Shown here: positions 1-63,624 of the stretch, in pieces
Layout of the letters: every line of letters starts with the position of its first letter
How positions within the stretch are numbered: position 1 is the first letter of the stretch
From: Bacteroidaceae bacterium
GTDB taxonomy: Bacteria > Bacteroidota > Bacteroidia > Bacteroidales > Bacteroidaceae
Reading direction: 5' to 3'
Assembly: GCA_017616445.1 (NCBI GenBank)
Contig: JAFZYE010000079.1
Span: 1 to 63,624, forward strand
Length of the DNA stretch: 63,624 bases
Translations under genes and position numbers: made by a program
The notes under the pieces: generated by a model
The model's input: only the letters and a program-made list of their open reading frames with translations
Told to the model about the DNA's origin: nothing
Databases searched by the model: none

Positions 1-1
1 A

Positions 2-169
2 AATTCAAACAAGATTGACTTCTGCGTTCGATTTGCACTGTTTTTGTCCTTGAAGATGACATACCTTGTAAGGAAGAAGAGGACGCTCGAAGAGGGCATG
101 GGACGTTCACTTACCGATGAACACATCGGGCGAGTTCTGCAAAGCGACCAAAGGTTGCTTGTCATCTGA
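2..169 (+). CDS. C-terminal end of an unknown protein (5' end outside window)
   Basis: One frame stays open from the left edge to a TGA at 167-169, giving about 55 residues. The other two forward frames are closed early. The peptide is basic and mixed (it contains VRKKRTLEEGMGR and DEHIGRVLQ), with a hydrophobic stretch near its start. I do not recognise a family. The coding claim rests only on the open frame and a protein-like composition, so it could be chance. If real, its gene is transcribed towards the lipoprotein gene at 453. Confidence 0.4.
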   Translation, partial: NSNKIDFCVRFALFLSLKMTYLVRKKRTLEEGMGRSLTDEHIGRVLQSDQRLLVI

Positions 170-222
170 AAGGTATTTTTAATGTTTTTTTCTCTTTAGA
201 GCTTTTTTATCATTAAACTAAA

Positions 223-240
223 CACAGGTTTTAACCTGTG
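223..240. promoter_or_regulatory. 18-bp perfect inverted repeat
   Basis: CACAGGTT and AACCTGTG are exact inverted copies separated by TT. No T-run follows, so an operator-like dyad is more likely than a terminator. It lies about 140 bp upstream of the promoter for the lipoprotein gene. The binding factor is unknown. Confidence 0.4.
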
Positions 241-376
241 AGCCAAAAACCTCCGCTGATTATGGAAAATAAACATTTTTTGCGTTTATTGGTTACCTTT
301 TTTATTTGGTTTTTCACTTTTCACTGTTCTTGGTTCCACTTTATTATACATTTTATGTTTTATTATACATTTTACA

Positions 377-406
377 TTGTACATTTTATATTATTTTGTA
401 CCTTTG
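377..406 (+). promoter_or_regulatory. Bacteroidetes-type promoter for the lipoprotein gene
   Basis: TTG at 377-379 and TACCTTTG at 399-406, 19 bp apart, match the Bacteroidetes primary sigma consensus. The predicted transcript begins near 413, about 40 bases before the ATG at 453. The upstream DNA contains repeated TTATACATTTTA-like words. Confidence 0.7.
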
Positions 407-452
407 CCAACGAATAACAATCTTTAACAATAACAATCAAAACTATTCAATT

Positions 453-1862
453 ATGAAACAAATCCTAAGACTGATGGCAATGGCCATCGCAGCAGTGGCT
501 TTCGTGGCCTGTTCTGATTCCGACAATCCCGTTTCACCTGACGGTCCGACTGGTGATGCCGTCATCACAGTAAACGTCAAGGCTCTCTTCGAGCAGCTGG
601 ACGCAACTGATGACCTGATTCAGAAAATGGAAGAATACGACGAAGCATGTGTCGTGGGTACAGTACTCATCTACGATGCAAGCGGAAACCTGATTCAGCA
701 GCTGTCGGAAAGCACCCGCCAGCTTGACCCCATCACCTTCGACGTGAAGGACATCCCGAGTGGTACTTATACCTTGGTAGCTTGCGAATACCTCGACTGG
801 GAGGGTTACCCGCTATGGAAATTCACAGACGTAGAGAAACTGTCGACCGTTCGTGTGGATATTGATACCTATTATCCTGTGCTGATCAATGCACTGGGTG
901 TTGTGTCTGAGACCGTAACCGTTGACGGTAGTCTGATTGAGGCCAATGTCACACCAGAGGCAGCAGGATCTTGCCTTAAAGTTCGTTTTGACGGAATCAG
1001 GGAGAAGGACGATTTCTCGAGTTTCGTCGTATATGAATGCCCAAAAGTAGAGGGCATCTATCTCAATCCTGCTCTCAGCGATTTCGAACGCGCTTACGCC
1101 CCCAACAACAGTCAGTTTTGGAGTGTTTTTGAGGCAGACGATCTGCAACCCGGCACCAATACTGAAAGGACATTTATCTTGAGTAGTGGAGGGCATACCC
1201 AGCTTTCTGTGGATATGTTTAATTCCGAAGATAAACCCTTCTATATCACTACCTATGACATGTCTATGCAGAAGGGAGGTAAAGTCAATCTTATCTACTA
1301 TGATTTCAACGACTGGAACATGAAATGGCAGTATTGCGGACTTGAAGACAACTTTGCCGATTGGATGAAAGAGAAGGATGAATCTCCGATGATATTCAAC
1401 CCATGTACCAATTGGGGCTGCTCACTGGAGGAAGCCCGGGCTCATGTGAAAGCAACTCACGGATGGTTTATAAATAAAACGAATGGAGAACTTGCTGAGT
1501 ATGATGGTGCTTGGGAAGAGGAATTCAAGACAGGCATCAACCATAAGGAATACTATGGATTTGAGACGCAGGACGGACAGAACCTGTTATATGTTTGCTA
1601 TGTCTTCAATGCTATAAACCTTCCTGTCGAACTGATAACCAACAGTTTGGAATCACAGGGCTATGTGTTGACGGAAAAGCAGCAGTATGAAACCGAAGAC
1701 TATTACGGCTACCTATCAGCCGACAAGTCCGTGCTTGTTTCTTTATATGTGGCTTACGACGATAAACACTGGACTATCTGGTTTGAACCTAACATCGTGG
1801 CAGATGAGCAGCCTGCACCTCTCCGCAGCAAACAGCTATCCAAGCCATCTCGAAGCAGGTAA
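453..1862 (+). CDS. Surface or periplasmic lipoprotein, FimB/Mfa2-like N-terminal part
   Basis: This is a 469-residue lipoprotein. The signal peptide ends in FVAC with Cys20 as the lipidation site, followed by SDSD, which may favour surface export in Bacteroidetes (inference). I start at 453 rather than at the in-frame upstream start at 306, because the promoter at 377-406 lies inside that extension. Residues about 35-290 are beta-rich, with patterns such as YDASGNLI and IPSGTYTLVACEY that recall fimbrillin-associated anchor proteins of the FimB/Mfa2 group. The C-terminal third (about 300-460) has no family I recognise. No fimbrial genes are nearby, so a role in fimbriae is uncertain. The tail is basic (QLSKPSRSR). 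A 22-bp-period repeat array begins 30 bp after the stop. Confidence 0.8.
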   Translation: MKQILRLMAMAIAAVAFVACSDSDNPVSPDGPTGDAVITVNVKALFEQLDATDDLIQKMEEYDEACVVGTVLIYDASGNLIQQLSESTRQLDPITFDVKDIPSGTYTLVACEYLDWEGYPLWKFTDVEKLSTVRVDIDTYYPVLINALGVVSETVTVDGSLIEANVTPEAAGSCLKVRFDGIREKDDFSSFVVYECPKVEGIYLNPALSDFERAYAPNNSQFWSVFEADDLQPGTNTERTFILSSGGHTQLSVDMFNSEDKPFYITTYDMSMQKGGKVNLIYYDFNDWNMKWQYCGLEDNFADWMKEKDESPMIFNPCTNWGCSLEEARAHVKATHGWFINKTNGELAEYDGAWEEEFKTGINHKEYYGFETQDGQNLLYVCYVFNAINLPVELITNSLESQGYVLTEKQQYETEDYYGYLSADKSVLVSLYVAYDDKHWTIWFEPNIVADEQPAPLRSKQLSKPSRSR

Positions 1863-1892
1863 TCAGGATACCGCTTCTGCGCCTGTTTTCTT

Positions 1893-2012
1893 CAGCCCGA
1901 AGCTGACCAACAGTCAGCCCGAAGTAAACTGTCGGTCAGCCCGAAGCTGGCAATTTGCCAGGTAGTAGTAAACTGCTTGCCAGGTAGTAGCTGACCGTCA
2001 GTCAGGTAGTAG
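1893..2012. repeat. 22-bp-period decamer array, locus A part 1 (six units)
   Basis: Six 10-bp cores sit exactly 22 bp apart: CAGCCCGAAG at 1893, 1915 and 1937, then CAGGTAGTAG at 1959, 1981 and 2003. The five 12-bp spacers are CTGACCAACAGT, TAAACTGTCGGT, CTGGCAATTTGC, TAAACTGCTTGC and CTGACCGTCAGT. The spacer order is mirrored: the outer two are near-identical, the next two share TAAACTG, and the central one spans the palindrome TGGCAATTTGCCA (1948-1960), where the core sequence switches. Being 22 bp, the period is not a coding period. No cas genes are present and the units are too short for CRISPR. Confidence 0.9.
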
Positions 2013-2025
2013 CTCCTTTTTTGTG

Positions 2026-2079
2026 AACCCTAAGGTTTACACTTGCAAACCCTAAGCTTTGCACGTGTTAACCTTAGGG
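2026..2079. repeat. 22-bp-period decamer array, locus A part 2 (three units)
   Basis: AACCCTAAGG at 2026, AACCCTAAGC at 2048 and AACCTTAGGG at 2070 are 22 bp apart, with spacers TTTACACTTGCA and TTTGCACGTGTT. The third core is close to the reverse complement of the first. The block begins 13 bp after part 1 and ends 73 bp before the -33 box of the efflux operon promoter. Confidence 0.8.
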
Positions 2080-2152
2080 TTTGCATTTCCCCTCCTTTTT
2101 CCGCTTTCCTTGTTCCCTTATCATCCTTTTCCTGCACTTTTTTACAAAAAGT

Positions 2153-2184
2153 TTTGGATGGTGTTTATTATTGTTGTATATTTG
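2153..2184 (+). promoter_or_regulatory. Promoter of the RND efflux operon
   Basis: TTTG at 2153-2156, a 20-bp spacer and TATATTTG at 2177-2184 fit the Bacteroidetes consensus. The predicted start is near 2191, giving a leader of about 50 bases before the ATG at 2242. No regulator gene lies next to the operon. Confidence 0.75.
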
Positions 2185-2241
2185 CAGGCGATATAATAAG
2201 AGACTCCTAATTTAGCTACATACTTACAAAATAAATAGATT

Positions 2242-3384
2242 ATGATGAAAAAACAATTCCTATTGATGATCGCCACTGTCCTCATCCCTTGCGGCATATT
2301 GTTCGGACTGTCGGCGTGTGGCATTGATATGCCCAAAGAGACGAAGACGTCGTTTGAGACGATGACGGTTGAGAAACAGGATATCATAGTGCCAGTGAAG
2401 TTCAGCGCCAGGCTGAAGGGACAGGCCGATGTGACCATCACTCCACAGGTGAGCGGACAGTTGATGCAAATCTGTGTCAGTGAGGGACAACAGGTAAGAA
2501 AAGGTCAGACGCTCTTCTCCATCGACTCACGTAACGCACAACTTGACCTAGAGGCTGCTCAAGCTAACCTGCAGGCTGCATTGGCTTCGGAGAACAGTGC
2601 GAAACTGGAGTATGAGTCAAACAAGAATTTGTTTGAAAAGAACATCGTGAGTCGCTACATGCTCGACAATTCAGAAAACTCTTACAAACGGGCTCAGGCA
2701 TCGGTAGCTCAAGCTCGTGCATCCGTGGACCGTGCAAGGGTTACCCTTGGTTTCTGTACCATCACATCTCCTGTGTCAGGTGTCATCGGTGAGATTCTTG
2801 TACGTACTGGTGACCAGGTTTCGCCAGCCTCTCGTCTGACCATCGTCAGCGGTAACATCAATATGGATGCAGAGTTTTCAGTGACAGAAGCGCTCATCGA
2901 GGCTTCGGTCTCTGCCGGTGTGACAAAGGAGGATAAGGCCAAGTACATGGAAGATCTGCCCGATGTAACTTTCGTGATGAAAAATGGTACGGAATATCCG
3001 CATAAGGGACGCATCACCAGTCTGACTGGCGTAGTGGATGCCGCTACCGGCTCATTAGGAGCAAAGGCTTCGTTCCCTAACCCCGATGGTCATCTCTTCT
3101 CTGGCATCCAGGGTACGGTCGTGCTGCCGTTAGCTCAGAAGGATGTGATGGTGATTCCGCAAGTTGCCGTACTGCGTCTGCAGGATAAGTCGTTGGTGTA
3201 TAAGGTACAGGCCGACAGTACAGCTACAGCCGTCGTAGTGACCTACACGGATGCTGGTAACGGAAGGGACTTCATCGTGACGAGTGGCTTGAATGTGGGT
3301 GATAGGATTGTGACCGTCGGAGCCAATAACGTACAGGAAGGCGAACAGGTGTTGTTCCCAAAGGAAGTGAATAGTGAAAAGTGA
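2242..3384 (+). CDS. RND efflux periplasmic adaptor lipoprotein (MexA/AcrA family)
   Basis: A 380-residue membrane-fusion protein that should link the inner-membrane RND pump to the outer-membrane channel encoded downstream. A lipoprotein signal ends at LSAC (Cys26). Next come a biotinyl-lipoyl half (VTITPQVSGQL, QQVRKGQTLFSID), an alpha-hairpin of about residues 95-160 rich in A, E and Q (AQASVAQARASVDRARV), the second lipoyl half (ITSPVSGVIGEILVRTGD), and a C-terminal beta domain. The order and length are usual for the family. It is the first of three co-directional genes: 38 bp lie before the pump gene. Two adjacent ATGs open the frame, and the first is used here. Substrates cannot be told from sequence. 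Confidence 0.93.
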   Translation: MMKKQFLLMIATVLIPCGILFGLSACGIDMPKETKTSFETMTVEKQDIIVPVKFSARLKGQADVTITPQVSGQLMQICVSEGQQVRKGQTLFSIDSRNAQLDLEAAQANLQAALASENSAKLEYESNKNLFEKNIVSRYMLDNSENSYKRAQASVAQARASVDRARVTLGFCTITSPVSGVIGEILVRTGDQVSPASRLTIVSGNINMDAEFSVTEALIEASVSAGVTKEDKAKYMEDLPDVTFVMKNGTEYPHKGRITSLTGVVDAATGSLGAKASFPNPDGHLFSGIQGTVVLPLAQKDVMVIPQVAVLRLQDKSLVYKVQADSTATAVVVTYTDAGNGRDFIVTSGLNVGDRIVTVGANNVQEGEQVLFPKEVNSEK

Positions 3385-3422
3385 AGAGTGAAAATGAATA
3401 GTGAATAATTTTCTTCCGCATT

Positions 3423-6400
3423 ATGAAGAACAATATTTTCATTAATAAATATGTGATGGCATGCGCCATAGCGATTGTCATCACGCTGGTGGGCTTCATC
3501 TGCATGTCGACGTTGCCCATCGAGCAATACCCCAATATCGCACCACCAACGGTACGCGTATCAACGTCGTACACAGGTGCTGATGCGAACACCATCATGA
3601 AGTCAGTAGTGCAGCCGTTGGAGGAGAATATCAATGGTGTGCCTGGTATGACTTACATCACTAGTTCTGCATCGGCCTCAGGCGATGTGTCCATTCAGGT
3701 CTATTTCGAGCAGGGTACAGATCCTGACCTCGCTGCAGTGAATGTGCAGAACCGCGTGAGCCGTGCTACAGCCTTGTTGCCTTCTGAAGTGACGAAGGTC
3801 GGTGTGCAGGTGATGAAGCAGCAGAGCAATATCCTGCATATCGGTGCGCTGAAAAGTGTCGATGGTAAGTACGATGCGGACTTTATTGCCAACTATATCG
3901 ATATCAATGTGCGTCCGCGACTGATGCGTATCACAGGTGTGGGCGATGTGATGGCCTTAGGTAATACTTATGCCCTGCGCATTTGGTTGAAACCTGATGT
4001 GATGGCGCAATACGGTCTTGATCCGAACGATGTGTTTGCTGCCATTGGTGGACAGAGTTTCGTGGCTGCTACGGGTTCGTTGGGTGAGCAAAGTGAAAAT
4101 GCTTATCAGTATTCGATGGAATACAAAGGTACGCTGAAGACCGTCGAGGAGTTCAACGACATCGTCCTTCGTACGAGCGACGGAGGTCACCTGCTGCATC
4201 TGAGCGATGTGGCAGATGTGGAGATAGGTGCCGTAAGTTATAACTTCACATCGAACATCGATGGTCAGCCAGGTACCATCTACATGGTGTTCCAGGCTCC
4301 TGGTGCGAATGCCACTGAGGTGAACGCCCGCATCAACAAGCTCTATGAGGAATTGAAGCCGACGATGCCAGCAGGATTGGAGTTCGAAATCTTGGAAACA
4401 TCTGATGATTTCCTCTTTGCCGCTATCCACAATGTGGTTGAGACACTGGTCATCGCTATCATCCTTGTGATTCTCGTGGTTTATTTCTTCCTGCAGAGCT
4501 TCAAGGCTACAGTTATCCCATCACTGTCAATCATTGTATCACTGATGGGTACCTTTGCCATTGTGTCGCTGGCAGGATTCTCGTTGAACATCTTGACACT
4601 GTTCGCATTGGTGCTGGCTATCGGTACTGTGGTCGATGATGCGATTGTAGTAGTTGAGGCTGTGATGGCAAAGTTGGAGAGTGGTATCAGCGATGCCAAG
4701 CAGGCCACCCGTGAGGCGATGAGTGATGTGTCTGTAGCCGTTATCTCATGTACATTGGTCTTCATGGCAGTGTTCATCCCTGTCGCTTTCATGCCTGGTA
4801 CATCAGGTTCGTTCTTCACACAATTCGGTGTTACACTGGCTTCGGCCGTAGGTCTGTCATGCGTATCGGCTCTGACACTCTGTCCTGCCTTGTGTGCCAT
4901 CATGATGCGCTACTCGAAGGACGAGAAGGAGAAGAAAAATCTGAACTATTACGTTACAAAAGCATATTCTGCTAGCTATAACGCCATTCTCGGCAAGTAC
5001 AAGAAGAGTGTCAGTGGATTCATCAAGCATCCTTGGATTTCGGGTGCTTTGCTGGCTGTTACTGCTGTGCTGCTCGTCATCTTTATGCGTAATCTGCCCT
5101 CAGGTCTCGTACCACAGGAAGACCAAGGCGTGTTCTTCGCTGAAGTGCGTGCACCTGAAGGTTGCACCCTGCATGAGACGCAAGAGATTGTGAAGAAGGT
5201 GGAGGAGAAGGTGAAGAAGATTCCTGAGTTGGAAAGCTATGCTGTCGTTAGCGGTTATGGTATGATGGCAGGCCGTTCGGGTAGCTGTTACGCTACGCTT
5301 ATCATCCGTCTGAAGAACTGGGACGACCGCCCTGGCATGAACCATAACATCATGCTCGTCTATGCTCGATTCTCTTATGATTGCAAGGATATCAAGAATG
5401 CAAAGGTCATTCCATTCCAGATGCCGCAGGTACCAGGTTATGGTTCTAACAGTAGCGTGAACCTCGTGCTGCAGGATATGCAGGACCGTCCGATGTCGGA
5501 ATTCAATGCGGATGCTACCCAGTTCCTGGCTAAGCTGAACGAACGTCCGGAGATTATGATGGCCATGTCGACCTACTCTGAGCGTTTCCCAAAATATGAA
5601 GTGAGTGTAGATGCGCCTCAGTGCGACCGTGCCGGAGTGTCGCCCGCAGCTGTGCTCAAGACGCTTGGTGCTTATTGCGGAGGTTCGTATGTGGGCAACT
5701 TCAACCAGTTTGGTAAGGTCTATCGTATCATGGCCAACGCAGCACCCGAGTACCGTCTTGACCCCTCATCGCTCAATAATATATTTGTTCGCGTGGCAGG
5801 CGGTAAGATGGCACCTATCTCCGAGTTCGTCACGCTGAAAGAAATCGTCGGCTCTGCATCTGTTGACCACTTCAACCTGTTCCAGAGCATCACTTGTGGT
5901 GTGATGACTGCCAGCGGTTATTCTGAGGGTGATGCCCATCAGGCCATTGCTGAGGTGTTCAAGGAGACGATGCCTGCCGGCTATGGTTACGAATACGGAG
6001 GTATGTCTCGTGAAGTAGAGGAGGCATCTGGCTCGAATGCTACAGCCCTCATCTACGTCATCTGTGTCATCCTGATTTATCTCATCCTGGCGTCACTCTA
6101 TAACTCATGGTTCACACCTTGGGCCGTATTGCTGAGTGTACCTTTCGGACTGATGGGTTCGTTCGGTGTCACGTGGCTGGCTTCGCTGCTCCACTTGCCA
6201 GGTATGGAGAACAATATTTACTTGCAGACAGGTGTTATCATGTTGATTGGTCTGTTGGCCAAGACGGCCATTCTGATTACCGAGTTTGCCTCTGAACGTC
6301 GTGCGCAGGGCATGAGCATCCGCGATGCCGCCTTTGCTGCATGTGAGGAGCGACTTCGTCCTATCCTGATGACTGTTGTCACGATGATAGCAGGTATGAT

Positions 6401-6581
6401 TCCGCTCATCATTGCTGGTGGTGCAGGAGCCAACGGAAACCGTGTTCTTGCCCTTGGTGTCACAGCCGGTATGGCAGTGGGTACTCTTGCCCTGATGTTC
6501 GTCGTTCCTGTCTTCTTCATTGTGTTCCAGAAGTTACATGAGCGTTTCCAAGGGAAGGAAGTGGAAGTGAAAAGTGAATAG
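3423..6581 (+). CDS. RND multidrug efflux transporter (AcrB/MexB, HAE1 family)
   Basis: A 1052-residue inner-membrane proton-driven pump of usual family length. It shows the typical TM1 region followed by IEQYPNIAPPTVRVSTSY and VQNRVSRA in the first porter domain, and the TM4 motif GTVVDDAIVVVEAV with the paired Asp residues used in proton relay. A second half repeats the pattern (GLLAKTAILITEFA, then the RPILMTVVTM helix). Two large periplasmic loops separate TM1-TM2 and TM7-TM8. The gene sits between the adaptor and the TolC-like channel, so the set makes a complete tripartite pump. Drug, bile-salt or metabolite export is plausible, but the substrate is not deducible. The sequence shows no frameshift or truncation. 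Confidence 0.95.
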   Translation: MKNNIFINKYVMACAIAIVITLVGFICMSTLPIEQYPNIAPPTVRVSTSYTGADANTIMKSVVQPLEENINGVPGMTYITSSASASGDVSIQVYFEQGTDPDLAAVNVQNRVSRATALLPSEVTKVGVQVMKQQSNILHIGALKSVDGKYDADFIANYIDINVRPRLMRITGVGDVMALGNTYALRIWLKPDVMAQYGLDPNDVFAAIGGQSFVAATGSLGEQSENAYQYSMEYKGTLKTVEEFNDIVLRTSDGGHLLHLSDVADVEIGAVSYNFTSNIDGQPGTIYMVFQAPGANATEVNARINKLYEELKPTMPAGLEFEILETSDDFLFAAIHNVVETLVIAIILVILVVYFFLQSFKATVIPSLSIIVSLMGTFAIVSLAGFSLNILTLFALVLAIGTVVDDAIVVVEAVMAKLESGISDAKQATREAMSDVSVAVISCTLVFMAVFIPVAFMPGTSGSFFTQFGVTLASAVGLSCVSALTLCPALCAIMMRYSKDEKEKKNLNYYVTKAYSASYNAILGKYKKSVSGFIKHPWISGALLAVTAVLLVIFMRNLPSGLVPQEDQGVFFAEVRAPEGCTLHETQEIVKKVEEKVKKIPELESYAVVSGYGMMAGRSGSCYATLIIRLKNWDDRPGMNHNIMLVYARFSYDCKDIKNAKVIPFQMPQVPGYGSNSSVNLVLQDMQDRPMSEFNADATQFLAKLNERPEIMMAMSTYSERFPKYEVSVDAPQCDRAGVSPAAVLKTLGAYCGGSYVGNFNQFGKVYRIMANAAPEYRLDPSSLNNIFVRVAGGKMAPISEFVTLKEIVGSASVDHFNLFQSITCGVMTASGYSEGDAHQAIAEVFKETMPAGYGYEYGGMSREVEEASGSNATALIYVICVILIYLILASLYNSWFTPWAVLLSVPFGLMGSFGVTWLASLLHLPGMENNIYLQTGVIMLIGLLAKTAILITEFASERRAQGMSIRDAAFAACEERLRPILMTVVTMIAGMIPLIIAGGAGANGNRVLALGVTAGMAVGTLALMFVVPVFFIVFQKLHERFQGKEVEVKSE

Positions 6582-6604
6582 TGAAAAGTTAAGAGTTAAG
6601 AAAT

Positions 6605-8014
6605 ATGAACTATAAGACTTTGTTCGTCGCTGCGGCTGTGAGTATGATGCTCACGGGATGCGGATTATATAATAAGTATGAGCAGAAGACGGAAGCGCCT
6701 GCCGATGCTTTCGGTTCGATACAGGATGCAACCGCTGGGGGGGCTTCCCTTGCTCAGATGTCTTGGCGTGAGTTCTTCACAGACCCTATGTTGCAGCAAC
6801 TCATTGAGCAAGTGCTTGCCAACAACACCGACCTGAACTCTGCCCGAATCGCGATAGAGAAGAGCGAGGCTTCACTCAAGATGGCCAAGATGGCTTACCT
6901 TCCATCGCTTTATTTCTCTCCACAGGGTACAGTGGCTAAGTTCGACGACAATCCGTGGTCGAAGACCTACAATCTGCCGTTACAGTTGCAGATGGACGTT
7001 GATGTGTTTGGCTCTATCACCAACAAGAAACGTGCGGCCAATGCTGTACTCCTGCAAGCTCAGGTGCGTGAGGAAGCTATCCGTGCGAACCTCATCTCAA
7101 CTACAGCTCAACAGTACTATATGCTACAGGTACTCGACCGCCAGTTGGAAATCCTGACCCAGACCGACAGCCTGTGGAATGCCTCGTTGGAGACGCAGAA
7201 GTCGTTATGGGAGAACGGTAAGTCATACTCTACAGCTGTCAACCAGATGGAGTCGTCCTACCTGAATGTGAAGACCCAGATGGTTGATACGCGTCGTAAT
7301 ATCCGTGCTACGGAGAATGCCCTCTGCCGTCTGCTTGCCATCACGCCCCAGCACATTGAGCGTCAGAAGATAGGAACTTCAGCACTGAACAAAAGACCAG
7401 AGAATACTGGTCAGCGCATGTTCGACATCCAGTTCCTGAAAGTCGGTGTTCCTGCTACAATGCTTGAACTGCGTCCAGACATCCGTATGGCCAACTATGC
7501 CATGGAGGAGGCTTTCTACAATACACAAGCTGCCCGTGCAGCCTTCTATCCCAGCATCACGCTGACAGGAACAGCTGGATGGACCAACTCTGCGGGTAGT
7601 ATGGTTGTCGATCCTGGCAAACTGCTGCTCAGTGCCGTCGGACAACTCATGCAACCTATCTTTGCCCGTGGCAAACTGAAGGCAAACCTGAAGATCAACC
7701 AACTGACGCAGGAAGACCTGCAGAAGAAATATGTGCAGACCGTTATCGATGCTGGCAACCAGGTGAACGAAGCCTTGGCCGACTGTCAGGCAGCACGCGA
7801 GAAGCACGCCTACTACCATCGTCAGGTGCAGGTGCTCTACGATGCCTATACCGGCACCCACGAACTGATGGACAATGGTAAGGCCAACTACCTCGAAGTG
7901 CTCACTGCACAGGAGAGTCTGCTCAATGCCCAGCTCAGTGAAGCCATGAACATGTACAAAGGTGCTCAGGCTGTTATCGCCCTCTATATTGCCCTTGGTG
8001 GTGGCATAAAATAA
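6605..8014 (+). CDS. Outer-membrane efflux channel, TolC/NodT-type lipoprotein
   Basis: A 469-residue outer-membrane factor that completes the efflux operon, starting 23 bp after the pump gene. It has a lipoprotein signal ending LTGC (Cys19), which is typical of the NodT/OprM branch. Two repeated halves each carry long helical segments, including WREFFTDPMLQQLIEQVL near the N-terminus and PDIRMANYAMEEAFYNTQAA in the middle. The second half ends with NGKANYLEVLTAQESLLNAQ, a standard signature of the family. No clear terminator follows. Instead the gap to the convergent panB gene holds the locus B repeat arrays. Confidence 0.93.
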   Translation: MNYKTLFVAAAVSMMLTGCGLYNKYEQKTEAPADAFGSIQDATAGGASLAQMSWREFFTDPMLQQLIEQVLANNTDLNSARIAIEKSEASLKMAKMAYLPSLYFSPQGTVAKFDDNPWSKTYNLPLQLQMDVDVFGSITNKKRAANAVLLQAQVREEAIRANLISTTAQQYYMLQVLDRQLEILTQTDSLWNASLETQKSLWENGKSYSTAVNQMESSYLNVKTQMVDTRRNIRATENALCRLLAITPQHIERQKIGTSALNKRPENTGQRMFDIQFLKVGVPATMLELRPDIRMANYAMEEAFYNTQAARAAFYPSITLTGTAGWTNSAGSMVVDPGKLLLSAVGQLMQPIFARGKLKANLKINQLTQEDLQKKYVQTVIDAGNQVNEALADCQAAREKHAYYHRQVQVLYDAYTGTHELMDNGKANYLEVLTAQESLLNAQLSEAMNMYKGAQAVIALYIALGGGIK

Positions 8015-8085
8015 TGTAAAAGGAGAATGTGTCTATTTTGACAGACAGCTCTTGGTAAACGAGTAGTGGGGAAAAAGGGAAAAAG

Positions 8086-8117
8086 ACCCTAGCTAACAGG
8101 GAGTTTAACCCTAGCAA
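8086..8117. repeat. 22-bp-period decamer array, locus B part 1 (two units)
   Basis: ACCCTAGCTA at 8086 and ACCCTAGCAA at 8108 are 22 bp apart, joined by the spacer ACAGGGAGTTTA and followed by ACAGGGGG. The CCCTA cores and AACAGGG spacers resemble part 2 of loci A and C. With only two units this part would be weak on its own. Confidence 0.6.
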
Positions 8118-8160
8118 ACAGGGGGAAGGAGACCGTTAAACTATTCGTTCCACATGCGTT

Positions 8161-8236
8161 GCCGATAATGGTAGCGCCCGCTGCCAATGATGGCAACGGG
8201 CGCGAAACTTATTGGCAGCGGCCGCTGCCAACTTAT
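8161..8236. repeat. 22-bp-period array, locus B part 2 (four units)
   Basis: Units begin at 8161, 8183, 8205 and 8227 (GCCGATAATG, GCCAATGATG, AAACTTATTG, GCCAACTTAT), with GC-rich spacers GTAGCGCCCGCT, GCAACGGGCGCG and GCAGCGGCCGCT. Spacer 2 carries CGGGCGC, the inverse of GCGCCCG in spacer 1. The cores are looser than in loci A and C. The array ends 3 bp before the panB stop codon on the minus strand. Confidence 0.6.
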
Positions 8237-8239
8237 CTT

Positions 8240-9055
8240 TTAATATTGTTCATTCTCGTTTGGGAAGTCGCCACTCTTCACATCTGTGATGTAGTTACCG
8301 ATAGCTTCGGTCATGATGGTGTTGAGGTCGGCATAGCGACGGAGGAACTTAGGCGAGAAGTCGGTTGACATACCCAGCATGTCGGCTACGACGAGCACCT
8401 GACCATCGCAGGCTCCACCTGCTCCGATACCGATGACAGGTATCTTGAGTTCACTGGTGACACGTGCGGCCAAGGCGGCTGGTATCTTCTCGAGGACGAC
8501 AGCAAAGCATCCAACCTCTTCGAGTGCATGGGCATCGCTCACGAGTTTCTCTGCCTCTGCTTCCTCACGTGCACGGACGGTGTAGGTTCCGAACTTGTTG
8601 ATGCTCTGTGGGGTGAGCCCCAGGTGTCCGCATACAGGGATGCCTGCATCAAGTATCTTCTTCACCGTATCGATGATTTCTACGCCACCTTCGAGCTTCA
8701 GCGCATCGCAATGGCTTTCCTTCATGATGCGGATGGCGTTGGTGACACCTTCGGTAGGGTTGACCTGATAGGTTCCGAATGGCATGTCGCATACGACCAA
8801 AGCACGCTGAGTGGCACGAACGACTGCCTTAGCGTGGTAGATCATCTGATCGAGCGTGATGGGTAGGGTGGTCATGTTACCTGCCATCACATTCGAGGCA
8901 GAGTCGCCTACGAGGATGATGTCCATACCCGCACCGTCCACAATCTTTGCGGTGGTGTAGTCGTACGCAGTCAGCATGGCAATCTTCTTGCCTTCCTGCT
9001 TCATCTGAAAAAGTCGGTGGGTGGTGACTTTACGTTTGTCTTCAACTAAGTACAT
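8240..9055 (-). CDS. panB: 3-methyl-2-oxobutanoate hydroxymethyltransferase (ketopantoate synthesis)
   Basis: PanB transfers a hydroxymethyl group from methylene-tetrahydrofolate to 2-oxoisovalerate, the first committed step towards pantothenate and coenzyme A. The 271-residue protein has the expected TIM-barrel motifs: [17 protein letters not shown], the metal-binding segment [29 protein letters not shown] and [20 protein letters not shown]. Length and motif order are normal. It lies 57 bp downstream of the metallo-hydrolase gene on the same strand and may share its transcript. No panC or panD is in the window. Confidence 0.96.
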
Positions 9056-9072
9056 ATTCTTGTTTTTTTATG

Positions 9073-9108
9073 GGGCTAATTGGGCTAATTGGACTAATTG
9101 GACTAATG
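9073..9108. repeat. Four tandem 9-bp repeats
   Basis: GGGCTAATT occurs twice, then GGACTAATT and GGACTAATG, in perfect 9-bp register. They occupy the short gap between panB and the upstream hydrolase gene. Copy number could vary by slippage. No function is evident. Confidence 0.8.
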
Positions 9109-9112
9109 GGCC

Positions 9113-9913
9113 TCAGAGTTGCCAAGGTCCCGTGGGGATGAGTCGTCGGAGTACCTCGAGTTGGAAGTCCTTGCCGGCGATGATGCCGAACGAGCGAAGA
9201 TACATCTCTATCGTCTTGCGTGCCAGTTCCGGGTGGTTGTTCTCCTCGCTGAGGTGGCATAGCCATACATATTTCAGTTCTGGGTGCAGACATTCGGCAA
9301 GTACCTGTGCCGCCTGATGATTGCTGAGATGGCCTGTGCCGCTCATGATGCGGTCTTGCAACATCTTCGGATATTTTCCGTTGCGCAGCATCTCCTCGTC
9401 GTAGTTGGCCTCAAGCACCAAGTAGTTGGAGCGGAGGATGTATTCCTTCACGGTGTCTGTCGCCATACCTACATCGGTCATGATGGTGAAGGTCTCTTCG
9501 CCATAGCGGATGCAGTAGCCTACATTCTCGGCTGAGTCGTGAGGGATGGGGAAGGGGGTGATGTGAAACCCTGCCAGTTCGAACTCGCAGTCTTTCTCAA
9601 CTGTGCGGACCTTGTCGGCATCGATCAACTTGGTTGCACGGTAGTTGCCTCTCATCCCTTTATGCACCAGTTCGGTGGCATAGACAGGCAGACAATACTC
9701 CTGACTCACATATCCTGCGGCCTTCACATGGTCGGCATGGTCGTGGGTGACGATGATTCCCTTGATGTTTGCGAAACTCAGTCCGTATTCCTTCATGTGA
9801 CGTTTCAGGCGACGAATGCCAATACCGGCATCGATGAGGATGGCACCTTCATCGTTGCCCAAGTAGTAGCAATTGCCACAACTTCCACTTCCAAAAGCCA
9901 AAAACGTCAGCAT
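9113..9913 (-). CDS. MBL-fold metallo-hydrolase (YycJ/WalJ-like)
   Basis: A 266-residue single-domain metallo-beta-lactamase-fold hydrolase. The start MLTFLAFGSGSCGNCYYL is typical of the YycJ branch. The metal site THDHADH lies at residues 56-62, with further ligands in PIPHDSAEN, MTDVG and the C-terminal LCHLSEENNHPE. YycJ-type proteins have been linked to nuclease or phosphodiesterase activity, but the substrate here is unknown. There is no signal peptide, so it is cytoplasmic. It is upstream of panB on the same strand, separated by a 9-bp tandem repeat. Confidence 0.88.
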   Translation of the reverse strand: MLTFLAFGSGSCGNCYYLGNDEGAILIDAGIGIRRLKRHMKEYGLSFANIKGIIVTHDHADHVKAAGYVSQEYCLPVYATELVHKGMRGNYRATKLIDADKVRTVEKDCEFELAGFHITPFPIPHDSAENVGYCIRYGEETFTIMTDVGMATDTVKEYILRSNYLVLEANYDEEMLRNGKYPKMLQDRIMSGTGHLSNHQAAQVLAECLHPELKYVWLCHLSEENNHPELARKTIEMYLRSFGIIAGKDFQLEVLRRLIPTGPWQL

Positions 9914-10078
9914 TTTATGACAAAAATACGTTTAATTACATGATTTAGCCTGCAAAGATAAGAATAATTTATAATGTATAATGTATAATTTATAAAATTT
10001 TAGTAATTTTGTCGGTGAATTCATCGTTCTACGAAAGAATGTATGTATCAATAAACCAATAATAATATCGTTTTAGGT

Positions 10079-10777
10079 ATGAAGAACTTTAAATCTTTAT
10101 CAGTCGTATTGTTAGTCGCTGCAGCTTCAATGGTAAGTTGTGGCTTCGGACCACAGGGTACAACAACAGGTGGCACAAGTTCCAACAACAACGCAGCCCT
10201 CGAGACGGGTATGGGCGTACTTGGGGCATTGCTCACTGGTGGCAACACCACTGACGCTACCAGTTCATTACTCACTGGTGTCATCGGTGCTTTGACCAAT
10301 AATGCCCAGTCGGGATCTATCGTAGGCACTTGGGTTTATACTGAGCCATCTGTAGAATTCACCAGCCAGAACCTCTTGGCGCAGGCAGGTGGTATGATAG
10401 CCGCTAACCAGATGGTTACGAAACTGTCTCCTTATTACGAGAAGGTGGGCATCAAGCCTGGTACATTCACCATGACCTTCAATCAGGACAATACCTGTGT
10501 TGTTACCATCGCAGGTAAGACTCAGCAGGCTAACTACACTTACGACCCAAACGCACACACCCTGCGTATCACAGGTCAGGTCGTTGGCCTTTCGTTCGGT
10601 ACGGCTTATGCAACAGTGTCTACCAATCAGATGTCTCTGACCCTCGACTCATCAAAACTGTTGGATGTAGCCAAGAACGTGACAGCTAAGTCACAGAACT
10701 CTACGATGAATGCCATCTCATCTATCGCCGATACATTCAACGGCATGAAGACGGGATTTAAGTTCACCAAAAAATAA
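10079..10777 (+). CDS. Lipoprotein with DUF4923-like (lipocalin-like) domain
   Basis: A 232-residue lipoprotein: the signal ends MVSC (Cys22) and a low-complexity Gly/Thr/Asn stretch follows. From about residue 80, GSIVGTWVYTEPSVEFTS opens a beta-rich domain with a helical insert (LLAQAGGMIAANQMVTKLSPYY) and repeated beta strands. This fits my recollection of DUF4923, a Bacteroidetes family of unknown role. TAATTTTG at 10004-10011 is a plausible -7 box, though I see no matching -33 box. The protein is probably anchored to a membrane in the periplasm or on the surface. No partner is evident. Confidence 0.75.
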   Translation: MKNFKSLSVVLLVAAASMVSCGFGPQGTTTGGTSSNNNAALETGMGVLGALLTGGNTTDATSSLLTGVIGALTNNAQSGSIVGTWVYTEPSVEFTSQNLLAQAGGMIAANQMVTKLSPYYEKVGIKPGTFTMTFNQDNTCVVTIAGKTQQANYTYDPNAHTLRITGQVVGLSFGTAYATVSTNQMSLTLDSSKLLDVAKNVTAKSQNSTMNAISSIADTFNGMKTGFKFTKK

Positions 10778-10862
10778 AACTTAGTCTTTAGGCTTTAGAC
10801 ACTAGACTTTAGACTTGAAACTTTAAACTTGAAACTCCAGCCCCAGGGGCTGGGGGCTTAAA
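10778..10862. repeat. AT-rich short repeats followed by a C/G palindrome
   Basis: Copies of TTTAGAC- and CTTTAAACTTGAAA-type words are followed by CCAGCCCC, A, GGGGCTGG (10837-10853), an exact inverted repeat, and then a third G-run. The hairpin plus an extra G-run resembles the palindromic element family found elsewhere in the window. Confidence 0.55.
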
Positions 10863-10903
10863 GTTTTTCTAACCAGTCTGCAACTATTATAACAAAGGAT
10901 ACA

Positions 10904-11644
10904 ATGAAAAAAAAATTGATGTTGTTGGCCCTCCTATGTGGGCTTGTGTCATTCCCTGTATGGGCTGACGATGTGGAAGGAGATACCGACCCCGAAGAGG
11001 AAGAAGCAGAAGAGAAAATAAATGTCGGGTTTGTGCTCGGATATGTCAATAAACAATGGACTTCGAATATTCGAGGTGGCCATTACAGTGAGAACCTATG
11101 GGGCGAAGAAGGAAAGCGTCTGCATGGAATTCAGTTGGGTATGACCTACACACCTACCTTGCCGATGGGCTTGGGCGTGTATACGGGTCTGATTGCCGAA
11201 ATCTATTTCTCGTCGAGCAAGGCAATGGGCTACGACGAGTTCACGGAGTTCAGCCTCTATGTCCCGATTCATGCCAACTTCAAGCTGCCTCTGTCGAAGG
11301 ATGTGTCGCTGAGAGCACGAGGCGGTTTGGGCCTGAACATTGCCTGTCATGGTGGATTCACCAATCACGATGCCTATTATTGGGTATGGGAGTGGGATGA
11401 TTTCTATGGCGATTATCATCGCGAAAAGAAACACTATGAGCTCGATCACCTCCGTTACGGCAAGGACGGATGGCCCAAGCGATTCAATGCCGCTTTGGAG
11501 TTTGCTGTAGGCATTGAGATAAAGAATTTTGTTCTTTCGGGCGGTTATTCTTGGGGACTGACCGACCATCAGTTCTATAAGGACGTCCCAGGTTCATCAA
11601 CCCATCAGGATAAATTGACAATTTCCTTGGGTTATGAATTCTAA
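10904..11644 (+). CDS. Small outer-membrane beta-barrel protein
   Basis: 246 residues with a Sec signal peptide (MKKKLMLLALLCGLVSFPVWA). An acidic segment follows (EGDTDPEEEEAEEK), then alternating amphipathic strands ending in LTISLGYEF. A terminal Phe is typical of barrels inserted by the BAM complex. Length suggests about eight strands. A Trp/Tyr-rich insert (YYWVWEWDDFYGDYHREKK, about residues 163-181) is a likely exposed loop. The family is not identified precisely, and porin or OmpW-like is only a guess. It appears to be a single-gene unit. Confidence 0.75.
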   Translation: MKKKLMLLALLCGLVSFPVWADDVEGDTDPEEEEAEEKINVGFVLGYVNKQWTSNIRGGHYSENLWGEEGKRLHGIQLGMTYTPTLPMGLGVYTGLIAEIYFSSSKAMGYDEFTEFSLYVPIHANFKLPLSKDVSLRARGGLGLNIACHGGFTNHDAYYWVWEWDDFYGDYHREKKHYELDHLRYGKDGWPKRFNAALEFAVGIEIKNFVLSGGYSWGLTDHQFYKDVPGSSTHQDKLTISLGYEF

Positions 11645-11787
11645 TCGAATAATTATAACTAACAAATGTTAAATATGCGGTTTCGGAGCGTTTTTTTGTA
11701 AATTATTCGTTACTCCGCATCTTTATGTCTTAGTTTTTTCGTAACTTTGTGCCTCGAAATCGAATTTAAAAGTATTTTTAAGGTAAA

Positions 11788-13563
11788 ATGGAGAAGAGAA
11801 AGATTCAGTTCAGTCTCGTTTATAGAGATATGTTTCAGTCGAGCGGTAAGTTCCAACCCCGCAAAGACCAGTTAGAGCGCATAGCTCCCGTCATCATCAA
11901 GATGGGATGCTTTGCTCGTGTAGAAACCAACGGCGGTGCCTTCGAGCAAGTGAACCTGCTGTATGGCGAAAACCCAAACAAGGCAGTACGTGCATTTACC
12001 AAGCCATTCAACGAGGTGGGCATCAAGACCCACATGTTGGACCGTGGTCTGAATGCGCTGCGTATGTTCCCAGTGCCTGCTGACGTGCGTCGATTGATGT
12101 ATAAGGTGAAGCATGCACAGGGTGTGGACATCACCCGTATCTTCTGTGGACTGAACGATACACGCAATATTATTCCTTCCATCAAATATGCACTTGAGGC
12201 AGGTATGACTCCTCAGGCTACATTGTGTATCACAACCAGCCCTATCCACACAGCTGAATATTATGCGAATATCGCAGAGCAGCTGATTGCAGCTGGAGCA
12301 CCTGAAATCTGTCTGAAGGATATGGCAGGTATCGGACAGCCTGCGATGTTGGGTAAGTTGGTGAAGATGATCAAGGACAAGCACCCTGAAATCATCATCC
12401 AGTATCACGGCCACAGTGGTCCAGGTCTGTCGATGGCCAGCATCCTCGAGGTTTGTAAGAACGGTGCCGATGTTATCGATACCGCTATCGAACCGCTGTC
12501 ATGGGGTAAGGTACATCCAGACATCATCTCTGTTCAGAGCATGCTGAAGAACTATGGATTCGATGTGCCTGAAATCAATATGGATGCCTACATGGAGGCT
12601 CGTAAGCTCACTCAGGAGTTTATTGACGATTTCCTCGGCTACTTCATGAACCCAGCCAACAAGCTGATGTCTTCTCTCTTGTTGGGTTGTGGACTCCCTG
12701 GAGGTATGATGGGAAGTATGATGGCCGACCTGAAAGGTGTGATGGATGCCATCAACAACAACCGCAAGAACAAGGGTGAGGAACCGCTGAGCGAGGATGC
12801 TTTGCTCGTTCGCCTCTTCAACGAGGTGGCATACGTTTGGCCACGTGTCGGATATCCTCCATTGGTAACTCCATTCTCTCAGTATGTGAAGAACATCGCA
12901 TTGATGAACCTCCTCACTGAGTCAATGGGCAAGCCACGCTACACGATGATGGACGACTCTATCTGGGGTATGATTCTCGGAAAGAGCGGTAAGTTGCCTG
13001 GCGAGGTTGCTCCTGAGATTATCGAGTTGGCAAAGGAGAAAGGATTCGAATTCACGACAGCTGATCCTCAGTCGAACTATCCAGACGACCTCCCACGTTT
13101 CATCGAGGAGATGAAGAAGAATGGTTGGGAGCGTGGCGAAGACGACGAGGAACTCTTCGAGTTCGCTATGCACGAGAGCCAGTATCGCGACTACAAGAGC
13201 GGTATTGCCAAGGAGCGTTTCCTCAAGGACCTCCAGGCTGCTAAGGATAAGGAGTTGCAGAAGAAAGGCATGTCGCTGGCTGACGTTGCAGCATACAAGC
13301 ATGCTGAGTCGGATGCCATCACAGCACCTGACAGCGGAACCGTTATGTGGGAAGTAAACGGTGATGGCGAATGTGTTCCAAGCATCGACCCAATGGTTGG
13401 TAAGGAATACAAGGAAGGTGACCGCTTCTGCTACCTGCAGAACCAGTTCGGACAGACCGTAGAGGTGCCTGCTGCACTTGGCGGCAAGCTCGTCGAGGTA
13501 TGCGCTAAGCAGGGTAGCAAAGTCCGCAAGGGCGATGTCATCGGATTCATCCGCAGAAAATAA
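11788..13563 (+). CDS. Carboxyltransferase subunit related to OadA/PycB, with a degenerate biotinyl domain
   Basis: 591 residues. The N-terminal half is an HMGL-like carboxyltransferase TIM barrel. VYRDMFQSSGKF replaces the usual start motif, CLKDMAGIGQP supplies the conserved active-site Lys, and YHGHSGPG supplies the metal His pair. Such subunits move a carboxyl group between biotin and pyruvate or oxaloacetate. The C-terminal 80 residues look like a biotinyl/lipoyl domain (APDSGTVMWEV ... KVRKGDVIGFI). However, the biotin-accepting AMKM motif is absent and NQFGQ lies in its place. The enzyme should therefore need a separate biotin carrier, and none is nearby. TAACTTTG at 11742-11749 is a likely -7 box. 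A terminator-like hairpin follows the gene. Confidence 0.85.
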   Translation: MEKRKIQFSLVYRDMFQSSGKFQPRKDQLERIAPVIIKMGCFARVETNGGAFEQVNLLYGENPNKAVRAFTKPFNEVGIKTHMLDRGLNALRMFPVPADVRRLMYKVKHAQGVDITRIFCGLNDTRNIIPSIKYALEAGMTPQATLCITTSPIHTAEYYANIAEQLIAAGAPEICLKDMAGIGQPAMLGKLVKMIKDKHPEIIIQYHGHSGPGLSMASILEVCKNGADVIDTAIEPLSWGKVHPDIISVQSMLKNYGFDVPEINMDAYMEARKLTQEFIDDFLGYFMNPANKLMSSLLLGCGLPGGMMGSMMADLKGVMDAINNNRKNKGEEPLSEDALLVRLFNEVAYVWPRVGYPPLVTPFSQYVKNIALMNLLTESMGKPRYTMMDDSIWGMILGKSGKLPGEVAPEIIELAKEKGFEFTTADPQSNYPDDLPRFIEEMKKNGWERGEDDEELFEFAMHESQYRDYKSGIAKERFLKDLQAAKDKELQKKGMSLADVAAYKHAESDAITAPDSGTVMWEVNGDGECVPSIDPMVGKEYKEGDRFCYLQNQFGQTVEVPAALGGKLVEVCAKQGSKVRKGDVIGFIRRK

Positions 13564-13573
13564 AAAAAAGACT

Positions 13574-13599
13574 ATGCAGAGGGGCTCCCCCCTCTGCAT
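13574..13599 (+). terminator. Probable terminator after the carboxyltransferase gene
   Basis: An 11-bp perfect stem (ATGCAGAGGGG with CCCCTCTGCAT) and a 4-base loop start 11 bp after the stop. An A-run precedes it. The downstream T-run is poor, so termination may be partial. Confidence 0.6.
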
Positions 13600-13678
13600 C
13601 AGCTTTATTTACATTGTACATTCTACATTTTACATTGTACATTTAACATTTTACATTATATATTATACATTAATTATT

Positions 13679-15013
13679 ATGAACCTTAAAATTAAACTTT
13701 TTGCCTTGAGCATCTCTATGTATGCTCTTAGTGCTTCGGCTCAGTTCGGCGGTTTTGGTGGCTTCGGAGGAGGCTTCGGTGGTGGTTTCGGTGGCTTCGG
13801 TCAGCGTCAGCAGGAAGCTCCACGCTCTACACAAGGTGCGTTCACCACTCGCCAGTATCGCAACTATTTCCTTGAGTGTGGTTACACACAGAAACAGATT
13901 GACCAAAAACTTCAGGAGGTCTTCAACGACGTCTTCACAGGTCCCCACAAGTGTTACTTCGAGGTGGATGGCAATATGGCATACATCTCTGACGTGAAAA
14001 ACCGTGACGTGCGTACCGAGGGTATGTCATACGGTATGATGATTGCTGTGCAGTTCGACCGCAAGGACATCTTCGACAAACTGTGGCGTTGGTGCGAGAA
14101 ATATATGCATCATCACGATGGTGCGCTTGATGGCTATTTCGCTTGGAGCTGCCGCACCGATGGTACCCGCAACTCTAACGGTCCTGCATCTGACGGTGAG
14201 TTGTATTACATCACATCGCTCATCTTCGCATCTAACCGCTGGGGCAACGATGGTGAGTTCAACTACTTGGCCGAGGCTCAGAACATCCTCAACAAATCGA
14301 TGATGAAGGCTGGTATGAACAACACGGCTCCACTCATCAATCTGGAGCATAAGATCATCACCTTCACTCCCGATCCAGGTGGCAGCCAGTACACCGACCC
14401 ATCGTATAACATCCCTGCTTTCTATGAGGTATGGGCACGTTGGGCCAATGATGGCCGCTCTCGCTTCTGGTATGCATGTGCCGACTCAGCTCGTGCTTAT
14501 CTCCACCGTTGCATCAATCCTGTTACGGGTCTGAATCCCGATTATAGCAACTTCGACGGCTCTGTACGTGGAGGATGGGGAGGAAGCGACAACTTCCGCT
14601 TCGACTCATGGCGTGTTCCTATGAACATCGCACTCGACTACAACTGGTCACGCGACGATAAGGAATGGCAGGAGAACTATGCGAACACCATCCAGAACTT
14701 CCTATATAAAGAAGGTGTAAAGACTTTCGTGGATCAGTACACCCTCGATGGTAAGCGTCCAGAGAACCCAATGCGTGCAGGTTCGTTCCCACCGGCACTG
14801 CGTCACACCATCGGCTTCTGTGCTACTGCTGCTGCCGTATCGCTCGCAGCAACACACGATAAGAGCAAGGAGTTTGTGAAGCACTTCTGGGAGATGCCGT
14901 TTGCACCGCTTGAGGACGGATTCTTCGATGAGTACTACGACAGTCTGCTCCGTCTCTTTGCTTTCATGCACCTGAGCGGAAAGTATCAGATTATCTTCCC
15001 AAAGGAAGCATAA
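13679..15013 (+). CDS. Secreted GH8 family glycoside hydrolase (exo-oligoxylanase-like)
   Basis: 444 residues. GH8 enzymes cut beta-1,4 linkages in xylan, cellulose or chitosan, and Bacteroidetes members often release xylose from the reducing end of oligoxylans. The signal peptide (MNLKIKLFALSISMYALSASA) is followed by a Gly/Phe-rich linker (FGGFGGFGGGFGGGFGGFG). The catalytic domain shows VRTEGMSYGMMIAVQ, where Glu114 is the likely general acid, then LDGYFAWSC, ASDGELYYITSL, and FDSWRVPMNIALDYNW. The ATG at 13679 is chosen because it opens the signal peptide. Upstream in-frame codons run through TACATTTTAC-type repeats. No carbohydrate-utilisation genes (SusC/D) are adjacent, so this is an isolated enzyme gene. 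Confidence 0.9.
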   Translation: MNLKIKLFALSISMYALSASAQFGGFGGFGGGFGGGFGGFGQRQQEAPRSTQGAFTTRQYRNYFLECGYTQKQIDQKLQEVFNDVFTGPHKCYFEVDGNMAYISDVKNRDVRTEGMSYGMMIAVQFDRKDIFDKLWRWCEKYMHHHDGALDGYFAWSCRTDGTRNSNGPASDGELYYITSLIFASNRWGNDGEFNYLAEAQNILNKSMMKAGMNNTAPLINLEHKIITFTPDPGGSQYTDPSYNIPAFYEVWARWANDGRSRFWYACADSARAYLHRCINPVTGLNPDYSNFDGSVRGGWGGSDNFRFDSWRVPMNIALDYNWSRDDKEWQENYANTIQNFLYKEGVKTFVDQYTLDGKRPENPMRAGSFPPALRHTIGFCATAAAVSLAATHDKSKEFVKHFWEMPFAPLEDGFFDEYYDSLLRLFAFMHLSGKYQIIFPKEA

Positions 15014-15054
15014 AAAAATAATAGGCAGAGTTTCACCTCTGCCTATTATTTTTT
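15014..15054. terminator. Bidirectional terminator between the GH8 and phosphatase genes
   Basis: AAAAAATAATAGGCAGAG and CTCTGCCTATTATTTTTT form an 18-bp perfect stem around the loop TTTCAC (15031-15036). It gives an A-run before and a T-run after the GC core, so it can end transcription from both convergent genes. Confidence 0.9.
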
Positions 15055-15075
15055 TGGGGGAGTCGGAGGGGGGTC
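15055..15075. repeat. Palindromic element remnant next to a stop codon
   Basis: GGGGGAGTCGGAGGGGGG then TCT matches the right half of the type-2 element at 51949 (GGGGGAGTCAGAGGGGG then CT). The left C-run is missing: the terminator T-run stands there instead. It touches the 3' end of the phosphatase gene. Confidence 0.6.
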
Positions 15076-16490
15076 TATTCCAGATAAATGCTATTGGCAT
15101 ATTCTTTTTGTGCGGCTGTAAGGAGTTGGCGGAATACCCCATCGTTGTGAAGCTGAGCCAATGAGTAGGCGGCTACCAACCGTCCTGCCTGTACGTCGCT
15201 CTTGAAATGGAAACCGAGGATGGTGCGGCTGCGACCGTATTCATAACCTCTTTCCAAGAGGGCATCCTGACAGTCGGGCATCACTTCTACAAGGGCGAGG
15301 GCGATACCCCATCCGATGATGGAATGTGATGACGGATAGCTGGATGAGGTGCTGTATTTCGCATCTTTCTCCGGCAAAGCTGAGTGTTCACCCATTCGCA
15401 GGAACGGACGCTGACGGAATGTCCCAGACTTGGCTTGAGAGCAGGCATCGCAGAGCTTTTCGAACAGATAGGTTACAAAAGCAGCGATGTCAGGCGTAGA
15501 GGTGATGTCGATAGGGATATTCGTGCAGGCACCGTAGGTCTGCAGGAAGTAGTTGACGTGGCAGGCAGTATCTGTCACAGCGTCTTCTCCTCTTGGTGTC
15601 GTTCGTTCGGCTTTTGCCTGCCAGTAATAGGTCACATCGCCATAATGGCGGTACGATGCCGTGTCGTCAGGGTAGTCGATGATACGTTCGATATGCGGAT
15701 AGTCTGTTTCCTTCTTCTGTAGTATAATTCCTTTGATACGTTGATACTCCACACGCGCATCTTCCAAATCTTCCAGAAACTCTGCTGAGGTGTGCATGCG
15801 TGCGATGGCTGCTGAAGCTGCCAGTCGTCCAGCATCTACGTCACTCTGCCAATGGGCTCCCACGATGACACGACTGTCACCATACTCATAACCCCTGCGA
15901 AGGATGGTGTCCTGATACTCAGGAGCCATCTCTGCCAAAGCCAGGGCGGTGCTCCATCCGAATCCGGTATGTCCGGAAGGGTAGGAGCCGTTGTGACGGA
16001 GGTCCCATTCGTTGTCGAACTCACCCCACACATGTTCGTTCATCCTGGCGAAAGGACGTACACGCATGTACTTGCGCTTTGCCTTGCCTGTCGCTTTGTT
16101 ACCCGTCTCACCTACACGTTGCAGGAGTCGCCAGATGGCAGGTGTCTCTTCCTTGCTGATGGTCATATTCATCGCCTCTCCGAAAACCGTCGCCATACGT
16201 TTCACGCCATAGAGCGATTCCCAGCTTGCCTGCTTTCCCCGTTCTGTGTTACGGATTGACTTTCCCCATATCCAACGCATGTAATCGTCGACAAACAGGG
16301 TACTTGCCGTATCGGGTGGTACAGGCAGATAGGCGCATGGATCGGGTAGCTCGTTGGTCGAGAAGTATGTCGAGTTGTCTGGTCGCCTCTCTTTGTTTTG
16401 CGCATTGATAATCAGGGTACTGCAAACGAAGAGAATCAGCAACATGCTGATGAAGCGGTTGTGGATGGGTTGTGTCTGTTGAGTCATCAT
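15075..16490 (-). CDS. Secreted acid phosphatase with two fused class A (PAP2-type) domains
   Basis: About 471 residues with a signal peptide (ISMLLILFVCSTLIINAQ), so periplasmic or secreted. Class A acid phosphatases carry K-x6-RP, PSGH and SR-x5-H-x3-D. The first domain has all three (KRKYMRVRP, YPSGH, SRVIVGAHWQSD). The second has KSGTFRQRP, YPSSH and SRTILGFHFKSD, so only the Gly of PSGH differs. Usual family members have one such domain, so this is an internal duplication and fusion. I start at the ATG pair near 16490 because the promoter at 16510-16541 lies upstream of it and inside the longer frame. The C-terminus ends next to a palindromic element remnant. Confidence 0.87.
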   Translation of the reverse strand: MMTQQTQPIHNRFISMLLILFVCSTLIINAQNKERRPDNSTYFSTNELPDPCAYLPVPPDTASTLFVDDYMRWIWGKSIRNTERGKQASWESLYGVKRMATVFGEAMNMTISKEETPAIWRLLQRVGETGNKATGKAKRKYMRVRPFARMNEHVWGEFDNEWDLRHNGSYPSGHTGFGWSTALALAEMAPEYQDTILRRGYEYGDSRVIVGAHWQSDVDAGRLAASAAIARMHTSAEFLEDLEDARVEYQRIKGIILQKKETDYPHIERIIDYPDDTASYRHYGDVTYYWQAKAERTTPRGEDAVTDTACHVNYFLQTYGACTNIPIDITSTPDIAAFVTYLFEKLCDACSQAKSGTFRQRPFLRMGEHSALPEKDAKYSTSSSYPSSHSIIGWGIALALVEVMPDCQDALLERGYEYGRSRTILGFHFKSDVQAGRLVAAYSLAQLHNDGVFRQLLTAAQKEYANSIYLE

Positions 16491-16509
16491 GGATTTGAAA
16501 TTTGTTATA

Positions 16510-16541
16510 CAAAGGTACATCTTATTTGCCAACTAACCAAA
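16510..16541 (-). promoter_or_regulatory. Promoter of the double phosphatase gene
   Basis: On the minus strand TTTG (16538-16541), 20 bp and TACCTTTG (16510-16517) match the Bacteroidetes consensus. The predicted start near 16503 leaves a leader of about 13 bases before the ATG at 16490. Confidence 0.75.
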
Positions 16542-16580
16542 CTTTTTCTTGGAAAAGGAGAAAAAAATAATAATTATAGC

Positions 16581-16611
16581 AAAAAAAAAGGGATGTGCTT
16601 ATGCACACCCC
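16581..16611 (-). terminator. dnaK transcription terminator
   Basis: On the minus strand GGGGTGTGC, ATAA, GCACATCCC (one non-Watson-Crick position) is followed by nine T residues. It lies about 100 bp after the dnaK stop codon. Confidence 0.85.
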
Positions 16612-16712
16612 TCGTGGTTATGATCGTTAGAGTCTAACTTTCTCAACTCTCAACTTTATTATGCATTATGCATTATGAATTATGCATTGTCTAAAGCCTA
16701 AAGTCTAGAGTC

Positions 16713-18638
16713 TCATTTGACTTCTTCGAAGTCAGCATCCTGAACATCTTCTGTTGATGGGCCTTGTGAAGTCTGCTGACCACCCTGTGCGCCTCCGTTG
16801 AAGCCTGCACCAGGACCAGCCTGCTGGCCACCTGCCTGAGAGTACATCTGCTGGCTTGCTGCCTGCATTACGTTGTTCAGTTCGTTGATAGCGGCATCGA
16901 TAGCGTTCACATCACCTGCCTTGTGGGCATCCTTCAGCTTGTTGAGGGCTGCATCGATGGCTGGACGCTGGTCTGCTGGCAGTTTGTCGCCATTCTCCTT
17001 GAGGAAGTTCTCAGTAGAGAAGATCATAGAGTCAGCCTGGTTGAGCTTGTCGACACGCTCGCGCTCCTTCTTATCAGCCTCTGCGTTTGCTTCAGCTTCT
17101 GCCTTCATACGGTTGATTTCGTCCTCTGACAGACCTGATGAAGCCTCGATACGGATTGACTGCTCCTTACCTGTTGCCTTGTCCTTTGCACTTACGTTGA
17201 GGATACCGTTGGCATCGATATCGAATGATACCTCAATCTGTGGAATACCACGACGTGCTGGTGCGATACCTGTGAGGTTGAAGATACCAATCTGCTTGTT
17301 CTGGTTGGCCATTGGACGCTCACCCTGAAGTACGCGGATGGTTACCTCTGTCTGGTTGTCGGCAGCTGTAGAGAAGGTCTCACTCTTCTTGCAAGGGATG
17401 GTTGTGTTGGCATCGATGAGTTTGGTCATCACACCACCGAGGGTCTCGATACCCATTGACAATGGAGTTACGTCGAGGAGCACGATGTCGCCCACACCTT
17501 CTTCCTTATTCAAGATAGCACCCTGGATAGCTGCACCTACTGCTACGACCTCGTCTGGGTTAACACCCTTTGAAGGCACTTTGCCGAAGTAGTCTTCCAC
17601 GATCTTCTGCACTGCAGGGATACGTGTTGAACCACCTACGAGGATTACCTCGTCGATATCTGATGTGCTGATACCAGCATCGCTGATGGCTTTCTTACAT
17701 GGTTCAAGACATGCCTGAATCAGGTTGTGAGCCAGTGATTCGAACTTAGCACGTGTAAGGGTCTTTACCAAGTGCTTTGGCATACCGCTTGCGACGGTGA
17801 TGTATGGCAGGTTGATCTCTGTCTGTGAAGAGCTTGAGAGCTCAATCTTAGCCTTCTCTGCTGCCTCTTTCAGACGCTGCATAGCCATTGGGTCGAGCGT
17901 AAGGTCTACACCTTCTTCGGCCTTGAACTCTGATGCCATCCACTCGATGATGACCTGGTCGAAGTCGTCACCTCCCAGGTGAGTGTTACCGTTGGTTGAG
18001 AGCACTTCGAACACACCGCCTCCGAATTCGAGGATAGAGATATCGAATGTACCACCACCGAGGTCGAACACTGCAATCTTCATATCTTTCTGAGCCTTGT
18101 CGATACCGTATGCCAGAGCAGCTGCGGTTGGCTCGTTCACGATACGCTTTACGTCGAGGCCTGCAATCTGACCTGCCTCCTTGGTTGCCTGACGCTGTGA
18201 GTCAGAGAAGTAAGCAGGAACGGTGATGACTGCCTCTGTCACTTCCTGTCCCAGATAGTCCTCTGCGGTCTTCTTCATCTTCTGAAGAATCATGGCAGAA
18301 ATCTCCTGTGGAGTATAGAGACGACCGTCGATGTCAACACGTGGGGTGTTGTTGTCGCCTTTCTTTACAGAATAAGGTACGCGTGCGATTTCCTGCTGTA
18401 CCTGGTCGTATGTCTCACCCATGAAACGCTTGATGGAGAACACCGTACGCTTTGGGTTTGTGATAGCCTGACGCTTAGCAGGGTCACCCACCTTACGTTC
18501 GCCACCATCTACGAATCCTACGATTGAAGGAGTTGTACGCTTTCCTTCACTATTTGCGATGACAACTGGTTCGTTGCCTTCGAATACAGAAACACATGAG
18601 TTTGTGGTTCCTAAGTCAATTCCAATAATCTTTCCCAT
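16713..18638 (-). CDS. dnaK: Molecular chaperone DnaK (Hsp70)
   Basis: 641 residues, normal length. The ATP-driven chaperone binds exposed hydrophobic segments with DnaJ and GrpE. The nucleotide-binding domain has [11 protein letters not shown] at the start, the phosphate-2 region [11 protein letters not shown] and [10 protein letters not shown]-type motifs. The linker and substrate domain follow ([14 protein letters not shown]), then the helical lid, a Gly/Gln-rich tail and [12 protein letters not shown]. Neither dnaJ nor grpE is adjacent. A strong terminator follows. I could not find a CIRCE-like inverted repeat upstream. Confidence 0.98.
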
Positions 18639-18896
18639 AATCTTATTTTTAAAATTTATAATTTACAATTTGATTTCCAATTTTGTTATTTGGCAATTTG
18701 TGTATTTCATCGGCATACTATTCTCTCACCTCTTACTTCTCACTCCTCACCTCTGTCTTTTCTGCAAATCGGATGCCAAAAATAAAAATGGTGCTGATTG
18801 ATGGCTGTGGTTTGTTTTTTCCTGCCAAATCTGCCAGATTGTCTGCCAAAATCATAATTATTATAAATTATAAATTAGTTATTGTAAATTTTTTCG

Positions 18897-18904
18897 TACC
18901 TTTG
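18897..18904 (+). promoter_or_regulatory. Putative -7 box for the vWA-like gene
   Basis: TACCTTTG lies 24 bp before the ATG at 18929 and supports that start over the longer open frame. A clear -33 box was not found at the expected distance. Confidence 0.5.
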
Positions 18905-18928
18905 CCTTGTCAAAAGAAAACGATTGTA

Positions 18929-19696
18929 ATGTTAAGAGAATTGAGGATACTGATTAGTCTCTCGTTGCTGTGCGTTGCAGGGTTCTGTCAGCATGTCACA
19001 GCGCAGGTTGAGAAGGTGGATTATTTGTGGTTGGTCGATGTGTCGGGTGCGCGTAACATTTATTTGGAAGGAATGCAGTCTGCCATCGATACGTTCTATG
19101 TGGCAGCAACGAAACACGATGAGCTTCATGTGTATAACTTTGCCAAGACCGTAGCGACGAAAGACGACATCGTCGATGCCGACTTCTATCAATATAGCGA
19201 CTTGGGTTGTATGCTCGTGGCGTTGGATTCGCTGATAGCACATAGCCCCAGCCGATATGTGAGGGCGTTTGTCCTGTCCGACTTCTTCAACGAAGACCCT
19301 GTCGAAGGTGATGCCCGACTGAATCCTGCCGGCTACGCAGCCGTTCGGGACCATCTGGTGACTGTATGCAAAACCAAGAATGTGGAGATCTACCTGTTGA
19401 TTCTCCCTCCTTCGAGCAATTACAACGGCTATTCGCTTGAGGAGGTGAAGTCGTTGCTGCCTTACGACCACACGGAGACTTTCGGAGTGAGTCCCGACCA
19501 TCGTACGGTCGACTACCTCATGCAGAAGGTAGAGGCAGTCAATCAGCTCCGAGGCGTGCACGACGAGGTGGTCGAGCCCCACTCACCCCTTGCCACTTAT
19601 ATAATATTAGGTGTCTTCATTGCCGCTTTGGCAGGAGTAGCGATATATCTAAAGTTGAGACCCCTCTCTAACTCCCCCGAGGGGAAGGAAGGGTAA
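18929..19696 (+). CDS. Secreted, membrane-anchored vWA-like protein
   Basis: 255 residues. A signal peptide (LISLSLLCVAGFCQHVTA) is followed by a fold resembling a von Willebrand A domain: YLWLVDVSGARN at about residue 33 stands where a MIDAS motif DxSxS would be, but its second Ser is Ala, so metal binding may be lost. Later segments (VRAFVLSDFFNEDP, NVEIYLLILPPSS) fit the alternating strands of that fold. A C-terminal helix (YIILGVFIAALAGVAIYL) anchors it. The last dozen residues (RPLSNSPEGKEG) are encoded by a palindromic element at 19659-19693, which suggests the original C-terminus was replaced or extended. No partner genes of a known vWA system lie nearby. Confidence 0.7.
   Translation: MLRELRILISLSLLCVAGFCQHVTAQVEKVDYLWLVDVSGARNIYLEGMQSAIDTFYVAATKHDELHVYNFAKTVATKDDIVDADFYQYSDLGCMLVALDSLIAHSPSRYVRAFVLSDFFNEDPVEGDARLNPAGYAAVRDHLVTVCKTKNVEIYLLILPPSSNYNGYSLEEVKSLLPYDHTETFGVSPDHRTVDYLMQKVEAVNQLRGVHDEVVEPHSPLATYIILGVFIAALAGVAIYLKLRPLSNSPEGKEG
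19659..19693. repeat. Palindromic element, type 2, encoding a C-terminus
   Basis: GACCCCTCTCTAACTCCCCC, then GA, then GGGGAAGGAAGGG. It lies in frame at the end of the vWA-like gene and its last G abuts the TAA stop. Confidence 0.8.
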
Positions 19697-19815
19697 AGTT
19701 GATAGTTGATAGTTTATAGTTTATAGTCAGTTTAATAGGTTAATAGTTTAATCGATAAATAACTAAATGGTAAATAGTTAAATTGGAAATAAATAGTCAA
19801 TTGAAAATTGTAAAA
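19697..19815. repeat. AT-rich short repeats
   Basis: Runs of GTTGATAGTTTATAGTTTA- and AATAGTTAAATTGG-type words with 7- to 11-bp spacing fill the gap before the DUF975-type gene. No gene or clear promoter was seen in it. Confidence 0.6.
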
Positions 19816-19829
19816 TAGTAAATGAGATT

Positions 19830-20570
19830 ATGAAAGAATTATCTGTATCAGAATCAGTTTCCCAAGGTTGGGAATTTGCGAAGCAACATGGTTTGATGCT
19901 CGCAGTGTTTGTGTTAATACTTTATATCGTTAACTCTCTGTTGAATACGTTGACGATGCCTGCCGATTTCTGGGATAATTACATGAAGGCTTTGTCCGAT
20001 CCTCAGTCTGCACAGGATTTCCAGACATGGATGGCCGCAAGTACTTCAACTACATTGGGTTTCGTGGTGTCCATCATCATCGACATCATTCAGGTGATAT
20101 TCTATGCTGGTTTCACGGCTACAGTCCTGAAACTTGTTCGTGGCACGATGGAGAAGGTGTCGTTCGATGGATGGAAGATGTCAGCTATGACCTACCTGAA
20201 GTATTTTGCTGTGATTTTCATCGTCGGACTCGTCACCGTCATTGGTCTCTTCCTCTGCATCCTTCCAGGTATCTTCATCGGTACCCGTTTGGCATTTGCC
20301 GATTGGTACATCCTTGATCATCCTGAGGCAGGAATCGGCGATGCCCTGAAGGCCAGCTGGAACATGACGAGTGGCAACTTCTGGAGTGTCCTCGGTATGA
20401 TTGTCACAGAGGCGGCTATCGTTCTTATTGGTTTCATGTGCTGCTGCATCGGTGTTCTTTTTGCCATTCCGTTCGCATGTTTCGTTGAGGGTTGCGCTTA
20501 CAAGATGCTGAACGCCGATTTCATTGATGAGGCTCCAGTAGTCGGAGGATATGTACAGAATGAACGCTAA
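19830..20570 (+). CDS. DUF975-type integral membrane protein
   Basis: 246 residues with about five or six hydrophobic helices, including LMLAVFVLILYIVNSLL near the N-terminus and VIFIVGLVTVIGLFLCILPG in the middle. The segment GIFIGTRLAFADWYILDHP, followed by IGDALKASWNMTSGNFW, is typical of DUF975/YciC-like membrane proteins, whose helices often carry a short Trp-containing motif after TM4. Function is unknown. The C-terminus is cytoplasmic and polar. Its last codons overlap the next gene by 11 bp, so translation of the two is probably coupled. Confidence 0.75.
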   Translation: MKELSVSESVSQGWEFAKQHGLMLAVFVLILYIVNSLLNTLTMPADFWDNYMKALSDPQSAQDFQTWMAASTSTTLGFVVSIIIDIIQVIFYAGFTATVLKLVRGTMEKVSFDGWKMSAMTYLKYFAVIFIVGLVTVIGLFLCILPGIFIGTRLAFADWYILDHPEAGIGDALKASWNMTSGNFWSVLGMIVTEAAIVLIGFMCCCIGVLFAIPFACFVEGCAYKMLNADFIDEAPVVGGYVQNER

Positions 20571-21381
20571 ACTCTTCATAGGACTATCTGTAATCCTTTT
20601 CACCTTTCTCTCGTGCAACGGGCAGACAGGTGAGAAGGAGACAGAGGTGATGCTGGAGACCACCGCAGGCAACATCCGCATCAAGCTTTATAACGACACT
20701 CCGCTCCATCGAGACAACTTCATCCGTAATGTCCGCGATGGCAAGTACGACGGGGTGACGTGGCATCGCATCATCCGCAACTTCATGATTCAGACGGGCG
20801 AGCAACCCCTTCAGTTCGATGCTGACGGTGACACCATCGCTGCTGATCCGTCAGAGTGGATTCCTGCGGAGATTGTCTATCCAAAGCACTACCACAAACG
20901 TGGTATGGTGGCAGCTGCACGCGAGGGCGATGATGTCAATCCCGACAAGAAGTCCGACCACTATCAGTTCTATATCGTGACAGGCCGTAGTTTCAACGAC
21001 GACCAACTGCGTGAACTCACTGCCGCACGTACCCAGCAAGCAGCCGAACTGCTCTATGCGAAGCGCGTGGAGGAGAATGCCGACAAGCTGGAAGCACTGC
21101 GTAAGGCACGCGACAACAAAGGGCTGAGCAATCTGCTCGAAGACCTGCACGACGAGGCCGTCTATGAGACATCTGTCAATCCACCTGCACCCTTCACTGA
21201 GCAGCAGACCCGCGACTATCGTGCCTATGGTGGAGCACCCTGGCTCGATGGCGAATACACCGTATTTGGAGAAGTGGTCGAAGGCATGAAAACCGTGCTG
21301 ACCATCGAACGAACCAAAGTCAACGAGAACAACCGCCCCCAGAAGGAAATGAAGGTGCTGAAAGCATACGTGATAGAGTGA
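20560..21381 (+). CDS. Lipoprotein peptidyl-prolyl isomerase (cyclophilin family)
   Basis: 273 residues. A lipoprotein signal ends FLSC (Cys19), followed by a cyclophilin domain that speeds cis-trans change at proline in periplasmic proteins. Motifs visible are TTAGNIRIKLYNDTPLHRDNF, DGVTWHRIIRNFMIQTG and HYQFYIVTG. About 95 charged residues (RSFNDDQLRE to FTEQQTRDYRAYGG) interrupt the domain before YTVFGEVVEGMKTVLTI, a long insert compared with E. coli PpiA. I start at ATG 20560, which overlaps the upstream gene by 11 bp. A strong hairpin follows the stop. Confidence 0.9.
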   Translation: MNAKLFIGLSVILFTFLSCNGQTGEKETEVMLETTAGNIRIKLYNDTPLHRDNFIRNVRDGKYDGVTWHRIIRNFMIQTGEQPLQFDADGDTIAADPSEWIPAEIVYPKHYHKRGMVAAAREGDDVNPDKKSDHYQFYIVTGRSFNDDQLRELTAARTQQAAELLYAKRVEENADKLEALRKARDNKGLSNLLEDLHDEAVYETSVNPPAPFTEQQTRDYRAYGGAPWLDGEYTVFGEVVEGMKTVLTIERTKVNENNRPQKEMKVLKAYVIE

Positions 21382-21404
21382 CAACTTTATAATAGTTTAT
21401 AATA

Positions 21405-21457
21405 GACAGTTAAGTAAAGGCTGGACGATTCATTCGCCAGCCTTTTACTTAATTGTC
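21405..21457 (+). terminator. Terminator after the cyclophilin gene
   Basis: A stem of about 20 bp pairs GTTAAGTAAAGGCTGG with CCAGCCTTTTACTTAAT, with one bulge and one G-T pair, around the loop ACGATTCATTCG. It lies 23 bp past the stop. Confidence 0.75.
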
Positions 21458-21547
21458 AACTTACGATGAAATGGGCAAAAAGTGACGAAAGTAGGGATTT
21501 TAGGGACGAAATTCGGAAAAATGTAAATTTTTTGTAAACTAATTTTC

Positions 21548-21578
21548 TTGGTGGGGAACAAAAAATGTTGTTACTTTG
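21548..21578 (+). promoter_or_regulatory. Putative promoter of the first YD-like secreted gene
   Basis: TTGG at 21548-21551, 19 bp, and TTACTTTG at 21571-21578, one base off the TAnnTTTG consensus. AT-rich TTTAGAC repeats fill the leader up to the ATG at 21655. Confidence 0.5.
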
Positions 21579-21654
21579 CAGCGGAAACGAGTTAGACTCT
21601 AGACTTTAGACGTTAGACTCTAGACATTAGTCGAACCATTTAACGGATTTGAAA

Positions 21655-22764
21655 ATGAAAAAGGTAGTATTTATTCAGATTTTGTTGTGCATCTCGCTTG
21701 TTGCGATGGCACAGAAAGTACAAAGGGTGTTGGCTCCAGGTCAAGAGCCCGCCAAGTTTACCACCCGTCGTAATCTTGCTCCAGGTCAGTATGCCTACCG
21801 TCTTGACAGCATCGTGAATGTGGCATCATACGGAACGACATCCTTCCATTATTCCTACGATAAACAGGGTCGGATAGCAGCATTGATCATGCGGTCAGAG
21901 GGTGATCCAACCCCTGCCAAGTATATTTACTGCTATGATAAACGTGGTTTCTGTGTGGGTGAGGCCCAATACGAAGTGGTAGATGGCAAAGACGTTCTGT
22001 TGGGGGAAACGCTGGCTGTCTTTACCGACGAAGGCCGTATGATGAAGACAGAAAAAAAGTTGTACGGCAACGCCGGAAAGGTGAGGCAAATTGTCACAGA
22101 CAGCTATACCTACGACCAGCGTGGAAACTGTGTAGAACACATGACCCAAACTCTTATTACGATGAGTAATACCCTCACCAAGACGAAAAGAACCTACGCC
22201 TACAATGCACGTAACCAGCAGATTGAAGAAATATTATACGGACATAAAGTCCAGGAAGATAAGTTCTTCCCCAATATCACGACCACGAGGGAATACGACC
22301 AAAACGACCGTGTGAGCCATTATACGATGATCCAAACGACTGGTCTGGTCGAAGATGGTACTATCGAGTGCTTCATTGAATATACCGAACAAAACGGACA
22401 GGTGGTGCGCGAGACACGCAAGGGCAATGGTCTTGAAGGTGATTGGAGTGTGGTTGTTGAAAACCGCGCATACGATACCTACGGCAACCTGGTGCGTGAA
22501 GACTACGAGGAAAACGATCAGTACTATGGCTCCGCTAATTACTACTACGACCTCGCTACCAAAACGGAGAACGTGCAGGGACTTGACTGGTACGGCAAAC
22601 CAGGAATGACGTTCTTGCAAAAGAAGATGCTCGTCCAGGCATGTAAGTGCAAATGCCGCCTCATGCGCATCAACGGAGTCAATCCCCTTGGTGACTTCGA
22701 AGGAATGAGAGGCTCAAGTACAGTAGGTCAGGACGTGAGGTATTATTATACGGAAGTGAAATAA
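21655..22764 (+). CDS. Secreted YD-repeat-like protein, paralogue of the next gene's C-terminal half
   Basis: 369 residues with a signal peptide (MKKVVFIQILLCISLVAMAQ). The mature part is a run of beta-strand repeats with motifs such as YDKQGRIA, YDKRGFCV, YDQRGNCVEH and YDTYGNLVRE, resembling short YD/RHS-type or wall-associated repeats. It matches the C-terminal half of the next protein nearly residue for residue in places: a roughly 100-bp stretch at 22312-22410 is almost identical to 24892-24990, indicating recent duplication or gene conversion. The C-terminus YYYTEVK is shared. A TTG six bases upstream could also start the frame, but ATG 21655 matches the paralogue. Function unknown; no toxin domain is attached. 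Confidence 0.75.
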   Translation: MKKVVFIQILLCISLVAMAQKVQRVLAPGQEPAKFTTRRNLAPGQYAYRLDSIVNVASYGTTSFHYSYDKQGRIAALIMRSEGDPTPAKYIYCYDKRGFCVGEAQYEVVDGKDVLLGETLAVFTDEGRMMKTEKKLYGNAGKVRQIVTDSYTYDQRGNCVEHMTQTLITMSNTLTKTKRTYAYNARNQQIEEILYGHKVQEDKFFPNITTTREYDQNDRVSHYTMIQTTGLVEDGTIECFIEYTEQNGQVVRETRKGNGLEGDWSVVVENRAYDTYGNLVREDYEENDQYYGSANYYYDLATKTENVQGLDWYGKPGMTFLQKKMLVQACKCKCRLMRINGVNPLGDFEGMRGSSTVGQDVRYYYTEVK

Positions 22765-22912
22765 TAGGAGTTAAAGAAGTTAGAGAAGTTACCGCTGCGC
22801 TCCGAAGTTACCGCTTGAGCTACGCTCTTCGCTCCGACGAAACCATAGGATGTTAACACCAGCAAAGTATCGTCTGTAACTCCTGAACTCCTAAATTTAA
22901 ACTCTATATGAA
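22765..22912. repeat. Interspersed GTTACCGC-type repeat, copy 1
   Basis: AGGAGTTAAAGAAGTTAGAG, then GTTACCGCTGCGCTCCGAAG, then CTCTTCGCTCCGACG and TGTTAACACCAGCAAA. It is nearly identical to 25350-25497 and related to 60558-60735. It is part of a duplicated gene-plus-spacer unit. Confidence 0.8.
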
Positions 22913-22931
22913 TTAATCCATCAATTATAAT

Positions 22932-25349
22932 ATGAAGAAGGTAGTATTTATTCAGGTTTTGTTGTGCATCTCGCTTGTTGCGATGGCACAGAAAGAATGT
23001 AAGGTATTAAACCAGGAGACTGGCTTGATACGGTTTGAAGTGGACGAAAACCTGCCTGAACCAGAGGAAGATTTATTCTTTTATGACTCAGCAGAGTGGC
23101 AGGCAAAGGATTTGGTGAGAAGTTCCGTACCGTATCGTTACAAGTCTGAGATTCTGGCTTATAGTTTCGCTGGCGAGAAGATGGCCATGATGCGCGAGGA
23201 TGTGTTCTTCGATGCATTGGTAGAGGCCTATGCCGACCATCGTCCGTTTGTGTTGTCGCCCGATATGGTGTGGCAGCTGATTGGTTTCAATTTCAGCGAG
23301 TATGTCAACAACCACGCGGAGGAGATGCGCTCGCTGTTGGTCAATCACGAAGGGGTGAAAGACCTGAAAATCATGACGGAAGAGGATATCCTGGGTGATA
23401 AGAATGCCGATTGGGGCGACCTCTTCGAGAAATTCTCTGCTGTGATTGCTGAAAACACCAAGGGCGATATTGCTCAGCTGATGACCTCCGACTTCTCCAC
23501 CACAGGTCCGACGGAGCGTATCGCTTCGCAAATCACGCTGATGGAGTCGCTCAAGAGCTATTTCCACTACATCGCAAGACGTATGGCGTGTGGTATCCCT
23601 AACATCACCCTGAAAGGTACACCAGCCGACTGGCGCAAGGTGGCTGAGAAGGTACAGGGACTGGAGAAGTATAATATGGGTTGGTGGACCAAGGAACTGA
23701 AACCTATCATGGCGGAGTTCGTGAAGACCGCTGAAGGACATCCCGACAAGAAGTTCTGGAAGGACATCGTGATGCAGGACCGTCCCGACCGCTTGCGTGG
23801 AGGTGCTTGCAGTCATGAGAAGCCTACCGACCTTGATGGCTGGATGGTGAAACTCTTCCCTGATATGAAGAAAGGACAGATGCAAACTTCCATCCCTTAC
23901 GGACGGATGCAGGGAGCAGAGCTGTCGAGTGTGCAGTTCAAGTACCAACTGATTGACCCTATCACGTTGAAAGTGATTGAAGAGACAGACATCATGCTCT
24001 ATGCCGGATTCGTCGGCGTGACGGTCGATAAGGCCACAGGTGCTCTAGAACCCAAGATTGGATGGGTGGCCCGCAAGGTGGACGAGGAAGGCGAACTGGT
24101 GGCACGACTCACTTCGCTCGGTGGGGACACAAAGATAAAGACGGTTCCTGAGGTGCTGAAGCGTGAGAAGTATTACAAACAGCTCCACTTGACATTCGAG
24201 GACAAGGTCGTCGTGCCGGAGTGGATGGACGACATCCAGATTGACGACTTCACCATCGAGGGCTACATGTCAGAAGCGGAACAGGCACAGCTCAAGCAGC
24301 GGTTCCCCAAGGCTAAGGTGAAACGTATGCTTCATAACACCACAACGCGCAGAGACCTTGCTCCAGGTCAGTACGCCTATCGCCTTGACAGCATCGTGAG
24401 CACATCATCGTCAGTATCAACCACTTTTCGTCTCGCATACGATGAGCAAGGGCGGATAGCAGAAATGATAAGGCAGTCATCGTATGATTCAAGACCAGAC
24501 AAGAGCATCTACCACTATGATGAACGTGGTTTCTGTGTAAGAGAAGACCAATACGAAATGACGGACGGCAAGGATGTGCTGACAATGGTGCGTGAGGATA
24601 CCTATACCGACGAAGGCCGTATGATGAAAAGGGAATCGAAGATGTACGACAAAAACGGAACGTTGTATCGTCTCGCTACAGAAAACTACACATACGACCA
24701 ACGTGGAAACCTCGTGGAACATATGGGCGAGTATAAGATGGTGAATAGTGGAACTGTCAGCAAGACGAAAAGAACCTCTGTGTACAATGCGCGTAACCAA
24801 CTGGTAGAAGAGGTGGTGTATGGCTATAAAACTCAGGAAGATGAGTTCTTCCCGAATATCACAACCAAGATGGAATACGACAAGAACGGCCGTGTGAGCC
24901 ATTATACGATGATCCAAACGACTGGTCTGGTCGAAGACGGTACTATCGAGTGCTTCATTGAATATACCGAACAAAACGGACAGGTGGTGCGTGAGCAGTG
25001 CAAGCGCAAAAGTTCACGTGACGACAAGTGGACGGTGGAAGTAACGAACTCTGCTTACGACACTTATGGCAATCTGGTACGTGAAGACCTTGAGAATGAT
25101 AATACCTATAGCGGCTCCACCAACTATTATTACGACCTTGCCACGAAGGCAGAGAACGTGCAAGGGGTTGACTGGTACGACAAACCTGGTACGACGCTCT
25201 TGAGAGTGGGTCTGCTCTGCGATGCATGCGGTCACAAATTCCGCGTCACGCGCATCAACGGAGTCAACGCCTCTGGTGACTTCGAAGGATTGATGGACTC
25301 AAATACAACAGGTTCGGACGTGAGGTTTTATTATACGGAAGTGAAATAA
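22932..25349 (+). CDS. Secreted DUF4419 protein fused to a YD-repeat-like module
   Basis: 805 residues with almost the same signal peptide as the upstream paralogue. Residues about 30-440 match the DUF4419 family as I know it: HRPFVLSPDMVWQLIGFNFS, an HVN-type helix here as YVNNHAEEMRSLLVNHEG, DFSTTGPTERIASQITLMES, and the WWTKELKPIM helix, ending with LYAGFVGVTVD. DUF4419 occurs in bacteria and fungi and has no firm function. From about residue 470 the YD-like module begins (DLAPGQYAYRLDSIVS) and runs to the C-terminus. The next gene upstream is this module alone. Fusion followed by duplication, or loss of DUF4419 in one copy, explains the pair. Confidence 0.8.
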   Translation: MKKVVFIQVLLCISLVAMAQKECKVLNQETGLIRFEVDENLPEPEEDLFFYDSAEWQAKDLVRSSVPYRYKSEILAYSFAGEKMAMMREDVFFDALVEAYADHRPFVLSPDMVWQLIGFNFSEYVNNHAEEMRSLLVNHEGVKDLKIMTEEDILGDKNADWGDLFEKFSAVIAENTKGDIAQLMTSDFSTTGPTERIASQITLMESLKSYFHYIARRMACGIPNITLKGTPADWRKVAEKVQGLEKYNMGWWTKELKPIMAEFVKTAEGHPDKKFWKDIVMQDRPDRLRGGACSHEKPTDLDGWMVKLFPDMKKGQMQTSIPYGRMQGAELSSVQFKYQLIDPITLKVIEETDIMLYAGFVGVTVDKATGALEPKIGWVARKVDEEGELVARLTSLGGDTKIKTVPEVLKREKYYKQLHLTFEDKVVVPEWMDDIQIDDFTIEGYMSEAEQAQLKQRFPKAKVKRMLHNTTTRRDLAPGQYAYRLDSIVSTSSSVSTTFRLAYDEQGRIAEMIRQSSYDSRPDKSIYHYDERGFCVREDQYEMTDGKDVLTMVREDTYTDEGRMMKRESKMYDKNGTLYRLATENYTYDQRGNLVEHMGEYKMVNSGTVSKTKRTSVYNARNQLVEEVVYGYKTQEDEFFPNITTKMEYDKNGRVSHYTMIQTTGLVEDGTIECFIEYTEQNGQVVREQCKRKSSRDDKWTVEVTNSAYDTYGNLVREDLENDNTYSGSTNYYYDLATKAENVQGVDWYDKPGTTLLRVGLLCDACGHKFRVTRINGVNASGDFEGLMDSNTTGSDVRFYYTEVK

Positions 25350-25497
25350 TAGGAGTTAAAGAAGTTAGAGAAGTTACCGCTGCGCTCCGAAGTTACCGCT
25401 TGAGCTACGCTCTTCGCTCCGACGGAACCATAGGCTGTTAACACCAGCAAACTATCGTCTGTAACTCCTGAACTCCTGTAACTCCTGAACTCCTAAT
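25350..25497. repeat. Interspersed GTTACCGC-type repeat, copy 2
   Basis: A near-copy of 22765-22912, again placed directly after a stop codon reading GAAGTGAAATAA. A short repeat of CTGTAACTCCTGAACTCC follows. Confidence 0.8.
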
Positions 25498-25508
25498 TTA
25501 GACTCTAT

Positions 25509-26261
25509 ATGAATATGCAACGAATTATTATTATTCCAATATTGTTCTTCCTATCGCTTTTTGCGATGGCTCAGAATGCACTCGAACCAGCAGTTTTTGA
25601 GGATTTTGCTACCATGAGCAACGAACCTCGTCAACACTACAAGGCAAAAAGGACAAAACTGCTTCAGCTGAACAAGTTAAGTTGTGGGGTGTTTATCTCC
25701 CGCTCGTTCCGAAATGAGGGCATCTTGGGGTATGATCCCGTGAAGCATGCATTGGTATATCACGAATCAATCAAGAGTATCTGGGATCAGGCATGGAAGG
25801 AATCGATGATACTTGAAAAATCAGATGATGGCACGAATCATTGGGAGTTCCGCGACAAACCCCTTAGGGCTTGGAATGTACCTGTCACATACCATCAGAT
25901 GCGAATACCTGACGACTTGGCATTCGACCTGTTCGACCTATGGAGCAATGCCATCCGAGCCGCCAGGGAAGATGAATCACAGGTTGCTGTCCTTGATGGC
26001 ACGTCGTATGAAGTCTTTGTCAGAGGTGCGAATCCTATGTATGCACGCACCAATGGTTGTGCCAGACGAAAGGCTCCTGAAGGGCAGGAGTACCTCGTGC
26101 GTCGTCTGTTAAGACTCAATCGCCAACTCGTTGAGGCTGTAACGAAGGGTAAACGTCGCATGCTCGATGATTTGCGTGCTGACATCAAATTCCTTGCTCT
26201 TGACTTCGCACAGGATGCGGCTGTCGACGATAATGGCTGGAAGTTCAGACATGCGTTTTAG
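25509..26261 (+). CDS. Secreted hypothetical protein
   Basis: 250 residues beginning with a signal peptide (IIIIPILFFLSLFAMAQ) very like those of the two upstream genes, which suggests shared origin of the 5' end. The mature part is mostly helical and charged, with no motif I recognise. Visible segments include NPMYARTNGCARRKAPEG and the C-terminal VEAVTKGKRRMLDDLRADIK. It follows the DUF4419 fusion gene by 159 bp on the same strand, so the three may act together. A palindromic element begins at its TAG stop codon. Confidence 0.6.
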   Translation: MNMQRIIIIPILFFLSLFAMAQNALEPAVFEDFATMSNEPRQHYKAKRTKLLQLNKLSCGVFISRSFRNEGILGYDPVKHALVYHESIKSIWDQAWKESMILEKSDDGTNHWEFRDKPLRAWNVPVTYHQMRIPDDLAFDLFDLWSNAIRAAREDESQVAVLDGTSYEVFVRGANPMYARTNGCARRKAPEGQEYLVRRLLRLNRQLVEAVTKGKRRMLDDLRADIKFLALDFAQDAAVDDNGWKFRHAF

Positions 26262-26296
26262 CCCCTCCCGACCTCCCCAAGGGGAGGACGGGGTGA
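26261..26296. repeat. Palindromic element, type 2, touching a stop codon
   Basis: GCCCCTCCCGACCTCCCC, AA, GGGGAGGACGGGGTGAG. The first G is the last base of the TAG stop of the preceding gene. AT-rich AAGTTTAAGGTTC repeats follow up to the helicase stop. Confidence 0.75.
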
Positions 26297-26341
26297 GTTC
26301 AAAGTTTAAGGTTCAAAGTTTAAGGTTTAAAGTTCTAAGGT

Positions 26342-27799
26342 TCATTCTTTTGGCCAATTGACGAGGTATACATTGTCGGTAGCACGGGTGAAGGCGGTGT
26401 AGAGCCAGCGGTAGTAGTCGAGCCCCATCATCTCTTCTGTGATGTACCCTTGGTCGATAAATACTTGCGACCACTGTCCACCCTGTGCCTTGTGGCAGGT
26501 GATGGCGTAGGCATACTTGATTTGCAGGGCATTGTAGTAGGGGTCTTCCTTCATCTTCTTCATCCGATCCTTCTTACATGGGATGTCGGCATAGTCCTCG
26601 AGCACTCGGTTCCACAGCTCCTCGTTCATCTCATGTGGCAGCGCAGGAGCCTCGGTATGAAGGGTATCGAGCAGCACGGTAGCTGTGAGTTCCATGTTGT
26701 CGTAGTCAGGGAAGCGCAGTTCGCAGTCCGCAAATCGGAAACCATATAACTCGCGTTCATTACGCACGCGCAGCACCTGAGCGATATCGCCGTTGGCAAT
26801 GAAAGAAAGGGAAGCCCCCTCTAACTCCCCCGAATGGGGGAGGATATCGGACATGGTGTTTTTTGTCCAAAAATAGTTGTTTTTGACAATCATGATGATA
26901 TCGCCTGAGGCGAGTTCTTCCTCACGGTCGAGTATCTGGTTGCGGATGCCCATGTTGTAGATATGTGCACGCTTGTTGGAGCGGCATACGACGATGGTGT
27001 CGTCTGTTCCGTAGTTGTGGTAGCAGTTGGAGAGCGTTTCGATGAGTTCGTTGCCAGGAACGTTTTGGACATCTTTTCCCCATTGCACCTTGAATCCCGC
27101 ACCTTGACCACTCTGACTGATGATGCCGCGTAGCTGTGTGGCATTTTTTAGGATGCCTGAGAGGTTGTGCTGACGCACTACTTGTGAGAGTGTCATGCAG
27201 GTGACATCCAGTCCATAACCCTTCAGTACTTCTGGTTGTAGGGCAGGACTCTTCGTGTTGCCAACAGGGGGCAGCTGAGCTGTGTCGCCCAGCAGGATGA
27301 GTCGGCATCCTTCGCCTGAATAGACAAATTGGATGAGATCGTCGAGGAGGCGTCCTGTTCCATACACCGTATTGGTGGCATCGTTGGAAATCATAGAGGC
27401 CTCGTCGACAATGAACAGGGTGTTCTTCATGGTGTTGTAGCCCATAGAGAAAACGGTGTCGTCCTCGATGGATTTCTGTCGGTAGATGCGCTTGTGGATG
27501 GTGAATGCCTCGTGATTGGAATAGAGAGAGAGCACCTTAGCTGCCCGACCTGTCGGTGCCATCAGTACACATCGGCGTTCGAGCTGCTCCATCGTCCTGA
27601 CTAACGCAGAAACCAACGACGTCTTGCCCGTTCCTGCATAACCTCGCAGGATGAAAACTTGGTCGTTGATTTGGCCACTTGTACCCTTGTCAACTGAAAG
27701 GATAAAATCAGTCAACGCTTCAACGACTTCTTGCTGTTGAGTTGTCGGATTATGACCGAAATTATTTAAAATTAGCTCCCTAAAGTAGTCAAATATCAT
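26342..27799 (-). CDS. RecD/Dda-like ATP-dependent DNA helicase with an in-frame element insertion
   Basis: 485 residues from ATG 27799; a TTG 12 bases upstream is a possible alternative start. Superfamily 1B helicase motifs are in order: Walker A GYAGTGKTSL (53-62), APTGRAAKVL, VDEASMI (Walker B, 131-137), LLGDTAQLPPVG, and near the C-terminus CHKAQGGQW and YTAFTRATDNVYLVNW. Such proteins unwind DNA during repair or replication. Residues about 319-329 (ILPHSGELEGA) are encoded by a palindromic element (26814-26845) that also occurs between genes; the frame is kept. The insert lies just before the conserved FIANGDIAQVLRV strand. The gene precedes rsmD in opposite orientation. Confidence 0.88.
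   Translation of the reverse strand: MIFDYFRELILNNFGHNPTTQQQEVVEALTDFILSVDKGTSGQINDQVFILRGYAGTGKTSLVSALVRTMEQLERRCVLMAPTGRAAKVLSLYSNHEAFTIHKRIYRQKSIEDDTVFSMGYNTMKNTLFIVDEASMISNDATNTVYGTGRLLDDLIQFVYSGEGCRLILLGDTAQLPPVGNTKSPALQPEVLKGYGLDVTCMTLSQVVRQHNLSGILKNATQLRGIISQSGQGAGFKVQWGKDVQNVPGNELIETLSNCYHNYGTDDTIVVCRSNKRAHIYNMGIRNQILDREEELASGDIIMIVKNNYFWTKNTMSDILPHSGELEGASLSFIANGDIAQVLRVRNERELYGFRFADCELRFPDYDNMELTATVLLDTLHTEAPALPHEMNEELWNRVLEDYADIPCKKDRMKKMKEDPYYNALQIKYAYAITCHKAQGGQWSQVFIDQGYITEEMMGLDYYRWLYTAFTRATDNVYLVNWPKE
26814..26845. repeat. Palindromic element, type 2, inside the helicase gene
   Basis: AGCCCCCTCTAACTCCCCC, GAAT, GGGGGAGGA in + orientation. It matches the intergenic copy at 19659 and, inverted, the copy at 51949. 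It adds about 11 codons without shifting the frame. Confidence 0.85.
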
Positions 27800-27898
27800 T
27801 GTTATTTGCAAAAAATTGATGCTTTATTGTCCTTAATTCATTTTAATTCATTATTTTTGTGCCACGAATATACAAAAAATTAATTGATAACAAAAATT

Positions 27899-28585
27899 AT
27901 GATGAAAAAAATTATTATTTGCTTGCTGATTTTGGCAGCTTTTGGTCTCGTTGGCGCATGTTACATGAGCATTTATACAGACATCGCTTTTGACAACGAT
28001 AAGTCTGAAAGAGAAAAATTAGTCATCGCTCGTCTCTTGCAGATTCGCGACGCAGAAGAAGAATTCAGAAAAGGTCACTATGGCGAATTCTGTGGAACTA
28101 TCGACTCTTTGATTGATTTCGTAAAGAACGGTAAAGCAGTTGTGAAGGTTGACGAAGATGTATGGACTGATGAGTTGGCAGAGAGTTTCGAATCAAAACG
28201 TGCTGCTATCGATGCAGGTAAGTTCCGTAGCGATACTGTATGGCAGTCTGCAGCAGAGAAATTGGGAATCACTTGTCCTGACTCTCTGAAACTGGTGCCT
28301 ATAGGAAAGCAAGGAGCTGTGTTCCAGCTTCGCAAGCATGAAGCATTCAACCTCAAGTCGAATGAGTTCGATAAGGTTTGTGAGGTTCGTGCATCCCTCG
28401 ACGACTATCTCGATGGTCTGAGCGAAAAGAAAATCCGTCTGTTGAAGCAAGACCTCAAGAAGCGTGGAAAGAACCGTGCAGACTTGTTCTTGGACAACGC
28501 TGATGACTATGAAGGCGAATGGTACGGATTGCGTATCGGTGACCTGAAAGACCCACAGAACAAGATGTCGGGTAACTGGGAGTAA
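27899..28585 (+). CDS. Membrane-anchored hypothetical protein
   Basis: 228 residues from the first of two ATGs at 27899. A single N-terminal hydrophobic helix (IIICLLILAAFGLVGACYMS) is followed by a soluble charged domain. The segment RLLQIRDAEEEFRKGHYGEF, followed by DSLIDFVKNGK, resembles the start of pseudopilin-like domains seen in conserved Bacteroidetes proteins, but I do not assign a family. TATTTTTG at 27852-27859 is a candidate -7 box. The gene diverges from the helicase and precedes rsmD by about 140 bp of AT-rich repeats. Confidence 0.7.
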   Translation: MMKKIIICLLILAAFGLVGACYMSIYTDIAFDNDKSEREKLVIARLLQIRDAEEEFRKGHYGEFCGTIDSLIDFVKNGKAVVKVDEDVWTDELAESFESKRAAIDAGKFRSDTVWQSAAEKLGITCPDSLKLVPIGKQGAVFQLRKHEAFNLKSNEFDKVCEVRASLDDYLDGLSEKKIRLLKQDLKKRGKNRADLFLDNADDYEGEWYGLRIGDLKDPQNKMSGNWE

Positions 28586-28715
28586 TAAAGTTTATAGTTT
28601 AAAGTTTATAGTTTATAGGTTCTTGGCTATAGATTATAGTTTAAAGTTTATAGGTTATTGGCTATAGATTATAGGTTATAGTTTATAGTTTATAGTTTAA
28701 AGATAATTGAGCTAT
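28586..28715. repeat. AT-rich periodic repeats
   Basis: AGTTTATAGTTTAAAGTTTA-type words and TTGGCTATAGATTATAG (twice, about 44 bp apart) fill the gap before rsmD. No promoter or gene could be distinguished within it. Confidence 0.75.
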
Positions 28716-28726
28716 AAAAGCTATAG

Positions 28727-29269
28727 ATGCGCGTAGTAGCAGGTAAATACAAAGGAAAGCGGTGGGATGTGCCTCATACATTTAAGGCACGTCCCACTAC
28801 TGATTTTGCGAAGGAGGGTCTGTTTAATATCCTCCATAATGTATATGTGGACTTTGCTGATCAGCCTTCCGCCCTTGATTTATTCTGCGGAACAGGTAGT
28901 ATATCGCTCGAGCTCCTGTCGCGTGGATGCGCACCAGTGGTATCCATCGAGAAAGACTTTAAGCACTATCAATATATTAAAAAGGTGTGTACAGAGTTGA
29001 AAGACCCTAACTGGCATCCCGTGATGGCTGATGTGTTTAAGTTCCTGAAGGGACATGCAGCTACCTATGACCTTATTTTTGCTGATCCTCCCTATGCCTT
29101 AGAGAACCTGCAGGACATACCTGATTTGATTTTCCAGGCAGATCATCCGTTGTTGAATCCAGACGGACTTTTCGTTCTCGAACATGGTCGCACTTACGAC
29201 TTCTCATCGCATCCACATTTTGTGGAGCATCGTAATTACGGCTCTGTCAATTTCAGTTTCTTTCAATAA
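28727..29269 (+). CDS. rsmD: 16S rRNA (guanine966-N2)-methyltransferase
   Basis: 180 residues. RsmD methylates G966 of 16S rRNA in the 30S subunit. MRVVAGKYKGKRW and KARPTTDFAKEGLFNIL are the typical start. The SAM-binding motif ALDLFCGTGSISLELLSRG is at 49-67 and the catalytic DPPY at 120-123. The protein is slightly short at the C-terminus but complete. It is followed 10 bp later by a DUF2809 gene. Confidence 0.95.
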   Translation: MRVVAGKYKGKRWDVPHTFKARPTTDFAKEGLFNILHNVYVDFADQPSALDLFCGTGSISLELLSRGCAPVVSIEKDFKHYQYIKKVCTELKDPNWHPVMADVFKFLKGHAATYDLIFADPPYALENLQDIPDLIFQADHPLLNPDGLFVLEHGRTYDFSSHPHFVEHRNYGSVNFSFFQ

Positions 29270-29279
29270 ATAGCTGCTG

Positions 29280-29660
29280 ATGAGTGCCATACATAAAAGA
29301 CGTTGGGGCTATTTTCTGGCCTTGGTAGTTGTGATAGTCATAGGATTGCTATCACGTCGTGTGTCTTTCTTGCCGAATGAGACAGGTGATGCCCTTTGGG
29401 TGATAGCTGTCTATTGTCTTTATCGCATGATATGGTGCAAGGAACTATTGAAAAATATTGCCTGGTGGAGCTTGTTGACCGCCTATGCCGTAGAGTTCTC
29501 TCAACTGATTCGGTGGGGATGGCTCGTCAGCATCCGCTCGACGGTGATTGGGCATTTGTTGTTGGGGCAAGGATTCCAGTGGCTGGATATTCTGGCTTAT
29601 ACAATAGGAGTGATAATCGTCTATGCAATTACCACTCTTATTGAACGTTTCCAAAAATAG
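29280..29660 (+). CDS. DUF2809 family small membrane protein
   Basis: 126 residues with four hydrophobic helices. The pattern (GYFLALVVVIVIGLLSRR, ETGDALWVIAVYCLYRM, YAVEFSQL, LGQGFQWLDILAYTIGV) fits DUF2809, a family of unknown function related in layout to VanZ-like proteins. It is probably co-transcribed with rsmD. Its 3' end lies 13 bp from the convergent stop of the large barrel gene. Confidence 0.85.
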   Translation: MSAIHKRRWGYFLALVVVIVIGLLSRRVSFLPNETGDALWVIAVYCLYRMIWCKELLKNIAWWSLLTAYAVEFSQLIRWGWLVSIRSTVIGHLLLGQGFQWLDILAYTIGVIIVYAITTLIERFQK

Positions 29661-29673
29661 TGTTGAGGCTTGT

Positions 29674-32637
29674 TTAGCGCCATCCGCCGCCCCATCCACC
29701 ACGACCTCCGTAGTTGGCTGAGCGTTCGTTGTCTGTGCCCATTGCGTTCTTTCCTCCAAAGATGCTGAACTTATAGACTACACGCAACATACCATATTGG
29801 TAGATGGCGTTATAGCGTGAGTCGCTGCGCATCAAGGCTGTGATGTTACGGCTGATATTGGTTTGCTGACCCAGGATGTCGTTCACCTCAAGCATCACCG
29901 TGAGGGCCTTACCTTGCAGGAACGAATGGGAGAGTTGTGCATTCCACAACAACTCGTTGGTATTCATTTCGCGCTGAGCATATCCGCGACGACTGTTCAT
30001 ACCTATATCGGTATTGATGGCTGAACCCCAAGGTGTGGTCCACTCGAACTCTGCTCCGTATGAGAAATCATAAGTGTTCTGATTGGTCATCGAGTTCATG
30101 TTGTTCTTCGAGTTCCTGTAGTCGAGACGTCCGTTGAGGGCAATGTTGATGTTCTCTGTACGATAGGATAATTCGAGTTCTGGATTCAGAGTGATTGTTT
30201 TGGTGATGGACTTGATGTCCGTGTTATCGTTGTCGCTTTGTGCGTTATTGTAGAATCCTACATTGTGGGAGTAGCTACCACCCAGATCAACATCGAGGTT
30301 GAATGCTTTCTCCTTACCCAGACCTGTATTATAACCAAATCCACCTCCTCCGTTCCAGTTACCATTGATGTTCATTGGCATCGTAGTACGTACACCATTC
30401 GCATCATAGGTGGTTTTGTTGTCAATACTGTTGCGAGTGGTGTTGAACCAAAGCCACGAGTAGATTCCCCGTTGTGCGTCTGCATTGTATGTGTTGAAGT
30501 TTGCGTTGATGTTGTGCGAGAACGAAGGTTTCAACGAAGGGTTACCCTTGGTGATATACAATGGATTGGAGTCGTCCTTGATGTCAAGCAGGTTCGTCAT
30601 GCTTGGTTGGCTGGTTCGACCGTTATAACGAATGTTGAGGTTGGTTTGCTTATCAAAATTCCATCGCAGGTTAACACGTGGTGCAAAATTGAACACATTA
30701 CGGGTTACCTCAGGGTATTCATGGCCCATGTACTTATAGTTGAGCGTACTACGTTGAGGGAGCAGGTCGATGCCTACGCTGAAGTTGTACGACTCACGTA
30801 CCTTGCGGAAGCTGAGGTTGATGGTTTGGTTGTAGTTGCGATATTCGGAGAACTGGCTGAGTGCCGTTGTGTCACGTAACAGATAGCCCGTATCTTCCAT
30901 GAACTTCAACACCGCATTAATATTATAGCGATTGTTGGTCAGGCTTTGTGCCAGATTCTGATAAGCCTGTGAGTCGTACACCTGTGCCCTGCGGTCGTTC
31001 TTGCTGTAGCTATACTGGTATTGATAGCTGAACTGCAGATAGGTGCGGTCGGCTATAGGTTCGCTGTAGGTAATCTGTGCGCTTATGTTGTGGCTATTCG
31101 ATGGCGTGTAGTAGTAACGGTTGTTCTGCTGGGTTGTTCCCAATGTATTATATGTGATGTTTGCTGCCGATATCTGTTTGTTCCTTCCTTCGTTGAAGCC
31201 GCCGTTGATCCGCAGGGTGAGATTACGTCCCTGATTGTTGAACTTGCGGTTGAACTGCAGGTTACCGTTGAAGTTGGTATTGGTGCTGTATGACTGACCA
31301 TAATTGGTATTGGTGTTTGTGACGATATTCATCAGGTTGTTGAGTACCGTGTTTGCAGGGTCGAGTGTTCCACCATTCGATACCATTGCAATCTGGTCGT
31401 TATATCCTAAGGCGTAATTGGTGTAAAGGTTTGGATCATCATCGTATGAGCCAGAAAGGCTGTTCGACATGCCTCTGTTGCGTGAATACGTGAAATTAGG
31501 ACGGAAGATGATGTTCGTCATTGTGTCAGGTTTCCATTCCAAGCGGAAGTTACTGTTCACACGATTGTTGCTCGACAGGTTCTTGTTGAAACTCTCACCG
31601 AATTTACCCTTGGTCGCATTGAAACTCTCTGTAGATGAGGTGTTCTCATTGTCGTTTCCATCATAACGGTAACGTATGCTACCACCGCTCTCCAACTTGG
31701 GTTTATCTGTCGCAAAGTTAGCACCGATCTCTTTGCTGGTTCGGAGTCCTCCTCCCCAGCCGCCCCAACGGCCACCACCTCCTCCGAAACCTTGGTCGGC
31801 AACGTTGTTGGCTCCTCCAAGCAGGGTAGCCTGGAAGTCATCGTTAAAGCGGTTTACATTGAATCGCTCTGAATAGCGGTCCTTGGTACCTATGCCGAGA
31901 TTGACATTTCCAAACCATCCGTTCTTCATTCCTTTCTTGACCGTCAAATCAAGAACCGTCTCGTCTTCACCGTCATCAATACCTGTCACACGCGACAGGT
32001 CGCTCTTACGGTCGTAGGTCTTGAGCTTTTCAATCATCTCAGTAGGAATATTCTTCATAGCAACAGACTTGTCGTTGAGGAAGAACTCTTTGCCGTCAAC
32101 CAATATCTTGCTGACCGTCTTTCCGTTGATGGTGATGTTGCCTTCGCTGTCAACCTTCGCTCCAGGCAACTGCTTTACGAGGGCTTCAAGGGTCGAGCCT
32201 TCAGGAACGCGATACGCAGCAGCGTTGTAGATGAGTGAGTCGCCCGATACAGATACTTTGGATGCATGAGCGGTCACCTCTGTCGCCTTTAGGAGAATGG
32301 CATCGGGTGACATCGTGATGTAGCCGATATTGGCATTACGGCTTTTTTGTGTGTTGAGGTCAACATCGACATATCGAGTGGTGAAGCCGATATAGGAAAT
32401 CTTTACAGCATACTTCCCTTTCTTGACACTCTTGAAAAGGAAGTCACCTTGTGTTCCGGTAACCGTTCCTTCGATAAACGAACTATCAGGAAGAGCCAGC
32501 AACTGAATGGTGGCAGAGATAACGGCCTCGCCAGTCTCCTTCTCAATGATATTTCCGCTTACGTTGAATGTGTTTTGTGCTGACATGTTGAGACACATCA
32601 GCAAATTCATGGCAATCAGGATAACTGATTTCTTCAT
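29674..32637 (-). CDS. Large outer-membrane barrel protein, TonB-receptor-like (carboxypeptidase-regulatory domain plus barrel)
   Basis: 987 residues. After the signal peptide (MKKSVILIAMNLLMCLNMSAQ) comes a CarboxypepD_reg-like beta-sandwich (about 25-110, with NTFNVSGNIIEKETGEAVISA). Next is a plug-like domain (YRVPEGSTLEALVKQLPGAK, ILVDGKEFF) and then a long barrel with Asn- and Tyr-rich strands and a Gly/Trp-rich patch (GGGGGRWGGWGGG). The C-terminus is again Gly/Trp/Arg-rich. This architecture is that of OMP_b-brl_3 family proteins, which resemble SusC-type receptors but lack a SusD partner; none is here. Ligand unknown. TAACTTTG on the minus strand at 32717-32724 is a possible -7 box. 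Confidence 0.85.
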   Translation of the reverse strand: MKKSVILIAMNLLMCLNMSAQNTFNVSGNIIEKETGEAVISATIQLLALPDSSFIEGTVTGTQGDFLFKSVKKGKYAVKISYIGFTTRYVDVDLNTQKSRNANIGYITMSPDAILLKATEVTAHASKVSVSGDSLIYNAAAYRVPEGSTLEALVKQLPGAKVDSEGNITINGKTVSKILVDGKEFFLNDKSVAMKNIPTEMIEKLKTYDRKSDLSRVTGIDDGEDETVLDLTVKKGMKNGWFGNVNLGIGTKDRYSERFNVNRFNDDFQATLLGGANNVADQGFGGGGGRWGGWGGGLRTSKEIGANFATDKPKLESGGSIRYRYDGNDNENTSSTESFNATKGKFGESFNKNLSSNNRVNSNFRLEWKPDTMTNIIFRPNFTYSRNRGMSNSLSGSYDDDPNLYTNYALGYNDQIAMVSNGGTLDPANTVLNNLMNIVTNTNTNYGQSYSTNTNFNGNLQFNRKFNNQGRNLTLRINGGFNEGRNKQISAANITYNTLGTTQQNNRYYYTPSNSHNISAQITYSEPIADRTYLQFSYQYQYSYSKNDRRAQVYDSQAYQNLAQSLTNNRYNINAVLKFMEDTGYLLRDTTALSQFSEYRNYNQTINLSFRKVRESYNFSVGIDLLPQRSTLNYKYMGHEYPEVTRNVFNFAPRVNLRWNFDKQTNLNIRYNGRTSQPSMTNLLDIKDDSNPLYITKGNPSLKPSFSHNINANFNTYNADAQRGIYSWLWFNTTRNSIDNKTTYDANGVRTTMPMNINGNWNGGGGFGYNTGLGKEKAFNLDVDLGGSYSHNVGFYNNAQSDNDNTDIKSITKTITLNPELELSYRTENINIALNGRLDYRNSKNNMNSMTNQNTYDFSYGAEFEWTTPWGSAINTDIGMNSRRGYAQREMNTNELLWNAQLSHSFLQGKALTVMLEVNDILGQQTNISRNITALMRSDSRYNAIYQYGMLRVVYKFSIFGGKNAMGTDNERSANYGGRGGWGGGWR

Positions 32638-32796
32638 TGTTGATTCATTTAAGTTGATACAATCTTTTACCTTAACTAAAATAGCAGCAGCAAATAGAGC
32701 TACAAATAATTGAGTGCAAAGTTACGAATTAGTTTAGACAGAACGGGATTATTTAAGTTATTTTATCATTTGATTTCCACTTTTTAGGCAAATTCC

Positions 32797-32828
32797 TTGG
32801 AATAAGTCATTATTTATCTGTAATTTTG
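32797..32828 (+). promoter_or_regulatory. Promoter of the MORN protein gene
   Basis: TTGG at 32797-32800, 20 bp, TAATTTTG at 32821-32828. It places the transcript start near 32835 and so supports the ATG at 32848 over the upstream GTG at 32833. Confidence 0.7.
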
Positions 32829-32847
32829 CATCGTGAAATTGAATCGT

Positions 32848-33486
32848 ATGAAGAAATTTGTTTTGATAATAGCTGTGTGTTCTGTACTATTACCGTTGGA
32901 TGTACATGCACAGTTTGTGAGGCTGGAGAAATATCCCGATATTCCCGTAGAATTTGAGGCAGCGTTTGTGGATCAAGTGACTAATTATGTGTCGGGTGTA
33001 GTGAAATCATTGTATGGACAGTATTTTGGACAGCTGTCGCCAGAAGGGAATATCTACGGATACGGCTCTTTCTATACGGATATGGACGGGGAAGTATATG
33101 GCCTTTACAGAAATGGGGATTTGGCATTTGGAATCAAGAAAGGAGCAGAGATTGCCAAAGTGGGGACAAACGAGCATTATGTCGCTTATGACCTGCGTAC
33201 CGGCTATCCTGTTTATATCATGAAGAACAACCAGAAATACAATCCTTCGACGGATATGCGAGAGAAGAATAAGTTTATGGTGATGACCTATCCTAATGGC
33301 GACAAGTATGTAGGAGAAACATGCGACAACAAACGTGAGGGATATGGGTTGTATTTCTATTCAAACGGGAACTTCTATTACGGAAAATATAAAGATAATA
33401 AGCAGTTTGGATATGGTGCGTTGTTCAAACAGGAAAACAACAACGTGACAATTCAGTACTGGGATGAGTCGAGCGATGAAGACTAA
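32848..33486 (+). CDS. Secreted MORN-repeat protein
   Basis: 212 residues with a signal peptide (FVLIIAVCSVLLPLDVHA). Two clear MORN repeats sit near the C-terminus (YPNGDKYVGETCDNKREGYG and YSNGNFYYGKYKDNKQFGYG), and an earlier degenerate one lies around LSPEGNIYGYGSFYTDMDGE. MORN repeats often mediate membrane or protein contact, but the role here is unknown. The last 11 bp overlap the start of menA, implying translational coupling with a quinone biosynthesis gene. That pairing may be only positional. Confidence 0.82.
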   Translation: MKKFVLIIAVCSVLLPLDVHAQFVRLEKYPDIPVEFEAAFVDQVTNYVSGVVKSLYGQYFGQLSPEGNIYGYGSFYTDMDGEVYGLYRNGDLAFGIKKGAEIAKVGTNEHYVAYDLRTGYPVYIMKNNQKYNPSTDMREKNKFMVMTYPNGDKYVGETCDNKREGYGLYFYSNGNFYYGKYKDNKQFGYGALFKQENNNVTIQYWDESSDED

Positions 33487-34390
33487 TGGACCAAAAGCAT
33501 GGGTGTTAGCTGCAAGACCTAAGACCTTGACTGGAGCAATCGCCCCAGTGTTGGTAGGAGGAATGCTGGCCTATACCGATTGTTCTCAACTGAGTACTCA
33601 AGCATGGTGGAGCGGATTGCTCTGCCTTTTGTTTGCGCTTGTTATGCAGATAGATGCCAATCTCGTGAATGATTATTACGATTTCAAAAAAGGAACAGAC
33701 CGTGAAGACCGATTAGGACCTGAGCGAGCCTGTGCGCAAGGATGGATTACTCCCCGGGCGATGCAGTGGGGAATTGGTTTGACCACCTTATTAGCTTGTG
33801 TAATCGGGTTGATTCTCTTGGACATCACGATGCGATGGGAACTGCTGATTGTTGGCGTTGCGTGTGTAGTAGGTTGCTTTATTTATACCCTCAAGTTCTC
33901 CTACCTCGGACTTGGCGACGTATTGGTACTTTTGTTTTTCGGCATAGTCCCCGTAGGGTTCACTTATTATGTGATGACAGGTGGTTGGACTCTGTTGCTT
34001 ACGATTGCGAGTATAGGAATGGGACTTGCTACGGATAATCTGTTGATGGTGAATAATTACCGTGATATTGAGCAAGACCGCCTGAGTGGCAAACGAACTA
34101 TTGTGGTGCGACTTGGAAAACAAGCTGCATTGCAGATGTATTTATGGTTGGGACTTATGGCAGCTTTGCTGATGATTGTTGTAGAACTGATGCAGGTATT
34201 GCTTGATGGGCGCAGTTGGTTTGGAATATTACTTGTCGTTGCTTATATCGGAATTCATATCAACAACTATCAAAAAATGAGAGCTCTCACAGGGAAAGCT
34301 CTCAATATGGTTTTAGGAAAGACTGCAGCAGGGATATTCCTCTATGCTGTAGTGTTTGCACTTTCTTTATGGATTAATGCGACGGCATAA
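33476..34390 (+). CDS. menA: 1,4-dihydroxy-2-naphthoate polyprenyltransferase (menaquinone synthesis)
   Basis: 304 residues from ATG 33476 (a second in-frame ATG is at 33464). MenA attaches the prenyl tail to dihydroxynaphthoate in the inner membrane. The two Asp-rich prenyl-diphosphate sites are visible as NDYYDFKKGTDRED and NNYRDIEQDRLSGKRT, within about eight or nine hydrophobic helices. The start KAWVLAARPKTLTGAIAPVL is typical. The 5' end overlaps the MORN gene by 11 bp. The 3' end overlaps the convergent ispF gene by 49 bp, so the last 16 codons also encode part of IspF on the other strand. Confidence 0.93.
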   Translation: MKTNGPKAWVLAARPKTLTGAIAPVLVGGMLAYTDCSQLSTQAWWSGLLCLLFALVMQIDANLVNDYYDFKKGTDREDRLGPERACAQGWITPRAMQWGIGLTTLLACVIGLILLDITMRWELLIVGVACVVGCFIYTLKFSYLGLGDVLVLLFFGIVPVGFTYYVMTGGWTLLLTIASIGMGLATDNLLMVNNYRDIEQDRLSGKRTIVVRLGKQAALQMYLWLGLMAALLMIVVELMQVLLDGRSWFGILLVVAYIGIHINNYQKMRALTGKALNMVLGKTAAGIFLYAVVFALSLWINATA

Positions 34391-34845
34391 GCACTAATGC
34401 CTTCTTCTCTTCCTGTAAATCCCAGTTTCTCTGTCGTCGTAGCTTTGATGCTTACACAATCAACATCTACTCCCATGCATTCAGCCAAAACAACTTGCAT
34501 CTCTGGGATGTGAGGATTCATCTTGGGCCGCTCCGCGCAGATGGTTGCATCGATGTTTCCTACGTGGTAACCTTTTTCTGCGATGATAGCTACCGTCTTT
34601 CGTAAGAGAATCTTGGAGTCGATGTTCTCAAATTCATTTCCTTTGACAGGAGGGAAGTGGTAGCCGATGTCGCGCATGTTGGCTGCACCAAGCAATGCGT
34701 CACAGATGGCGTGAATCAATACGTCAGCATCGCTGTGACCATCCAGTCCCATCGTGTGCTCGAGTTTGATGCCTCCAATCCATAGTTCTCTGCCTTCTAC
34801 CAACTGATGGACATCATAACCCATTCCAATTCGAAACGCACTCAT
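34342..34845 (-). CDS. ispF: 2-C-methyl-D-erythritol 2,4-cyclodiphosphate synthase
   Basis: 167 residues. IspF closes the cyclodiphosphate ring in the MEP isoprenoid pathway. RIGMGYDVHQL, the metal-binding HSDADVLIHAICDALLGAA and TTTEKLGFTGREEGISAYAVALI are all present. The usual end is near AVALI. Here seven more residues (HKESANTT and Ala) run into the convergent menA gene. dxr, another MEP-pathway gene, lies 7 kb away on the same strand. It sits 12 bp after porV. Confidence 0.95.
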   Translation of the reverse strand: MSAFRIGMGYDVHQLVEGRELWIGGIKLEHTMGLDGHSDADVLIHAICDALLGAANMRDIGYHFPPVKGNEFENIDSKILLRKTVAIIAEKGYHVGNIDATICAERPKMNPHIPEMQVVLAECMGVDVDCVSIKATTTEKLGFTGREEGISAYAVALIHKESANTTA

Positions 34846-34857
34846 CTCCTTGCTTAT

Positions 34858-36048
34858 TTATCTTTTCTTTCTTCCTAAGATATCTCCAATACCATCCATG
34901 TCGAAAGCAAGCGAGAAGCGTAAGGTCTGGTCAAGAGGGTTGCTCTGTGAGGCAGAGATGATGTAGCCTGCATCGATAGAGAAGACGTTCATCTTAAAGC
35001 CTGCACCTATGGTATAATATTTACGGTTACCCTTGTTCGGGTGCTCGTAGTGGTATCCTGCTCTTAAGAAGAATTGGTTGTTGTAAGCATACTCCACACC
35101 GGCGCTCCATTGGATTTCCTGCATCTCTTCCTTGAAACCTCCAGGAGCATCGCTGAACGACTTGAAGATTCCTGAGATAGGGGAGATGTTGTAATAGCCA
35201 GCATCCATCAACCAACTCGTATAACCAGAATAGTCCTGCTCGTCTGCTCCCGTCTCTTTGATATACTGATCCATCGTAGGACGTGTAGGAACCAACAATT
35301 TGTTGGCATCTGCGCTGATGCTGAAGGTGTTGTACTCGTCGATTGGAATCAATAGAGAAGCTCCCAGACGTAGGTTTGTAGGAATGAACTCACTTGTCGT
35401 ACCTTCGTCGTATGAGATTTTACTACCGATATTGTTGATGTTCAATCCCCATCCTAACTGGCATTCACGGTTTCCAAGGTTCAGGTATCCGTTGTGATAC
35501 ATTGCCAGATCGGCAGCGAAGGCAGAACCTGGAGTCAGGTCGTCCATCTGTCCCATGTTGGAATAGATGTAGCGCAAACCAACCGCAGCAGAGAATGTTT
35601 CACTCAGCATGCGTGAGTATGCAACATCTACAGCCATCTCGTAGGGTTTCAGTATCTCTTCCGTTCCGTAAACCTGTACCTCGCCCAATGAGAAGTAACG
35701 TAATGAACCACTGAGTGCATCGTAGTTACCGATACGATAGTAGCCTGTTACGTTGGCAAGGTCGATATCATTTACAATCTGACGCAACCAAGGAGTATAG
35801 TTCAAAGAAACACCAGAACGGCTGATGGTGAATGGATACTTTGCTGGGTTCCAGTATTGTGAGTTGACATCTGGGTCCGTTGCTGCACCGACATCACCCA
35901 AACCTCCAGCACGAGCATCTGGGGCTATTGCCAAAGAGGTGACACCATGATATACAGGGTTGAATTGATTCTTTGAATCCTGTGCTTGTGTTGTGGCACA
36001 AAATGCAACATTCAAAATGCTAAATGCAATGAATAGTCTTTTGATCAT
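34858..36048 (-). CDS. porV: Type IX secretion outer-membrane protein PorV
   Basis: 396 residues from ATG 36048, chosen because it opens the signal peptide IKRLFIAFSILNVAFCATTQA. PorV is an outer-membrane barrel of the FadL type that shuttles type IX cargo to the attachment complex with PorU. Typical features are VTSLAIAPDARAGGLGDVGA and QYWNPAKYPF near the start, and a terminal barrel strand (QTLRFSLAFDMDGIGD). It lies 84 bp after porU in the same direction, the order known from Porphyromonas and Prevotella. No gld/por core genes such as porK-N are in the window. Confidence 0.92.
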   Translation of the reverse strand: MIKRLFIAFSILNVAFCATTQAQDSKNQFNPVYHGVTSLAIAPDARAGGLGDVGAATDPDVNSQYWNPAKYPFTISRSGVSLNYTPWLRQIVNDIDLANVTGYYRIGNYDALSGSLRYFSLGEVQVYGTEEILKPYEMAVDVAYSRMLSETFSAAVGLRYIYSNMGQMDDLTPGSAFAADLAMYHNGYLNLGNRECQLGWGLNINNIGSKISYDEGTTSEFIPTNLRLGASLLIPIDEYNTFSISADANKLLVPTRPTMDQYIKETGADEQDYSGYTSWLMDAGYYNISPISGIFKSFSDAPGGFKEEMQEIQWSAGVEYAYNNQFFLRAGYHYEHPNKGNRKYYTIGAGFKMNVFSIDAGYIISASQSNPLDQTLRFSLAFDMDGIGDILGRKKR

Positions 36049-36132
36049 ATACTTGTTTTTTTCTGTTCTTTCCATGAGGTGAATAGCAGAGCTACACCTT
36101 TTATTATATATAATAACTCAAAAAGTCTCTTT

Positions 36133-39100
36133 TTATTGTGCTACGACCATAAACTTTTTTGAATCTGAAGCCTGAGCACCATTTGAGGTAGAGATGCTTG
36201 CCTTACAGATATACACTCCTGGTTGCAGGTGTCCGTTGGCCCCGTTCAGGTTGCAGGTGTAAGTATAGTAGTTGGAATCGCTGGCTCCTGTCTCCTTGCC
36301 GTTCCACACCTCTCTACCCGTCATATCGAAGATTCGTACATCGATATTCAGGGCTGAGTTCGGACGGTCGTTTTCAATAATCAGCGTTAATTCGTTGTTG
36401 CGAACGGGCCCCTTAATCTGTAGACTGAGTAAATTAGGCTTGAGGCCTTGTCGTACGTCGAATTCAACTTCGAGTGTTGAAGGATTGTTCAAGACATCCC
36501 ATGCACGGAACAAGAGTTTGTGCTTACCTGTCGATAATTCCGGTAAAGAGCAATAGACAGAACCTGTAGTCCATGTACCTGTCTCGTATTTGAAGGTGCG
36601 GTTGAGGTCAAATGTCATATTGGGGTCGTTGTCAACGATGACGGTAATCTCATGTCCGATACCGCTACCTGTTGTGTTGATACCGTTCTTGTCTTGTATT
36701 ACTCCGATGAAATATGGAGTTTCGTGCATCGTTACAGATGACGATTGCAATACGTTGCTGATGATGGAGTCGGTTGTTGATGCGTTAGAGAACTTCTCGC
36801 CGTTCAAGGATGCAACCAACACAGGTCCTTGTAGGTCGTTAGAGATATTCTCGTTTGTTCCTCCAATGGCAAAGTCGTGGAAGGCTCCGTTTGCTTCAAT
36901 TGATTTCTCGGAATTGATGGCGTAGAAGCACATCAAGCCTTTCTCGTCTGAGTAGTTGATGTCGAGCGGAACTGGGAATGTGAAATCGAAACGCCCATTC
37001 TTGATAGAGTCGCTTCCCGTAAACAGCGTTCGGGTTCGTGCGTAGAACTGGAATGGGGTCACATCCTCGCCTTGGTTGTTGTTACAGGTGACCAGTTCAA
37101 GGTTGTCGAAGACGGTAGGAGAAATGATGCCGTTGAATTCAGGTGCTTCATTCCCGTCTTCGTCCACGATATGTCCTTGTACGGATACGATTGAGCCGGC
37201 ACTGATGGTTTGTATGGTTTCATCGTTGATGTTAGTATCATTGATCTTGTCGACTTTTACCTTGTATGTAGGAATAGGTAATGAGATGGCGGGGTCGCCA
37301 ATCAAAACATAATGTACCTTGTTGAGTGAATCACGATGTGACATGGCTCCATTTCCAATCAGGTCGCATTTCGATTGTGCAAGTGCCTCACCCAATGTGT
37401 ATTGTCTTCCTGTCTCTTTCTGAGACAGCACATGTCGCATAAAGGCGAGGTTGATTTTGCTGTTTTGTGCCGCATAAACGGTTCTGGTTGTAGTCACCAT
37501 ACCAACAGCAGCACCTTTGGGGTTTTGCAAAGCTGTGGTTGCAATGTTCTCAACACTCATGTCGAAAGGTGTGATGTCGCAAGCTGCGATAAACCACAGA
37601 GGCAGATGTGGGAAACTCCATTCCTCAAAGTCGGAACGTTTCAGCACTTGCTCGTGCGACAGCATTCTGGCAGAGCCGTGACCTGTGTAGTTCATGATGA
37701 GTGCACCCTCTTCCATCTGGTTCATGATGTCTTTTGCGGCTCCAGGATAAGAGTGCCCTGCTCCGCTTTCTTCTCTGTTGTATGAATCCCAGTAGATTTT
37801 TCTGAGTCGGTAGTCTGGATACAATGTTTCAATCTGTTTTGCTACACCGTCAGCATCTTTCATGTGGGTGTTTGCGTTTCCGTCGTCAGCCATGAAGCAG
37901 ATGGTGTTCTTCCATGTGCCTGCCTGAGAGTTGTTGATATAGCCAATCAGTTTATCGACTATATTACGGGCTGCATTGGCTGTTGTCACCGTAATACGAC
38001 CTACACCGCAATCGGGTTTGTCCTTGAGCGGTTTGATGCCCTTTGCATCAGCCAGCAAGGTGTAATACTCTTCCAATACATAGCTGTCGGTATGATGTAA
38101 TGAGTTCTCCGACTCGTAGCACAGCAGGTAATCGTCAGGATTGTTCTTGCTCATGGTTGGAGTCTGCATTTTGTTGTCCCACACTCCATCGCCAAACAGA
38201 CAGAGGTTCTTGGGGCGGTCTGAAACTTTCCCTGCCTTGTCGTACAGCATCTTCATGAAGCGTCTATATGCTGTTGCATCAGGCGTTCCTGATGAGAATT
38301 CGTTGTAAATTTCATCTGCCCTTACAACGACGCATCTGATACTGTCGTACTGAGTATGAGCGTCAGCCAAACGTTGTGCTTGTGCTGTTAACTTATTGCT
38401 TGCTGGCACGATAATCACCAAGTCGATATTGCTGAGTGCATGCAGGTCCTGATTCTTGATGCTTCCTACAATCTCAGGTTCAGGGAAGGTCGCATTGGTA
38501 TTGACTGCCACATATTCTTTCTTTTGTGAGTCCTGATCTGTGTTGACGATATACTTGCCGTTTTCAAGTGTACCTGCGATTTCGCAGATCTGATCTGGAG
38601 CCACACACCAAACGCGTGTGTTTTCGTTCGCACCGCTGATGGCATATTTCTTTGATGAAGAGGAGTCTGCTGAGCGGAATGCCAGGTAGTTGCTACCTGT
38701 GAGATCCAATTTGCGTGTGTAGAACCCCATGATGTAATCCAAGTATCCTGAGATACCTGTATCTCTGGTATGGAGGAGTGTAATCGTAGATGATTCTGTC
38801 AGGTTTTTAGTAAAGGTGAACGAGCGGTTGATAAGCACACCGTATTCATATTCTGCCAGATTTCGGATGGTAACCTGTGAGAATGTTGTGCTGTCAGCCG
38901 ACACGGTTAATTTGGAGCCGTTTGTGCTCACAAACTGTATATTCAGACTTACAGAAGGTGCGGCTATGCCTTTGGTCGATAGGGTATAGCTCTTCTTGTT
39001 GCCGTTCTGGTAGTTTTCGCTTCCAAAGAAAGCACGGCCGGAGTTGAGAATGCTGATTTCGTCCTTTTCGATGATGAAATGCTCAGGGAACGTGGTGGTC

Positions 39101-39585
39101 TCTTCTGGCGCATTCTCCAAAGTGGCACTTACTTTCTCCATTTCGGCAGGTTGACCTTCCGTTTTTTCTGTTACAAAGAAATAGAGGTATGCCGAATATG
39201 GATTGTTGATGCGTGTGAAAACCGTAGGTGACCCTTGTTTGCGTTGCCACTTAATGGTTCCTGGGGTATAAAATAACAATGAACCATCGTTGCGACGCCA
39301 AACAGGAATCTCTGTCAGGTCGTCGTTGATGTTCTCGATATAAGTCTCAGGAAGGATTGGGAGGTTGTATCCGTATAGGCATACTTTCTCCGGATTGTTA
39401 AACCCCATCTTCTGTAGTTTGCTCTTGGTGATGGCGTATACTCCTTCGTTTTTGACACGAATCTTAACCCATTTTCCTGATGCGAGGACAGAATGTGCTG
39501 CATATCTGTCGGCTGCACGGCTTTGTGAAAATGCCTGTAATGCTAAGGCAAACACAAACGCGATTGTTATTATTCGTTTTATCAT
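36133..39585 (-). CDS. porU: Type IX secretion sortase PorU (C25-type cysteine peptidase)
   Basis: 1150 residues. PorU removes the C-terminal signal of type IX cargo at the cell surface and links the cargo to anionic lipopolysaccharide. Signal peptide MIKRIITIAFVFALALQAFS. The gingipain-like domain lies at about 375-770, with the catalytic His636 in NYTGHG and Cys669 in WFIAACD. The C-terminal region has Ig-like beta domains and ends with the LQPGVYICK ... KKFMVVAQ pattern of a type IX C-terminal signal. Length is usual. The gene directly precedes porV. Confidence 0.94.
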   Translation of the reverse strand: MIKRIITIAFVFALALQAFSQSRAADRYAAHSVLASGKWVKIRVKNEGVYAITKSKLQKMGFNNPEKVCLYGYNLPILPETYIENINDDLTEIPVWRRNDGSLLFYTPGTIKWQRKQGSPTVFTRINNPYSAYLYFFVTEKTEGQPAEMEKVSATLENAPEETTTFPEHFIIEKDEISILNSGRAFFGSENYQNGNKKSYTLSTKGIAAPSVSLNIQFVSTNGSKLTVSADSTTFSQVTIRNLAEYEYGVLINRSFTFTKNLTESSTITLLHTRDTGISGYLDYIMGFYTRKLDLTGSNYLAFRSADSSSSKKYAISGANENTRVWCVAPDQICEIAGTLENGKYIVNTDQDSQKKEYVAVNTNATFPEPEIVGSIKNQDLHALSNIDLVIIVPASNKLTAQAQRLADAHTQYDSIRCVVVRADEIYNEFSSGTPDATAYRRFMKMLYDKAGKVSDRPKNLCLFGDGVWDNKMQTPTMSKNNPDDYLLCYESENSLHHTDSYVLEEYYTLLADAKGIKPLKDKPDCGVGRITVTTANAARNIVDKLIGYINNSQAGTWKNTICFMADDGNANTHMKDADGVAKQIETLYPDYRLRKIYWDSYNREESGAGHSYPGAAKDIMNQMEEGALIMNYTGHGSARMLSHEQVLKRSDFEEWSFPHLPLWFIAACDITPFDMSVENIATTALQNPKGAAVGMVTTTRTVYAAQNSKINLAFMRHVLSQKETGRQYTLGEALAQSKCDLIGNGAMSHRDSLNKVHYVLIGDPAISLPIPTYKVKVDKINDTNINDETIQTISAGSIVSVQGHIVDEDGNEAPEFNGIISPTVFDNLELVTCNNNQGEDVTPFQFYARTRTLFTGSDSIKNGRFDFTFPVPLDINYSDEKGLMCFYAINSEKSIEANGAFHDFAIGGTNENISNDLQGPVLVASLNGEKFSNASTTDSIISNVLQSSSVTMHETPYFIGVIQDKNGINTTGSGIGHEITVIVDNDPNMTFDLNRTFKYETGTWTTGSVYCSLPELSTGKHKLLFRAWDVLNNPSTLEVEFDVRQGLKPNLLSLQIKGPVRNNELTLIIENDRPNSALNIDVRIFDMTGREVWNGKETGASDSNYYTYTCNLNGANGHLQPGVYICKASISTSNGAQASDSKKFMVVAQ

Positions 39586-39590
39586 AGTTG

Positions 39591-40205
39591 TTATTTTACA
39601 TTGAAATCTAATAATTTGTTTCCTTCCAGATACCCTTCCAGATGCTGGCCTTCATGTACTGGACCGATTCCTGATGGGGTACCGGTGAAGATGAGGTCGC
39701 CTGTCTTCAGAGTGAAATACTTGCTCACAAATGCGACAATCTTATCGACTGAGTGAATCATATTGCCCGAAAAGCCTGTCTGAACGGTCTTCCCATCGAT
39801 GTCGAGGTGGAAATTCAACTCTTGAATGGCAGGGAGTGTCTCTTTCTTGACGAACTCTCCGATAGCTGCCGAGTTGTCGAACCCCTTACACAATTCCCAA
39901 GGTAGCCCTTTTGAGGTGAGTTGGTCTTGCAGGTCCCGTGCTGTGAAATCAATACCGACCGTCACCTCGTCATAATAGCGATGTGCAAATCGTTCTGAGA
40001 TGTTCTTCCCTACGTGGCAAATCTTCACGACAATCTCTATCTCGTGGTCGAACCGATTGGCAAAGCTGGGAATGAAGAAGGGACGTCCTCGGGTCAGCAA
40101 AGCTGAATCGGGTTTCGAGAAAATCACAGGGTCTTGTAATAATAACGTGTGATTCATCTCTTTATTGTGTCCGGCATAATTCATGCCGACTGCAAGTATC
40201 TTCAT
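39591..40205 (-). CDS. Fumarylacetoacetate hydrolase family protein
   Basis: 204 residues, a single FAH domain. The acidic metal ligands are visible in FDHEIEIVVKI and GIDFTARDLQ, with the later VGMNYAGH-type start (here AVGMNYAGHNKEM) and GDLIFTGTPSGIGPV. Members include acylpyruvases and oxaloacetate tautomerases acting on 2-keto acids. The exact substrate cannot be told. It sits 5 bp before porU and 15 bp after rseP, within a housekeeping operon. Confidence 0.9.
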   Translation of the reverse strand: MKILAVGMNYAGHNKEMNHTLLLQDPVIFSKPDSALLTRGRPFFIPSFANRFDHEIEIVVKICHVGKNISERFAHRYYDEVTVGIDFTARDLQDQLTSKGLPWELCKGFDNSAAIGEFVKKETLPAIQELNFHLDIDGKTVQTGFSGNMIHSVDKIVAFVSKYFTLKTGDLIFTGTPSGIGPVHEGQHLEGYLEGNKLLDFNVK

Positions 40206-40220
40206 GTTCGCTCGAATGGT

Positions 40221-41765
40221 TTATAATCCTAATAGTCTCGATATATCGTTCCAAGTGGCCAGAATCAGCAGACCAATCAGTATGGCAAAGCCTACGTATT
40301 GAGCTTTCTCCAATACTTTGTCGCTTGGTTTTCTGCGTGTCACGATTTCATAGATGGCAAAGATGGCATGTCCGCCGTCGAGGGCAGGAATCGGTAGTAC
40401 GTTCATCACACCCAGAGCGATTGACAGCAAGGCGGTCAACAGCCAGAATTTTTGCCAATCCCATGTTTCGGGGAAGATGTTGGTGATACCGATGACACCC
40501 GAAACACTCTTGGCTCCTTGAGCTGAGAAGAGGTATTTCAGGTCATTCACGTAGTTGCAGAGTTTCTCCCATCCTGACGAGATGCCGGCAGGGATACATT
40601 CCAGTAATCCATATTCTTGGGTCGTGATGTCGTATTTGGGTGCTGGGTTCGAAAAGCCCAACGTGAACTCTTGGGTCAATACGGGTTTCAATGTGTCTTG
40701 GTTGTTGACGACTAAGGTCACACTACGCAGCTTCAAACTGTCTGCTGCGGTTGAGTTCTCTGTGAGCGAACCTTTCATGGCTGCCAGCTGATACACCAAG
40801 TCGTTGAAGTCGTTCAGTTTTTCTCCATTCAGTTCCGTGATGACATCTCCGACTTTCAGTCCTGCTGTTTCTGCTGGCGATCCAGGGATGATGCTGTCGA
40901 TATTAAACGGAATGAGAATATCCATATAGGGTGGATTGCTTTGCGCCATTTCGAGCATGTTCATCTCTTCTGGCATCTTGATGGCCACCTCCTGACCTTC
41001 ACGAAGCACGGTCACCTCTTTCGAATTGGAGATGTCGCGAAGCACGTTGATGCTCCAGGTCTTTACTTCTTTCCCATCTGTCTTGATGACCACATCACCG
41101 TCCTTGAATCCGTCTGCTTTCGCTGCGGTGCTGAACTTCATACCATTGGTGATGTCGGTTGGTTTCACGTAACTCTCACCCCAAGTGAAGAGTACGGCCA
41201 TATAGATGACGAAGGCGGTGATGAAGTTGACGATGATACCGCCAAGCATCACCAGCAGACGCTGCCAAGCTGGTTTGGTTCGGAACTCCCATGGTTTGGG
41301 GTCGGCACTCAGCTGCTGTTTCGATTCATCAATCATTCCTGAGATATTGACATAACCGCCCAGTGGAAGCCATCCGATACCGTATTCTGTTGCGTATGTC
41401 GGTTGTTTGCTTTCCTCTTCTGCAATCTTCTCCAGTCCATGTTCCCATTTGCAGAATTCTACCTTCCCTTTGCTGATGCTCGCAACAGAGTAAGCGCTTG
41501 CTTTGTAGTCGGGCTGTGCTGACGAGTCTTCAGATTTGACCGTCGTATATTTCGTGTATTTCAACAGCGATATCTTCCCTTGACGATAGGTCAGGAAGGC
41601 AAACTGAGGACGTGGGGTCATGATGGGGAAGTCAAAAAAGAGATAGAATTTCTCGACTCTGATTTTGAAGAGTTTCGCAAAAAGGAAGTGTCCGCCTTCA
41701 TGCAGTATGATGAGCAAGCTGAATGCTGCTACGACTTGTGCGATTTTGATTAATACGATGTCCAT
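40221..41765 (-). CDS. rseP: RIP metalloprotease RseP (site-2 protease)
   Basis: 514 residues. An inner-membrane zinc protease that cuts transmembrane anti-sigma factors or signal peptides. The HExxH site is HEGGH at 22-26 in the first helix. The second catalytic region VMNVLPIPALDGGHAIFAIYE lies near the C-terminus, and a PDZ domain (GSPAETAGLKVGDVITELNG) lies between. About 75 residues inserted after the first helix (from PRPQFAFLTYRQGK to KQPTYATEYGIGWLPLGGY) make it longer than the roughly 450 residues common in the family. It lies between dxr and the FAH gene, a common Bacteroidetes order. Confidence 0.93.
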   Translation of the reverse strand: MDIVLIKIAQVVAAFSLLIILHEGGHFLFAKLFKIRVEKFYLFFDFPIMTPRPQFAFLTYRQGKISLLKYTKYTTVKSEDSSAQPDYKASAYSVASISKGKVEFCKWEHGLEKIAEEESKQPTYATEYGIGWLPLGGYVNISGMIDESKQQLSADPKPWEFRTKPAWQRLLVMLGGIIVNFITAFVIYMAVLFTWGESYVKPTDITNGMKFSTAAKADGFKDGDVVIKTDGKEVKTWSINVLRDISNSKEVTVLREGQEVAIKMPEEMNMLEMAQSNPPYMDILIPFNIDSIIPGSPAETAGLKVGDVITELNGEKLNDFNDLVYQLAAMKGSLTENSTAADSLKLRSVTLVVNNQDTLKPVLTQEFTLGFSNPAPKYDITTQEYGLLECIPAGISSGWEKLCNYVNDLKYLFSAQGAKSVSGVIGITNIFPETWDWQKFWLLTALLSIALGVMNVLPIPALDGGHAIFAIYEIVTRRKPSDKVLEKAQYVGFAILIGLLILATWNDISRLLGL

Positions 41766-41771
41766 GGGTGT

Positions 41772-42920
41772 TTACAATAGTGTTTTAGCGTATTCGCGTG
41801 TTTCTTTGTCTGTTAATAAATATGTTTCGAGCGAGGAGTCGTTTGAGAAGGCAATATGACTCATCGACTGCTCGATAATCTCGCTGATTCTGTTGAACGA
41901 AATCTTGTCATCGATGAAGGCGCGGTTGGCAATCTCGTTGGCTGCATTCACGATACAAGGCATGTTTCCGCCTTTGTCCAATGCTTCGTAAGCGAGTGCC
42001 AGGCAGCGGAAGCGTTTCACGTCGGGCTGTTCGAACGTCAGGTCTTTCATCTTGAAGAAGTCAACTCGGTCGAACGAGGCCTTCAATCGTTTGGGATAGC
42101 TGAAGGCATACTGAATCGGCAGACGCATATCTGGAACGCCCAATTGTGCTTTCACGGCTCCGTCCTCAAACTGCACCATCGAGTGAATGACCGATTGTGG
42201 ATGAATCACCACCTGAATCTGTTCTGGTTGAACACCAAACAGCCACTTTGCCTCAATCACTTCGAATCCTTTGTTCATCAGCGTTGCTGAGTCGATGGTG
42301 ATTTTAGCTCCCATATTCCATGTGGGATGTGCCAGCGCATGTGCTTTCGTGACATGAACCAACTCTTCGGTCGACATCTTTCTGAACGGTCCTCCGCTGC
42401 AGGTCAGCAGAATCTTCTCGATACGGTTGCCTGGTTCCAGACATTGGAAGATGGCAGAGTGTTCGCTATCGACGGGTAACAAAGGTACTTTGTACTCTGT
42501 AATCAGACGGTTGATGAGTTCGCCTGCAACGACCAGCGTCTCTTTGTTGGCCAGCGCAATCATCTTGCCTGCCTTGATGGCGCTGATGGTAGGACGTAGT
42601 CCTGCGAATCCAACCATCGATGCGAGGACAATATCCACGTTGTCGTCTTCCACAACCTGACAAAGGGCAACTGAGCCTGTGTACACCTTGATGGGCAGGT
42701 CGTTCAATGCGTCCTTTACTTTCTGATAGTATATCTCGTTGGCGATTACCACAGCAGCTGGGTGGTGCTTGCGTGCTTGTTCAATCAGCAAGTCTGCGCT
42801 GTTGTTGGCGGTCAGCACGTGTGCTTCGTAGAGGTGACTTTGTTCTTCTATCACCTCCAGGGCCTGAGTGCCGATAGAGCCTGTTGAGCCTAATATCGCT
42901 ATTCGTTTCTTTTCGTTCAT
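41772..42920 (-). CDS. dxr: 1-deoxy-D-xylulose 5-phosphate reductoisomerase
   Basis: 382 residues. Dxr makes MEP, the first committed isoprenoid intermediate of the non-mevalonate route, and is the target of fosmidomycin. The NADPH site GSTGSIGTQALEVI is at 10-23. ANKETLVVAG, the metal and substrate loop PVDSEHSAIFQCL, SGGPFRK and HPTWNMGAKITIDSATLMNK are all standard. It overlaps rimM by 4 bp (ATGA) and ends 6 bp before rseP. Together with ispF it shows the MEP pathway is used. Confidence 0.97.
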   Translation of the reverse strand: MNEKKRIAILGSTGSIGTQALEVIEEQSHLYEAHVLTANNSADLLIEQARKHHPAAVVIANEIYYQKVKDALNDLPIKVYTGSVALCQVVEDDNVDIVLASMVGFAGLRPTISAIKAGKMIALANKETLVVAGELINRLITEYKVPLLPVDSEHSAIFQCLEPGNRIEKILLTCSGGPFRKMSTEELVHVTKAHALAHPTWNMGAKITIDSATLMNKGFEVIEAKWLFGVQPEQIQVVIHPQSVIHSMVQFEDGAVKAQLGVPDMRLPIQYAFSYPKRLKASFDRVDFFKMKDLTFEQPDVKRFRCLALAYEALDKGGNMPCIVNAANEIANRAFIDDKISFNRISEIIEQSMSHIAFSNDSSLETYLLTDKETREYAKTLL

Positions 42921-43435
42921 AAGTCTAATAAACCTTCAGGTAGGTTCATCTCTATGGTTTTGTTTTGATGATTGATTGCTGTAATGAAGTCATCATGGGC
43001 AGGTATCAGTACGGATGAGGTGGCGGTCTCTACCTCGAAGAGCCAGTTCTCGGTCTGGTCGTCAATGCCTGTGATTCTGCCGATTGTATGCCCGTCTGTA
43101 TCGGTGAGGGTGAATCCGATGAAGTAGTTGAGCGACACTTCTTCGGCAGCGCCTTCCTCGATATATTTGTTTTCGAAGTACACCTCACTCCCCAGAAGCC
43201 TTTGTGCCTGCTCCACTGAGTCGATGTCTTCGAACTTCATCAGGGCTGACGAGTCGTTCTTGAATCGGTATTCCTCGATAAAGAAAGGTACCAGAATGCC
43301 GTCAACCTCACAGATGAGGTAGGGGCACTCCACACGGTCGAAGATGTCGTCCTCGAAGTTGAAGACTACCTCTCCCTTGAGCCCGTGGGCTTTGGTGATG
43401 CGACCAATCCGATATGTGTTCTCTTTCTTTATCAT
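42917..43435 (-). CDS. rimM: Ribosome maturation factor RimM
   Basis: 172 residues. RimM helps assemble the head of the 30S subunit by binding S19. The N-terminal RimM domain begins YRIGRITKAHGLKGEVVF and the C-terminal PRC-barrel holds TDTDGHTIGRITGIDDQ and ending VLIPAHDDFI. It is 8 bp after murA and overlaps dxr by 4 bp, so it belongs to the same operon. Here it is not next to trmD or rpsP, its usual neighbours in many other phyla. Confidence 0.93.
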   Translation of the reverse strand: MIKKENTYRIGRITKAHGLKGEVVFNFEDDIFDRVECPYLICEVDGILVPFFIEEYRFKNDSSALMKFEDIDSVEQAQRLLGSEVYFENKYIEEGAAEEVSLNYFIGFTLTDTDGHTIGRITGIDDQTENWLFEVETATSSVLIPAHDDFITAINHQNKTIEMNLPEGLLDL

Positions 43436-43443
43436 CTCCTTTT

Positions 43444-44751
43444 CTAATCCTCTCTGCTGATTTTTGCTCCGAGGGCATTCAGACGTCCTTCGATGTTCTC
43501 GTATCCTCGGTCAATCTGCTCGATGTTGCTGATGCGGCTGGTTCCGTCGGCACTCAGCGCTGCGATGAGCAGGGCGATACCTGCACGGATATCGGGCGAC
43601 GACATGCGTGAGCCTTTCAGCTTGAAACGGTGGTCATGTCCTACGACAACAGCTCTGTGGGGGTCGCAGAGGATAATCTGAGCACCCATGTCGATGAGTT
43701 TATCTACGAAGAACAGACGGCTCTCGAACATCTTCTGGTGGATGAGTACCGATCCTTTGGCCTGGGTGGCTACCACGAGCAACACACTGAGAAGGTCAGG
43801 TGTCAGTCCGGGCCAAGGTGCATCGGAGAACGACATGATGCTTCCGTCGATGAACGAGCCCACCTCATAGCTTTCGTGGTGGGGTATGTGGATGTCATCT
43901 CCCTTACGCTCAATGGTGATACCCATTCGTGAGAATACATCGGGTATGATGCCGAGGTTCTCGTACGACACGTTCTTGATGGTGATATCGCCCCCTGTCA
44001 TAGCGGCCATGCCGATGAACGAACCCACCTCAATCATGTCGGGCAAGACGGTGTGCTCTGTGCCGTGCAACTCTTTTACACCTTCTATGGTAAGCAGGTT
44101 CGAGGCAATTCCGCTAATCTTGGCTCCCATCCTGTTGAGCATCTTGCACAACTGTTGGATGTAGGGCTCACATGCTGCATTGTAGATTTGTGTGGTTCCT
44201 TCCGCCAATACGGCTGCCATGATGATGTTGGCTGTACCAGTCACAGAGGCTTCGTCCAACAGCATGTATTTGCCGTGTAGCTGCTGAGCCGAGATTTCAA
44301 AGATGCCACGCTTTTCGTTATAGGTGAATTCAGCACCCAGTTCGCTGATACCGAGGAAGTGGGTGTCGAGTCGGCGTCTGCCAATCTTATCACCTCCTGG
44401 TTTCGCTACACATGCCTTATGGAACCTGCCAAGCAATGGACCAAGCAACAGAACCGAACCACGTAATGAGGCGCAAAGGTTGATGAATTCATCGCTCTGC
44501 AGATAGTTCATGTTGAGTTCGCCTGCTTGGAATGTCCAGGAGTGTTTACCCAGACAGCGTACACCCACACCCATCTTCTCCATCAGGTTGATGAGGGTGT
44601 TCACATCGAGGATGCTGGGTACGTTGGTGATGGTGACGGGCTCGCTGGTGAGCAGGGTTGCACAGATCACCTCCAGCGCCTCGTTCTTGGCACCTTGGGG
44701 TGTGATCTCACCTGTCAGCGTGTGTCCTCCTTCTATGACGAATGTAGCCAT
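43444..44751 (-). CDS. murA: UDP-N-acetylglucosamine 1-carboxyvinyltransferase, Asp-type active site
   Basis: 435 residues. MurA transfers enolpyruvate to UDP-GlcNAc, the first step of peptidoglycan precursor synthesis. GAKNEALEVICATLL at the start and the inside-out alpha/beta barrel repeats are typical. The active-site loop reads KPGGDKIGRRRLDTH: Asp121 stands where most MurA proteins have the Cys that fosfomycin alkylates. A Cys-to-Asp change is known to give intrinsic fosfomycin resistance in other bacteria. It starts directly at the DUF4290 stop (TAAATG junction) and is followed by rimM. Confidence 0.95.
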   Translation of the reverse strand: MATFVIEGGHTLTGEITPQGAKNEALEVICATLLTSEPVTITNVPSILDVNTLINLMEKMGVGVRCLGKHSWTFQAGELNMNYLQSDEFINLCASLRGSVLLLGPLLGRFHKACVAKPGGDKIGRRRLDTHFLGISELGAEFTYNEKRGIFEISAQQLHGKYMLLDEASVTGTANIIMAAVLAEGTTQIYNAACEPYIQQLCKMLNRMGAKISGIASNLLTIEGVKELHGTEHTVLPDMIEVGSFIGMAAMTGGDITIKNVSYENLGIIPDVFSRMGITIERKGDDIHIPHHESYEVGSFIDGSIMSFSDAPWPGLTPDLLSVLLVVATQAKGSVLIHQKMFESRLFFVDKLIDMGAQIILCDPHRAVVVGHDHRFKLKGSRMSSPDIRAGIALLIAALSADGTSRISNIEQIDRGYENIEGRLNALGAKISRED

Positions 44752-45360
44752 TTACTTCTTCTTTTTCTTTTTGCCGCCTCCGCTTGTGTTCTGCTGGTTC
44801 ACGCTTGCGAGGGCTTCTTTGTTGCTCATCAGGTTGATTTCCGAAGGCATGAGCGAAATCTTCTTGTCTGTGTATTCTGCCAAGTCGCTCAGTATCTTCT
44901 CGTCGTCCAGTGCGTTACTGTTCCAGTTGGCCAAAGCACGCTTCATCTGGTTGGCTACGAGCAGGGTCAGTTCGTCACGTTCTGCACCTGGTTCCATCTC
45001 TGTCAGCTTCTTCGTCAGCTGTTCGATGATCGACCCATAGTGGCGACGTGCAATTCGCTTCTGTGGATACGGTATTCTTTCCCGTTTCTTCTCTTGTTCG
45101 TTGATATGCTGAATCTCAACCGGATAATCAATGTCGAGCTGATAGTCGGATATGAAAGCCAGATGGTTCCACAACTTCTGGTAGAAGTCATCTGGGTTAC
45201 CTGTAAATGTTTGCATATTCGCCATCAGGTCTATGATGGTGAAGGCACAACGCTGGCGCTCCTTCTTATCCTCTAACGCAACAGCATAGTTCACCATCTC
45301 TTGGATACAACGCCCATATTCAGGCAGTCTCAATTTCTCTCTTTGTGTATTATAATCCAT
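44752..45360 (-). CDS. DUF4290 family protein
   Basis: 202 residues from ATG 45360. The DUF4290 pattern is clear: MDYNTQREKLRLPEYGRCIQ, then NHLAFISDYQLDIDYPVEI and RRHYGSIIEQLTKKLTEMEPG. The family is restricted to Bacteroidetes and has no known function. The C-terminus ends in SGGGKKKKKK, an unusual run of six lysines. Its stop codon is immediately followed by the murA start, so the two are almost certainly co-translated. Confidence 0.9.
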   Translation of the reverse strand: MDYNTQREKLRLPEYGRCIQEMVNYAVALEDKKERQRCAFTIIDLMANMQTFTGNPDDFYQKLWNHLAFISDYQLDIDYPVEIQHINEQEKKRERIPYPQKRIARRHYGSIIEQLTKKLTEMEPGAERDELTLLVANQMKRALANWNSNALDDEKILSDLAEYTDKKISLMPSEINLMSNKEALASVNQQNTSGGGKKKKKK

Positions 45361-45363
45361 CAA

Positions 45364-45480
45364 GTAATTTACTATTTGACTATTTACTATTTACGATTTG
45401 ACGATTTTTCACTCTTCGTTTTTCACTTTTCATTAAGCATTATGCATTATACATTATGCATTGTCTAAAGTCTAAAGTCT
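45364..45480. repeat. AT-rich short repeats between tsaB and DUF4290
   Basis: TTTACTATTTGACTATTTAC words, then GCATTATGCATTATACATTA and TCTAAAGTCTAAAGTCTC. They run up to and slightly into the 3' end of tsaB. No other element was seen. Confidence 0.65.
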
Positions 45481-46170
45481 CAAAAGATCTTTGCTTTTCT
45501 TCGCCACAAATTCCTTCAGATAAAACGGTTCGAAATAAGCTACGTCTTCAAACTCACCTCTCACGTGTTTCTTCTCGGCAAGCGGACCCATCCATTTGGC
45601 AAGCGGTTGGATGCCGCTGACGAAGTGGGCATTGGGGTGGGTGATGGTATCTCGGCATTTGTCCGACCCGTTTCCGAAGAAATAGATTGGATGTCGCTCC
45701 AGCTCCTCTGCAAACTCATCTGGCTCAATAATCATGGCTGTGGTCTCCATGATAGGCTTCAGCGCTCGTGTATAGAGAGCGGTATAAACCTCCATCCGTC
45801 TTGCGTCGATCATCGGACAGAGTAGGGCATCCTCCGGCAACTCCTCGCGTCCCAGCAACACCGGCACACACATCAGTTCGAGTGTGGGAATGGAGATCAG
45901 TCGCAGGTTGCGACCATAGCACACACCCTTGGCAATACTCGCTCCGATTCTCAGACCGGTATAGCTGCCAGGTCCCGAACTCACGGCTACCGCATCAAAT
46001 GGGATGGCGTGGTTGTCAGTAAACGAAAGTGCCTCTTCCACCATGCCGCCAATCACCTGCGCATGCTGAGGCCCCTCCAGCTGTTCTTCATGAAATATGT
46101 TCGCCCCGTCCTGGCTTACAGCCACAGAACAGGCATCTGTCGATGTGTCGATATGTAGAATGCAAGACAT
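45472..46170 (-). CDS. tsaB: tRNA threonylcarbamoyladenosine biosynthesis protein TsaB
   Basis: 232 residues from ATG 46170 (MSCILHIDTSTDACSVAV). TsaB is the dimerisation partner of TsaD in forming t6A37 of ANN-decoding tRNAs. It shows the ASKHA start, AVSSGPGSYTGLRIGASIAKG and MIDARRMEVYTALY. The few residues upstream in the open frame do not fit the family. It heads the housekeeping block ending at ispF. Its last residues (KSKDLLRL) are encoded where the AT-rich repeats begin. Confidence 0.95.
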   Translation of the reverse strand: MSCILHIDTSTDACSVAVSQDGANIFHEEQLEGPQHAQVIGGMVEEALSFTDNHAIPFDAVAVSSGPGSYTGLRIGASIAKGVCYGRNLRLISIPTLELMCVPVLLGREELPEDALLCPMIDARRMEVYTALYTRALKPIMETTAMIIEPDEFAEELERHPIYFFGNGSDKCRDTITHPNAHFVSGIQPLAKWMGPLAEKKHVRGEFEDVAYFEPFYLKEFVAKKSKDLLRL

Positions 46171-46255
46171 GCCTTTTCGCAATTTGAGTGCAAATATACA
46201 AATTATTTACCATTTAGCCATTTACTATTTACTATTTTTTGCAAAAGGATATGAA

Positions 46256-46279
46256 AAAAGGAGCGACGCTGCTCCTTTT
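46256..46279 (-). terminator. Hairpin terminator in the gap before tsaB
   Basis: AAAAGGAGC, loop GACGCT, GCTCCTTTT. On the minus strand six T residues follow, so it can end transcripts from the membrane-protein and toxin operon at 46.7 kb before tsaB. It could work on the plus strand too. Confidence 0.7.
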
Positions 46280-46360
46280 ATTAATTAGAATGCCCGTCAC
46301 GTCGCATGCTATTCCATATTAACTCAAATCGTGCATCCGTGCGAAATTTATGCAAAAATA

Positions 46361-46392
46361 TTTGCATTTCAGCAAAAAATTTCGTATCTTTG
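46361..46392 (+). promoter_or_regulatory. Strong orphan promoter leading into repeat array C
   Basis: TTTG at 46361-46364, exactly 20 bp, TATCTTTG at 46385-46392, a perfect match to the Bacteroidetes consensus. Downstream on the plus strand there is no gene, only TTTAGAC repeats (46405-46440), a palindromic element and the 22-bp-period arrays, then genes on the opposite strand. A non-coding transcript of the array is the simplest reading. Confidence 0.65.
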
Positions 46393-46445
46393 CAGTCAGA
46401 AAGATAAAAGACGTTAGACCTTAGACGCTAGACTTTAGTCTTAAG

Positions 46446-46475
46446 CTCTCCCCTTTCAAGGGGAGCGGGGAGAGG
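46446..46475. repeat. Palindromic element, divergent type 2
   Basis: CTCTCCCCTTT, CA, AGGGGAGCGGGGAGAG, between the orphan promoter and array C. It shows the same hairpin-plus-third-G-run layout as the other copies. Confidence 0.6.
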
Positions 46476-46502
46476 ATCTTCTCTGGTCTTTTGGCGGCCG
46501 CC

Positions 46503-46578
46503 GCAAGATATTCGCACGCCCGCCGCAAGATATTGCCCCGCCCGCTGCAAGATATTCGCACGGGCGGGGCAAACTAGT
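46503..46578. repeat. 22-bp-period decamer array, locus C part 1
   Basis: GCAAGATATT occurs exactly at 46503, 46525 and 46547, and the related GCAAACTAGT at 46569, all 22 bp apart. Spacers are CGCACGCCCGCC, GCCCCGCCCGCT and CGCACGGGCGGG. The third spacer keeps CGCACG and then carries the reverse complement of CCCGCC, the end of the first. The core is AT-rich, the spacers nearly pure GC. Confidence 0.88.
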
Positions 46579-46579
46579 T

Positions 46580-46645
46580 ACACCCTATCTCTCTCCCTTT
46601 TCTACCTATGTGTTTTCCCTGTTACACCCTAGTCTTTTCCCCTTT
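46580..46645. repeat. 22-bp-period decamer array, locus C part 2
   Basis: ACACCCTATC at 46580, CTACCTATGT at 46602 and ACACCCTAGT at 46624, with pyrimidine-rich spacers TCTCTCCCTTTT, GTTTTCCCTGTT and CTTTTCCCCTTT. It is offset by 11 bp from part 1, half a period. Read on the other strand, its AACAGGG words match locus B part 1. Confidence 0.7.
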
Positions 46646-46697
46646 TGCCTCTTCTGCCTTATATTTATCCACAGTATGAATCTATCGCATCCAGCCT

Positions 46698-47030
46698 TTA
46701 TGTGAATATGGAAAAAGCGATGATGAATGGAAACAAAAAGATAAAAACAATGACAAGGGTTGCTACAAACGATACGATGAACTTCCACCACTTCTTGTTG
46801 GCAAGCAGCACTCCCCATGAGACGAGCAGGACAATCGTCGTAAAGAGGTGCAAAATAACGACGATGTCACGCAGTATTGGCACATTCTCATAGTAAAGCC
46901 ACCACATCCATGCAAACCAGAACAATGCAAACAGCAGGGGCAGCACGTACCAGAAGCGGAGGATGAGCCGTTCGGCGGCTGCAAGAAAGCTTTTCAGGTT
47001 CATAAGCTTCATTTGTTTTGAGGGATTCAT
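46698..47030 (-). CDS. Truncated paralogue of the membrane protein at 47720-48523
   Basis: 110 residues: an N-terminal segment (SFLAAAERLILRFWYVLPLL) and two or three more helices (SWGVLLANKKWWKFIVSFVA). It is very like the N-terminal part of the gene at 47720-48523, including the DNA around both start codons. The large extracytoplasmic domain is missing. A 27-bp block that encodes the last residues of the longer protein survives just after this gene's stop (46672-46698, identical to 47710-47736). The gene is therefore a deletion derivative. Its start overlaps the toxin stop by 1 bp (TAATG), so it is probably translated with the toxin. Confidence 0.75.
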   Translation of the reverse strand: MNPSKQMKLMNLKSFLAAAERLILRFWYVLPLLFALFWFAWMWWLYYENVPILRDIVVILHLFTTIVLLVSWGVLLANKKWWKFIVSFVATLVIVFIFLFPFIIAFSIFT

Positions 47031-47332
47031 TATCCATTCTTCATCATCGTGCGATGAATGGTTACAATATAAATGGTTTTGGATGTGAAATAGTAGATGA
47101 TTTTATACTTTGGATGCGTAACAAACGAATATAGTTTTCTGCGTGGTGTGCTTCGTCTTTCATCAAGAATGCCTATTTGTGGACTATGCGATAACGTAGA
47201 AACTGTATTTGCAACTCCTTGTAAAAAACTATGCATAGCCGTTCTGCCCATGTTGTTTTCATACCAAGAAGCAATCTCATCAACACGATGCAAGGCTTGG
47301 CGTTTCCATATTATTCTTAATGGGACTATCAT
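47030..47332 (-). CDS. RelE/ParE family toxin
   Basis: 100 residues with the ParE-like layout: an N-terminal helix-rich part (LHRVDEIASWYENNMGRTAM), then GILDERRSTPRRKLYSFV, and a C-terminal strand set (HPKYKIIYYFTSKTIYIVTI). ParE toxins poison gyrase and RelE toxins cut mRNA; the sequence does not settle which applies, but ParE is the closer look. It overlaps the upstream antitoxin by 4 bp and the downstream small membrane gene by 1 bp. Confidence 0.8.
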   Translation of the reverse strand: MIVPLRIIWKRQALHRVDEIASWYENNMGRTAMHSFLQGVANTVSTLSHSPQIGILDERRSTPRRKLYSFVTHPKYKIIYYFTSKTIYIVTIHRTMMKNG

Positions 47333-47565
47333 CTGTAAAAAACAGCATCTACTTCGCGCTTGGTAGCGTTTCCGCTCTGTAAAGACAGAGCAATTTCTTG
47401 ATCGAGTTCTGCCTCAGAGAAATAACAAGGCATTGAACTTTTGGAAACAGAATGATGTGCCTTCGTTCCTAATTGGGAGTTATGATAGGACGAAGTTGCC
47501 TCTGGCTCCTGTACTCCAGAAACCGTTTCATTTGTTTCGTTGAGCTTATCTAAATAATCTGTCAT
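47329..47565 (-). CDS. Probable antitoxin of the ParE-type pair
   Basis: 78 residues, acidic and polar in the first half (KLNETNETVSGVQEPEATSS). The C-terminal half (FSEAELDQEIALSLQSGN) is a likely toxin-binding helix. No ribbon-helix-helix or HTH is obvious, so it is called antitoxin mainly from its place: it precedes the toxin with a 4-bp ATGA overlap. A different antitoxin class is possible. Confidence 0.6.
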   Translation of the reverse strand: MTDYLDKLNETNETVSGVQEPEATSSYHNSQLGTKAHHSVSKSSMPCYFSEAELDQEIALSLQSGNATKREVDAVFYR

Positions 47566-47719
47566 GATGAATCAACATTTATTCCACCTGCAAATTTACA
47601 ACAATAATACATCCCGTCCAAATGTTTTTAATGGAAAATGCAGAAAAAAATAAGTAGGAGGATGGAATCTGAGGTTTCGCAACCTTGACTTAGCTATTTA
47701 ATTTGTCCTCAGTATGAAT

Positions 47720-48523
47720 CTATCGCATCCAGCCTTCTACGCGATACACTTTCTCCATGAGTTTCTTCTCCTCCTTGGTTTCGGCATCCTTGAACCACAC
47801 TTCGATGCGTGCGGCATAATAATCATACCAGTCTCCTTCGTAGATGGTGAATTTCTGTTTGTCCACCACCTTTGAGAATGCTGTCGTTGGACGTATCTTC
47901 GCTCGACTATCCTCTGAAATCCTGGATTCGGATAGCGGAATGTTCTCGGTGACCTCGAAGCATCGGAGGTAGATTTCGCCGGCAGGCAGTGGGCCGTAAT
48001 AGAAGTCGTACAGATAGATTCCGCCTTGTGAGTCGTCCCAAACTTGCAAGTAGGTGTCGGCATTAAGTGTATCTACTGTTACAACAGAATCAGTGTCGAC
48101 AACGGACACCGCAAGGGAATCGTCCCAATGATATCTCTGTAGCGGCAGGTTGTATGTTAATCCCTCTGGTATTGGATGATCCCTGCCGAATCCGTCAGGA
48201 GCCGACATGGCGGCAAAGCTGAGATAGAACCCCAAGACTCCAACGAACACGACGGAAACCACAACAGAGACGATGCACCGCCACCACTTCTTGTTGGCGA
48301 GCAGCACACACCATGATACGGCAAGCATCAACAGAGTAAGGAGCAGCAAGCAGTAGATGATGTTTTCAAGTATCGATGGATAGGTAGTAGTTAGTAATAT
48401 CAAGATAAACAGCAGCACTGCCGCCAGCAGGGGCAGCACGTACCAGAAGCGGAGGATGAGCCGTTCGACGGCTGCAAGAAAGCTTGTCAGTTTCATAAGC
48501 ATCATTTGTTTTGAGGAATTCAT
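47720..48523 (-). CDS. Membrane protein with an extracytoplasmic beta domain, ECF operon member
   Basis: 267 residues from ATG 48523. Two or three N-terminal helices (LILRFWYVLPLLAAVLLFIL, IIYCLLLLTLLMLAVSWCVL, CIVSVVVSVVFVGVLGFYLS) carry a C-terminal soluble part (about 110-267) with no recognised domain, including YDFYYGPLPAGEIYLRCFEV and WYDYYAARIEVWF. It follows the barrel gene at 48605 by 81 bp on the same strand and may be the last gene of the ECF operon. A truncated paralogue lies beyond the toxin pair. Confidence 0.7.
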   Translation of the reverse strand: MNSSKQMMLMKLTSFLAAVERLILRFWYVLPLLAAVLLFILILLTTTYPSILENIIYCLLLLTLLMLAVSWCVLLANKKWWRCIVSVVVSVVFVGVLGFYLSFAAMSAPDGFGRDHPIPEGLTYNLPLQRYHWDDSLAVSVVDTDSVVTVDTLNADTYLQVWDDSQGGIYLYDFYYGPLPAGEIYLRCFEVTENIPLSESRISEDSRAKIRPTTAFSKVVDKQKFTIYEGDWYDYYAARIEVWFKDAETKEEKKLMEKVYRVEGWMR

Positions 48524-48604
48524 CTGTAATAACGCATGAGACAAAGAAAAATTGCGTACAGCATTTACGCCATACGCAATTTTACTATAATTTAACAATT
48601 GTCC

Positions 48605-49414
48605 TTAGAATGCGAGCCTCAATCCCGCAGTCATGCTTTTGAACTTAGGACCGAAGTCCGATTGCAGCACGTTGCAGGGCGAGTACTTGAAGTATATACC
48701 TAAGCGATTGTAAGTGATGTCGCACATCAATCCGTAGGTCACTTTGTTGCGATGCAGGCGGTTGGCTTCGAATTTCTGATTCTCTCCGTTGAGGCTGTAA
48801 CGGGTCTTGAGCGATGCATAGGTATTGAAATACAGCTCTGGTCCGCAAGAGAAATACCAGTAGCCTCCAAGGGCAAAGTGGAATTGCAGCGGTACAACGA
48901 GGCTGAATGTGTGGATGCGGCTGAACTTCGGATTTGCTCCTGTGGGATAGGGTGCCAGCGTGATGGTGCCGTCATCGTTCAGGAGGAACTGATTGTGGCC
49001 GGTCATGCGGTAGTTTCGCCACGAAAGGCCGAAGCCGAGGGTGATGAAGGAGGTGTTGCTCAGGCGGTGGTCGAAGGCAACGAGGTTGCGCAGCTCCAAC
49101 TCGAACGACTGTCCCATGTCGATATTGACACCTGGCGCTTCGTCGGCACCTGAGATGAATCCGAAGTTGAACGATGTGGCGTGTGGATAAGGTGCTCGGT
49201 TCAAGATATAAGTTGATGTCCTGTATTGCGCTGGTACATCGTTTTTCTTGCTGCGTGACGGGCTAAGAAAGGGTATGCTGAAGTCCCAGCCGCCTGGGTG
49301 GTCTTCGTTATACATTTCCTGCGATATACCTGCTGCGATTGAATCGTTCTGTGCCTTGATGCCACAGGTTATGGCCATCGTCATGATGGTGATGAGAATG
49401 AGTTTGGTTTTCAT
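48605..49414 (-). CDS. Outer-membrane beta-barrel protein of the ECF operon
   Basis: 269 residues with a signal peptide (KLILITIMTMAITCGIKA) and barrel-type alternating strands, ending FKSMTAGLRLAF with a terminal Phe. About 10 to 12 strands fit the length. A loop near residues 45-75 is polar (SPSRSKKNDVPAQYRTS). The closest general description is an outer-membrane beta-barrel of PorT/OmpA-barrel size. It is 10 bp after the gene at 49425 and is presumably controlled by the ECF sigma factor upstream. Confidence 0.75.
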   Translation of the reverse strand: MKTKLILITIMTMAITCGIKAQNDSIAAGISQEMYNEDHPGGWDFSIPFLSPSRSKKNDVPAQYRTSTYILNRAPYPHATSFNFGFISGADEAPGVNIDMGQSFELELRNLVAFDHRLSNTSFITLGFGLSWRNYRMTGHNQFLLNDDGTITLAPYPTGANPKFSRIHTFSLVVPLQFHFALGGYWYFSCGPELYFNTYASLKTRYSLNGENQKFEANRLHRNKVTYGLMCDITYNRLGIYFKYSPCNVLQSDFGPKFKSMTAGLRLAF

Positions 49415-49424
49415 AATTGTCTGG

Positions 49425-49937
49425 TTATTTAGTTCGTTTGAAATTTTGTTTCAGTAAGTCTAATGTCAGGTTCTCGCCTTCGAGCAGCACTAACGTGATT
49501 TCGTACTGTACGGGGCTGGTGCGTTTGGGCTTGCATTGGTAGCACAGGTACACTCGTGTCTTGCTGACCTTCACGCGAGGAAAAGTAAGCTCGCTCCTGA
49601 CTGCGATGCGGAAGATGGAGTAATAGACGTGCCCGCCGCGCACCTCATGGTCTACTTCCTCGTCGTACTTGTTGCGCTCTTCATAGTCTTTCAGCAGCAA
49701 CTCCTCAATTCTGTTGCGCTGCTCTTCGTTGGCGGTCAGCTTGAGCGTGTGCATCTTCGTCAGGTTGTACTTCTCGATGGCTTTGCCTGTGAGGATGGTC
49801 GAGTTCACGTCCTTCACGATTTTTCCTTCGAATACGGGCTGTACATGCATCCCTCCCTGTTCCGTCTTCGTGTAGTCCTGCGCCATCACGATCAAGCCGA
49901 AGCACAGGATGATGGTTGTTACGATGAATCTTCTCAT
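49425..49937 (-). CDS. Secreted hypothetical protein of the ECF operon
   Basis: 170 residues with a signal peptide (FIVTTIILCFGLIVMA). The mature part is mixed alpha/beta and charged, with KLTANEEQRNRIEELLLKDY as a helix and paired strands near FPRVKVSKTRVYLCYQC. I do not recognise the family. It lies 4 bp after the anti-sigma-like gene and 10 bp before the barrel gene, so envelope function and ECF control are likely. Confidence 0.65.
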   Translation of the reverse strand: MRRFIVTTIILCFGLIVMAQDYTKTEQGGMHVQPVFEGKIVKDVNSTILTGKAIEKYNLTKMHTLKLTANEEQRNRIEELLLKDYEERNKYDEEVDHEVRGGHVYYSIFRIAVRSELTFPRVKVSKTRVYLCYQCKPKRTSPVQYEITLVLLEGENLTLDLLKQNFKRTK

Positions 49938-49941
49938 AATC

Positions 49942-50397
49942 TTATGGCTCTATATTATACATTGCATCAATATCGATATCCGACTCAGAAGCCGTCGTGA
50001 AGATGTCGCAAACAGCATCCTCGGCCATTGCAAGCACACGAGTCTCATCGGTGATGACCTCGCCGTCCACGTAGGCAATGCATTCGTAGTCCTGCTTGTC
50101 CTGGCGGCTATTCAGCCACAATCCGATGCCGGCTACGACCACGATGCTGGCTGCCATAGCCCATCCGATGCGGCGAGTCCAAATGCTCCGATTGCGACGA
50201 CGGGTCATTTCTTCGTCGTACTCTGCTTCGTCGAGTGTCAACTGACCTAACATCGCACCGATGGCCTTCCATTCGGCAGGTGCATCCTTGCGACTTACCT
50301 CGTAAGCCAGCCTCCGCTCCTCCTCGGGTGTGGTAACACCCTCCAAGTACTTGTCAATCAGTTTATTTACTTCGTTTCTATCCATATAATCATTCAT
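49942..50397 (-). CDS. Anti-sigma factor-like membrane protein
   Basis: 151 residues. The N-terminal part (NEVNKLIDKYLEGVTTPEEE) resembles the cytoplasmic helices of Bacteroidetes anti-sigma factors. One membrane helix (AMAASIVVVAGIGLWL) follows, then a short acidic periplasmic tail. It lacks a FecR domain and the zinc-binding HxxxCxxC motif. It lies directly after the ECF sigma gene, which is the main reason for the call. A second ATG four codons in could be the start. A palindromic element separates it from the sigma gene. Confidence 0.75.
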   Translation of the reverse strand: MNDYMDRNEVNKLIDKYLEGVTTPEEERRLAYEVSRKDAPAEWKAIGAMLGQLTLDEAEYDEEMTRRRNRSIWTRRIGWAMAASIVVVAGIGLWLNSRQDKQDYECIAYVDGEVITDETRVLAMAEDAVCDIFTTASESDIDIDAMYNIEP

Positions 50398-50407
50398 TTC
50401 TATTTAA

Positions 50408-50433
50408 TTCCCCCTAAAGGGGGGTAGGGGGTC
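50408..50433. repeat. Palindromic element, type 1, between sigma and anti-sigma genes
   Basis: TTCCCCCTAAAGGGGGG, TA, GGGGGTCT. It fills almost the whole gap between the sigma stop and the anti-sigma start and could form a hairpin in the operon mRNA. Confidence 0.85.
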
Positions 50434-50434
50434 T

Positions 50435-50941
50435 TTATTTTTTCAATCTTTCTCGCATCTCCTCGTACACTTTCTTTCTCGCTCTCGACACCATCACCTG
50501 AATCGATGCCTTCGCTATGCCTGTCCGTTGGGCAATCTCGTCGTTCGAAAGTCCATCCAGTTGCCGTAGTTCGAACAGTTCGCGTTCGCGTGGATTGAGG
50601 CCGTCAATGAGTTGCTGCAACAACTCCGCCGCTTCTGTCCGCTCCAGCTCTTCATGTGGCGATGCATCTGCTCCGATCTCCCGCTCGTGTGCCGGCATCA
50701 GTTCCACGGTGATTCCGCGTCGTCTGCGCTGCATGTCCACACAGCAATGTTTTGCAATCCTTATGGCCAATCCGCTGATATTACGACCTGCATCCAACTT
50801 CTCAGCATATTGCCACAACTGCACCAGTGCCTCTTGTGCCACATCCTCAGCATCGTCGGACGAGCCGAAGAAGTCCATGCCCACCTTCCACATCGAAGGG
50901 CGCAACTCAATGGCAATATGTTCGAACTCCACTTGGGTCAT
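50435..50941 (-). CDS. ECF-type RNA polymerase sigma factor
   Basis: 168 residues from ATG 50941. Region 2 contains FFGSSDDAEDVAQEALVQLW, the core-binding and -10 recognition helix. Region 4 contains LNPRERELFELRQLDGLSND, followed by the HTH EIAQRTGIAKASIQVMVSRARKK (split here across the helix turn). Bacteroidetes ECF factors with a linked membrane anti-sigma respond to envelope signals. It heads an operon of sigma, anti-sigma, secreted protein, barrel and membrane protein. Confidence 0.93.
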   Translation of the reverse strand: MTQVEFEHIAIELRPSMWKVGMDFFGSSDDAEDVAQEALVQLWQYAEKLDAGRNISGLAIRIAKHCCVDMQRRRRGITVELMPAHEREIGADASPHEELERTEAAELLQQLIDGLNPRERELFELRQLDGLSNDEIAQRTGIAKASIQVMVSRARKKVYEEMRERLKK

Positions 50942-50998
50942 ACAACTAATATGCGTAAACAACAAGAAAAACTTAACTCCGAAAAGCTAAGTTTTTTG

Positions 50999-51042
50999 GA
51001 CCCCCTCTGTCCTTTTGGACATCTCCCCCTTAAGGGGGAGCA
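50999..51042. repeat. Palindromic element, type 2 variant
   Basis: GACCCCCTCTGTCC, TTTTGGACAT, CTCCCCCTTAAGGGGGAG. A second small stem (GTCC with GGAC) lies inside it. It is upstream of the sigma gene, followed by TCTAGAGTCTAAGGCC-type repeats. Confidence 0.75.
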
Positions 51043-51074
51043 CTAAAGTCTAGAGTCTAAGGCCTAAAGTCTAT

Positions 51075-51103
51075 TTCCCCCCTAAAGGGGGTTAGGGGGT
51101 CAA
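51075..51103. repeat. Palindromic element, type 1, overlapping a stop codon
   Basis: TTCCCCCCTAAAGGGGG, TTA, GGGGGTCAA. On the minus strand its GACCCCC end forms part of the TGA stop of the FNT gene. Confidence 0.85.
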
Positions 51104-51717
51104 CTCTCTTTATCGAAATTTATGATTCTCACCAAATTACATCCGACCGTGTTGCCCAGCACGATGGCAACATAAAGAATTAATATATCTATAAGGTGAG
51201 CTGCCCAGAAGTCGGTGGGAACGGCCAGATAGTAGAATGCATCGGCGATGCAGTGGGGGAATCCACAAACGATGAAGATAGGCACACCATAGAGTAGGGG
51301 ATACCATTTGTTCTCGTACTTTGCAAACTTCACGCTTACCGTCATGATGAATCCGCACCCGATAGCCAGCAATCCACAACGTAGGGGACCGTTTGCCAGA
51401 CGGCTCTCCAGTATGCCTTGGGCCACACCCTGCAGGTCGGCTGGTGAGTTGTACGACAAGAGGGCAACAAGTAACGTACCGATGATATTGCCCAACAGCA
51501 CCTTGGGAATCTCTTTAACAGGCAGACCCTTGCTTCCTCCACAGAAGCCTACGGTGCCAGTGAACAGTTTGAAACCATAATGAACTACAGCCAAAAGGCC
51601 GAAGGTAAAGAGTACGATGCCGATGATGTCTTTGCTCATCAGGTAGCCGAAGCCAGCTATGCCGATACAGATACCGGCCATGATGCTACTGCGTAGCGTT
51701 GCGATAAAATCTTTCAT
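51100..51717 (-). CDS. Formate/nitrite transporter (FNT) family channel
   Basis: 205 residues with six hydrophobic helices. GFGYLMSKDIIGIVLFTFGL and KLFTGTVGFCGGSKG match helices 1-2 of the FNT fold, and CGFPHCIADAFYYL carries the central His of FNT channels. The protein is shorter than the usual 260-280 residues. FNT channels move formate, nitrite or hydrosulfide; the ion here cannot be told. The stop codon lies in a palindromic element. The gene is alone on the minus strand. Confidence 0.8.
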   Translation of the reverse strand: MKDFIATLRSSIMAGICIGIAGFGYLMSKDIIGIVLFTFGLLAVVHYGFKLFTGTVGFCGGSKGLPVKEIPKVLLGNIIGTLLVALLSYNSPADLQGVAQGILESRLANGPLRCGLLAIGCGFIMTVSVKFAKYENKWYPLLYGVPIFIVCGFPHCIADAFYYLAVPTDFWAAHLIDILILYVAIVLGNTVGCNLVRIINFDKES

Positions 51718-51844
51718 TTCGAAATTGGGTAAGTGAGTAGATTTGATTTTACTTTTTTATGTTTATTTTATAATTCTTCTTGTTTATTATTTTTCTATGG
51801 AACCTTAGTAATGTTTATAACAAAAACATCAAAACCCCTTCTCT

Positions 51845-51948
51845 TCTAAAGTCTAACTTTCAACTCGTTCAACTGACTTTAAACTTTCAACTGACTTTAA
51901 ACTTTAAACTTTGAACTTTAAACTATCAACTATCAACTATCAACTTTA
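51845..51948. repeat. AT-rich periodic repeats
   Basis: CTTTCAACTGACTTTAAACT, then ACTATCAACTATCAACTATC. The repeats end at the stop codon of the sensor kinase, where a palindromic element takes over. Nothing else was seen in 51718-51945. Confidence 0.75.
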
Positions 51949-53904
51949 TTCCCCCTTGGGGGAGTCAGAGGGGGCTGCTTCTGCAAACACTTCGGATGGG
52001 AAGCGGACGATGAAGCGGCAGCCATCGAAATAGTTGGTGTCGAGGGTGAGGCTACCTCCCAGGTAAGTGATGTGGCGAAGGGCGAGCGGGAGTCCCAGAC
52101 CCAGTCCTTCAGACAGATCGTCGATTTTGGTGAATGGCTCGAACATCTTCTCGCGGTGCTCCTGAGGAATACCTGCTCCTGTGTCTTCAATCACAAACTG
52201 TACATACTCTTCTGTTCCTGACACAAGCATGGCCACATTCTTTCCGTCAGAATACTTGGCTGAGTTGTAGAGCAACTCGCGCAGACCTCGCATGAGGAAG
52301 AGGTGGTTTGAAAGCAGACAGACGGAGTCGGGTATGCTTGTCTCGAGTTTCACGGTGAGACCAGGGAAATTCCTCTGGGTGTAGTCAACGCACTCATGCG
52401 CCAGTTTGTTGCATGATATAATCTCATGTCGTTTCGTCTTCATCTCTTCGAAGACACCTATGTCTGAACTGTCGAAGAGCATCTGCGTCATACGTCTCAG
52501 CTTCTTTGCCTCGCTATTCATGATGTCGGCTAATGACTTCACCTCTTCTTTTGGAATGACATCGAAATTACCTTCCATCACTTGTGCAAATCCCATGACG
52601 ATGTTCATCGGTGTACGGATCTGGTGGGTCATGTTGTGGATGAAGGTGGTTTTCTGAAGTGCTGCCTCTTCGGCCATTTCGCTGGCTTTCGCAAGTTCGT
52701 CGTTTCGTCGTGCTGTCTCGTGGTTCACCTTGCGGATGGCGCTTACGTGGCGGTCGAGTGATGACTGCATCTGCATGAAGCTGTTCTGGAGTTGTCCGAC
52801 TGCATCGTGGCGTGTGCTATGTGGGATACGCTCGTCGTAGAGGCCGGCTTCGATACGTCGTGTTTGAACGAGCAGCTGCTCTAATGGGCTGATGGCATGA
52901 ACGACTGAACGGCGACCCAGGATGAGGATGAGTGTCAAACCGATAATCAGGATAGGGATGATGATAGAGGTCAGTTTTTGGTAGTCTTGCAGGATGTCGC
53001 TTTCCGGACAGATGATGGCCATGCTCCACAGGGCATTACGGATGGGCTTGTAGCACACGATGCAAGGTTGTCCTTCAATCACTACGGACATGCTGCCTTC
53101 CTGTCCGGATGACATCTCATGACCCAAGGCAATGAGGTCGGCCTGTGTGACAGGGTCGGCTCCTTCGAAGATAGGGGTGAAGAGTCGGGTAGAGTCGGGG
53201 TGTATGTAGAACTGCCCTCGGCGGTCGACCATCACGTAGTAGGAGTTGGGGTATGGTTTGTCGGCCGTAATCATACGTGAGAGACGTGTGAGCGACAGGT
53301 CGACTGTGATGACTCCGATGAGTGTGCTGTCTGTTCTGTTGGGATCGAACAGCGGTCGGCTATAGGTGGCAAGCATGCCGTTGAGTACCACATCGAGGGA
53401 GTCAACTTCGTCGTAGTAAACCGTCCATCCTGACCTCCTCGTGCTACGCGGGTTGGCATACCATATACGTGTGAAGTATTCGTATGGCTGTTCGAAGACG
53501 CTCGTGATGGTGTCGTTTTCACGGATGGTGTAGGCCGAGCAATACCTGCCAAATTCAGGGAACATATCAGGTTCGGCTCCGATGGAGCATCCGTCGATAT
53601 TACCATTCAGCTCTACGATACGGCGTGAGAGGGCGAGCATGGAATCAGGAACGAAGTTCTCCTCAACAATCCAAGTGTAGATGTTGGTAGCTGTCTCAGC
53701 AATTCGCAGGTAGCGATCGACATGATGTGATGCCGTGCTGAGTCGGCTCATAGCATGCTCTGTCGCCTCACGTTTGATATAGGAACGCGACTCAAGAAAG
53801 AGGAGTCCAATCGACAGCACGAAGATAGGCACCGCCAGCAATATGATGCTGAAGATGAGCTTCCCTGAGAGCGATCGGCGTATTTTCCTTTCAAGTGCGA
53901 ACAT
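51946..53904 (-). CDS. Membrane sensor histidine kinase (dCache, HAMP, HisKA, HATPase)
   Basis: 652 residues. TM1 (LIFSIILLAVPIFVLSIGLL), a large extracytoplasmic dCache-like sensor (about 40-310), TM2 (SIIIPILIIGLTLILILG), a HAMP domain (about 330-385), and the kinase. The H-box FIHNMTHQIRTPMN carries His427 and the ATPase part has NSAKYSD, VIEDTGAGIP and GLGLGLPL. No receiver domain or response regulator is adjacent. The last ten residues (AAPSDSPKGE) and the stop come from a palindromic element. It starts 5 bp after a degenerate paralogue. Confidence 0.92.
   Translation of the reverse strand: MFALERKIRRSLSGKLIFSIILLAVPIFVLSIGLLFLESRSYIKREATEHAMSRLSTASHHVDRYLRIAETATNIYTWIVEENFVPDSMLALSRRIVELNGNIDGCSIGAEPDMFPEFGRYCSAYTIRENDTITSVFEQPYEYFTRIWYANPRSTRRSGWTVYYDEVDSLDVVLNGMLATYSRPLFDPNRTDSTLIGVITVDLSLTRLSRMITADKPYPNSYYVMVDRRGQFYIHPDSTRLFTPIFEGADPVTQADLIALGHEMSSGQEGSMSVVIEGQPCIVCYKPIRNALWSMAIICPESDILQDYQKLTSIIIPILIIGLTLILILGRRSVVHAISPLEQLLVQTRRIEAGLYDERIPHSTRHDAVGQLQNSFMQMQSSLDRHVSAIRKVNHETARRNDELAKASEMAEEAALQKTTFIHNMTHQIRTPMNIVMGFAQVMEGNFDVIPKEEVKSLADIMNSEAKKLRRMTQMLFDSSDIGVFEEMKTKRHEIISCNKLAHECVDYTQRNFPGLTVKLETSIPDSVCLLSNHLFLMRGLRELLYNSAKYSDGKNVAMLVSGTEEYVQFVIEDTGAGIPQEHREKMFEPFTKIDDLSEGLGLGLPLALRHITYLGGSLTLDTNYFDGCRFIVRFPSEVFAEAAPSDSPKGE
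51949..51976. repeat. Palindromic element, type 2, encoding a kinase C-terminus
   Basis: TTCCCCCTTGGGGGAGTCAG, then AGGGGGCT. On the minus strand it encodes the last residues of the kinase, APSDSPKGE, before the TAA. Confidence 0.85.
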
Positions 53905-53909
53905 TGTTT

Positions 53910-55406
53910 TTACTCGGTTTTGTAGTTCAATTTCTCTGATACTTTCAGCAGGTTGTTCAGCAGCTCAACGACCACCATGCATTGGCGTTCGATGTCTTTC
54001 ACCGCTTGGTCGGCCTCTTGTGGAGTCGTTTGCTCTGTTTCCTTACTGAGCTGCTCAACCCTTTCACAGATGGTATCAATCGGTTCCTGCATTTTGTTGG
54101 TCATGTTATGCAGGAAGGCAATCTTCATTCGGTCGGCCTCCGTCGCTTTTTCGTAGGCCTCTTGCAGCGTCTCGTTCCGTTCTTGTAATTGTTTGTTGAG
54201 CTTTTCCAGCTCGCTGATATGAACAGCAAGCGAACGTTGCATCTTCTTGAAATGATCCTGCAGTCGTCCTACCTCGTCCATGTGGGGACTGTCGGGGATT
54301 GGTTCGTCGTATTTCCCATTTGCGATGCGACGGGCTGCCTCGGCAAGCATCAGCAATGGTGACAGCTGATGGTGGGTGATAATCTGGCAGAGTACCAGCA
54401 GGAGTATCATGCCGACGATAGCGATGGCCATCACATAATTTAGCAGGCGATTGTAGTCACCCATGATGTCGTCTTCAGGATAAACGATGGCAATACTCCA
54501 GTTGAGAGCCTCCATCGAGCGTGCCGGCGCATTCTTGCGGACAAATGGTTTGTAGAAGATGTAATCGACATGTCCATCATGCTTAATCTTCTTATAACCC
54601 GTCTCGCCAGCGAGCATGGGTTGACGTATTTCTTCAGGAATCGTTGTAATGGGTTTGTACTTTGTGGTGGAATCGGGGGTGGTGAGTGTGGGATGGACAA
54701 TAAAATCACCTTCACCGTTGATCAGCATGGCGTAGGAGTTGGGCGACGGTTTGGCTTCCTTGATGACTTCCGACAACAGAGCGACGGATACATCCACGCC
54801 CATCACAGCGACCTTTTTCCCATCGAGTGTTGACAAAGGCAGACCGAACGTGATGATGTCCGACCCATGTCTCTCCAAGTCGTCAATAGGTCCAATCCAA
54901 ATGGGTGCACCTGCTTCCCAGGGTTTGGTGTACCAAATCTGTTGGTTATAGGGGATGTCGCCGAAGGTATCCGACTGGAAGGTGGGTTTCTTGGTCAATC
55001 GCTGTACAGTGTCCCCGGTCGTATAGTAATAAGCCATGAACAACTCGCCTTTGTCCTTGTAGAAATACGGCTCCATTGCGATGGCACAGCCTTTGATGTA
55101 TCGGTTGTTCTCAACGAGTTCCTTGCTGATAGTGTACATCTGGTCGGGGTCGTCCAGATGGAGAAAAAGATAATTGATCATATTGCCTGACGCCAGTTCT
55201 GCGCTCAGCAAGATGTTGTCGATTCGTTGGACAGTACACTCCAACGTCTCTTGGGCTTTTTGAAGCACTTCGTCTTTGATGACTCTGCGCGAATAAAGGA
55301 ACATAACCAACAGCGCTGCCAACAGCAGCGTGGCTATCGCGAAGACAACGGTCAGGCTGAGTCTTACGGATAGTGTCCTGCGTATGAACCTGATAAATTG
55401 TCGCAT
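53910..55406 (-). CDS. Degenerate sensor kinase paralogue: sensor and HAMP kept, catalysis lost
   Basis: 498 residues with the same plan as the next gene: TM1, dCache-like sensor (IGPIDDLERHGSDIITFGLP, VAVMGVDVSVALLSEVI), TM2 (YVMAIAIVGMILLLVLCQII), HAMP, coiled coil. The H-box reads FLHNMTNKMQEPID, with Asn437 in place of the phosphorylated His. A short helical tail follows and there is no ATPase domain. It cannot be a kinase on its own and may pair with the active kinase encoded 5 bp downstream or sense separately. A good promoter precedes it, so it is expressed first. Confidence 0.88.
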   Translation of the reverse strand: MRQFIRFIRRTLSVRLSLTVVFAIATLLLAALLVMFLYSRRVIKDEVLQKAQETLECTVQRIDNILLSAELASGNMINYLFLHLDDPDQMYTISKELVENNRYIKGCAIAMEPYFYKDKGELFMAYYYTTGDTVQRLTKKPTFQSDTFGDIPYNQQIWYTKPWEAGAPIWIGPIDDLERHGSDIITFGLPLSTLDGKKVAVMGVDVSVALLSEVIKEAKPSPNSYAMLINGEGDFIVHPTLTTPDSTTKYKPITTIPEEIRQPMLAGETGYKKIKHDGHVDYIFYKPFVRKNAPARSMEALNWSIAIVYPEDDIMGDYNRLLNYVMAIAIVGMILLLVLCQIITHHQLSPLLMLAEAARRIANGKYDEPIPDSPHMDEVGRLQDHFKKMQRSLAVHISELEKLNKQLQERNETLQEAYEKATEADRMKIAFLHNMTNKMQEPIDTICERVEQLSKETEQTTPQEADQAVKDIERQCMVVVELLNNLLKVSEKLNYKTE

Positions 55407-55414
55407 ATCGGTGG

Positions 55415-55445
55415 CAAAGATACGAAAAAAAATGTCTCTTCCAAA
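55415..55445 (-). promoter_or_regulatory. Promoter of the tandem sensor operon
   Basis: On the minus strand TTTG (55442-55445), 19 bp, TATCTTTG (55415-55422). It lies directly before the ATG at 55406, so the predicted start is at or very near the first codon and the transcript may be leaderless. Confidence 0.65.
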
Positions 55446-55589
55446 AAAAAATGCAAAAAATGCTAACTTTTTTTATAAAAAGGTAACAATGTGTAAAAAA
55501 ATGGGAGCACTGGTAACAGCCTGTGTCCTTTGTCATACTCCTCAGTCACTATGTGACAGCTCCCCTATCTTAGGTGAGCAGCTATATGG

Positions 55590-55632
55590 CTCTCCTCCTT
55601 AGAAAGGGGGAGTACCCAAAGGGGGAGGGAGT
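55590..55632. repeat. Palindromic element, divergent copy
   Basis: CTCTCCTCCTTAGAAAGGGG, GAGTACCCAAAG, GGGGAGGGAGTA. It lies in the gap (55446-55657) between the sensor promoter and DUF3667, where nothing else was recognised. The arms are less regular than in other copies. Confidence 0.55.
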
Positions 55633-55657
55633 ATGATATGGAGAACTTCTGCTTTTA

Positions 55658-56695
55658 TCAAAAAAGAATGATTGTGAGGTCTGTGAGAACTGGGGCGGTG
55701 AGATAAATCATTGTGAACACAAGGGCGACAATAGTTCCAAATACAGTATAGCAAAAGCCTAAAGCGATCAGACGCCAAATCGTTCCCCAAAGAGAATATC
55801 CGCAGAGTTGGTGGTAATCGACCACAAGAATCGCAAACGAAAGTAGCGAAGGCAAAGGGTAGGGCAGGAAACTCGATTCGCATATCTCCCATGTGATGAG
55901 GGTATAGGGAATGGCAATGAGCATCATCTGGCAGGCGATGTACATCTGTACGTAGAAACTCTCGACGGTAGTCAGCTGTATGCGTGGCGACTGGCGGAAT
56001 ATCCAGCTGGCCAGCAGGATGACGAGGAGGTTGGAGATAATCAGCGAGTAGGCGATGTTATCACGGCTCCACTGACGTTCTGCTTTCATCAGATGCTCAA
56101 GCGAGAGTATCTGGTCCGACAACGCTTGCGCCATTTTTTCGTCTTCCTCATTCGTTGCTTCCTCCGTTGCGCCTTTCTTTATTTGTTCTTTTGTTTCTTC
56201 TTTTGCTTCTTTATTAGTGCTTATCGATAGGGAGATACTTTTGTTTTTATCTTCAGCCGCTGCTTTCCCTTTTTCATAGGTGGTATGGATATCGTAGATA
56301 GCATCCAGGTCTTTGTCCCATGTGATGTTGAGCGTGCTGATCATGAGTGTGAACAACAGACAGATGGCCACCAACAGGGGAATCGGTGGGAAGTAGGCGC
56401 GATGCTTACTGCGTAGGTAGTCGTGCATGAGGTAGCCTGGACGCCACATGAGGTGCCAGATGGTGAGGAATACATTACGGTTGCCTACCCCCCAGAGGTC
56501 CATGAGATTGAGCGATACCGTCTTCCAAGTAAACCTGTCGCGTCCGTACTGCAAACCGCATTGGGGACAATAATTACCGCTATATAGCTCGTTGCAGAAA
56601 GGGCATACATGCTCTTCGTCACTCTTCTCAATGGGTGGCTGGTAGTTCTCTTGCTTCCATTTCAGACGAAGCCAATATTTGGTAAAGACGTTCAT
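55658..56695 (-). CDS. DUF3667 zinc-ribbon membrane protein
   Basis: 345 residues. An N-terminal zinc ribbon (CPFCNELYSGNYCPQCG) matches the DUF3667 signature and is followed by WKTVSLNLMDLWGV and HLMWRPGYLMHDYL. The rest has about five membrane helices, with a charged, Glu/Lys-rich loop in the middle (NTNEEDEK-type, about 155-200). Function unknown. It overlaps tonB by 1 bp (TAATG) and ends the pdxJ-exbB-exbD-tonB transcript. The Cys pairs are complete. Confidence 0.85.
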   Translation of the reverse strand: MNVFTKYWLRLKWKQENYQPPIEKSDEEHVCPFCNELYSGNYCPQCGLQYGRDRFTWKTVSLNLMDLWGVGNRNVFLTIWHLMWRPGYLMHDYLRSKHRAYFPPIPLLVAICLLFTLMISTLNITWDKDLDAIYDIHTTYEKGKAAAEDKNKSISLSISTNKEAKEETKEQIKKGATEEATNEEDEKMAQALSDQILSLEHLMKAERQWSRDNIAYSLIISNLLVILLASWIFRQSPRIQLTTVESFYVQMYIACQMMLIAIPYTLITWEICESSFLPYPLPSLLSFAILVVDYHQLCGYSLWGTIWRLIALGFCYTVFGTIVALVFTMIYLTAPVLTDLTIILF

Positions 56696-57726
56696 TACTT
56701 CTGCTTAAACTTATAGGTAATCGTTCCTTGCTCGTTATCTGAACCTGATGTGAACGATGATTTGCGTGCTGCTGAAGTAGCTGCATTACGAAGGATGGCC
56801 GATGTGGTTGTTGCGCTCTTGATGGAAGCAGCAATCACTCGTCCTGCGGCATTTACGGTGATGGCTACAACAATTGTGCCTTCGCTTGTGGGGTCATCGT
56901 AAGGTGGTTCTTCAAGATGTAGCACCTTTCGGGTTCCAACAATTGCTGTACCGACTCCACCCACACCAGAGACGGCTCCCTTGTTGCCGTTTCCTGTAGG
57001 ACTTCCTTGGTTACCATCTCCTGTTCCGTTTCCGCTACTTCCTTGGTTGCCTCCTTTGCCGAAAGCACCTTGCATCTTGCTGTTGATAGCTGCCTTTCGT
57101 GCAGCTTCCTCTTCTGCTTTCTTTCGTGCAGCTTCTTCCGCAGCCTTCTTCTTGGCTTCCTCTTCTGCAGCTTTCTTTCGTGCAGCCTCTTCCGCTTTCC
57201 GTTTTGCCTCTTCTTCAGCACGTTTCTTGGCTGCTTCCTCTGCAGCCTTCTTCTTTGCAGCCTCCTCAGCTGCTTTCTTCTTGGCTGCCTCTTCAGCTGC
57301 CTTCTTCTTAGCTGCCTCCTCTACGGCACGTTTCTTTGCAGCTTCTGCTTCACGCTTGCGGAGTTCTTCTTCGCGCTTCTTGGCCTCTTCGGCAGCTATC
57401 GAGCGCTCCTTCTCCTGCGTGATTTGTGGCTCGGGTTGGGGTGCCGGTTCCGGAACATCAGGTGTCTCAGCGGTTTCAGCGGTTTCAGCAGTCTCAGATT
57501 CGTCTTCGGTCACTTCTGGTTCCTCTGCGCTTTCCTCGTTGGGCAGACCGTCGAGGTCTTCGCCCGCTGCATCGTCCACATTACCCAGCAACACAGGCAC
57601 ACCATCCTCTAAGTGGTCGCTGTCAGCCAGTTTCAGGGTGACGAGTGCCAGGATAAGCAGCAGTAGCAGATGGACTGTTACCGTTGTGATGGTTGATATG
57701 ATTCTGCGTTTCTTGTCTTTGTTCAT
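56695..57726 (-). CDS. TonB/TolA-like energy transducer with a long Ala/Lys/Glu coiled region
   Basis: 343 residues. One N-terminal helix (VHLLLLLILALVTLKLA) anchors it. An acidic stretch follows, then repeated AAEEAAKKK-type units (about 105-210), as in the periplasm-spanning helix of TolA. Next comes a Gly/Asn-rich linker and a short C-terminal domain (EGTIVVAITVNAAGRVIAA) like the TonB C-terminal fold. It passes proton-motive energy from ExbB/ExbD to outer-membrane receptors. It overlaps exbD by 4 bp and DUF3667 by 1 bp. tonB or tolA-like cannot be settled. Confidence 0.82.
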   Translation of the reverse strand: MNKDKKRRIISTITTVTVHLLLLLILALVTLKLADSDHLEDGVPVLLGNVDDAAGEDLDGLPNEESAEEPEVTEDESETAETAETAETPDVPEPAPQPEPQITQEKERSIAAEEAKKREEELRKREAEAAKKRAVEEAAKKKAAEEAAKKKAAEEAAKKKAAEEAAKKRAEEEAKRKAEEAARKKAAEEEAKKKAAEEAARKKAEEEAARKAAINSKMQGAFGKGGNQGSSGNGTGDGNQGSPTGNGNKGAVSGVGGVGTAIVGTRKVLHLEEPPYDDPTSEGTIVVAITVNAAGRVIAASIKSATTTSAILRNAATSAARKSSFTSGSDNEQGTITYKFKQK

Positions 57727-58136
57727 TTCTCCGGTGGTCTTGTGGCGAGCACCATCTTGAAGTGGTTCTCGTTGGCTACGTTGAGCACTTCAACAATATT
57801 CCTGTATGGTACGGTCTCGTCAGCAAAGAGCGATACGAACATCTCTGTCGAGTCGTTGGTGGCCTGACCGATTACAGATGGCAGTTCGTCCAAAGTGACA
57901 GGTTGTGCTTTCCCCGTTCCGATTGCTACGTACAGGTTCAGGTCCTTGTCGATGGTAACATACGACTTGGCCTTCACCACCGATTGCTGCTTGCTCTGGG
58001 GGAGCAGCACCTTGATGGCGTTAGGCGCAATCATCGTGCTGGTAATCATGAAGAAGATCAGCAGCAGGAAGATGATATCGGTCATAGACGACATCGAGAA
58101 GGTGGGGGTTATCTTGGTTCTGCGTTTTAATGCCAT
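57723..58136 (-). CDS. exbD: ExbD/TolR family biopolymer transport protein
   Basis: 137 residues. A single N-terminal helix with the proton-relay Asp (SMTDIIFLLLIFFMITSTM) and a small periplasmic domain (VTIDKDLNLYVAIGTG). It works with the ExbB-type channel 3 bp upstream and the TonB-like protein downstream. The family also includes TolR; the tonB neighbour favours the ExbD name. Confidence 0.92.
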   Translation of the reverse strand: MALKRRTKITPTFSMSSMTDIIFLLLIFFMITSTMIAPNAIKVLLPQSKQQSVVKAKSYVTIDKDLNLYVAIGTGKAQPVTLDELPSVIGQATNDSTEMFVSLFADETVPYRNIVEVLNVANENHFKMVLATRPPEK

Positions 58137-58139
58137 AAC

Positions 58140-58757
58140 TTATTCGTTCATTAAGTCCATGAATGAAAGCGATTCGCGTTCAATCTCGTTCACTACGCCG
58201 TCAACCTTCGACACGAGGTAGTTGTAGGCAAAGAGTGCAACGATACCCACGATGAGTCCTCCTACGGTTGTCACCATAGCCTGATAGATACCGCTTGACA
58301 GCATGCTGATATCGAGGTTTCCACCTGCGTTCGACATCTGCCAGAAAGCTTCGACCATACCAATCACCGTTCCGAGGAATCCAATCATAGGTGCTCCACC
58401 AGCGATGGTAGCCAATACAGGCAGACGTTTCTCCAGTTGTGCCACTTCGAGGTTGCCTGTGTTCTCGATAGCTGCCTGAATCTCAGGAGCAGGACGTCCG
58501 ATGCGGCTGATACCTCGTTCGATGATGCGTGATGTCGTGGTGTTGGTCACACGGCAGTAGTTGATGGCACTTCGTGCATCGTTGTTCTTGATGTAGTCGC
58601 GAATGCGGTCCATAAACATTTTGTCTACCTTGCCTGCATTGCGGATGGCAATGAAGCGATCGGTGAAGATATACACAGCAATGATGGAGAGGACGGCGAG
58701 GACAATCATGATCCAACCGCCTTGTTTGGCCAGTTCAAGGATACTTAATTCTTGCAT
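58140..58757 (-). CDS. exbB: MotA/TolQ/ExbB proton channel family protein
   Basis: 205 residues from ATG 58757; the open frame upstream is the other frame of pdxJ. Three helices: GGWIMIVLAVLSIIAVYIF, then LPVLATIAGGAPMIGFLGTVIGMVEAF, then AMVTTVGGLIVGIVALFAYN, in the ExbB order. It forms the proton channel driving TonB with ExbD. The start overlaps pdxJ by 13 bp. Confidence 0.92.
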   Translation of the reverse strand: MQELSILELAKQGGWIMIVLAVLSIIAVYIFTDRFIAIRNAGKVDKMFMDRIRDYIKNNDARSAINYCRVTNTTTSRIIERGISRIGRPAPEIQAAIENTGNLEVAQLEKRLPVLATIAGGAPMIGFLGTVIGMVEAFWQMSNAGGNLDISMLSSGIYQAMVTTVGGLIVGIVALFAYNYLVSKVDGVVNEIERESLSFMDLMNE

Positions 58758-59461
58758 AGTTCTTTGTATTGTTTGATAGTTTCTTTTAATCCTAAATAAA
58801 GTGCGTCGCAAATCAATGCATGTCCGATGCTGACTTCGTCTGTAAACGGAATCTGCTGGAGGTAATAGCCGAGGTTCACCAGACTCAGGTCGTGGCCTGC
58901 ATTCAGTCCCAACCCGCATTGGCGTGCCTGATTGGCTGCCTCGATGAATGGACGGATGGCTACTTCGCGGTTACGCTCGTAATGGGTGGCGTAGGGTTCT
59001 GTGTACAGCTCCACACGGTCGGCTCCGATTCGTGCTGCATATTCCACCATCTCTGGGTCGGCATCTACGAAGATGGAAACACGGATGGGCTTCTCCTTGA
59101 ATTCTGCCACGATGTCGGTCAGCAGCTCCAGGTTCATCTTGGTGTTCCACCCGTGATTCGAGGTAATCTGGGCAGGAGCATCGGGCACCAGAGTCACCTG
59201 TGCAGGACATACCTGCTTCACCAGGTCGATGAAGCTACGCTGAGGATAGCCTTCGATGTTGAATTCGGTTTTCAGGATGGGTTTCAGGTCTCGCACATCC
59301 TGGTATCTGATGTGACGCTCGTCGGGACGCGGATGAACCGTGATTCCGTCAGCTCCGAATGCCTCGCAGTCAATTGCTACTTTGCAAACATCGGGATTAT
59401 TTCCGCCTCTTGCATTTCGAATTGTCGCTACTTTATTGATATTTACGCTTAATTTCGTCAT
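58745..59461 (-). CDS. pdxJ: Pyridoxine 5'-phosphate synthase
   Basis: 238 residues from ATG 59461. PdxJ joins 1-deoxyxylulose 5-phosphate and 3-amino-2-oxopropyl phosphate to make pyridoxine phosphate. KLSVNINKVATIRNARGGN, the catalytic region GADGITVHPRPDERHI, and GLGLNAGHDLSL are conserved. It shares deoxyxylulose phosphate with the MEP genes dxr and ispF elsewhere in the window. pdxA is not present. It diverges from nadK and leads the exbB-exbD-tonB transcript. Confidence 0.95.
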   Translation of the reverse strand: MTKLSVNINKVATIRNARGGNNPDVCKVAIDCEAFGADGITVHPRPDERHIRYQDVRDLKPILKTEFNIEGYPQRSFIDLVKQVCPAQVTLVPDAPAQITSNHGWNTKMNLELLTDIVAEFKEKPIRVSIFVDADPEMVEYAARIGADRVELYTEPYATHYERNREVAIRPFIEAANQARQCGLGLNAGHDLSLVNLGYYLQQIPFTDEVSIGHALICDALYLGLKETIKQYKELCKN

Positions 59462-59511
59462 AAAAACACAAAAACTTTCGACTTTCAACTATAAACTTTA
59501 AACTTTATTCG

Positions 59512-59531
59512 TATATTTGCACGCAAAATTA
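59512..59531. promoter_or_regulatory. Overlapping divergent -7 boxes, nadK and pdxJ
   Basis: TATATTTG at 59512-59519 faces nadK and TAATTTTG at 59524-59531 on the minus strand faces pdxJ. -33 boxes are not clear for either. The close spacing means the two promoters should interfere. Confidence 0.45.
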
Positions 59532-59596
59532 GCGAAAAAAATTGTAGTGTAAGCGGTTATTAAGATTATTTTAGATAAAAAAGGTAAAAAATAGAG

Positions 59597-60502
59597 ATGC
59601 AACAGGGTAAATTTAAGATAGCGTTATTCGGAAACATCTACCAGGAGAAGAAATCGGTAGCTGTGCAGAAGTTCTTTGCGGTGGCCAGCGAACTGAAGGC
59701 GGAATTGATGATTCCTGCTTCGTTTTACGCGTTCCTCGTCGATAATCTGCAAATCAATGTGCCAACATGCCGCATTCTTGAGGAGGAGCAGGGCGAACCG
59801 CTCGATGCCGATGTGGTGGTATGTATGGGAGGCGATGGTACCTTCCTTGATGTGGCCAGTAAGGTAGGAGCCCGTCTGATTCCGATTGTAGGTGTCAACA
59901 CGGGTCGTCTGGGATTCTTGGCCAACTTCTCGCCCGATGAGCTGGAGCAGATCTTGAAGAACCTCGCTAAAGGCAAGTACGAGGTGGAGGATCACAGCGT
60001 CATCGAACTCTCGTGCGAAGAGCAGGAGTTGGAGGGTTATCCTTGTGCGCTGAACGAGATTGCAATCCTCAAACACGATATCTCGGCCATGATTTCCATC
60101 CACACAGCTGTGAATGGCGAGTATCTCACCACCTATCAGGCCGACGGATTGATTATCGGTACTCCTACGGGTTCTACGGCTTATTCGCTGAGTGTGGGCG
60201 GTCCTATCATCACACCTCGGTTGGACACCATCTCGCTGACCCCTGTCGCTCCCCATAGCCTCAATATGCGTCCTATCCTTGTGGACGACAACTCGGTCAT
60301 CGACCTACGTGTCGAAAGCCGAAGCGGCAGTTTCCTCGTCTCACTCGACGGACGCAGTCATAGCTATCGCGACAATATCCATCTGCATATCCGCAAGGCA
60401 CCATACTGTGTGAAGGTCGTTACCCATCCCAGTCACACCTTCTTCTCCACCCTTCGTCAGAAGATGATGTGGGGAGCTGATACGAGGAAATGGACCCCCT
60501 AA
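59597..60502 (+). CDS. nadK: NAD kinase
   Basis: 301 residues. NadK phosphorylates NAD to NADP. GGDGT is at 78-82, followed by PIVGVNTGRLGFL, the NE/D site ALNEIAIL and TPTGSTAYSLSVGGPI. The C-terminus RKWTP and the stop codon are in a palindromic element (60491-60520), so the original end may have been altered. It diverges from pdxJ. Confidence 0.95.
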   Translation: MQQGKFKIALFGNIYQEKKSVAVQKFFAVASELKAELMIPASFYAFLVDNLQINVPTCRILEEEQGEPLDADVVVCMGGDGTFLDVASKVGARLIPIVGVNTGRLGFLANFSPDELEQILKNLAKGKYEVEDHSVIELSCEEQELEGYPCALNEIAILKHDISAMISIHTAVNGEYLTTYQADGLIIGTPTGSTAYSLSVGGPIITPRLDTISLTPVAPHSLNMRPILVDDNSVIDLRVESRSGSFLVSLDGRSHSYRDNIHLHIRKAPYCVKVVTHPSHTFFSTLRQKMMWGADTRKWTP

Positions 60503-60520
60503 CCCCCTTTAGGGGGAATT
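60491..60520. repeat. Palindromic element, type 1, forming the nadK stop
   Basis: GGACCCCCTAA, CCCCCTTTAGGGGGAA. The first TAA is the nadK stop codon, and the two codons before it (ACC CCC) come from the element. It is inverted relative to 63591. Confidence 0.85.
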
Positions 60521-60557
60521 AAGTTGATAGTTGATAGTTCAAAGTTGAAAAAATTAA

Positions 60558-60735
60558 AGGAGTAAAAGAAGTTAAAGGAGTTACCGCTGCGCTCCGAAGT
60601 TAACGCTTCGCTAGACGGAACCAATGGGTGTTAACATCAGCAAACTTTCGTCGAACGTAGTGATAACTTCGAGGCCGTAGGCCGTTAACTTCGAGTGAAA
60701 CGATAACTTCTAGCGAAGCGATAACTTCTTAAGAA
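60558..60735. repeat. Interspersed GTTACCGC-type repeat, divergent copy 3
   Basis: GTTACCGCTGCGCTCCGAAG then GGTGTTAACATCAGCAAAC, followed by several GATAACTTC and GTTAACTTC words (for example CGATAACTTCTAGCGAAG). Related to 22765 and 25350. It ends 5 bp before the HPr-kinase-like gene, and I see no other promoter for that cluster. Confidence 0.7.
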
Positions 60736-60740
60736 AAGAG

Positions 60741-61592
60741 ATGACAAACTACTATACCGTTGCAGGACATATATTTAGTGTCTGTGGGGAGGAAGAGATA
60801 TTCTCCCGAATGGATAACTATGCACCCTTCTCTTCGGGCGCTGCAGAGACGGTGGTCTTCTCGTTGAGTGTCGAAGGGGGAGAGCCGCCTGCCTACGTAG
60901 AGGAAATCCGTCAGGACGATGAGGGGCAGGTCATCATCTGTGGACGAACCCCAGCAGGCGAACCTGTGTTTGAGTATCGTTGGGGTGGCAAGTCGGCTGG
61001 ATGGCTCATCTGCTCTGCCGACTATGTCCGTTCGCGACTCGTGGTGACCGATGGCTACCAGAAACTGGCTGTCGATAATGCGCTGATGGTGCTCTATGCC
61101 CTTGCTACGGCACGATTGCAGACAGCTCTCTTTCATGCTGCGGCTGTGAGTTACAAGGACTGTGCCTATATGTTCCTGGGCAAAAGTGGAACGGGTAAGA
61201 GCACACATGCACGGTTGTGGCAACAGTATATCGAGGGTGTGGAACTGGTAAATGATGACAACCCTGTGGTACGTATCATGGATGACGGTCAGGCGTGGGT
61301 CTTTGGGTCTCCTTGGAGTGGAAAGACTCCTTGCTATCGTCCGGTGAGCTATCCCCTGAAGGGCATCGTGCTCCTGAGTCAGGCTCCCTACAACAAGATA
61401 GAACGTCTTCGAGGCATTCAGGCCTATGCGGCACTTGTGCCGAGCATCAGCGGAAAACGGTGGGATGAGCGCATAGCCGACGGGCTGCATCAGACAGAGA
61501 ACACGTTGGCATCTCACGTACCTGTGTGGCATCTGGAGTGCTTGCCCGATGAGGCTGCCGCACGGATTTGTAACGAGACGATATCAGCATGA
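60741..61592 (+). CDS. HPr-kinase-like ATPase
   Basis: 283 residues. The C-terminal half has the HPr kinase/PEP carboxykinase fold: P-loop GKSGTGKST (147-155), VNDDNPVVRI (170-179), and SPWSGKTPCYR. The N-terminal half is a beta-rich unknown domain. Such proteins next to PqqD-like genes occur in peptide-maturation loci, where they may phosphorylate a peptide. It overlaps the next gene by 4 bp (ATGA). No HPr or PTS gene is near, so a role in PTS control is unlikely. Confidence 0.75.
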   Translation: MTNYYTVAGHIFSVCGEEEIFSRMDNYAPFSSGAAETVVFSLSVEGGEPPAYVEEIRQDDEGQVIICGRTPAGEPVFEYRWGGKSAGWLICSADYVRSRLVVTDGYQKLAVDNALMVLYALATARLQTALFHAAAVSYKDCAYMFLGKSGTGKSTHARLWQQYIEGVELVNDDNPVVRIMDDGQAWVFGSPWSGKTPCYRPVSYPLKGIVLLSQAPYNKIERLRGIQAYAALVPSISGKRWDERIADGLHQTENTLASHVPVWHLECLPDEAAARICNETISA

Positions 61593-62032
61593 ACGACACC
61601 ATCATCATACAAGAGGCCATCCGACTGGTTGGAGAAGGAATTAGCGTGACCTTTCCCGTTAAAGGGTGGAGCATGTTGCCTTTCATCATCGGGGGACGTG
61701 AGAGTGTCATCCTCCAGAAACCTGTCGAACCCAAGGTGGGTGATGTGGTGCTTGCATGGGTGGAAGGCAACCGCTATGTAGTCCATCGTATCATCCGTAT
61801 TGAAGAGGGTCAGGTGACGCTCATGGGCGATGGAAACGTGGCAGGTACGGAGCATTGTTCGCTTGCAGATGTGAAGGCTCTCGCAACCCATGTGGTTGAT
61901 GCCAAAGGACGGAAACACTACCTCTATACCCGCTGGCGCCGATGGGCAGCCAAGCTTTGGTTCCACCTCCGTCCCATCCGACGATATCCGTTGGCGATTG
62001 TTAGAAGAGTAGGACCCCCTAACCCCCTTTAG
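61589..62032 (+). CDS. S24/S26-type peptidase-like protein
   Basis: 147 residues. VKGWSMLPFI holds the Ser of the signal-peptidase/LexA-like family, and the later KVGDVVLAWV and YVVHRIIRI are typical of S26 peptidases. The usual catalytic Lys position is not evident from reading alone. No signal anchor is seen at the N-terminus. The last residues (VGPPNPL) are encoded by a palindromic element. It may process the peptide of this cluster. It overlaps the HPr-kinase-like gene by 4 bp. Confidence 0.75.
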   Translation: MNDTIIIQEAIRLVGEGISVTFPVKGWSMLPFIIGGRESVILQKPVEPKVGDVVLAWVEGNRYVVHRIIRIEEGQVTLMGDGNVAGTEHCSLADVKALATHVVDAKGRKHYLYTRWRRWAAKLWFHLRPIRRYPLAIVRRVGPPNPL

Positions 62033-62039
62033 GGGGAAT
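62011..62039. repeat. Palindromic element, type 1, encoding a C-terminus
   Basis: AGGACCCCCTAA, CCCCCTTTAGGGGGAAT. In frame at the end of the peptidase-like gene: it encodes GPPNPL and the TAG stop. The reading frame differs from that of the copy at the nadK end. Confidence 0.85.
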
Positions 62040-62170
62040 GAGGGTAAAGTTCAAAGTTTAAAGTTCAAAGTTTAGAGTCAGTTGAATAAATAGTTCAATT
62101 GTAAATAGCGAAATTGTAAATAGCGAAATTGGAAATAAATAGTCAATAGTAAATTGTTAAATTGTAAATA
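62040..62170. repeat. AT-rich short repeats before the PqqD-like gene
   Basis: GTTCAAAGTTTAAAGTTC and AATTGTAAATAGCGAAATTG words. No promoter was recognised in it. Confidence 0.6.
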
Positions 62171-62175
62171 AAATT

Positions 62176-62445
62176 GTGCAAATAAAATCTGGATTTGTGC
62201 TACGCGAAGTGTGTGGCGAGAAAGTGATTGTGGGCGAAGGACTCGACGCCATCAATTTTGGTAAGTTGCTCTCGTTGAACGAGACAGCTGCATGGTTGTG
62301 GAAACAGGCGAAGGAGATGGGCGATTTCTCTGTCGACGATTTGGCCGCTAAACTGTGTGAGGAATACGAAGTGTTAGCAGACGACGCAAAGGCCGATGTA
62401 GCTGAGATGCTTGACGAATGGAAACAAGTAGGGGTGGTAGAGTAA
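62176..62445 (+). CDS. PqqD-like peptide-binding protein
   Basis: 89 residues read from GTG 62176, the only plausible start. GFVLREVCGEKVIV, LNETAAWLWKQA and CEEYEVLADDAKADVAEMLDEW (in two pieces here) match PqqD-type RiPP recognition elements, which hold a leader peptide for modifying enzymes. It lies between the peptidase-like gene and the ABC exporter. No precursor peptide was recognised in the window; it may lie beyond the right edge. Confidence 0.8.
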   Translation: MQIKSGFVLREVCGEKVIVGEGLDAINFGKLLSLNETAAWLWKQAKEMGDFSVDDLAAKLCEEYEVLADDAKADVAEMLDEWKQVGVVE

Positions 62446-62545
62446 AGTTCAAAGGTTAATAGGTTAGAGGTAAGAGGTAAGGAGTAAGAGGTAAGAGGAT
62501 AGTTCGCTGGTGTTAACGTCCTATGGTATTCTCTCACCTCTCACC
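62446..62545. repeat. AT-rich and CTCACCTCT-type short repeats before the exporter gene
   Basis: GGTTAGAGGTAAGAGGTAAG words and CTCTCACCTCTCACCTCT, which are inverse to each other, flank TTCGCTGGTGTTAACGTCC. That central part is like the inverse of the end of the 22765 repeat. Confidence 0.6.
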
Positions 62546-62564
62546 TCTAAAAAAGTTGAAAAAT

Positions 62565-63624
62565 ATGCGCTTTAACAAGACAAAATATCCCACTCGGACA
62601 ATCCTGCGATGGCTGTGGAGCCACCATAAGGGATGTCGTACTCAGGCCATCACCAATGTGGTGGTCGGACTGTTGCAGGTGGGACTTGGTCTGTGGGGCG
62701 TGGAGCAGTTGCGCCAACTGACCGATGTGGCTACAGGCAAGCAGGAGGGACATCTCCTCTGGATGGTTGCCCTCTATGTGGTCATCATGCTCGCTGAGTT
62801 CCTCTGTCACATCAGTCGCACATGGTTGGCAGCTGTGCTGGGTGTCCGTACCCAGAACATGATGCAGCGTCAGTTCTTCGAGCGTATCTTGAAAGGGAAG
62901 TGGAGCGGCATCGAGCGGTTCCATAGCGGCGATGTGCTGAACCGTCTGTTCGGTGATGTCAACGATATCGTGAATCTGATGTCTGAAGTATTGCCGTTCC
63001 TCGTAACCATTATTGTGCAGTTTATTGCGTCATTTGTATACCTTCTACTGATGGACTCCACCCTGGCCATCATCATCGTCATCAGCTGTCCGATTTTCCT
63101 GCTGCTGAGCAAACTCTATTTCCGCAAGATGCGGCGTATCGTGCGCAAGCTGAAAGACAGCAACAGCGACCTGCAGTCAACCATACAGGAGAGCATCCAG
63201 CATAAGATGGTCATCAAGGTCATGGAGATGGCCGACCGCATGGTCAGCCGTCTGGCTCGACGTCAGCAGCTGCTACAATGGCAGACCCAGCAGCGAGCCC
63301 GTCTGTCCATCCTGACACGCACCATCGTCTTCATCGGCTTCCGAGGAGCAGCGATTGCTGCGCTCGCCTACGGACTGGTGCAGGTACAGAACAATGTCAT
63401 CACAGTAGGTATGCTTATGGCCTTCACACAGTTGGTGTGGCGCATTCAGCATCCGTTGCTCGATCTGGGACGACTCCTCCCTACGCTGGTCAACAGCTTT
63501 GCATCCTCCGAACGACTCATGGAACTCGAAGAGCTGCCTGTCGAACAGGCTGCGGCTCATGGAACTTCTGGAACCCTTGGAACATCTTCATTCCCCCTAA
63601 AGGGGGTTAGGGGGTCTAAGGGGG
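62565..63624 (+). CDS. ABC exporter, N-terminal part (runs off the right edge), with an in-frame element
   Basis: 353 residues are visible, with no stop before the edge. Membrane helices are in the order of a type IV exporter half: TNVVVGLLQVGLGLWGV, WMVALYVVIMLAEFLCHI, FLVTIIVQFIASFVYLLLM, TLAIIIVISCPIFLLLS, then IVFIGFRGAAIAALAYGLV and GMLMAFTQLVW. The coupling-helix FHSGDVLNRLFGDV fits an ABC transmembrane domain. After the last helix a low-complexity linker (HGTSGTLGTSS) leads into FPLKGVRGSKG, encoded by a palindromic element. The ATPase domain should follow outside the window. It is likely the exporter of the peptide cluster. Confidence 0.85.
   Translation, partial: MRFNKTKYPTRTILRWLWSHHKGCRTQAITNVVVGLLQVGLGLWGVEQLRQLTDVATGKQEGHLLWMVALYVVIMLAEFLCHISRTWLAAVLGVRTQNMMQRQFFERILKGKWSGIERFHSGDVLNRLFGDVNDIVNLMSEVLPFLVTIIVQFIASFVYLLLMDSTLAIIIVISCPIFLLLSKLYFRKMRRIVRKLKDSNSDLQSTIQESIQHKMVIKVMEMADRMVSRLARRQQLLQWQTQQRARLSILTRTIVFIGFRGAAIAALAYGLVQVQNNVITVGMLMAFTQLVWRIQHPLLDLGRLLPTLVNSFASSERLMELEELPVEQAAAHGTSGTLGTSSFPLKGVRGSKG
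63591..63618. repeat. Palindromic element, type 1, inside the ABC exporter gene
   Basis: TTCCCCCTAAAGGGGG, TTA, GGGGGTCTA. It starts exactly at codon 343 and keeps the frame open to the edge. It lies in the linker between membrane and ATPase parts. Confidence 0.85.

Follow-up and report, generated by a model that had tools for sequence, protein, structure and literature searches.

Palindromic elements in the window

The window analysed here (the whole 63,624-nt stretch of DNA, from a Bacteroidaceae MAG) contains short palindromes of C- and G-runs that touch or enter genes, which raises the question of what these elements are and how they came to lie there. The original prediction described about 14 copies on one plan, five of them near-identical (type 1, here T1) and the others looser (type 2). 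They are listed below with respect to genes, which were taken as the longest open frames and not from a trained gene caller (a slash marks the element boundary).

10837-10861, minus strand: divergent relative adjoining a heptad array (sequence and hairpin scan)
15055-15075, minus strand: half element GACCCCCCTCCGACTCCCCCA (tag and second C-run, no G arm), completing the stop TA/G of ORF 15075-16532
19659-19688, plus strand: GACCCC-type palindrome, traversed by ORF 18683-19696, whose TAA lies just after it
26261-26293, plus strand: GCCCC-type palindrome, completing the stop TA/G of ORF 25509-26261
26814-26843, plus strand: GCCCCC-type palindrome within helicase ORF 26342-27811 (minus strand), where it is translated in frame as ...SDILPHSGELEGAS...
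46446-46478, minus strand: GATCCTCTCCCCGCTCCCCTTGAAAGGGGAGAG-type palindrome, of a subfamily with further copies in the genome
50410-50433, minus strand: T1 with one mismatch, 1 nt past the stop of an ECF sigma factor ORF, 50435-50965 (minus strand; TAA a/GACC)
50999-51041, plus strand: type 2 element that includes a further small hairpin, read from the sequence
51078-51101, minus strand: T1, completing the stop T/GA of a formate/nitrite-transporter-family ORF, 51100-51717 (minus strand)
51949-51975, minus strand: GCCCCC-type palindrome that supplies sensor histidine kinase ORF 51946-53904 with its stop and its last codons (ending PSDSPKGE)
55590-55633, strand not given: doubtful, degenerate copy
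60493-60516, plus strand: T1, which supplies NAD kinase ORF 59597-60502 with its final codons and TAA stop (...RK-W-T-P-stop)
62013-62036, plus strand: T1, giving the last codons (GPPNPL) and TAG stop of peptidase S24-like ORF 61589-62032
63593-63616, minus strand: T1, in frame and antisense (FPLKGVRGS) in an ABC-transporter-like ORF, 62523-63624, which runs off the window and is named from its translation only

Twelve of the 14 copies carry a CCCC-N2-8-GGGG hairpin. The copy at 15055 is a half element, whereas the one at 55590 lacks this hairpin and is unsupported as a family member; the suggested relative at 10837 stands, but is divergent. Heptad repeats separate the type 2 element at 50999 from the T1 at 51078, the two forming a 103-bp inverted pair. 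The five T1 copies (four exact, one with one mismatch) compare with none in 100 dinucleotide shuffles of the window, even with three mismatches allowed, and the 22 overlapping CCCC-N2-8-GGGG matches, at 12 distinct sites, with a mean of 1.87 and a maximum of 6 per shuffle. The observed frequency is thus far above the shuffled one, the overlap with coding sequences is real, and the observation of a palindromic element family is confirmed; the interpretation first given to it is supported. No Rfam family matched the window at the gathering score. Keyword and letter-string searches of the literature, covering mostly papers outside subscription, met no prior account of this family in Prevotella-like genomes, in line with what had been stated at the outset.

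Sequence, predicted fold and distribution of T1

A single T1 unit (GACCCCCTAACCCCCTTTAGGGGGAA, 24-26 nt) consists of a 5′ tag GACCCCC, a 3-nt spacer, the hairpin CCCCC-TTTA-GGGGG and a tail AA; inverted pairs of about 65 nt are present at three loci (L061, L082 and L136). The proposed competition of two C-runs for one G-run is structurally sound according to the folding model, with predicted scores of -13.4 kcal/mol for the outer 8-bp stem versus -9.7 kcal/mol for the inner 5-bp stem, but a function of the competing hairpins found no support. The outer stem was rejected as the conserved T1 fold: the three letters that lengthen it drift, and pairs 8-10 are formed in only 49-79% of 81 distinct variants, failing in 21-51%. 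Among 235 copies, the TTTA loop was conserved at 98-100% and the tag at 97% (G), 94% (A) and 97-100% per position (CCCCC), values that are overestimated because most copies were obtained by exact match, in a scan that also required AGGG or CCC at fixed places. On each strand the unit has one open frame (DPLTPFRG and FPLKGVRG), which makes in-frame residence possible.

The looser type 2 group (about 40 to about 115 nt) is real, but resolves into several subfamilies, some of them two-ended. The two-ended elements, seen in L005, L018, L156 and L335, have inverted ends AGACCC...GGGTCT (one or two letters vary) and no coding capacity of their own, and some reach about 115 bp. At L083, L107 and L141, T1 is nested within the loop of an older element.

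The exact T1 pattern occurs 22 times in the genome of the window, and its reversed pattern not once. Most genomes compared were incomplete MAGs; of 399 in the family, five contain T1, with 22, 4, 5, 49 (G307) and 1 copies. At least 111 stretches of named MAGs carry it among the exact-pattern matches listed, a sample that underestimates subfamily diversity and overestimates conservation; an 85-nt key served to merge near-identical copies. In 422 kb sampled from the genome of the window we counted 71 tagged hairpins, and 81 CCCC-N2-8-GGGG hairpins versus 11 for the mirror pattern GGGG-N2-8-CCCC in the same DNA, where the density is inflated since the stretches were picked from contigs with pattern hits. 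The hosts are Prevotella-like bacteria, many from ruminant guts. Phage carriage was rejected, as no viral contig contained the exact 23-nt T1.

Orientation and position relative to stop codons

Orientation and position were analysed for 115 T1 copies, after those less than 400 nt from a locus end or inside ORFs had been dropped. Between co-directional genes, 82 copies were sense and 2 antisense. Forty of 70 intergenic copies start at -2 to +3 nt from the upstream stop, against 8.2 expected from present-day gaps. The median length of co-directional gaps free of palindromes is 43.5 nt, and in some empty orthologs the genes are about 36 nt apart or overlap (ATGA), so that tight packing explains part of the clustering. 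On the tag side, within -21 to +5 nt, there were 72 sense gene ends and no antisense gene starts; the tail side showed 4 antisense gene ends and 2 sense gene starts. Orientation follows the gene even where it lies on the minority strand of its locus (15 of 76 gene-end copies, the other 61 being on the majority strand), and replication strand alone was rejected as the cause, given 61:15 for gene-end copies versus 82:2 between co-directional genes. A fixed DNA target was also rejected; the left flanks are purine-rich, with no strict motif. The sense-strand coupling is the most surprising part of these data.

Elements had been predicted to supply stops, and they do. Among 152 copies retained after those near locus ends were dropped, the element's own TAA (32) or TAG (9) ends the frame in 41; in 20 a long frame continues across the element, and 42 lack a long sense frame. 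With T1 at 0 to +2 of a stop, that stop was TAA or TAG in 29 of 29 cases, although TGA makes up 169 of the 638 stops that these loci contain; T1 at +3 followed a TGA in two of three cases. Stop-like trinucleotides were found beside gene-end T1 in 17 of 32 cases in the -10 class, versus 3.5 in other blocks, and more weakly in the other classes (2/9 vs 1.1, 7/20 vs 3.5 and 15/42 vs 10.5).

One explanation is that insertion itself is coupled to stop and strand, the machinery acting on the non-template strand exposed at a translation stop (ribosome-free mRNA, R-loop). The sense excess, the clustering at the stop, the 72:0 count on the tag side, the agreement with minority-strand genes and the lack of TGA at 0 to +2 would all fit such a mechanism, whereas the tail-side gene ends and starts, the TGA stops at +3, the copies that are read through or have no long sense frame, and the share of the clustering due to packing do not. 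On balance we regard it as unlikely.

Stable hairpins at gene ends could also be transcription terminators, or chance GC-rich hairpins. However, the T1 tail is mostly AA[T/C]AA, with no U-run 3′ of the hairpin, and convergent (unit-end) positions are not preferred (82/20 versus a baseline of 801/308). An intrinsic terminator was rejected on these two grounds and, as the shuffles yielded no chance copies, this explanation as a whole has next to no probability.

Empty and filled sites

Same-genus relatives have both filled and empty sites, and copies are therefore not always at the same positions. At 50410, T1 is present in one of 10 orthologs (G006, with the same stop filled), 9 other genomes being without it. 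None of 14 orthologs has T1 at the stop at 51078, where G009 has another C/G palindrome. At 60493, T1 is absent from all 15 NAD kinase orthologs, 10 of which stop at the exact codon where the ORF in the window continues into T1, and at 62013 from all six readable orthologs, whose ends differ. Right flanks at empty sites fail to align, and no clean two-sided empty site marks both element ends.

Elements also replace each other at stops: T1 in L045/L091 corresponds to GGCCCCTCTCC... in L106, and T1 in L149 to a two-ended type 2 element in L114; similar turnover was seen for T1 in L130 versus L056 and T1 in L106 versus L091. T1 shared at the same site by different species (L048/L090, L045/L091 and L082/L086) indicates that not all copies are recent. 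Taken together, the sequence comparisons suggest that the elements behave as mobile.

These comparisons bear on another explanation, in which the sense hairpin is a domesticated RNA signal kept for mRNA 3′-end protection, termination efficiency or translational uncoupling. The sense bias, the position past the stop and the excess of copies ending a frame with their TAA over those using their TAG are consistent with it, and Escherichia coli REPs at most 15 nt from a stop are reported, in the available part of PMC12306157, to stall ribosomes. Yet same-genus orthologs of four window sites mostly lack T1, elements of other sequence take its place, some copies lie inside ORFs, and unit ends are not preferred. 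We consider such a signal improbable.

In-frame insertions in protein linkers

The prediction that elements supply codons in frame proved correct for the helicase of the window (26814) and, elsewhere, for a class I tRNA synthetase interpreted as IleRS, for PurM and for a U32-type peptidase. Three in-frame linkers of these conserved enzymes (IleRS-like, helicase and U32) hold different palindromes in different species. In the IleRS-like loop, a T1 pair was found in 3 and other C/G palindromes in another 3 of 30 fetched orthologs (query included), these being the best 30 loci from matches in 59 of 61 genomes, some to paralogs only. In G003 and G015 the helicase linker spans 5 codons; in G013 and G004 it holds other elements.

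Search for a mobilizing enzyme

No T1 was found beside any Y1/RAYT-like gene examined in these incomplete genomes, within loci of capped length (L001, L032-L040, L252, L253, L255-L259, L261 and L262). Nor does the number of T1 copies follow that of PF01797 matches. At L034, another C/G palindrome lies about 230 nt behind such a gene. The strong Y1 gene of the genome of the window is IS200-type (68.3 bits) and flanked by its own CCCCAAAGGGGCGACATA palindromes, and the one RAYT above the NCBIfam cut-off in G307, the genome with 49 T1 copies, is flanked by a different palindrome (L253, 95.6 bits). A flanking RAYT partner for T1 thus appears unlikely among the strong Y1 genes of the genus, G173 and G307, which are accompanied by different palindromes or by none.

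The weak PF01797 hits include several long proteins (340-449 aa) that carry a PDH[LV]H-type motif and are RAYT-like according to NCBIfam; L259, the one scanned, scored 42.8 bits against REP_Tyr_transpos, below the cut-off of 80. Divergent RAYT-like genes occur in T1-bearing genomes (L257 in G000, the genome of the window; L256, L259 and L261 in G307; L258 and L262 in G173), and the approximately 0.5-1.3 kb fetched around the long ones contained no T1. Long RAYT-like genes are also found in G001 and G009, both without exact T1, and two T1-bearing genomes, G006 and G321, gave no Y1 match above the cut-off. A divergent RAYT-like protein is perhaps the trans-acting mobilizer of T1. Because genes of this kind are present even where exact T1 is lacking, they do not alter the odds of the explanations weighed here.

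Proposed origin and significance

The explanation that we favor, and hold to be likely, is that these are related non-autonomous mobile palindromes (REP/REPIN-like) of Prevotellaceae-type bacteria. T1 would spread by copying through single-stranded DNA, with an enzyme supplied in trans, possibly the RAYT-like protein considered above. Insertions would survive where they are cheapest, at gene ends in tightly packed operons or in protein linkers, and a resident T1, as a hairpin just past the stop, may modestly influence termination or mRNA stability, a role suggested for E. coli REPs. The orientation bias of T1 exceeds what tolerance alone predicts for a near-symmetric hairpin, which counts against this explanation. 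A further-reaching version, in which insertion is coupled to expression, with elements homing to stops on the sense strand and bringing their own stop, and sister elements overwriting one another so that enzymes are continually re-tailed and re-looped, appears doubtful.

The favored reading extends REP- and RPE-like biology to Prevotellaceae-type bacteria and offers a sharp rule, namely residence at the stop codon on the sense strand. How new peptide segments enter proteins can be viewed directly in the enzyme linkers that hold different elements in different species. If insertion itself were strand- and stop-coupled, it would represent a new kind of target choice; if selection is responsible instead, the numbers could measure the cost of insertion per operon position.

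Comparison with known systems

According to the available text of PMC3733652, REPs are dispersed palindromes of 20-40 nt with an unpaired 5′ tag, present as singles and inverted pairs, and GTAG REPs lie near ORF 3′ ends, provide TAG stops and are sometimes inside ORFs. T1 resembles them in its size, unpaired 5′ tag, many dispersed copies, single units and inverted pairs, position near ORF 3′ ends, supply of stops and occasional residence inside ORFs. It differs in its tag, which is GACCCCC rather than GTAG/GTGG or CGTC (or TGTC, CCTC), in a second C-run in the tag that competes for the same G arm, in not being paired with a cognate flanking RAYT among the genes examined, and in a strong sense-strand bias, which the available literature passages do not mention for REPs. 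REPs of the TnpA-REP subclass 2.6 of Bacteroidetes, described in the part of PMC6006769 at hand as atypical palindromes without GT[AG]G, are similar in this respect, but the RAYT of G307 and its relatives in G173 are flanked by other palindromes. The two-ended type 2 elements resemble MITEs in being non-coding with terminal inverted repeats, whereas single T1 units are one-ended. Intrinsic terminators differ from the T1 hairpin by their U-run.

The likeness to Rickettsia palindromic elements (RPEs), raised in the original prediction, is apt for behavior, namely in-frame insertion in conserved coding sequences, but kinship is unsupported; RPEs are about 150 bp in the accessible part of PMC10969869, versus 24-26 nt for T1, about 65 nt for its pair and about 40 to about 115 nt for type 2. 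Moreover, one protein site can be occupied here by different families, depending on the species. We read the elements described here as new REP/REPIN-like non-autonomous elements with an RPE-like in-frame habit.

Copy number and architecture of the elements

The original prediction listed 14 sites with type 1 or looser type 2 C-run/G-run palindromes in the window. Five near-identical type 1 copies, reading GACCCCCTAACCCCCTTTAGGGGG with at most one mismatch, are present, compared with none in 100 shuffles, and the pattern CCCC-N2-8-GGGG gave 22 overlapping matches versus 1.87 expected from shuffled controls. Inspection of all 14 listed sites upheld the hairpin at 12 distinct positions; the exceptions were 15055, where the tag and the second C-run are present and the G arm is absent, and 55590, where no CCCC-N2-8-GGGG hairpin was found. 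A 422-kb sample of the same genome (G000), made of stretches picked from contigs with pattern matches, contained 81 such hairpins versus 11 of the mirror pattern, and over the whole genome the loose pattern gave 70 overlapping matches versus 0 for the control pattern. The element family is real and, judged from the genome comparisons described below, appears to be mobile.

The type 1 element was characterized in 235 copies with at most 6 mismatches from the consensus, conservation figures being inflated by exact-match sampling. Its tag GA-CCCCC, both C-runs, the TTTA loop and the G-run were 94-100% conserved per position; the 3-nt spacer (78-89%) and the final tail letter (78%) drifted. Folding favoured an outer stem (-13.4 kcal/mol) over the inner one (-9.7 kcal/mol). 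Since the letters that extend the outer stem are the drifting ones, we take the inner hairpin with the C-rich tag as the likely conserved form. A second subfamily, GACCCCCCNN-CCCCC-TTTA-GGGGG-AG, occurs in repeated copies in the same genome. Type 2 elements have the tag in common with type 1, together with a CTCCCCC...GGGGAG hairpin and often a second inverted end, AGACCC...GGGTCT; some are about 115 bp long, with an interior common to copies (loci L263 and L335).

Composite arrangements were also found. Type 1 copies form inverted pairs (L082, L136 and L061). Nesting also occurs: L083, L107 and L141 have a type 1 copy within the loop of an older one, and L043, L051, L133 and L137 have one within a GCCCCC-type element. 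In the window, the type 2 element at 50999 and the type 1 element at 51078 face each other. Tandem type 1 arrays with a 30-nt period, and also units of about 44 nt with heptads (L120 17-159 and 4710-4787, L049 1533-1585, L095 and L097), suggest local amplification.

Position and strand relative to genes

Stop positions were classified for 152 non-edge type 1 copies. The element's own TAA ends the upstream frame (codons ACC-CCC-TAA) in 32 copies and its own TAG in 9, while 49 begin at -2 to +9 relative to a stop that already exists or is completed; a long frame runs through 20, and a long sense frame is lacking at 42. Intergenic copies behind a sense gene start at -2 to +3 of the stop in 40 of 70 cases, where uniform placement expects 8.2. 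On the tail side, four antisense gene ends and two sense gene starts adjoin, and among 15 convergent copies the tail lies at the antisense stop in one (expected 0.7). Tagged hairpins of all types in the sample of the same genome (n=71) lie at a sense stop in 25 cases and at an antisense stop in 2; for the non-type 1 hairpins among them (n=49) the counts are 11 and 0.

Flanking-gene directions for 115 type 1 copies, in element coordinates, were ++ 82, +- 20, -+ 11 and -- 2, and no enrichment at convergent gene ends was found (++/+- of 82/20 versus a baseline of 801/308). Gene-end copies lie on the majority strand of their locus in 61 cases and on the minority strand in 15; the strand bias tracks the gene, not only the majority strand. 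Tight operon packing with purifying selection accounts for part of the position, but hardly for the strand.

Empty and filled sites

The comparison of empty and filled sites proposed with the original prediction bore it out: same-genus orthologs lack the type 1 element at four window sites, with one filled case. At 60493, the window NAD kinase gene reads TGG-ACC-CCC-TAA, and none of 15 same-genus orthologs carries the element. Ten of them have their stop at precisely the codon where the window begins this reading (five as ...RK-stop, five with a different last residue), and the remaining five differ by at least one residue. One contig ends 13 nt past the stop. The element is absent from the transporter-family ORF (51078) in all 14 genomes, G009 having a different C/G palindrome there, and from the peptidase gene (62013) in all six readable genomes. 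At the sigma factor gene (50410), it is present in G006 and absent from nine other genomes. Elsewhere, the same stop codon carries type 1 or another subfamily depending on the species (L045/L091 versus L106, L149 versus L114, L130 versus L056 and L106 versus L091), and type 1 is common to different species at one site in L048/L090 and L082/L086.

Copies inside proteins

On each strand the type 1 element has a single open frame (DPLTPFRG on one, FPLKGVRG on the other). The window palindrome at 26814 is translated within a PIF1/RecD-like helicase (Pfam AAA_30, UvrD_C_2 and PIF1). Among 14 same-genus orthologs, the corresponding linker consists of five codons in G003 and G015, a two-ended type 2 element of about 110 bp in G013, another hairpin pair in G004, relics resembling that of the window in G006 and G012, and unrelated sequence in the other eight. 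A class I tRNA synthetase (Pfam tRNA-synt_1), read as IleRS, has a loop from TAQFK to AWTTTPW. Of 30 orthologs fetched, three, counting the query, hold a type 1 pair there, three hold other C/G palindromes, and the rest hold other sequence, in part heptad-like. A U32-type peptidase linker behaves comparably to these two, and PurM contains a type 1 pair; the names IleRS, U32 and PurM were assigned by reading translations. In two large proteins (L171, minus strand 3314, and L165 2712), in-frame elements lie just ahead of similar-looking C-terminal segments, FDLQGRAVTTPTKGLYI and VNLNGQRITTLQKGLNIV.

Other repeats

Intergenic regions of the window contain many degenerate heptanucleotide arrays (AGTTTAT, TTTACAT, AAAGTTC, TAGACTC and others), often directly after type 1 elements; TAACTGA repeats, described in PMC4679880, offer a comparison. 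In some species (L309, L312 and L313), the synthetase loop contains heptad-like arrays in frame. Short arrays of 22-bp repeats are also present, as is a dispersed repeat that is matched in part (about 75-87%) at many other places in the genome.

Repeats in the window
13608-13671, heptanucleotide array
28589-28699, heptanucleotide array
51876-51948, heptanucleotide array
62097-62169, heptanucleotide array
1892-1949, 22-bp tandem repeats (unit differs per array)
2022-2085, 22-bp tandem repeats
8169-8236, 22-bp tandem repeats
46498-46562, 22-bp tandem repeats
46577-46641, 22-bp tandem repeats
about 60546-60735, dispersed repeat of about 190 bp behind the NAD kinase gene

Distribution and candidate mobilisers

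Among 17 same-genus genomes, two carry exact type 1 copies (22 and 4), and among 399 family genomes, five do (22, 4, 5, 49 and 1). Exact copies also occur in at least 111 stretches of named-species genomes; none was found in viral contigs. Among the matches listed, titles are of Prevotellaceae, Bacteroidaceae, Bacteroidales or Prevotella MAGs, and many of them refer to a ruminant gut site (rumen, omasum, reticulum, cecum or colon).

Of the 17 same-genus genomes, 6 have Y1 transposase genes (PF01797), as do 134 of the 399 family genomes. The strong Y1 gene of G000 is IS200-type. The palindromes that flank this gene and its kin in G004 are of the CCCCAAAGGGGCGACATA type, not type 1. At L001 (G000) and L033 (G004), several inverted CCCCAA[A/C]GGGGCGA[C/T]AT copies flank the Y1 gene; these palindromes are a separate system in the same genus. 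Another C/G palindrome lies about 230 nt behind the Y1 gene L034 (G009). The RAYT L253 in the type 1-rich genome G307 scores above the NCBIfam cut-off, and GGATT...AATCC-type repeats flank it and a similar RAYT in G173.

Long divergent RAYT-like proteins (340-449 aa, PDH[LV]H-type motif)
L257, 1288-2376 (G000)
L256, L258, L261, L262, L038, L039, L040
L259, matching NCBIfam REP_Tyr_transpos under the family cut-off

These long proteins are candidates for a mobiliser acting in trans. They occur in G000, G307 and G173, but G001 and G009, where no exact type 1 copy is present, encode them as well, and no type 1 element was found beside their genes at the loci fetched. We therefore assign no particular RAYT to the type 1 element. 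Because of its hairpin-plus-tag form, inverted pairs and nesting in loops, the type 1 element may spread by an HUH-type or other single-strand mechanism.

Comparison with known elements

The literature searched gave no report of a sense-strand rule, nor of one site being occupied by different elements. According to PMC3733652, GTAG and CGTC REPs lie near ORF 3' ends, both can also lie within ORFs, and GTAG REPs can supply TAG stops. E. coli REPs at most 15 nt from a stop reportedly affect translation (PMC12306157), and atypical REPs are ascribed to subclass 2.6 RAYTs of Bacteroidetes in PMC6006769. The family described here shares these habits, but is set apart from known REPs because it lacks their defining tags and a known cognate gene. 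With the Rickettsia elements, described in PMC10969869 as inserting in frame, it shares that insertion habit. In form the family resembles REPs, and in habit the Rickettsia palindromic elements (RPEs).
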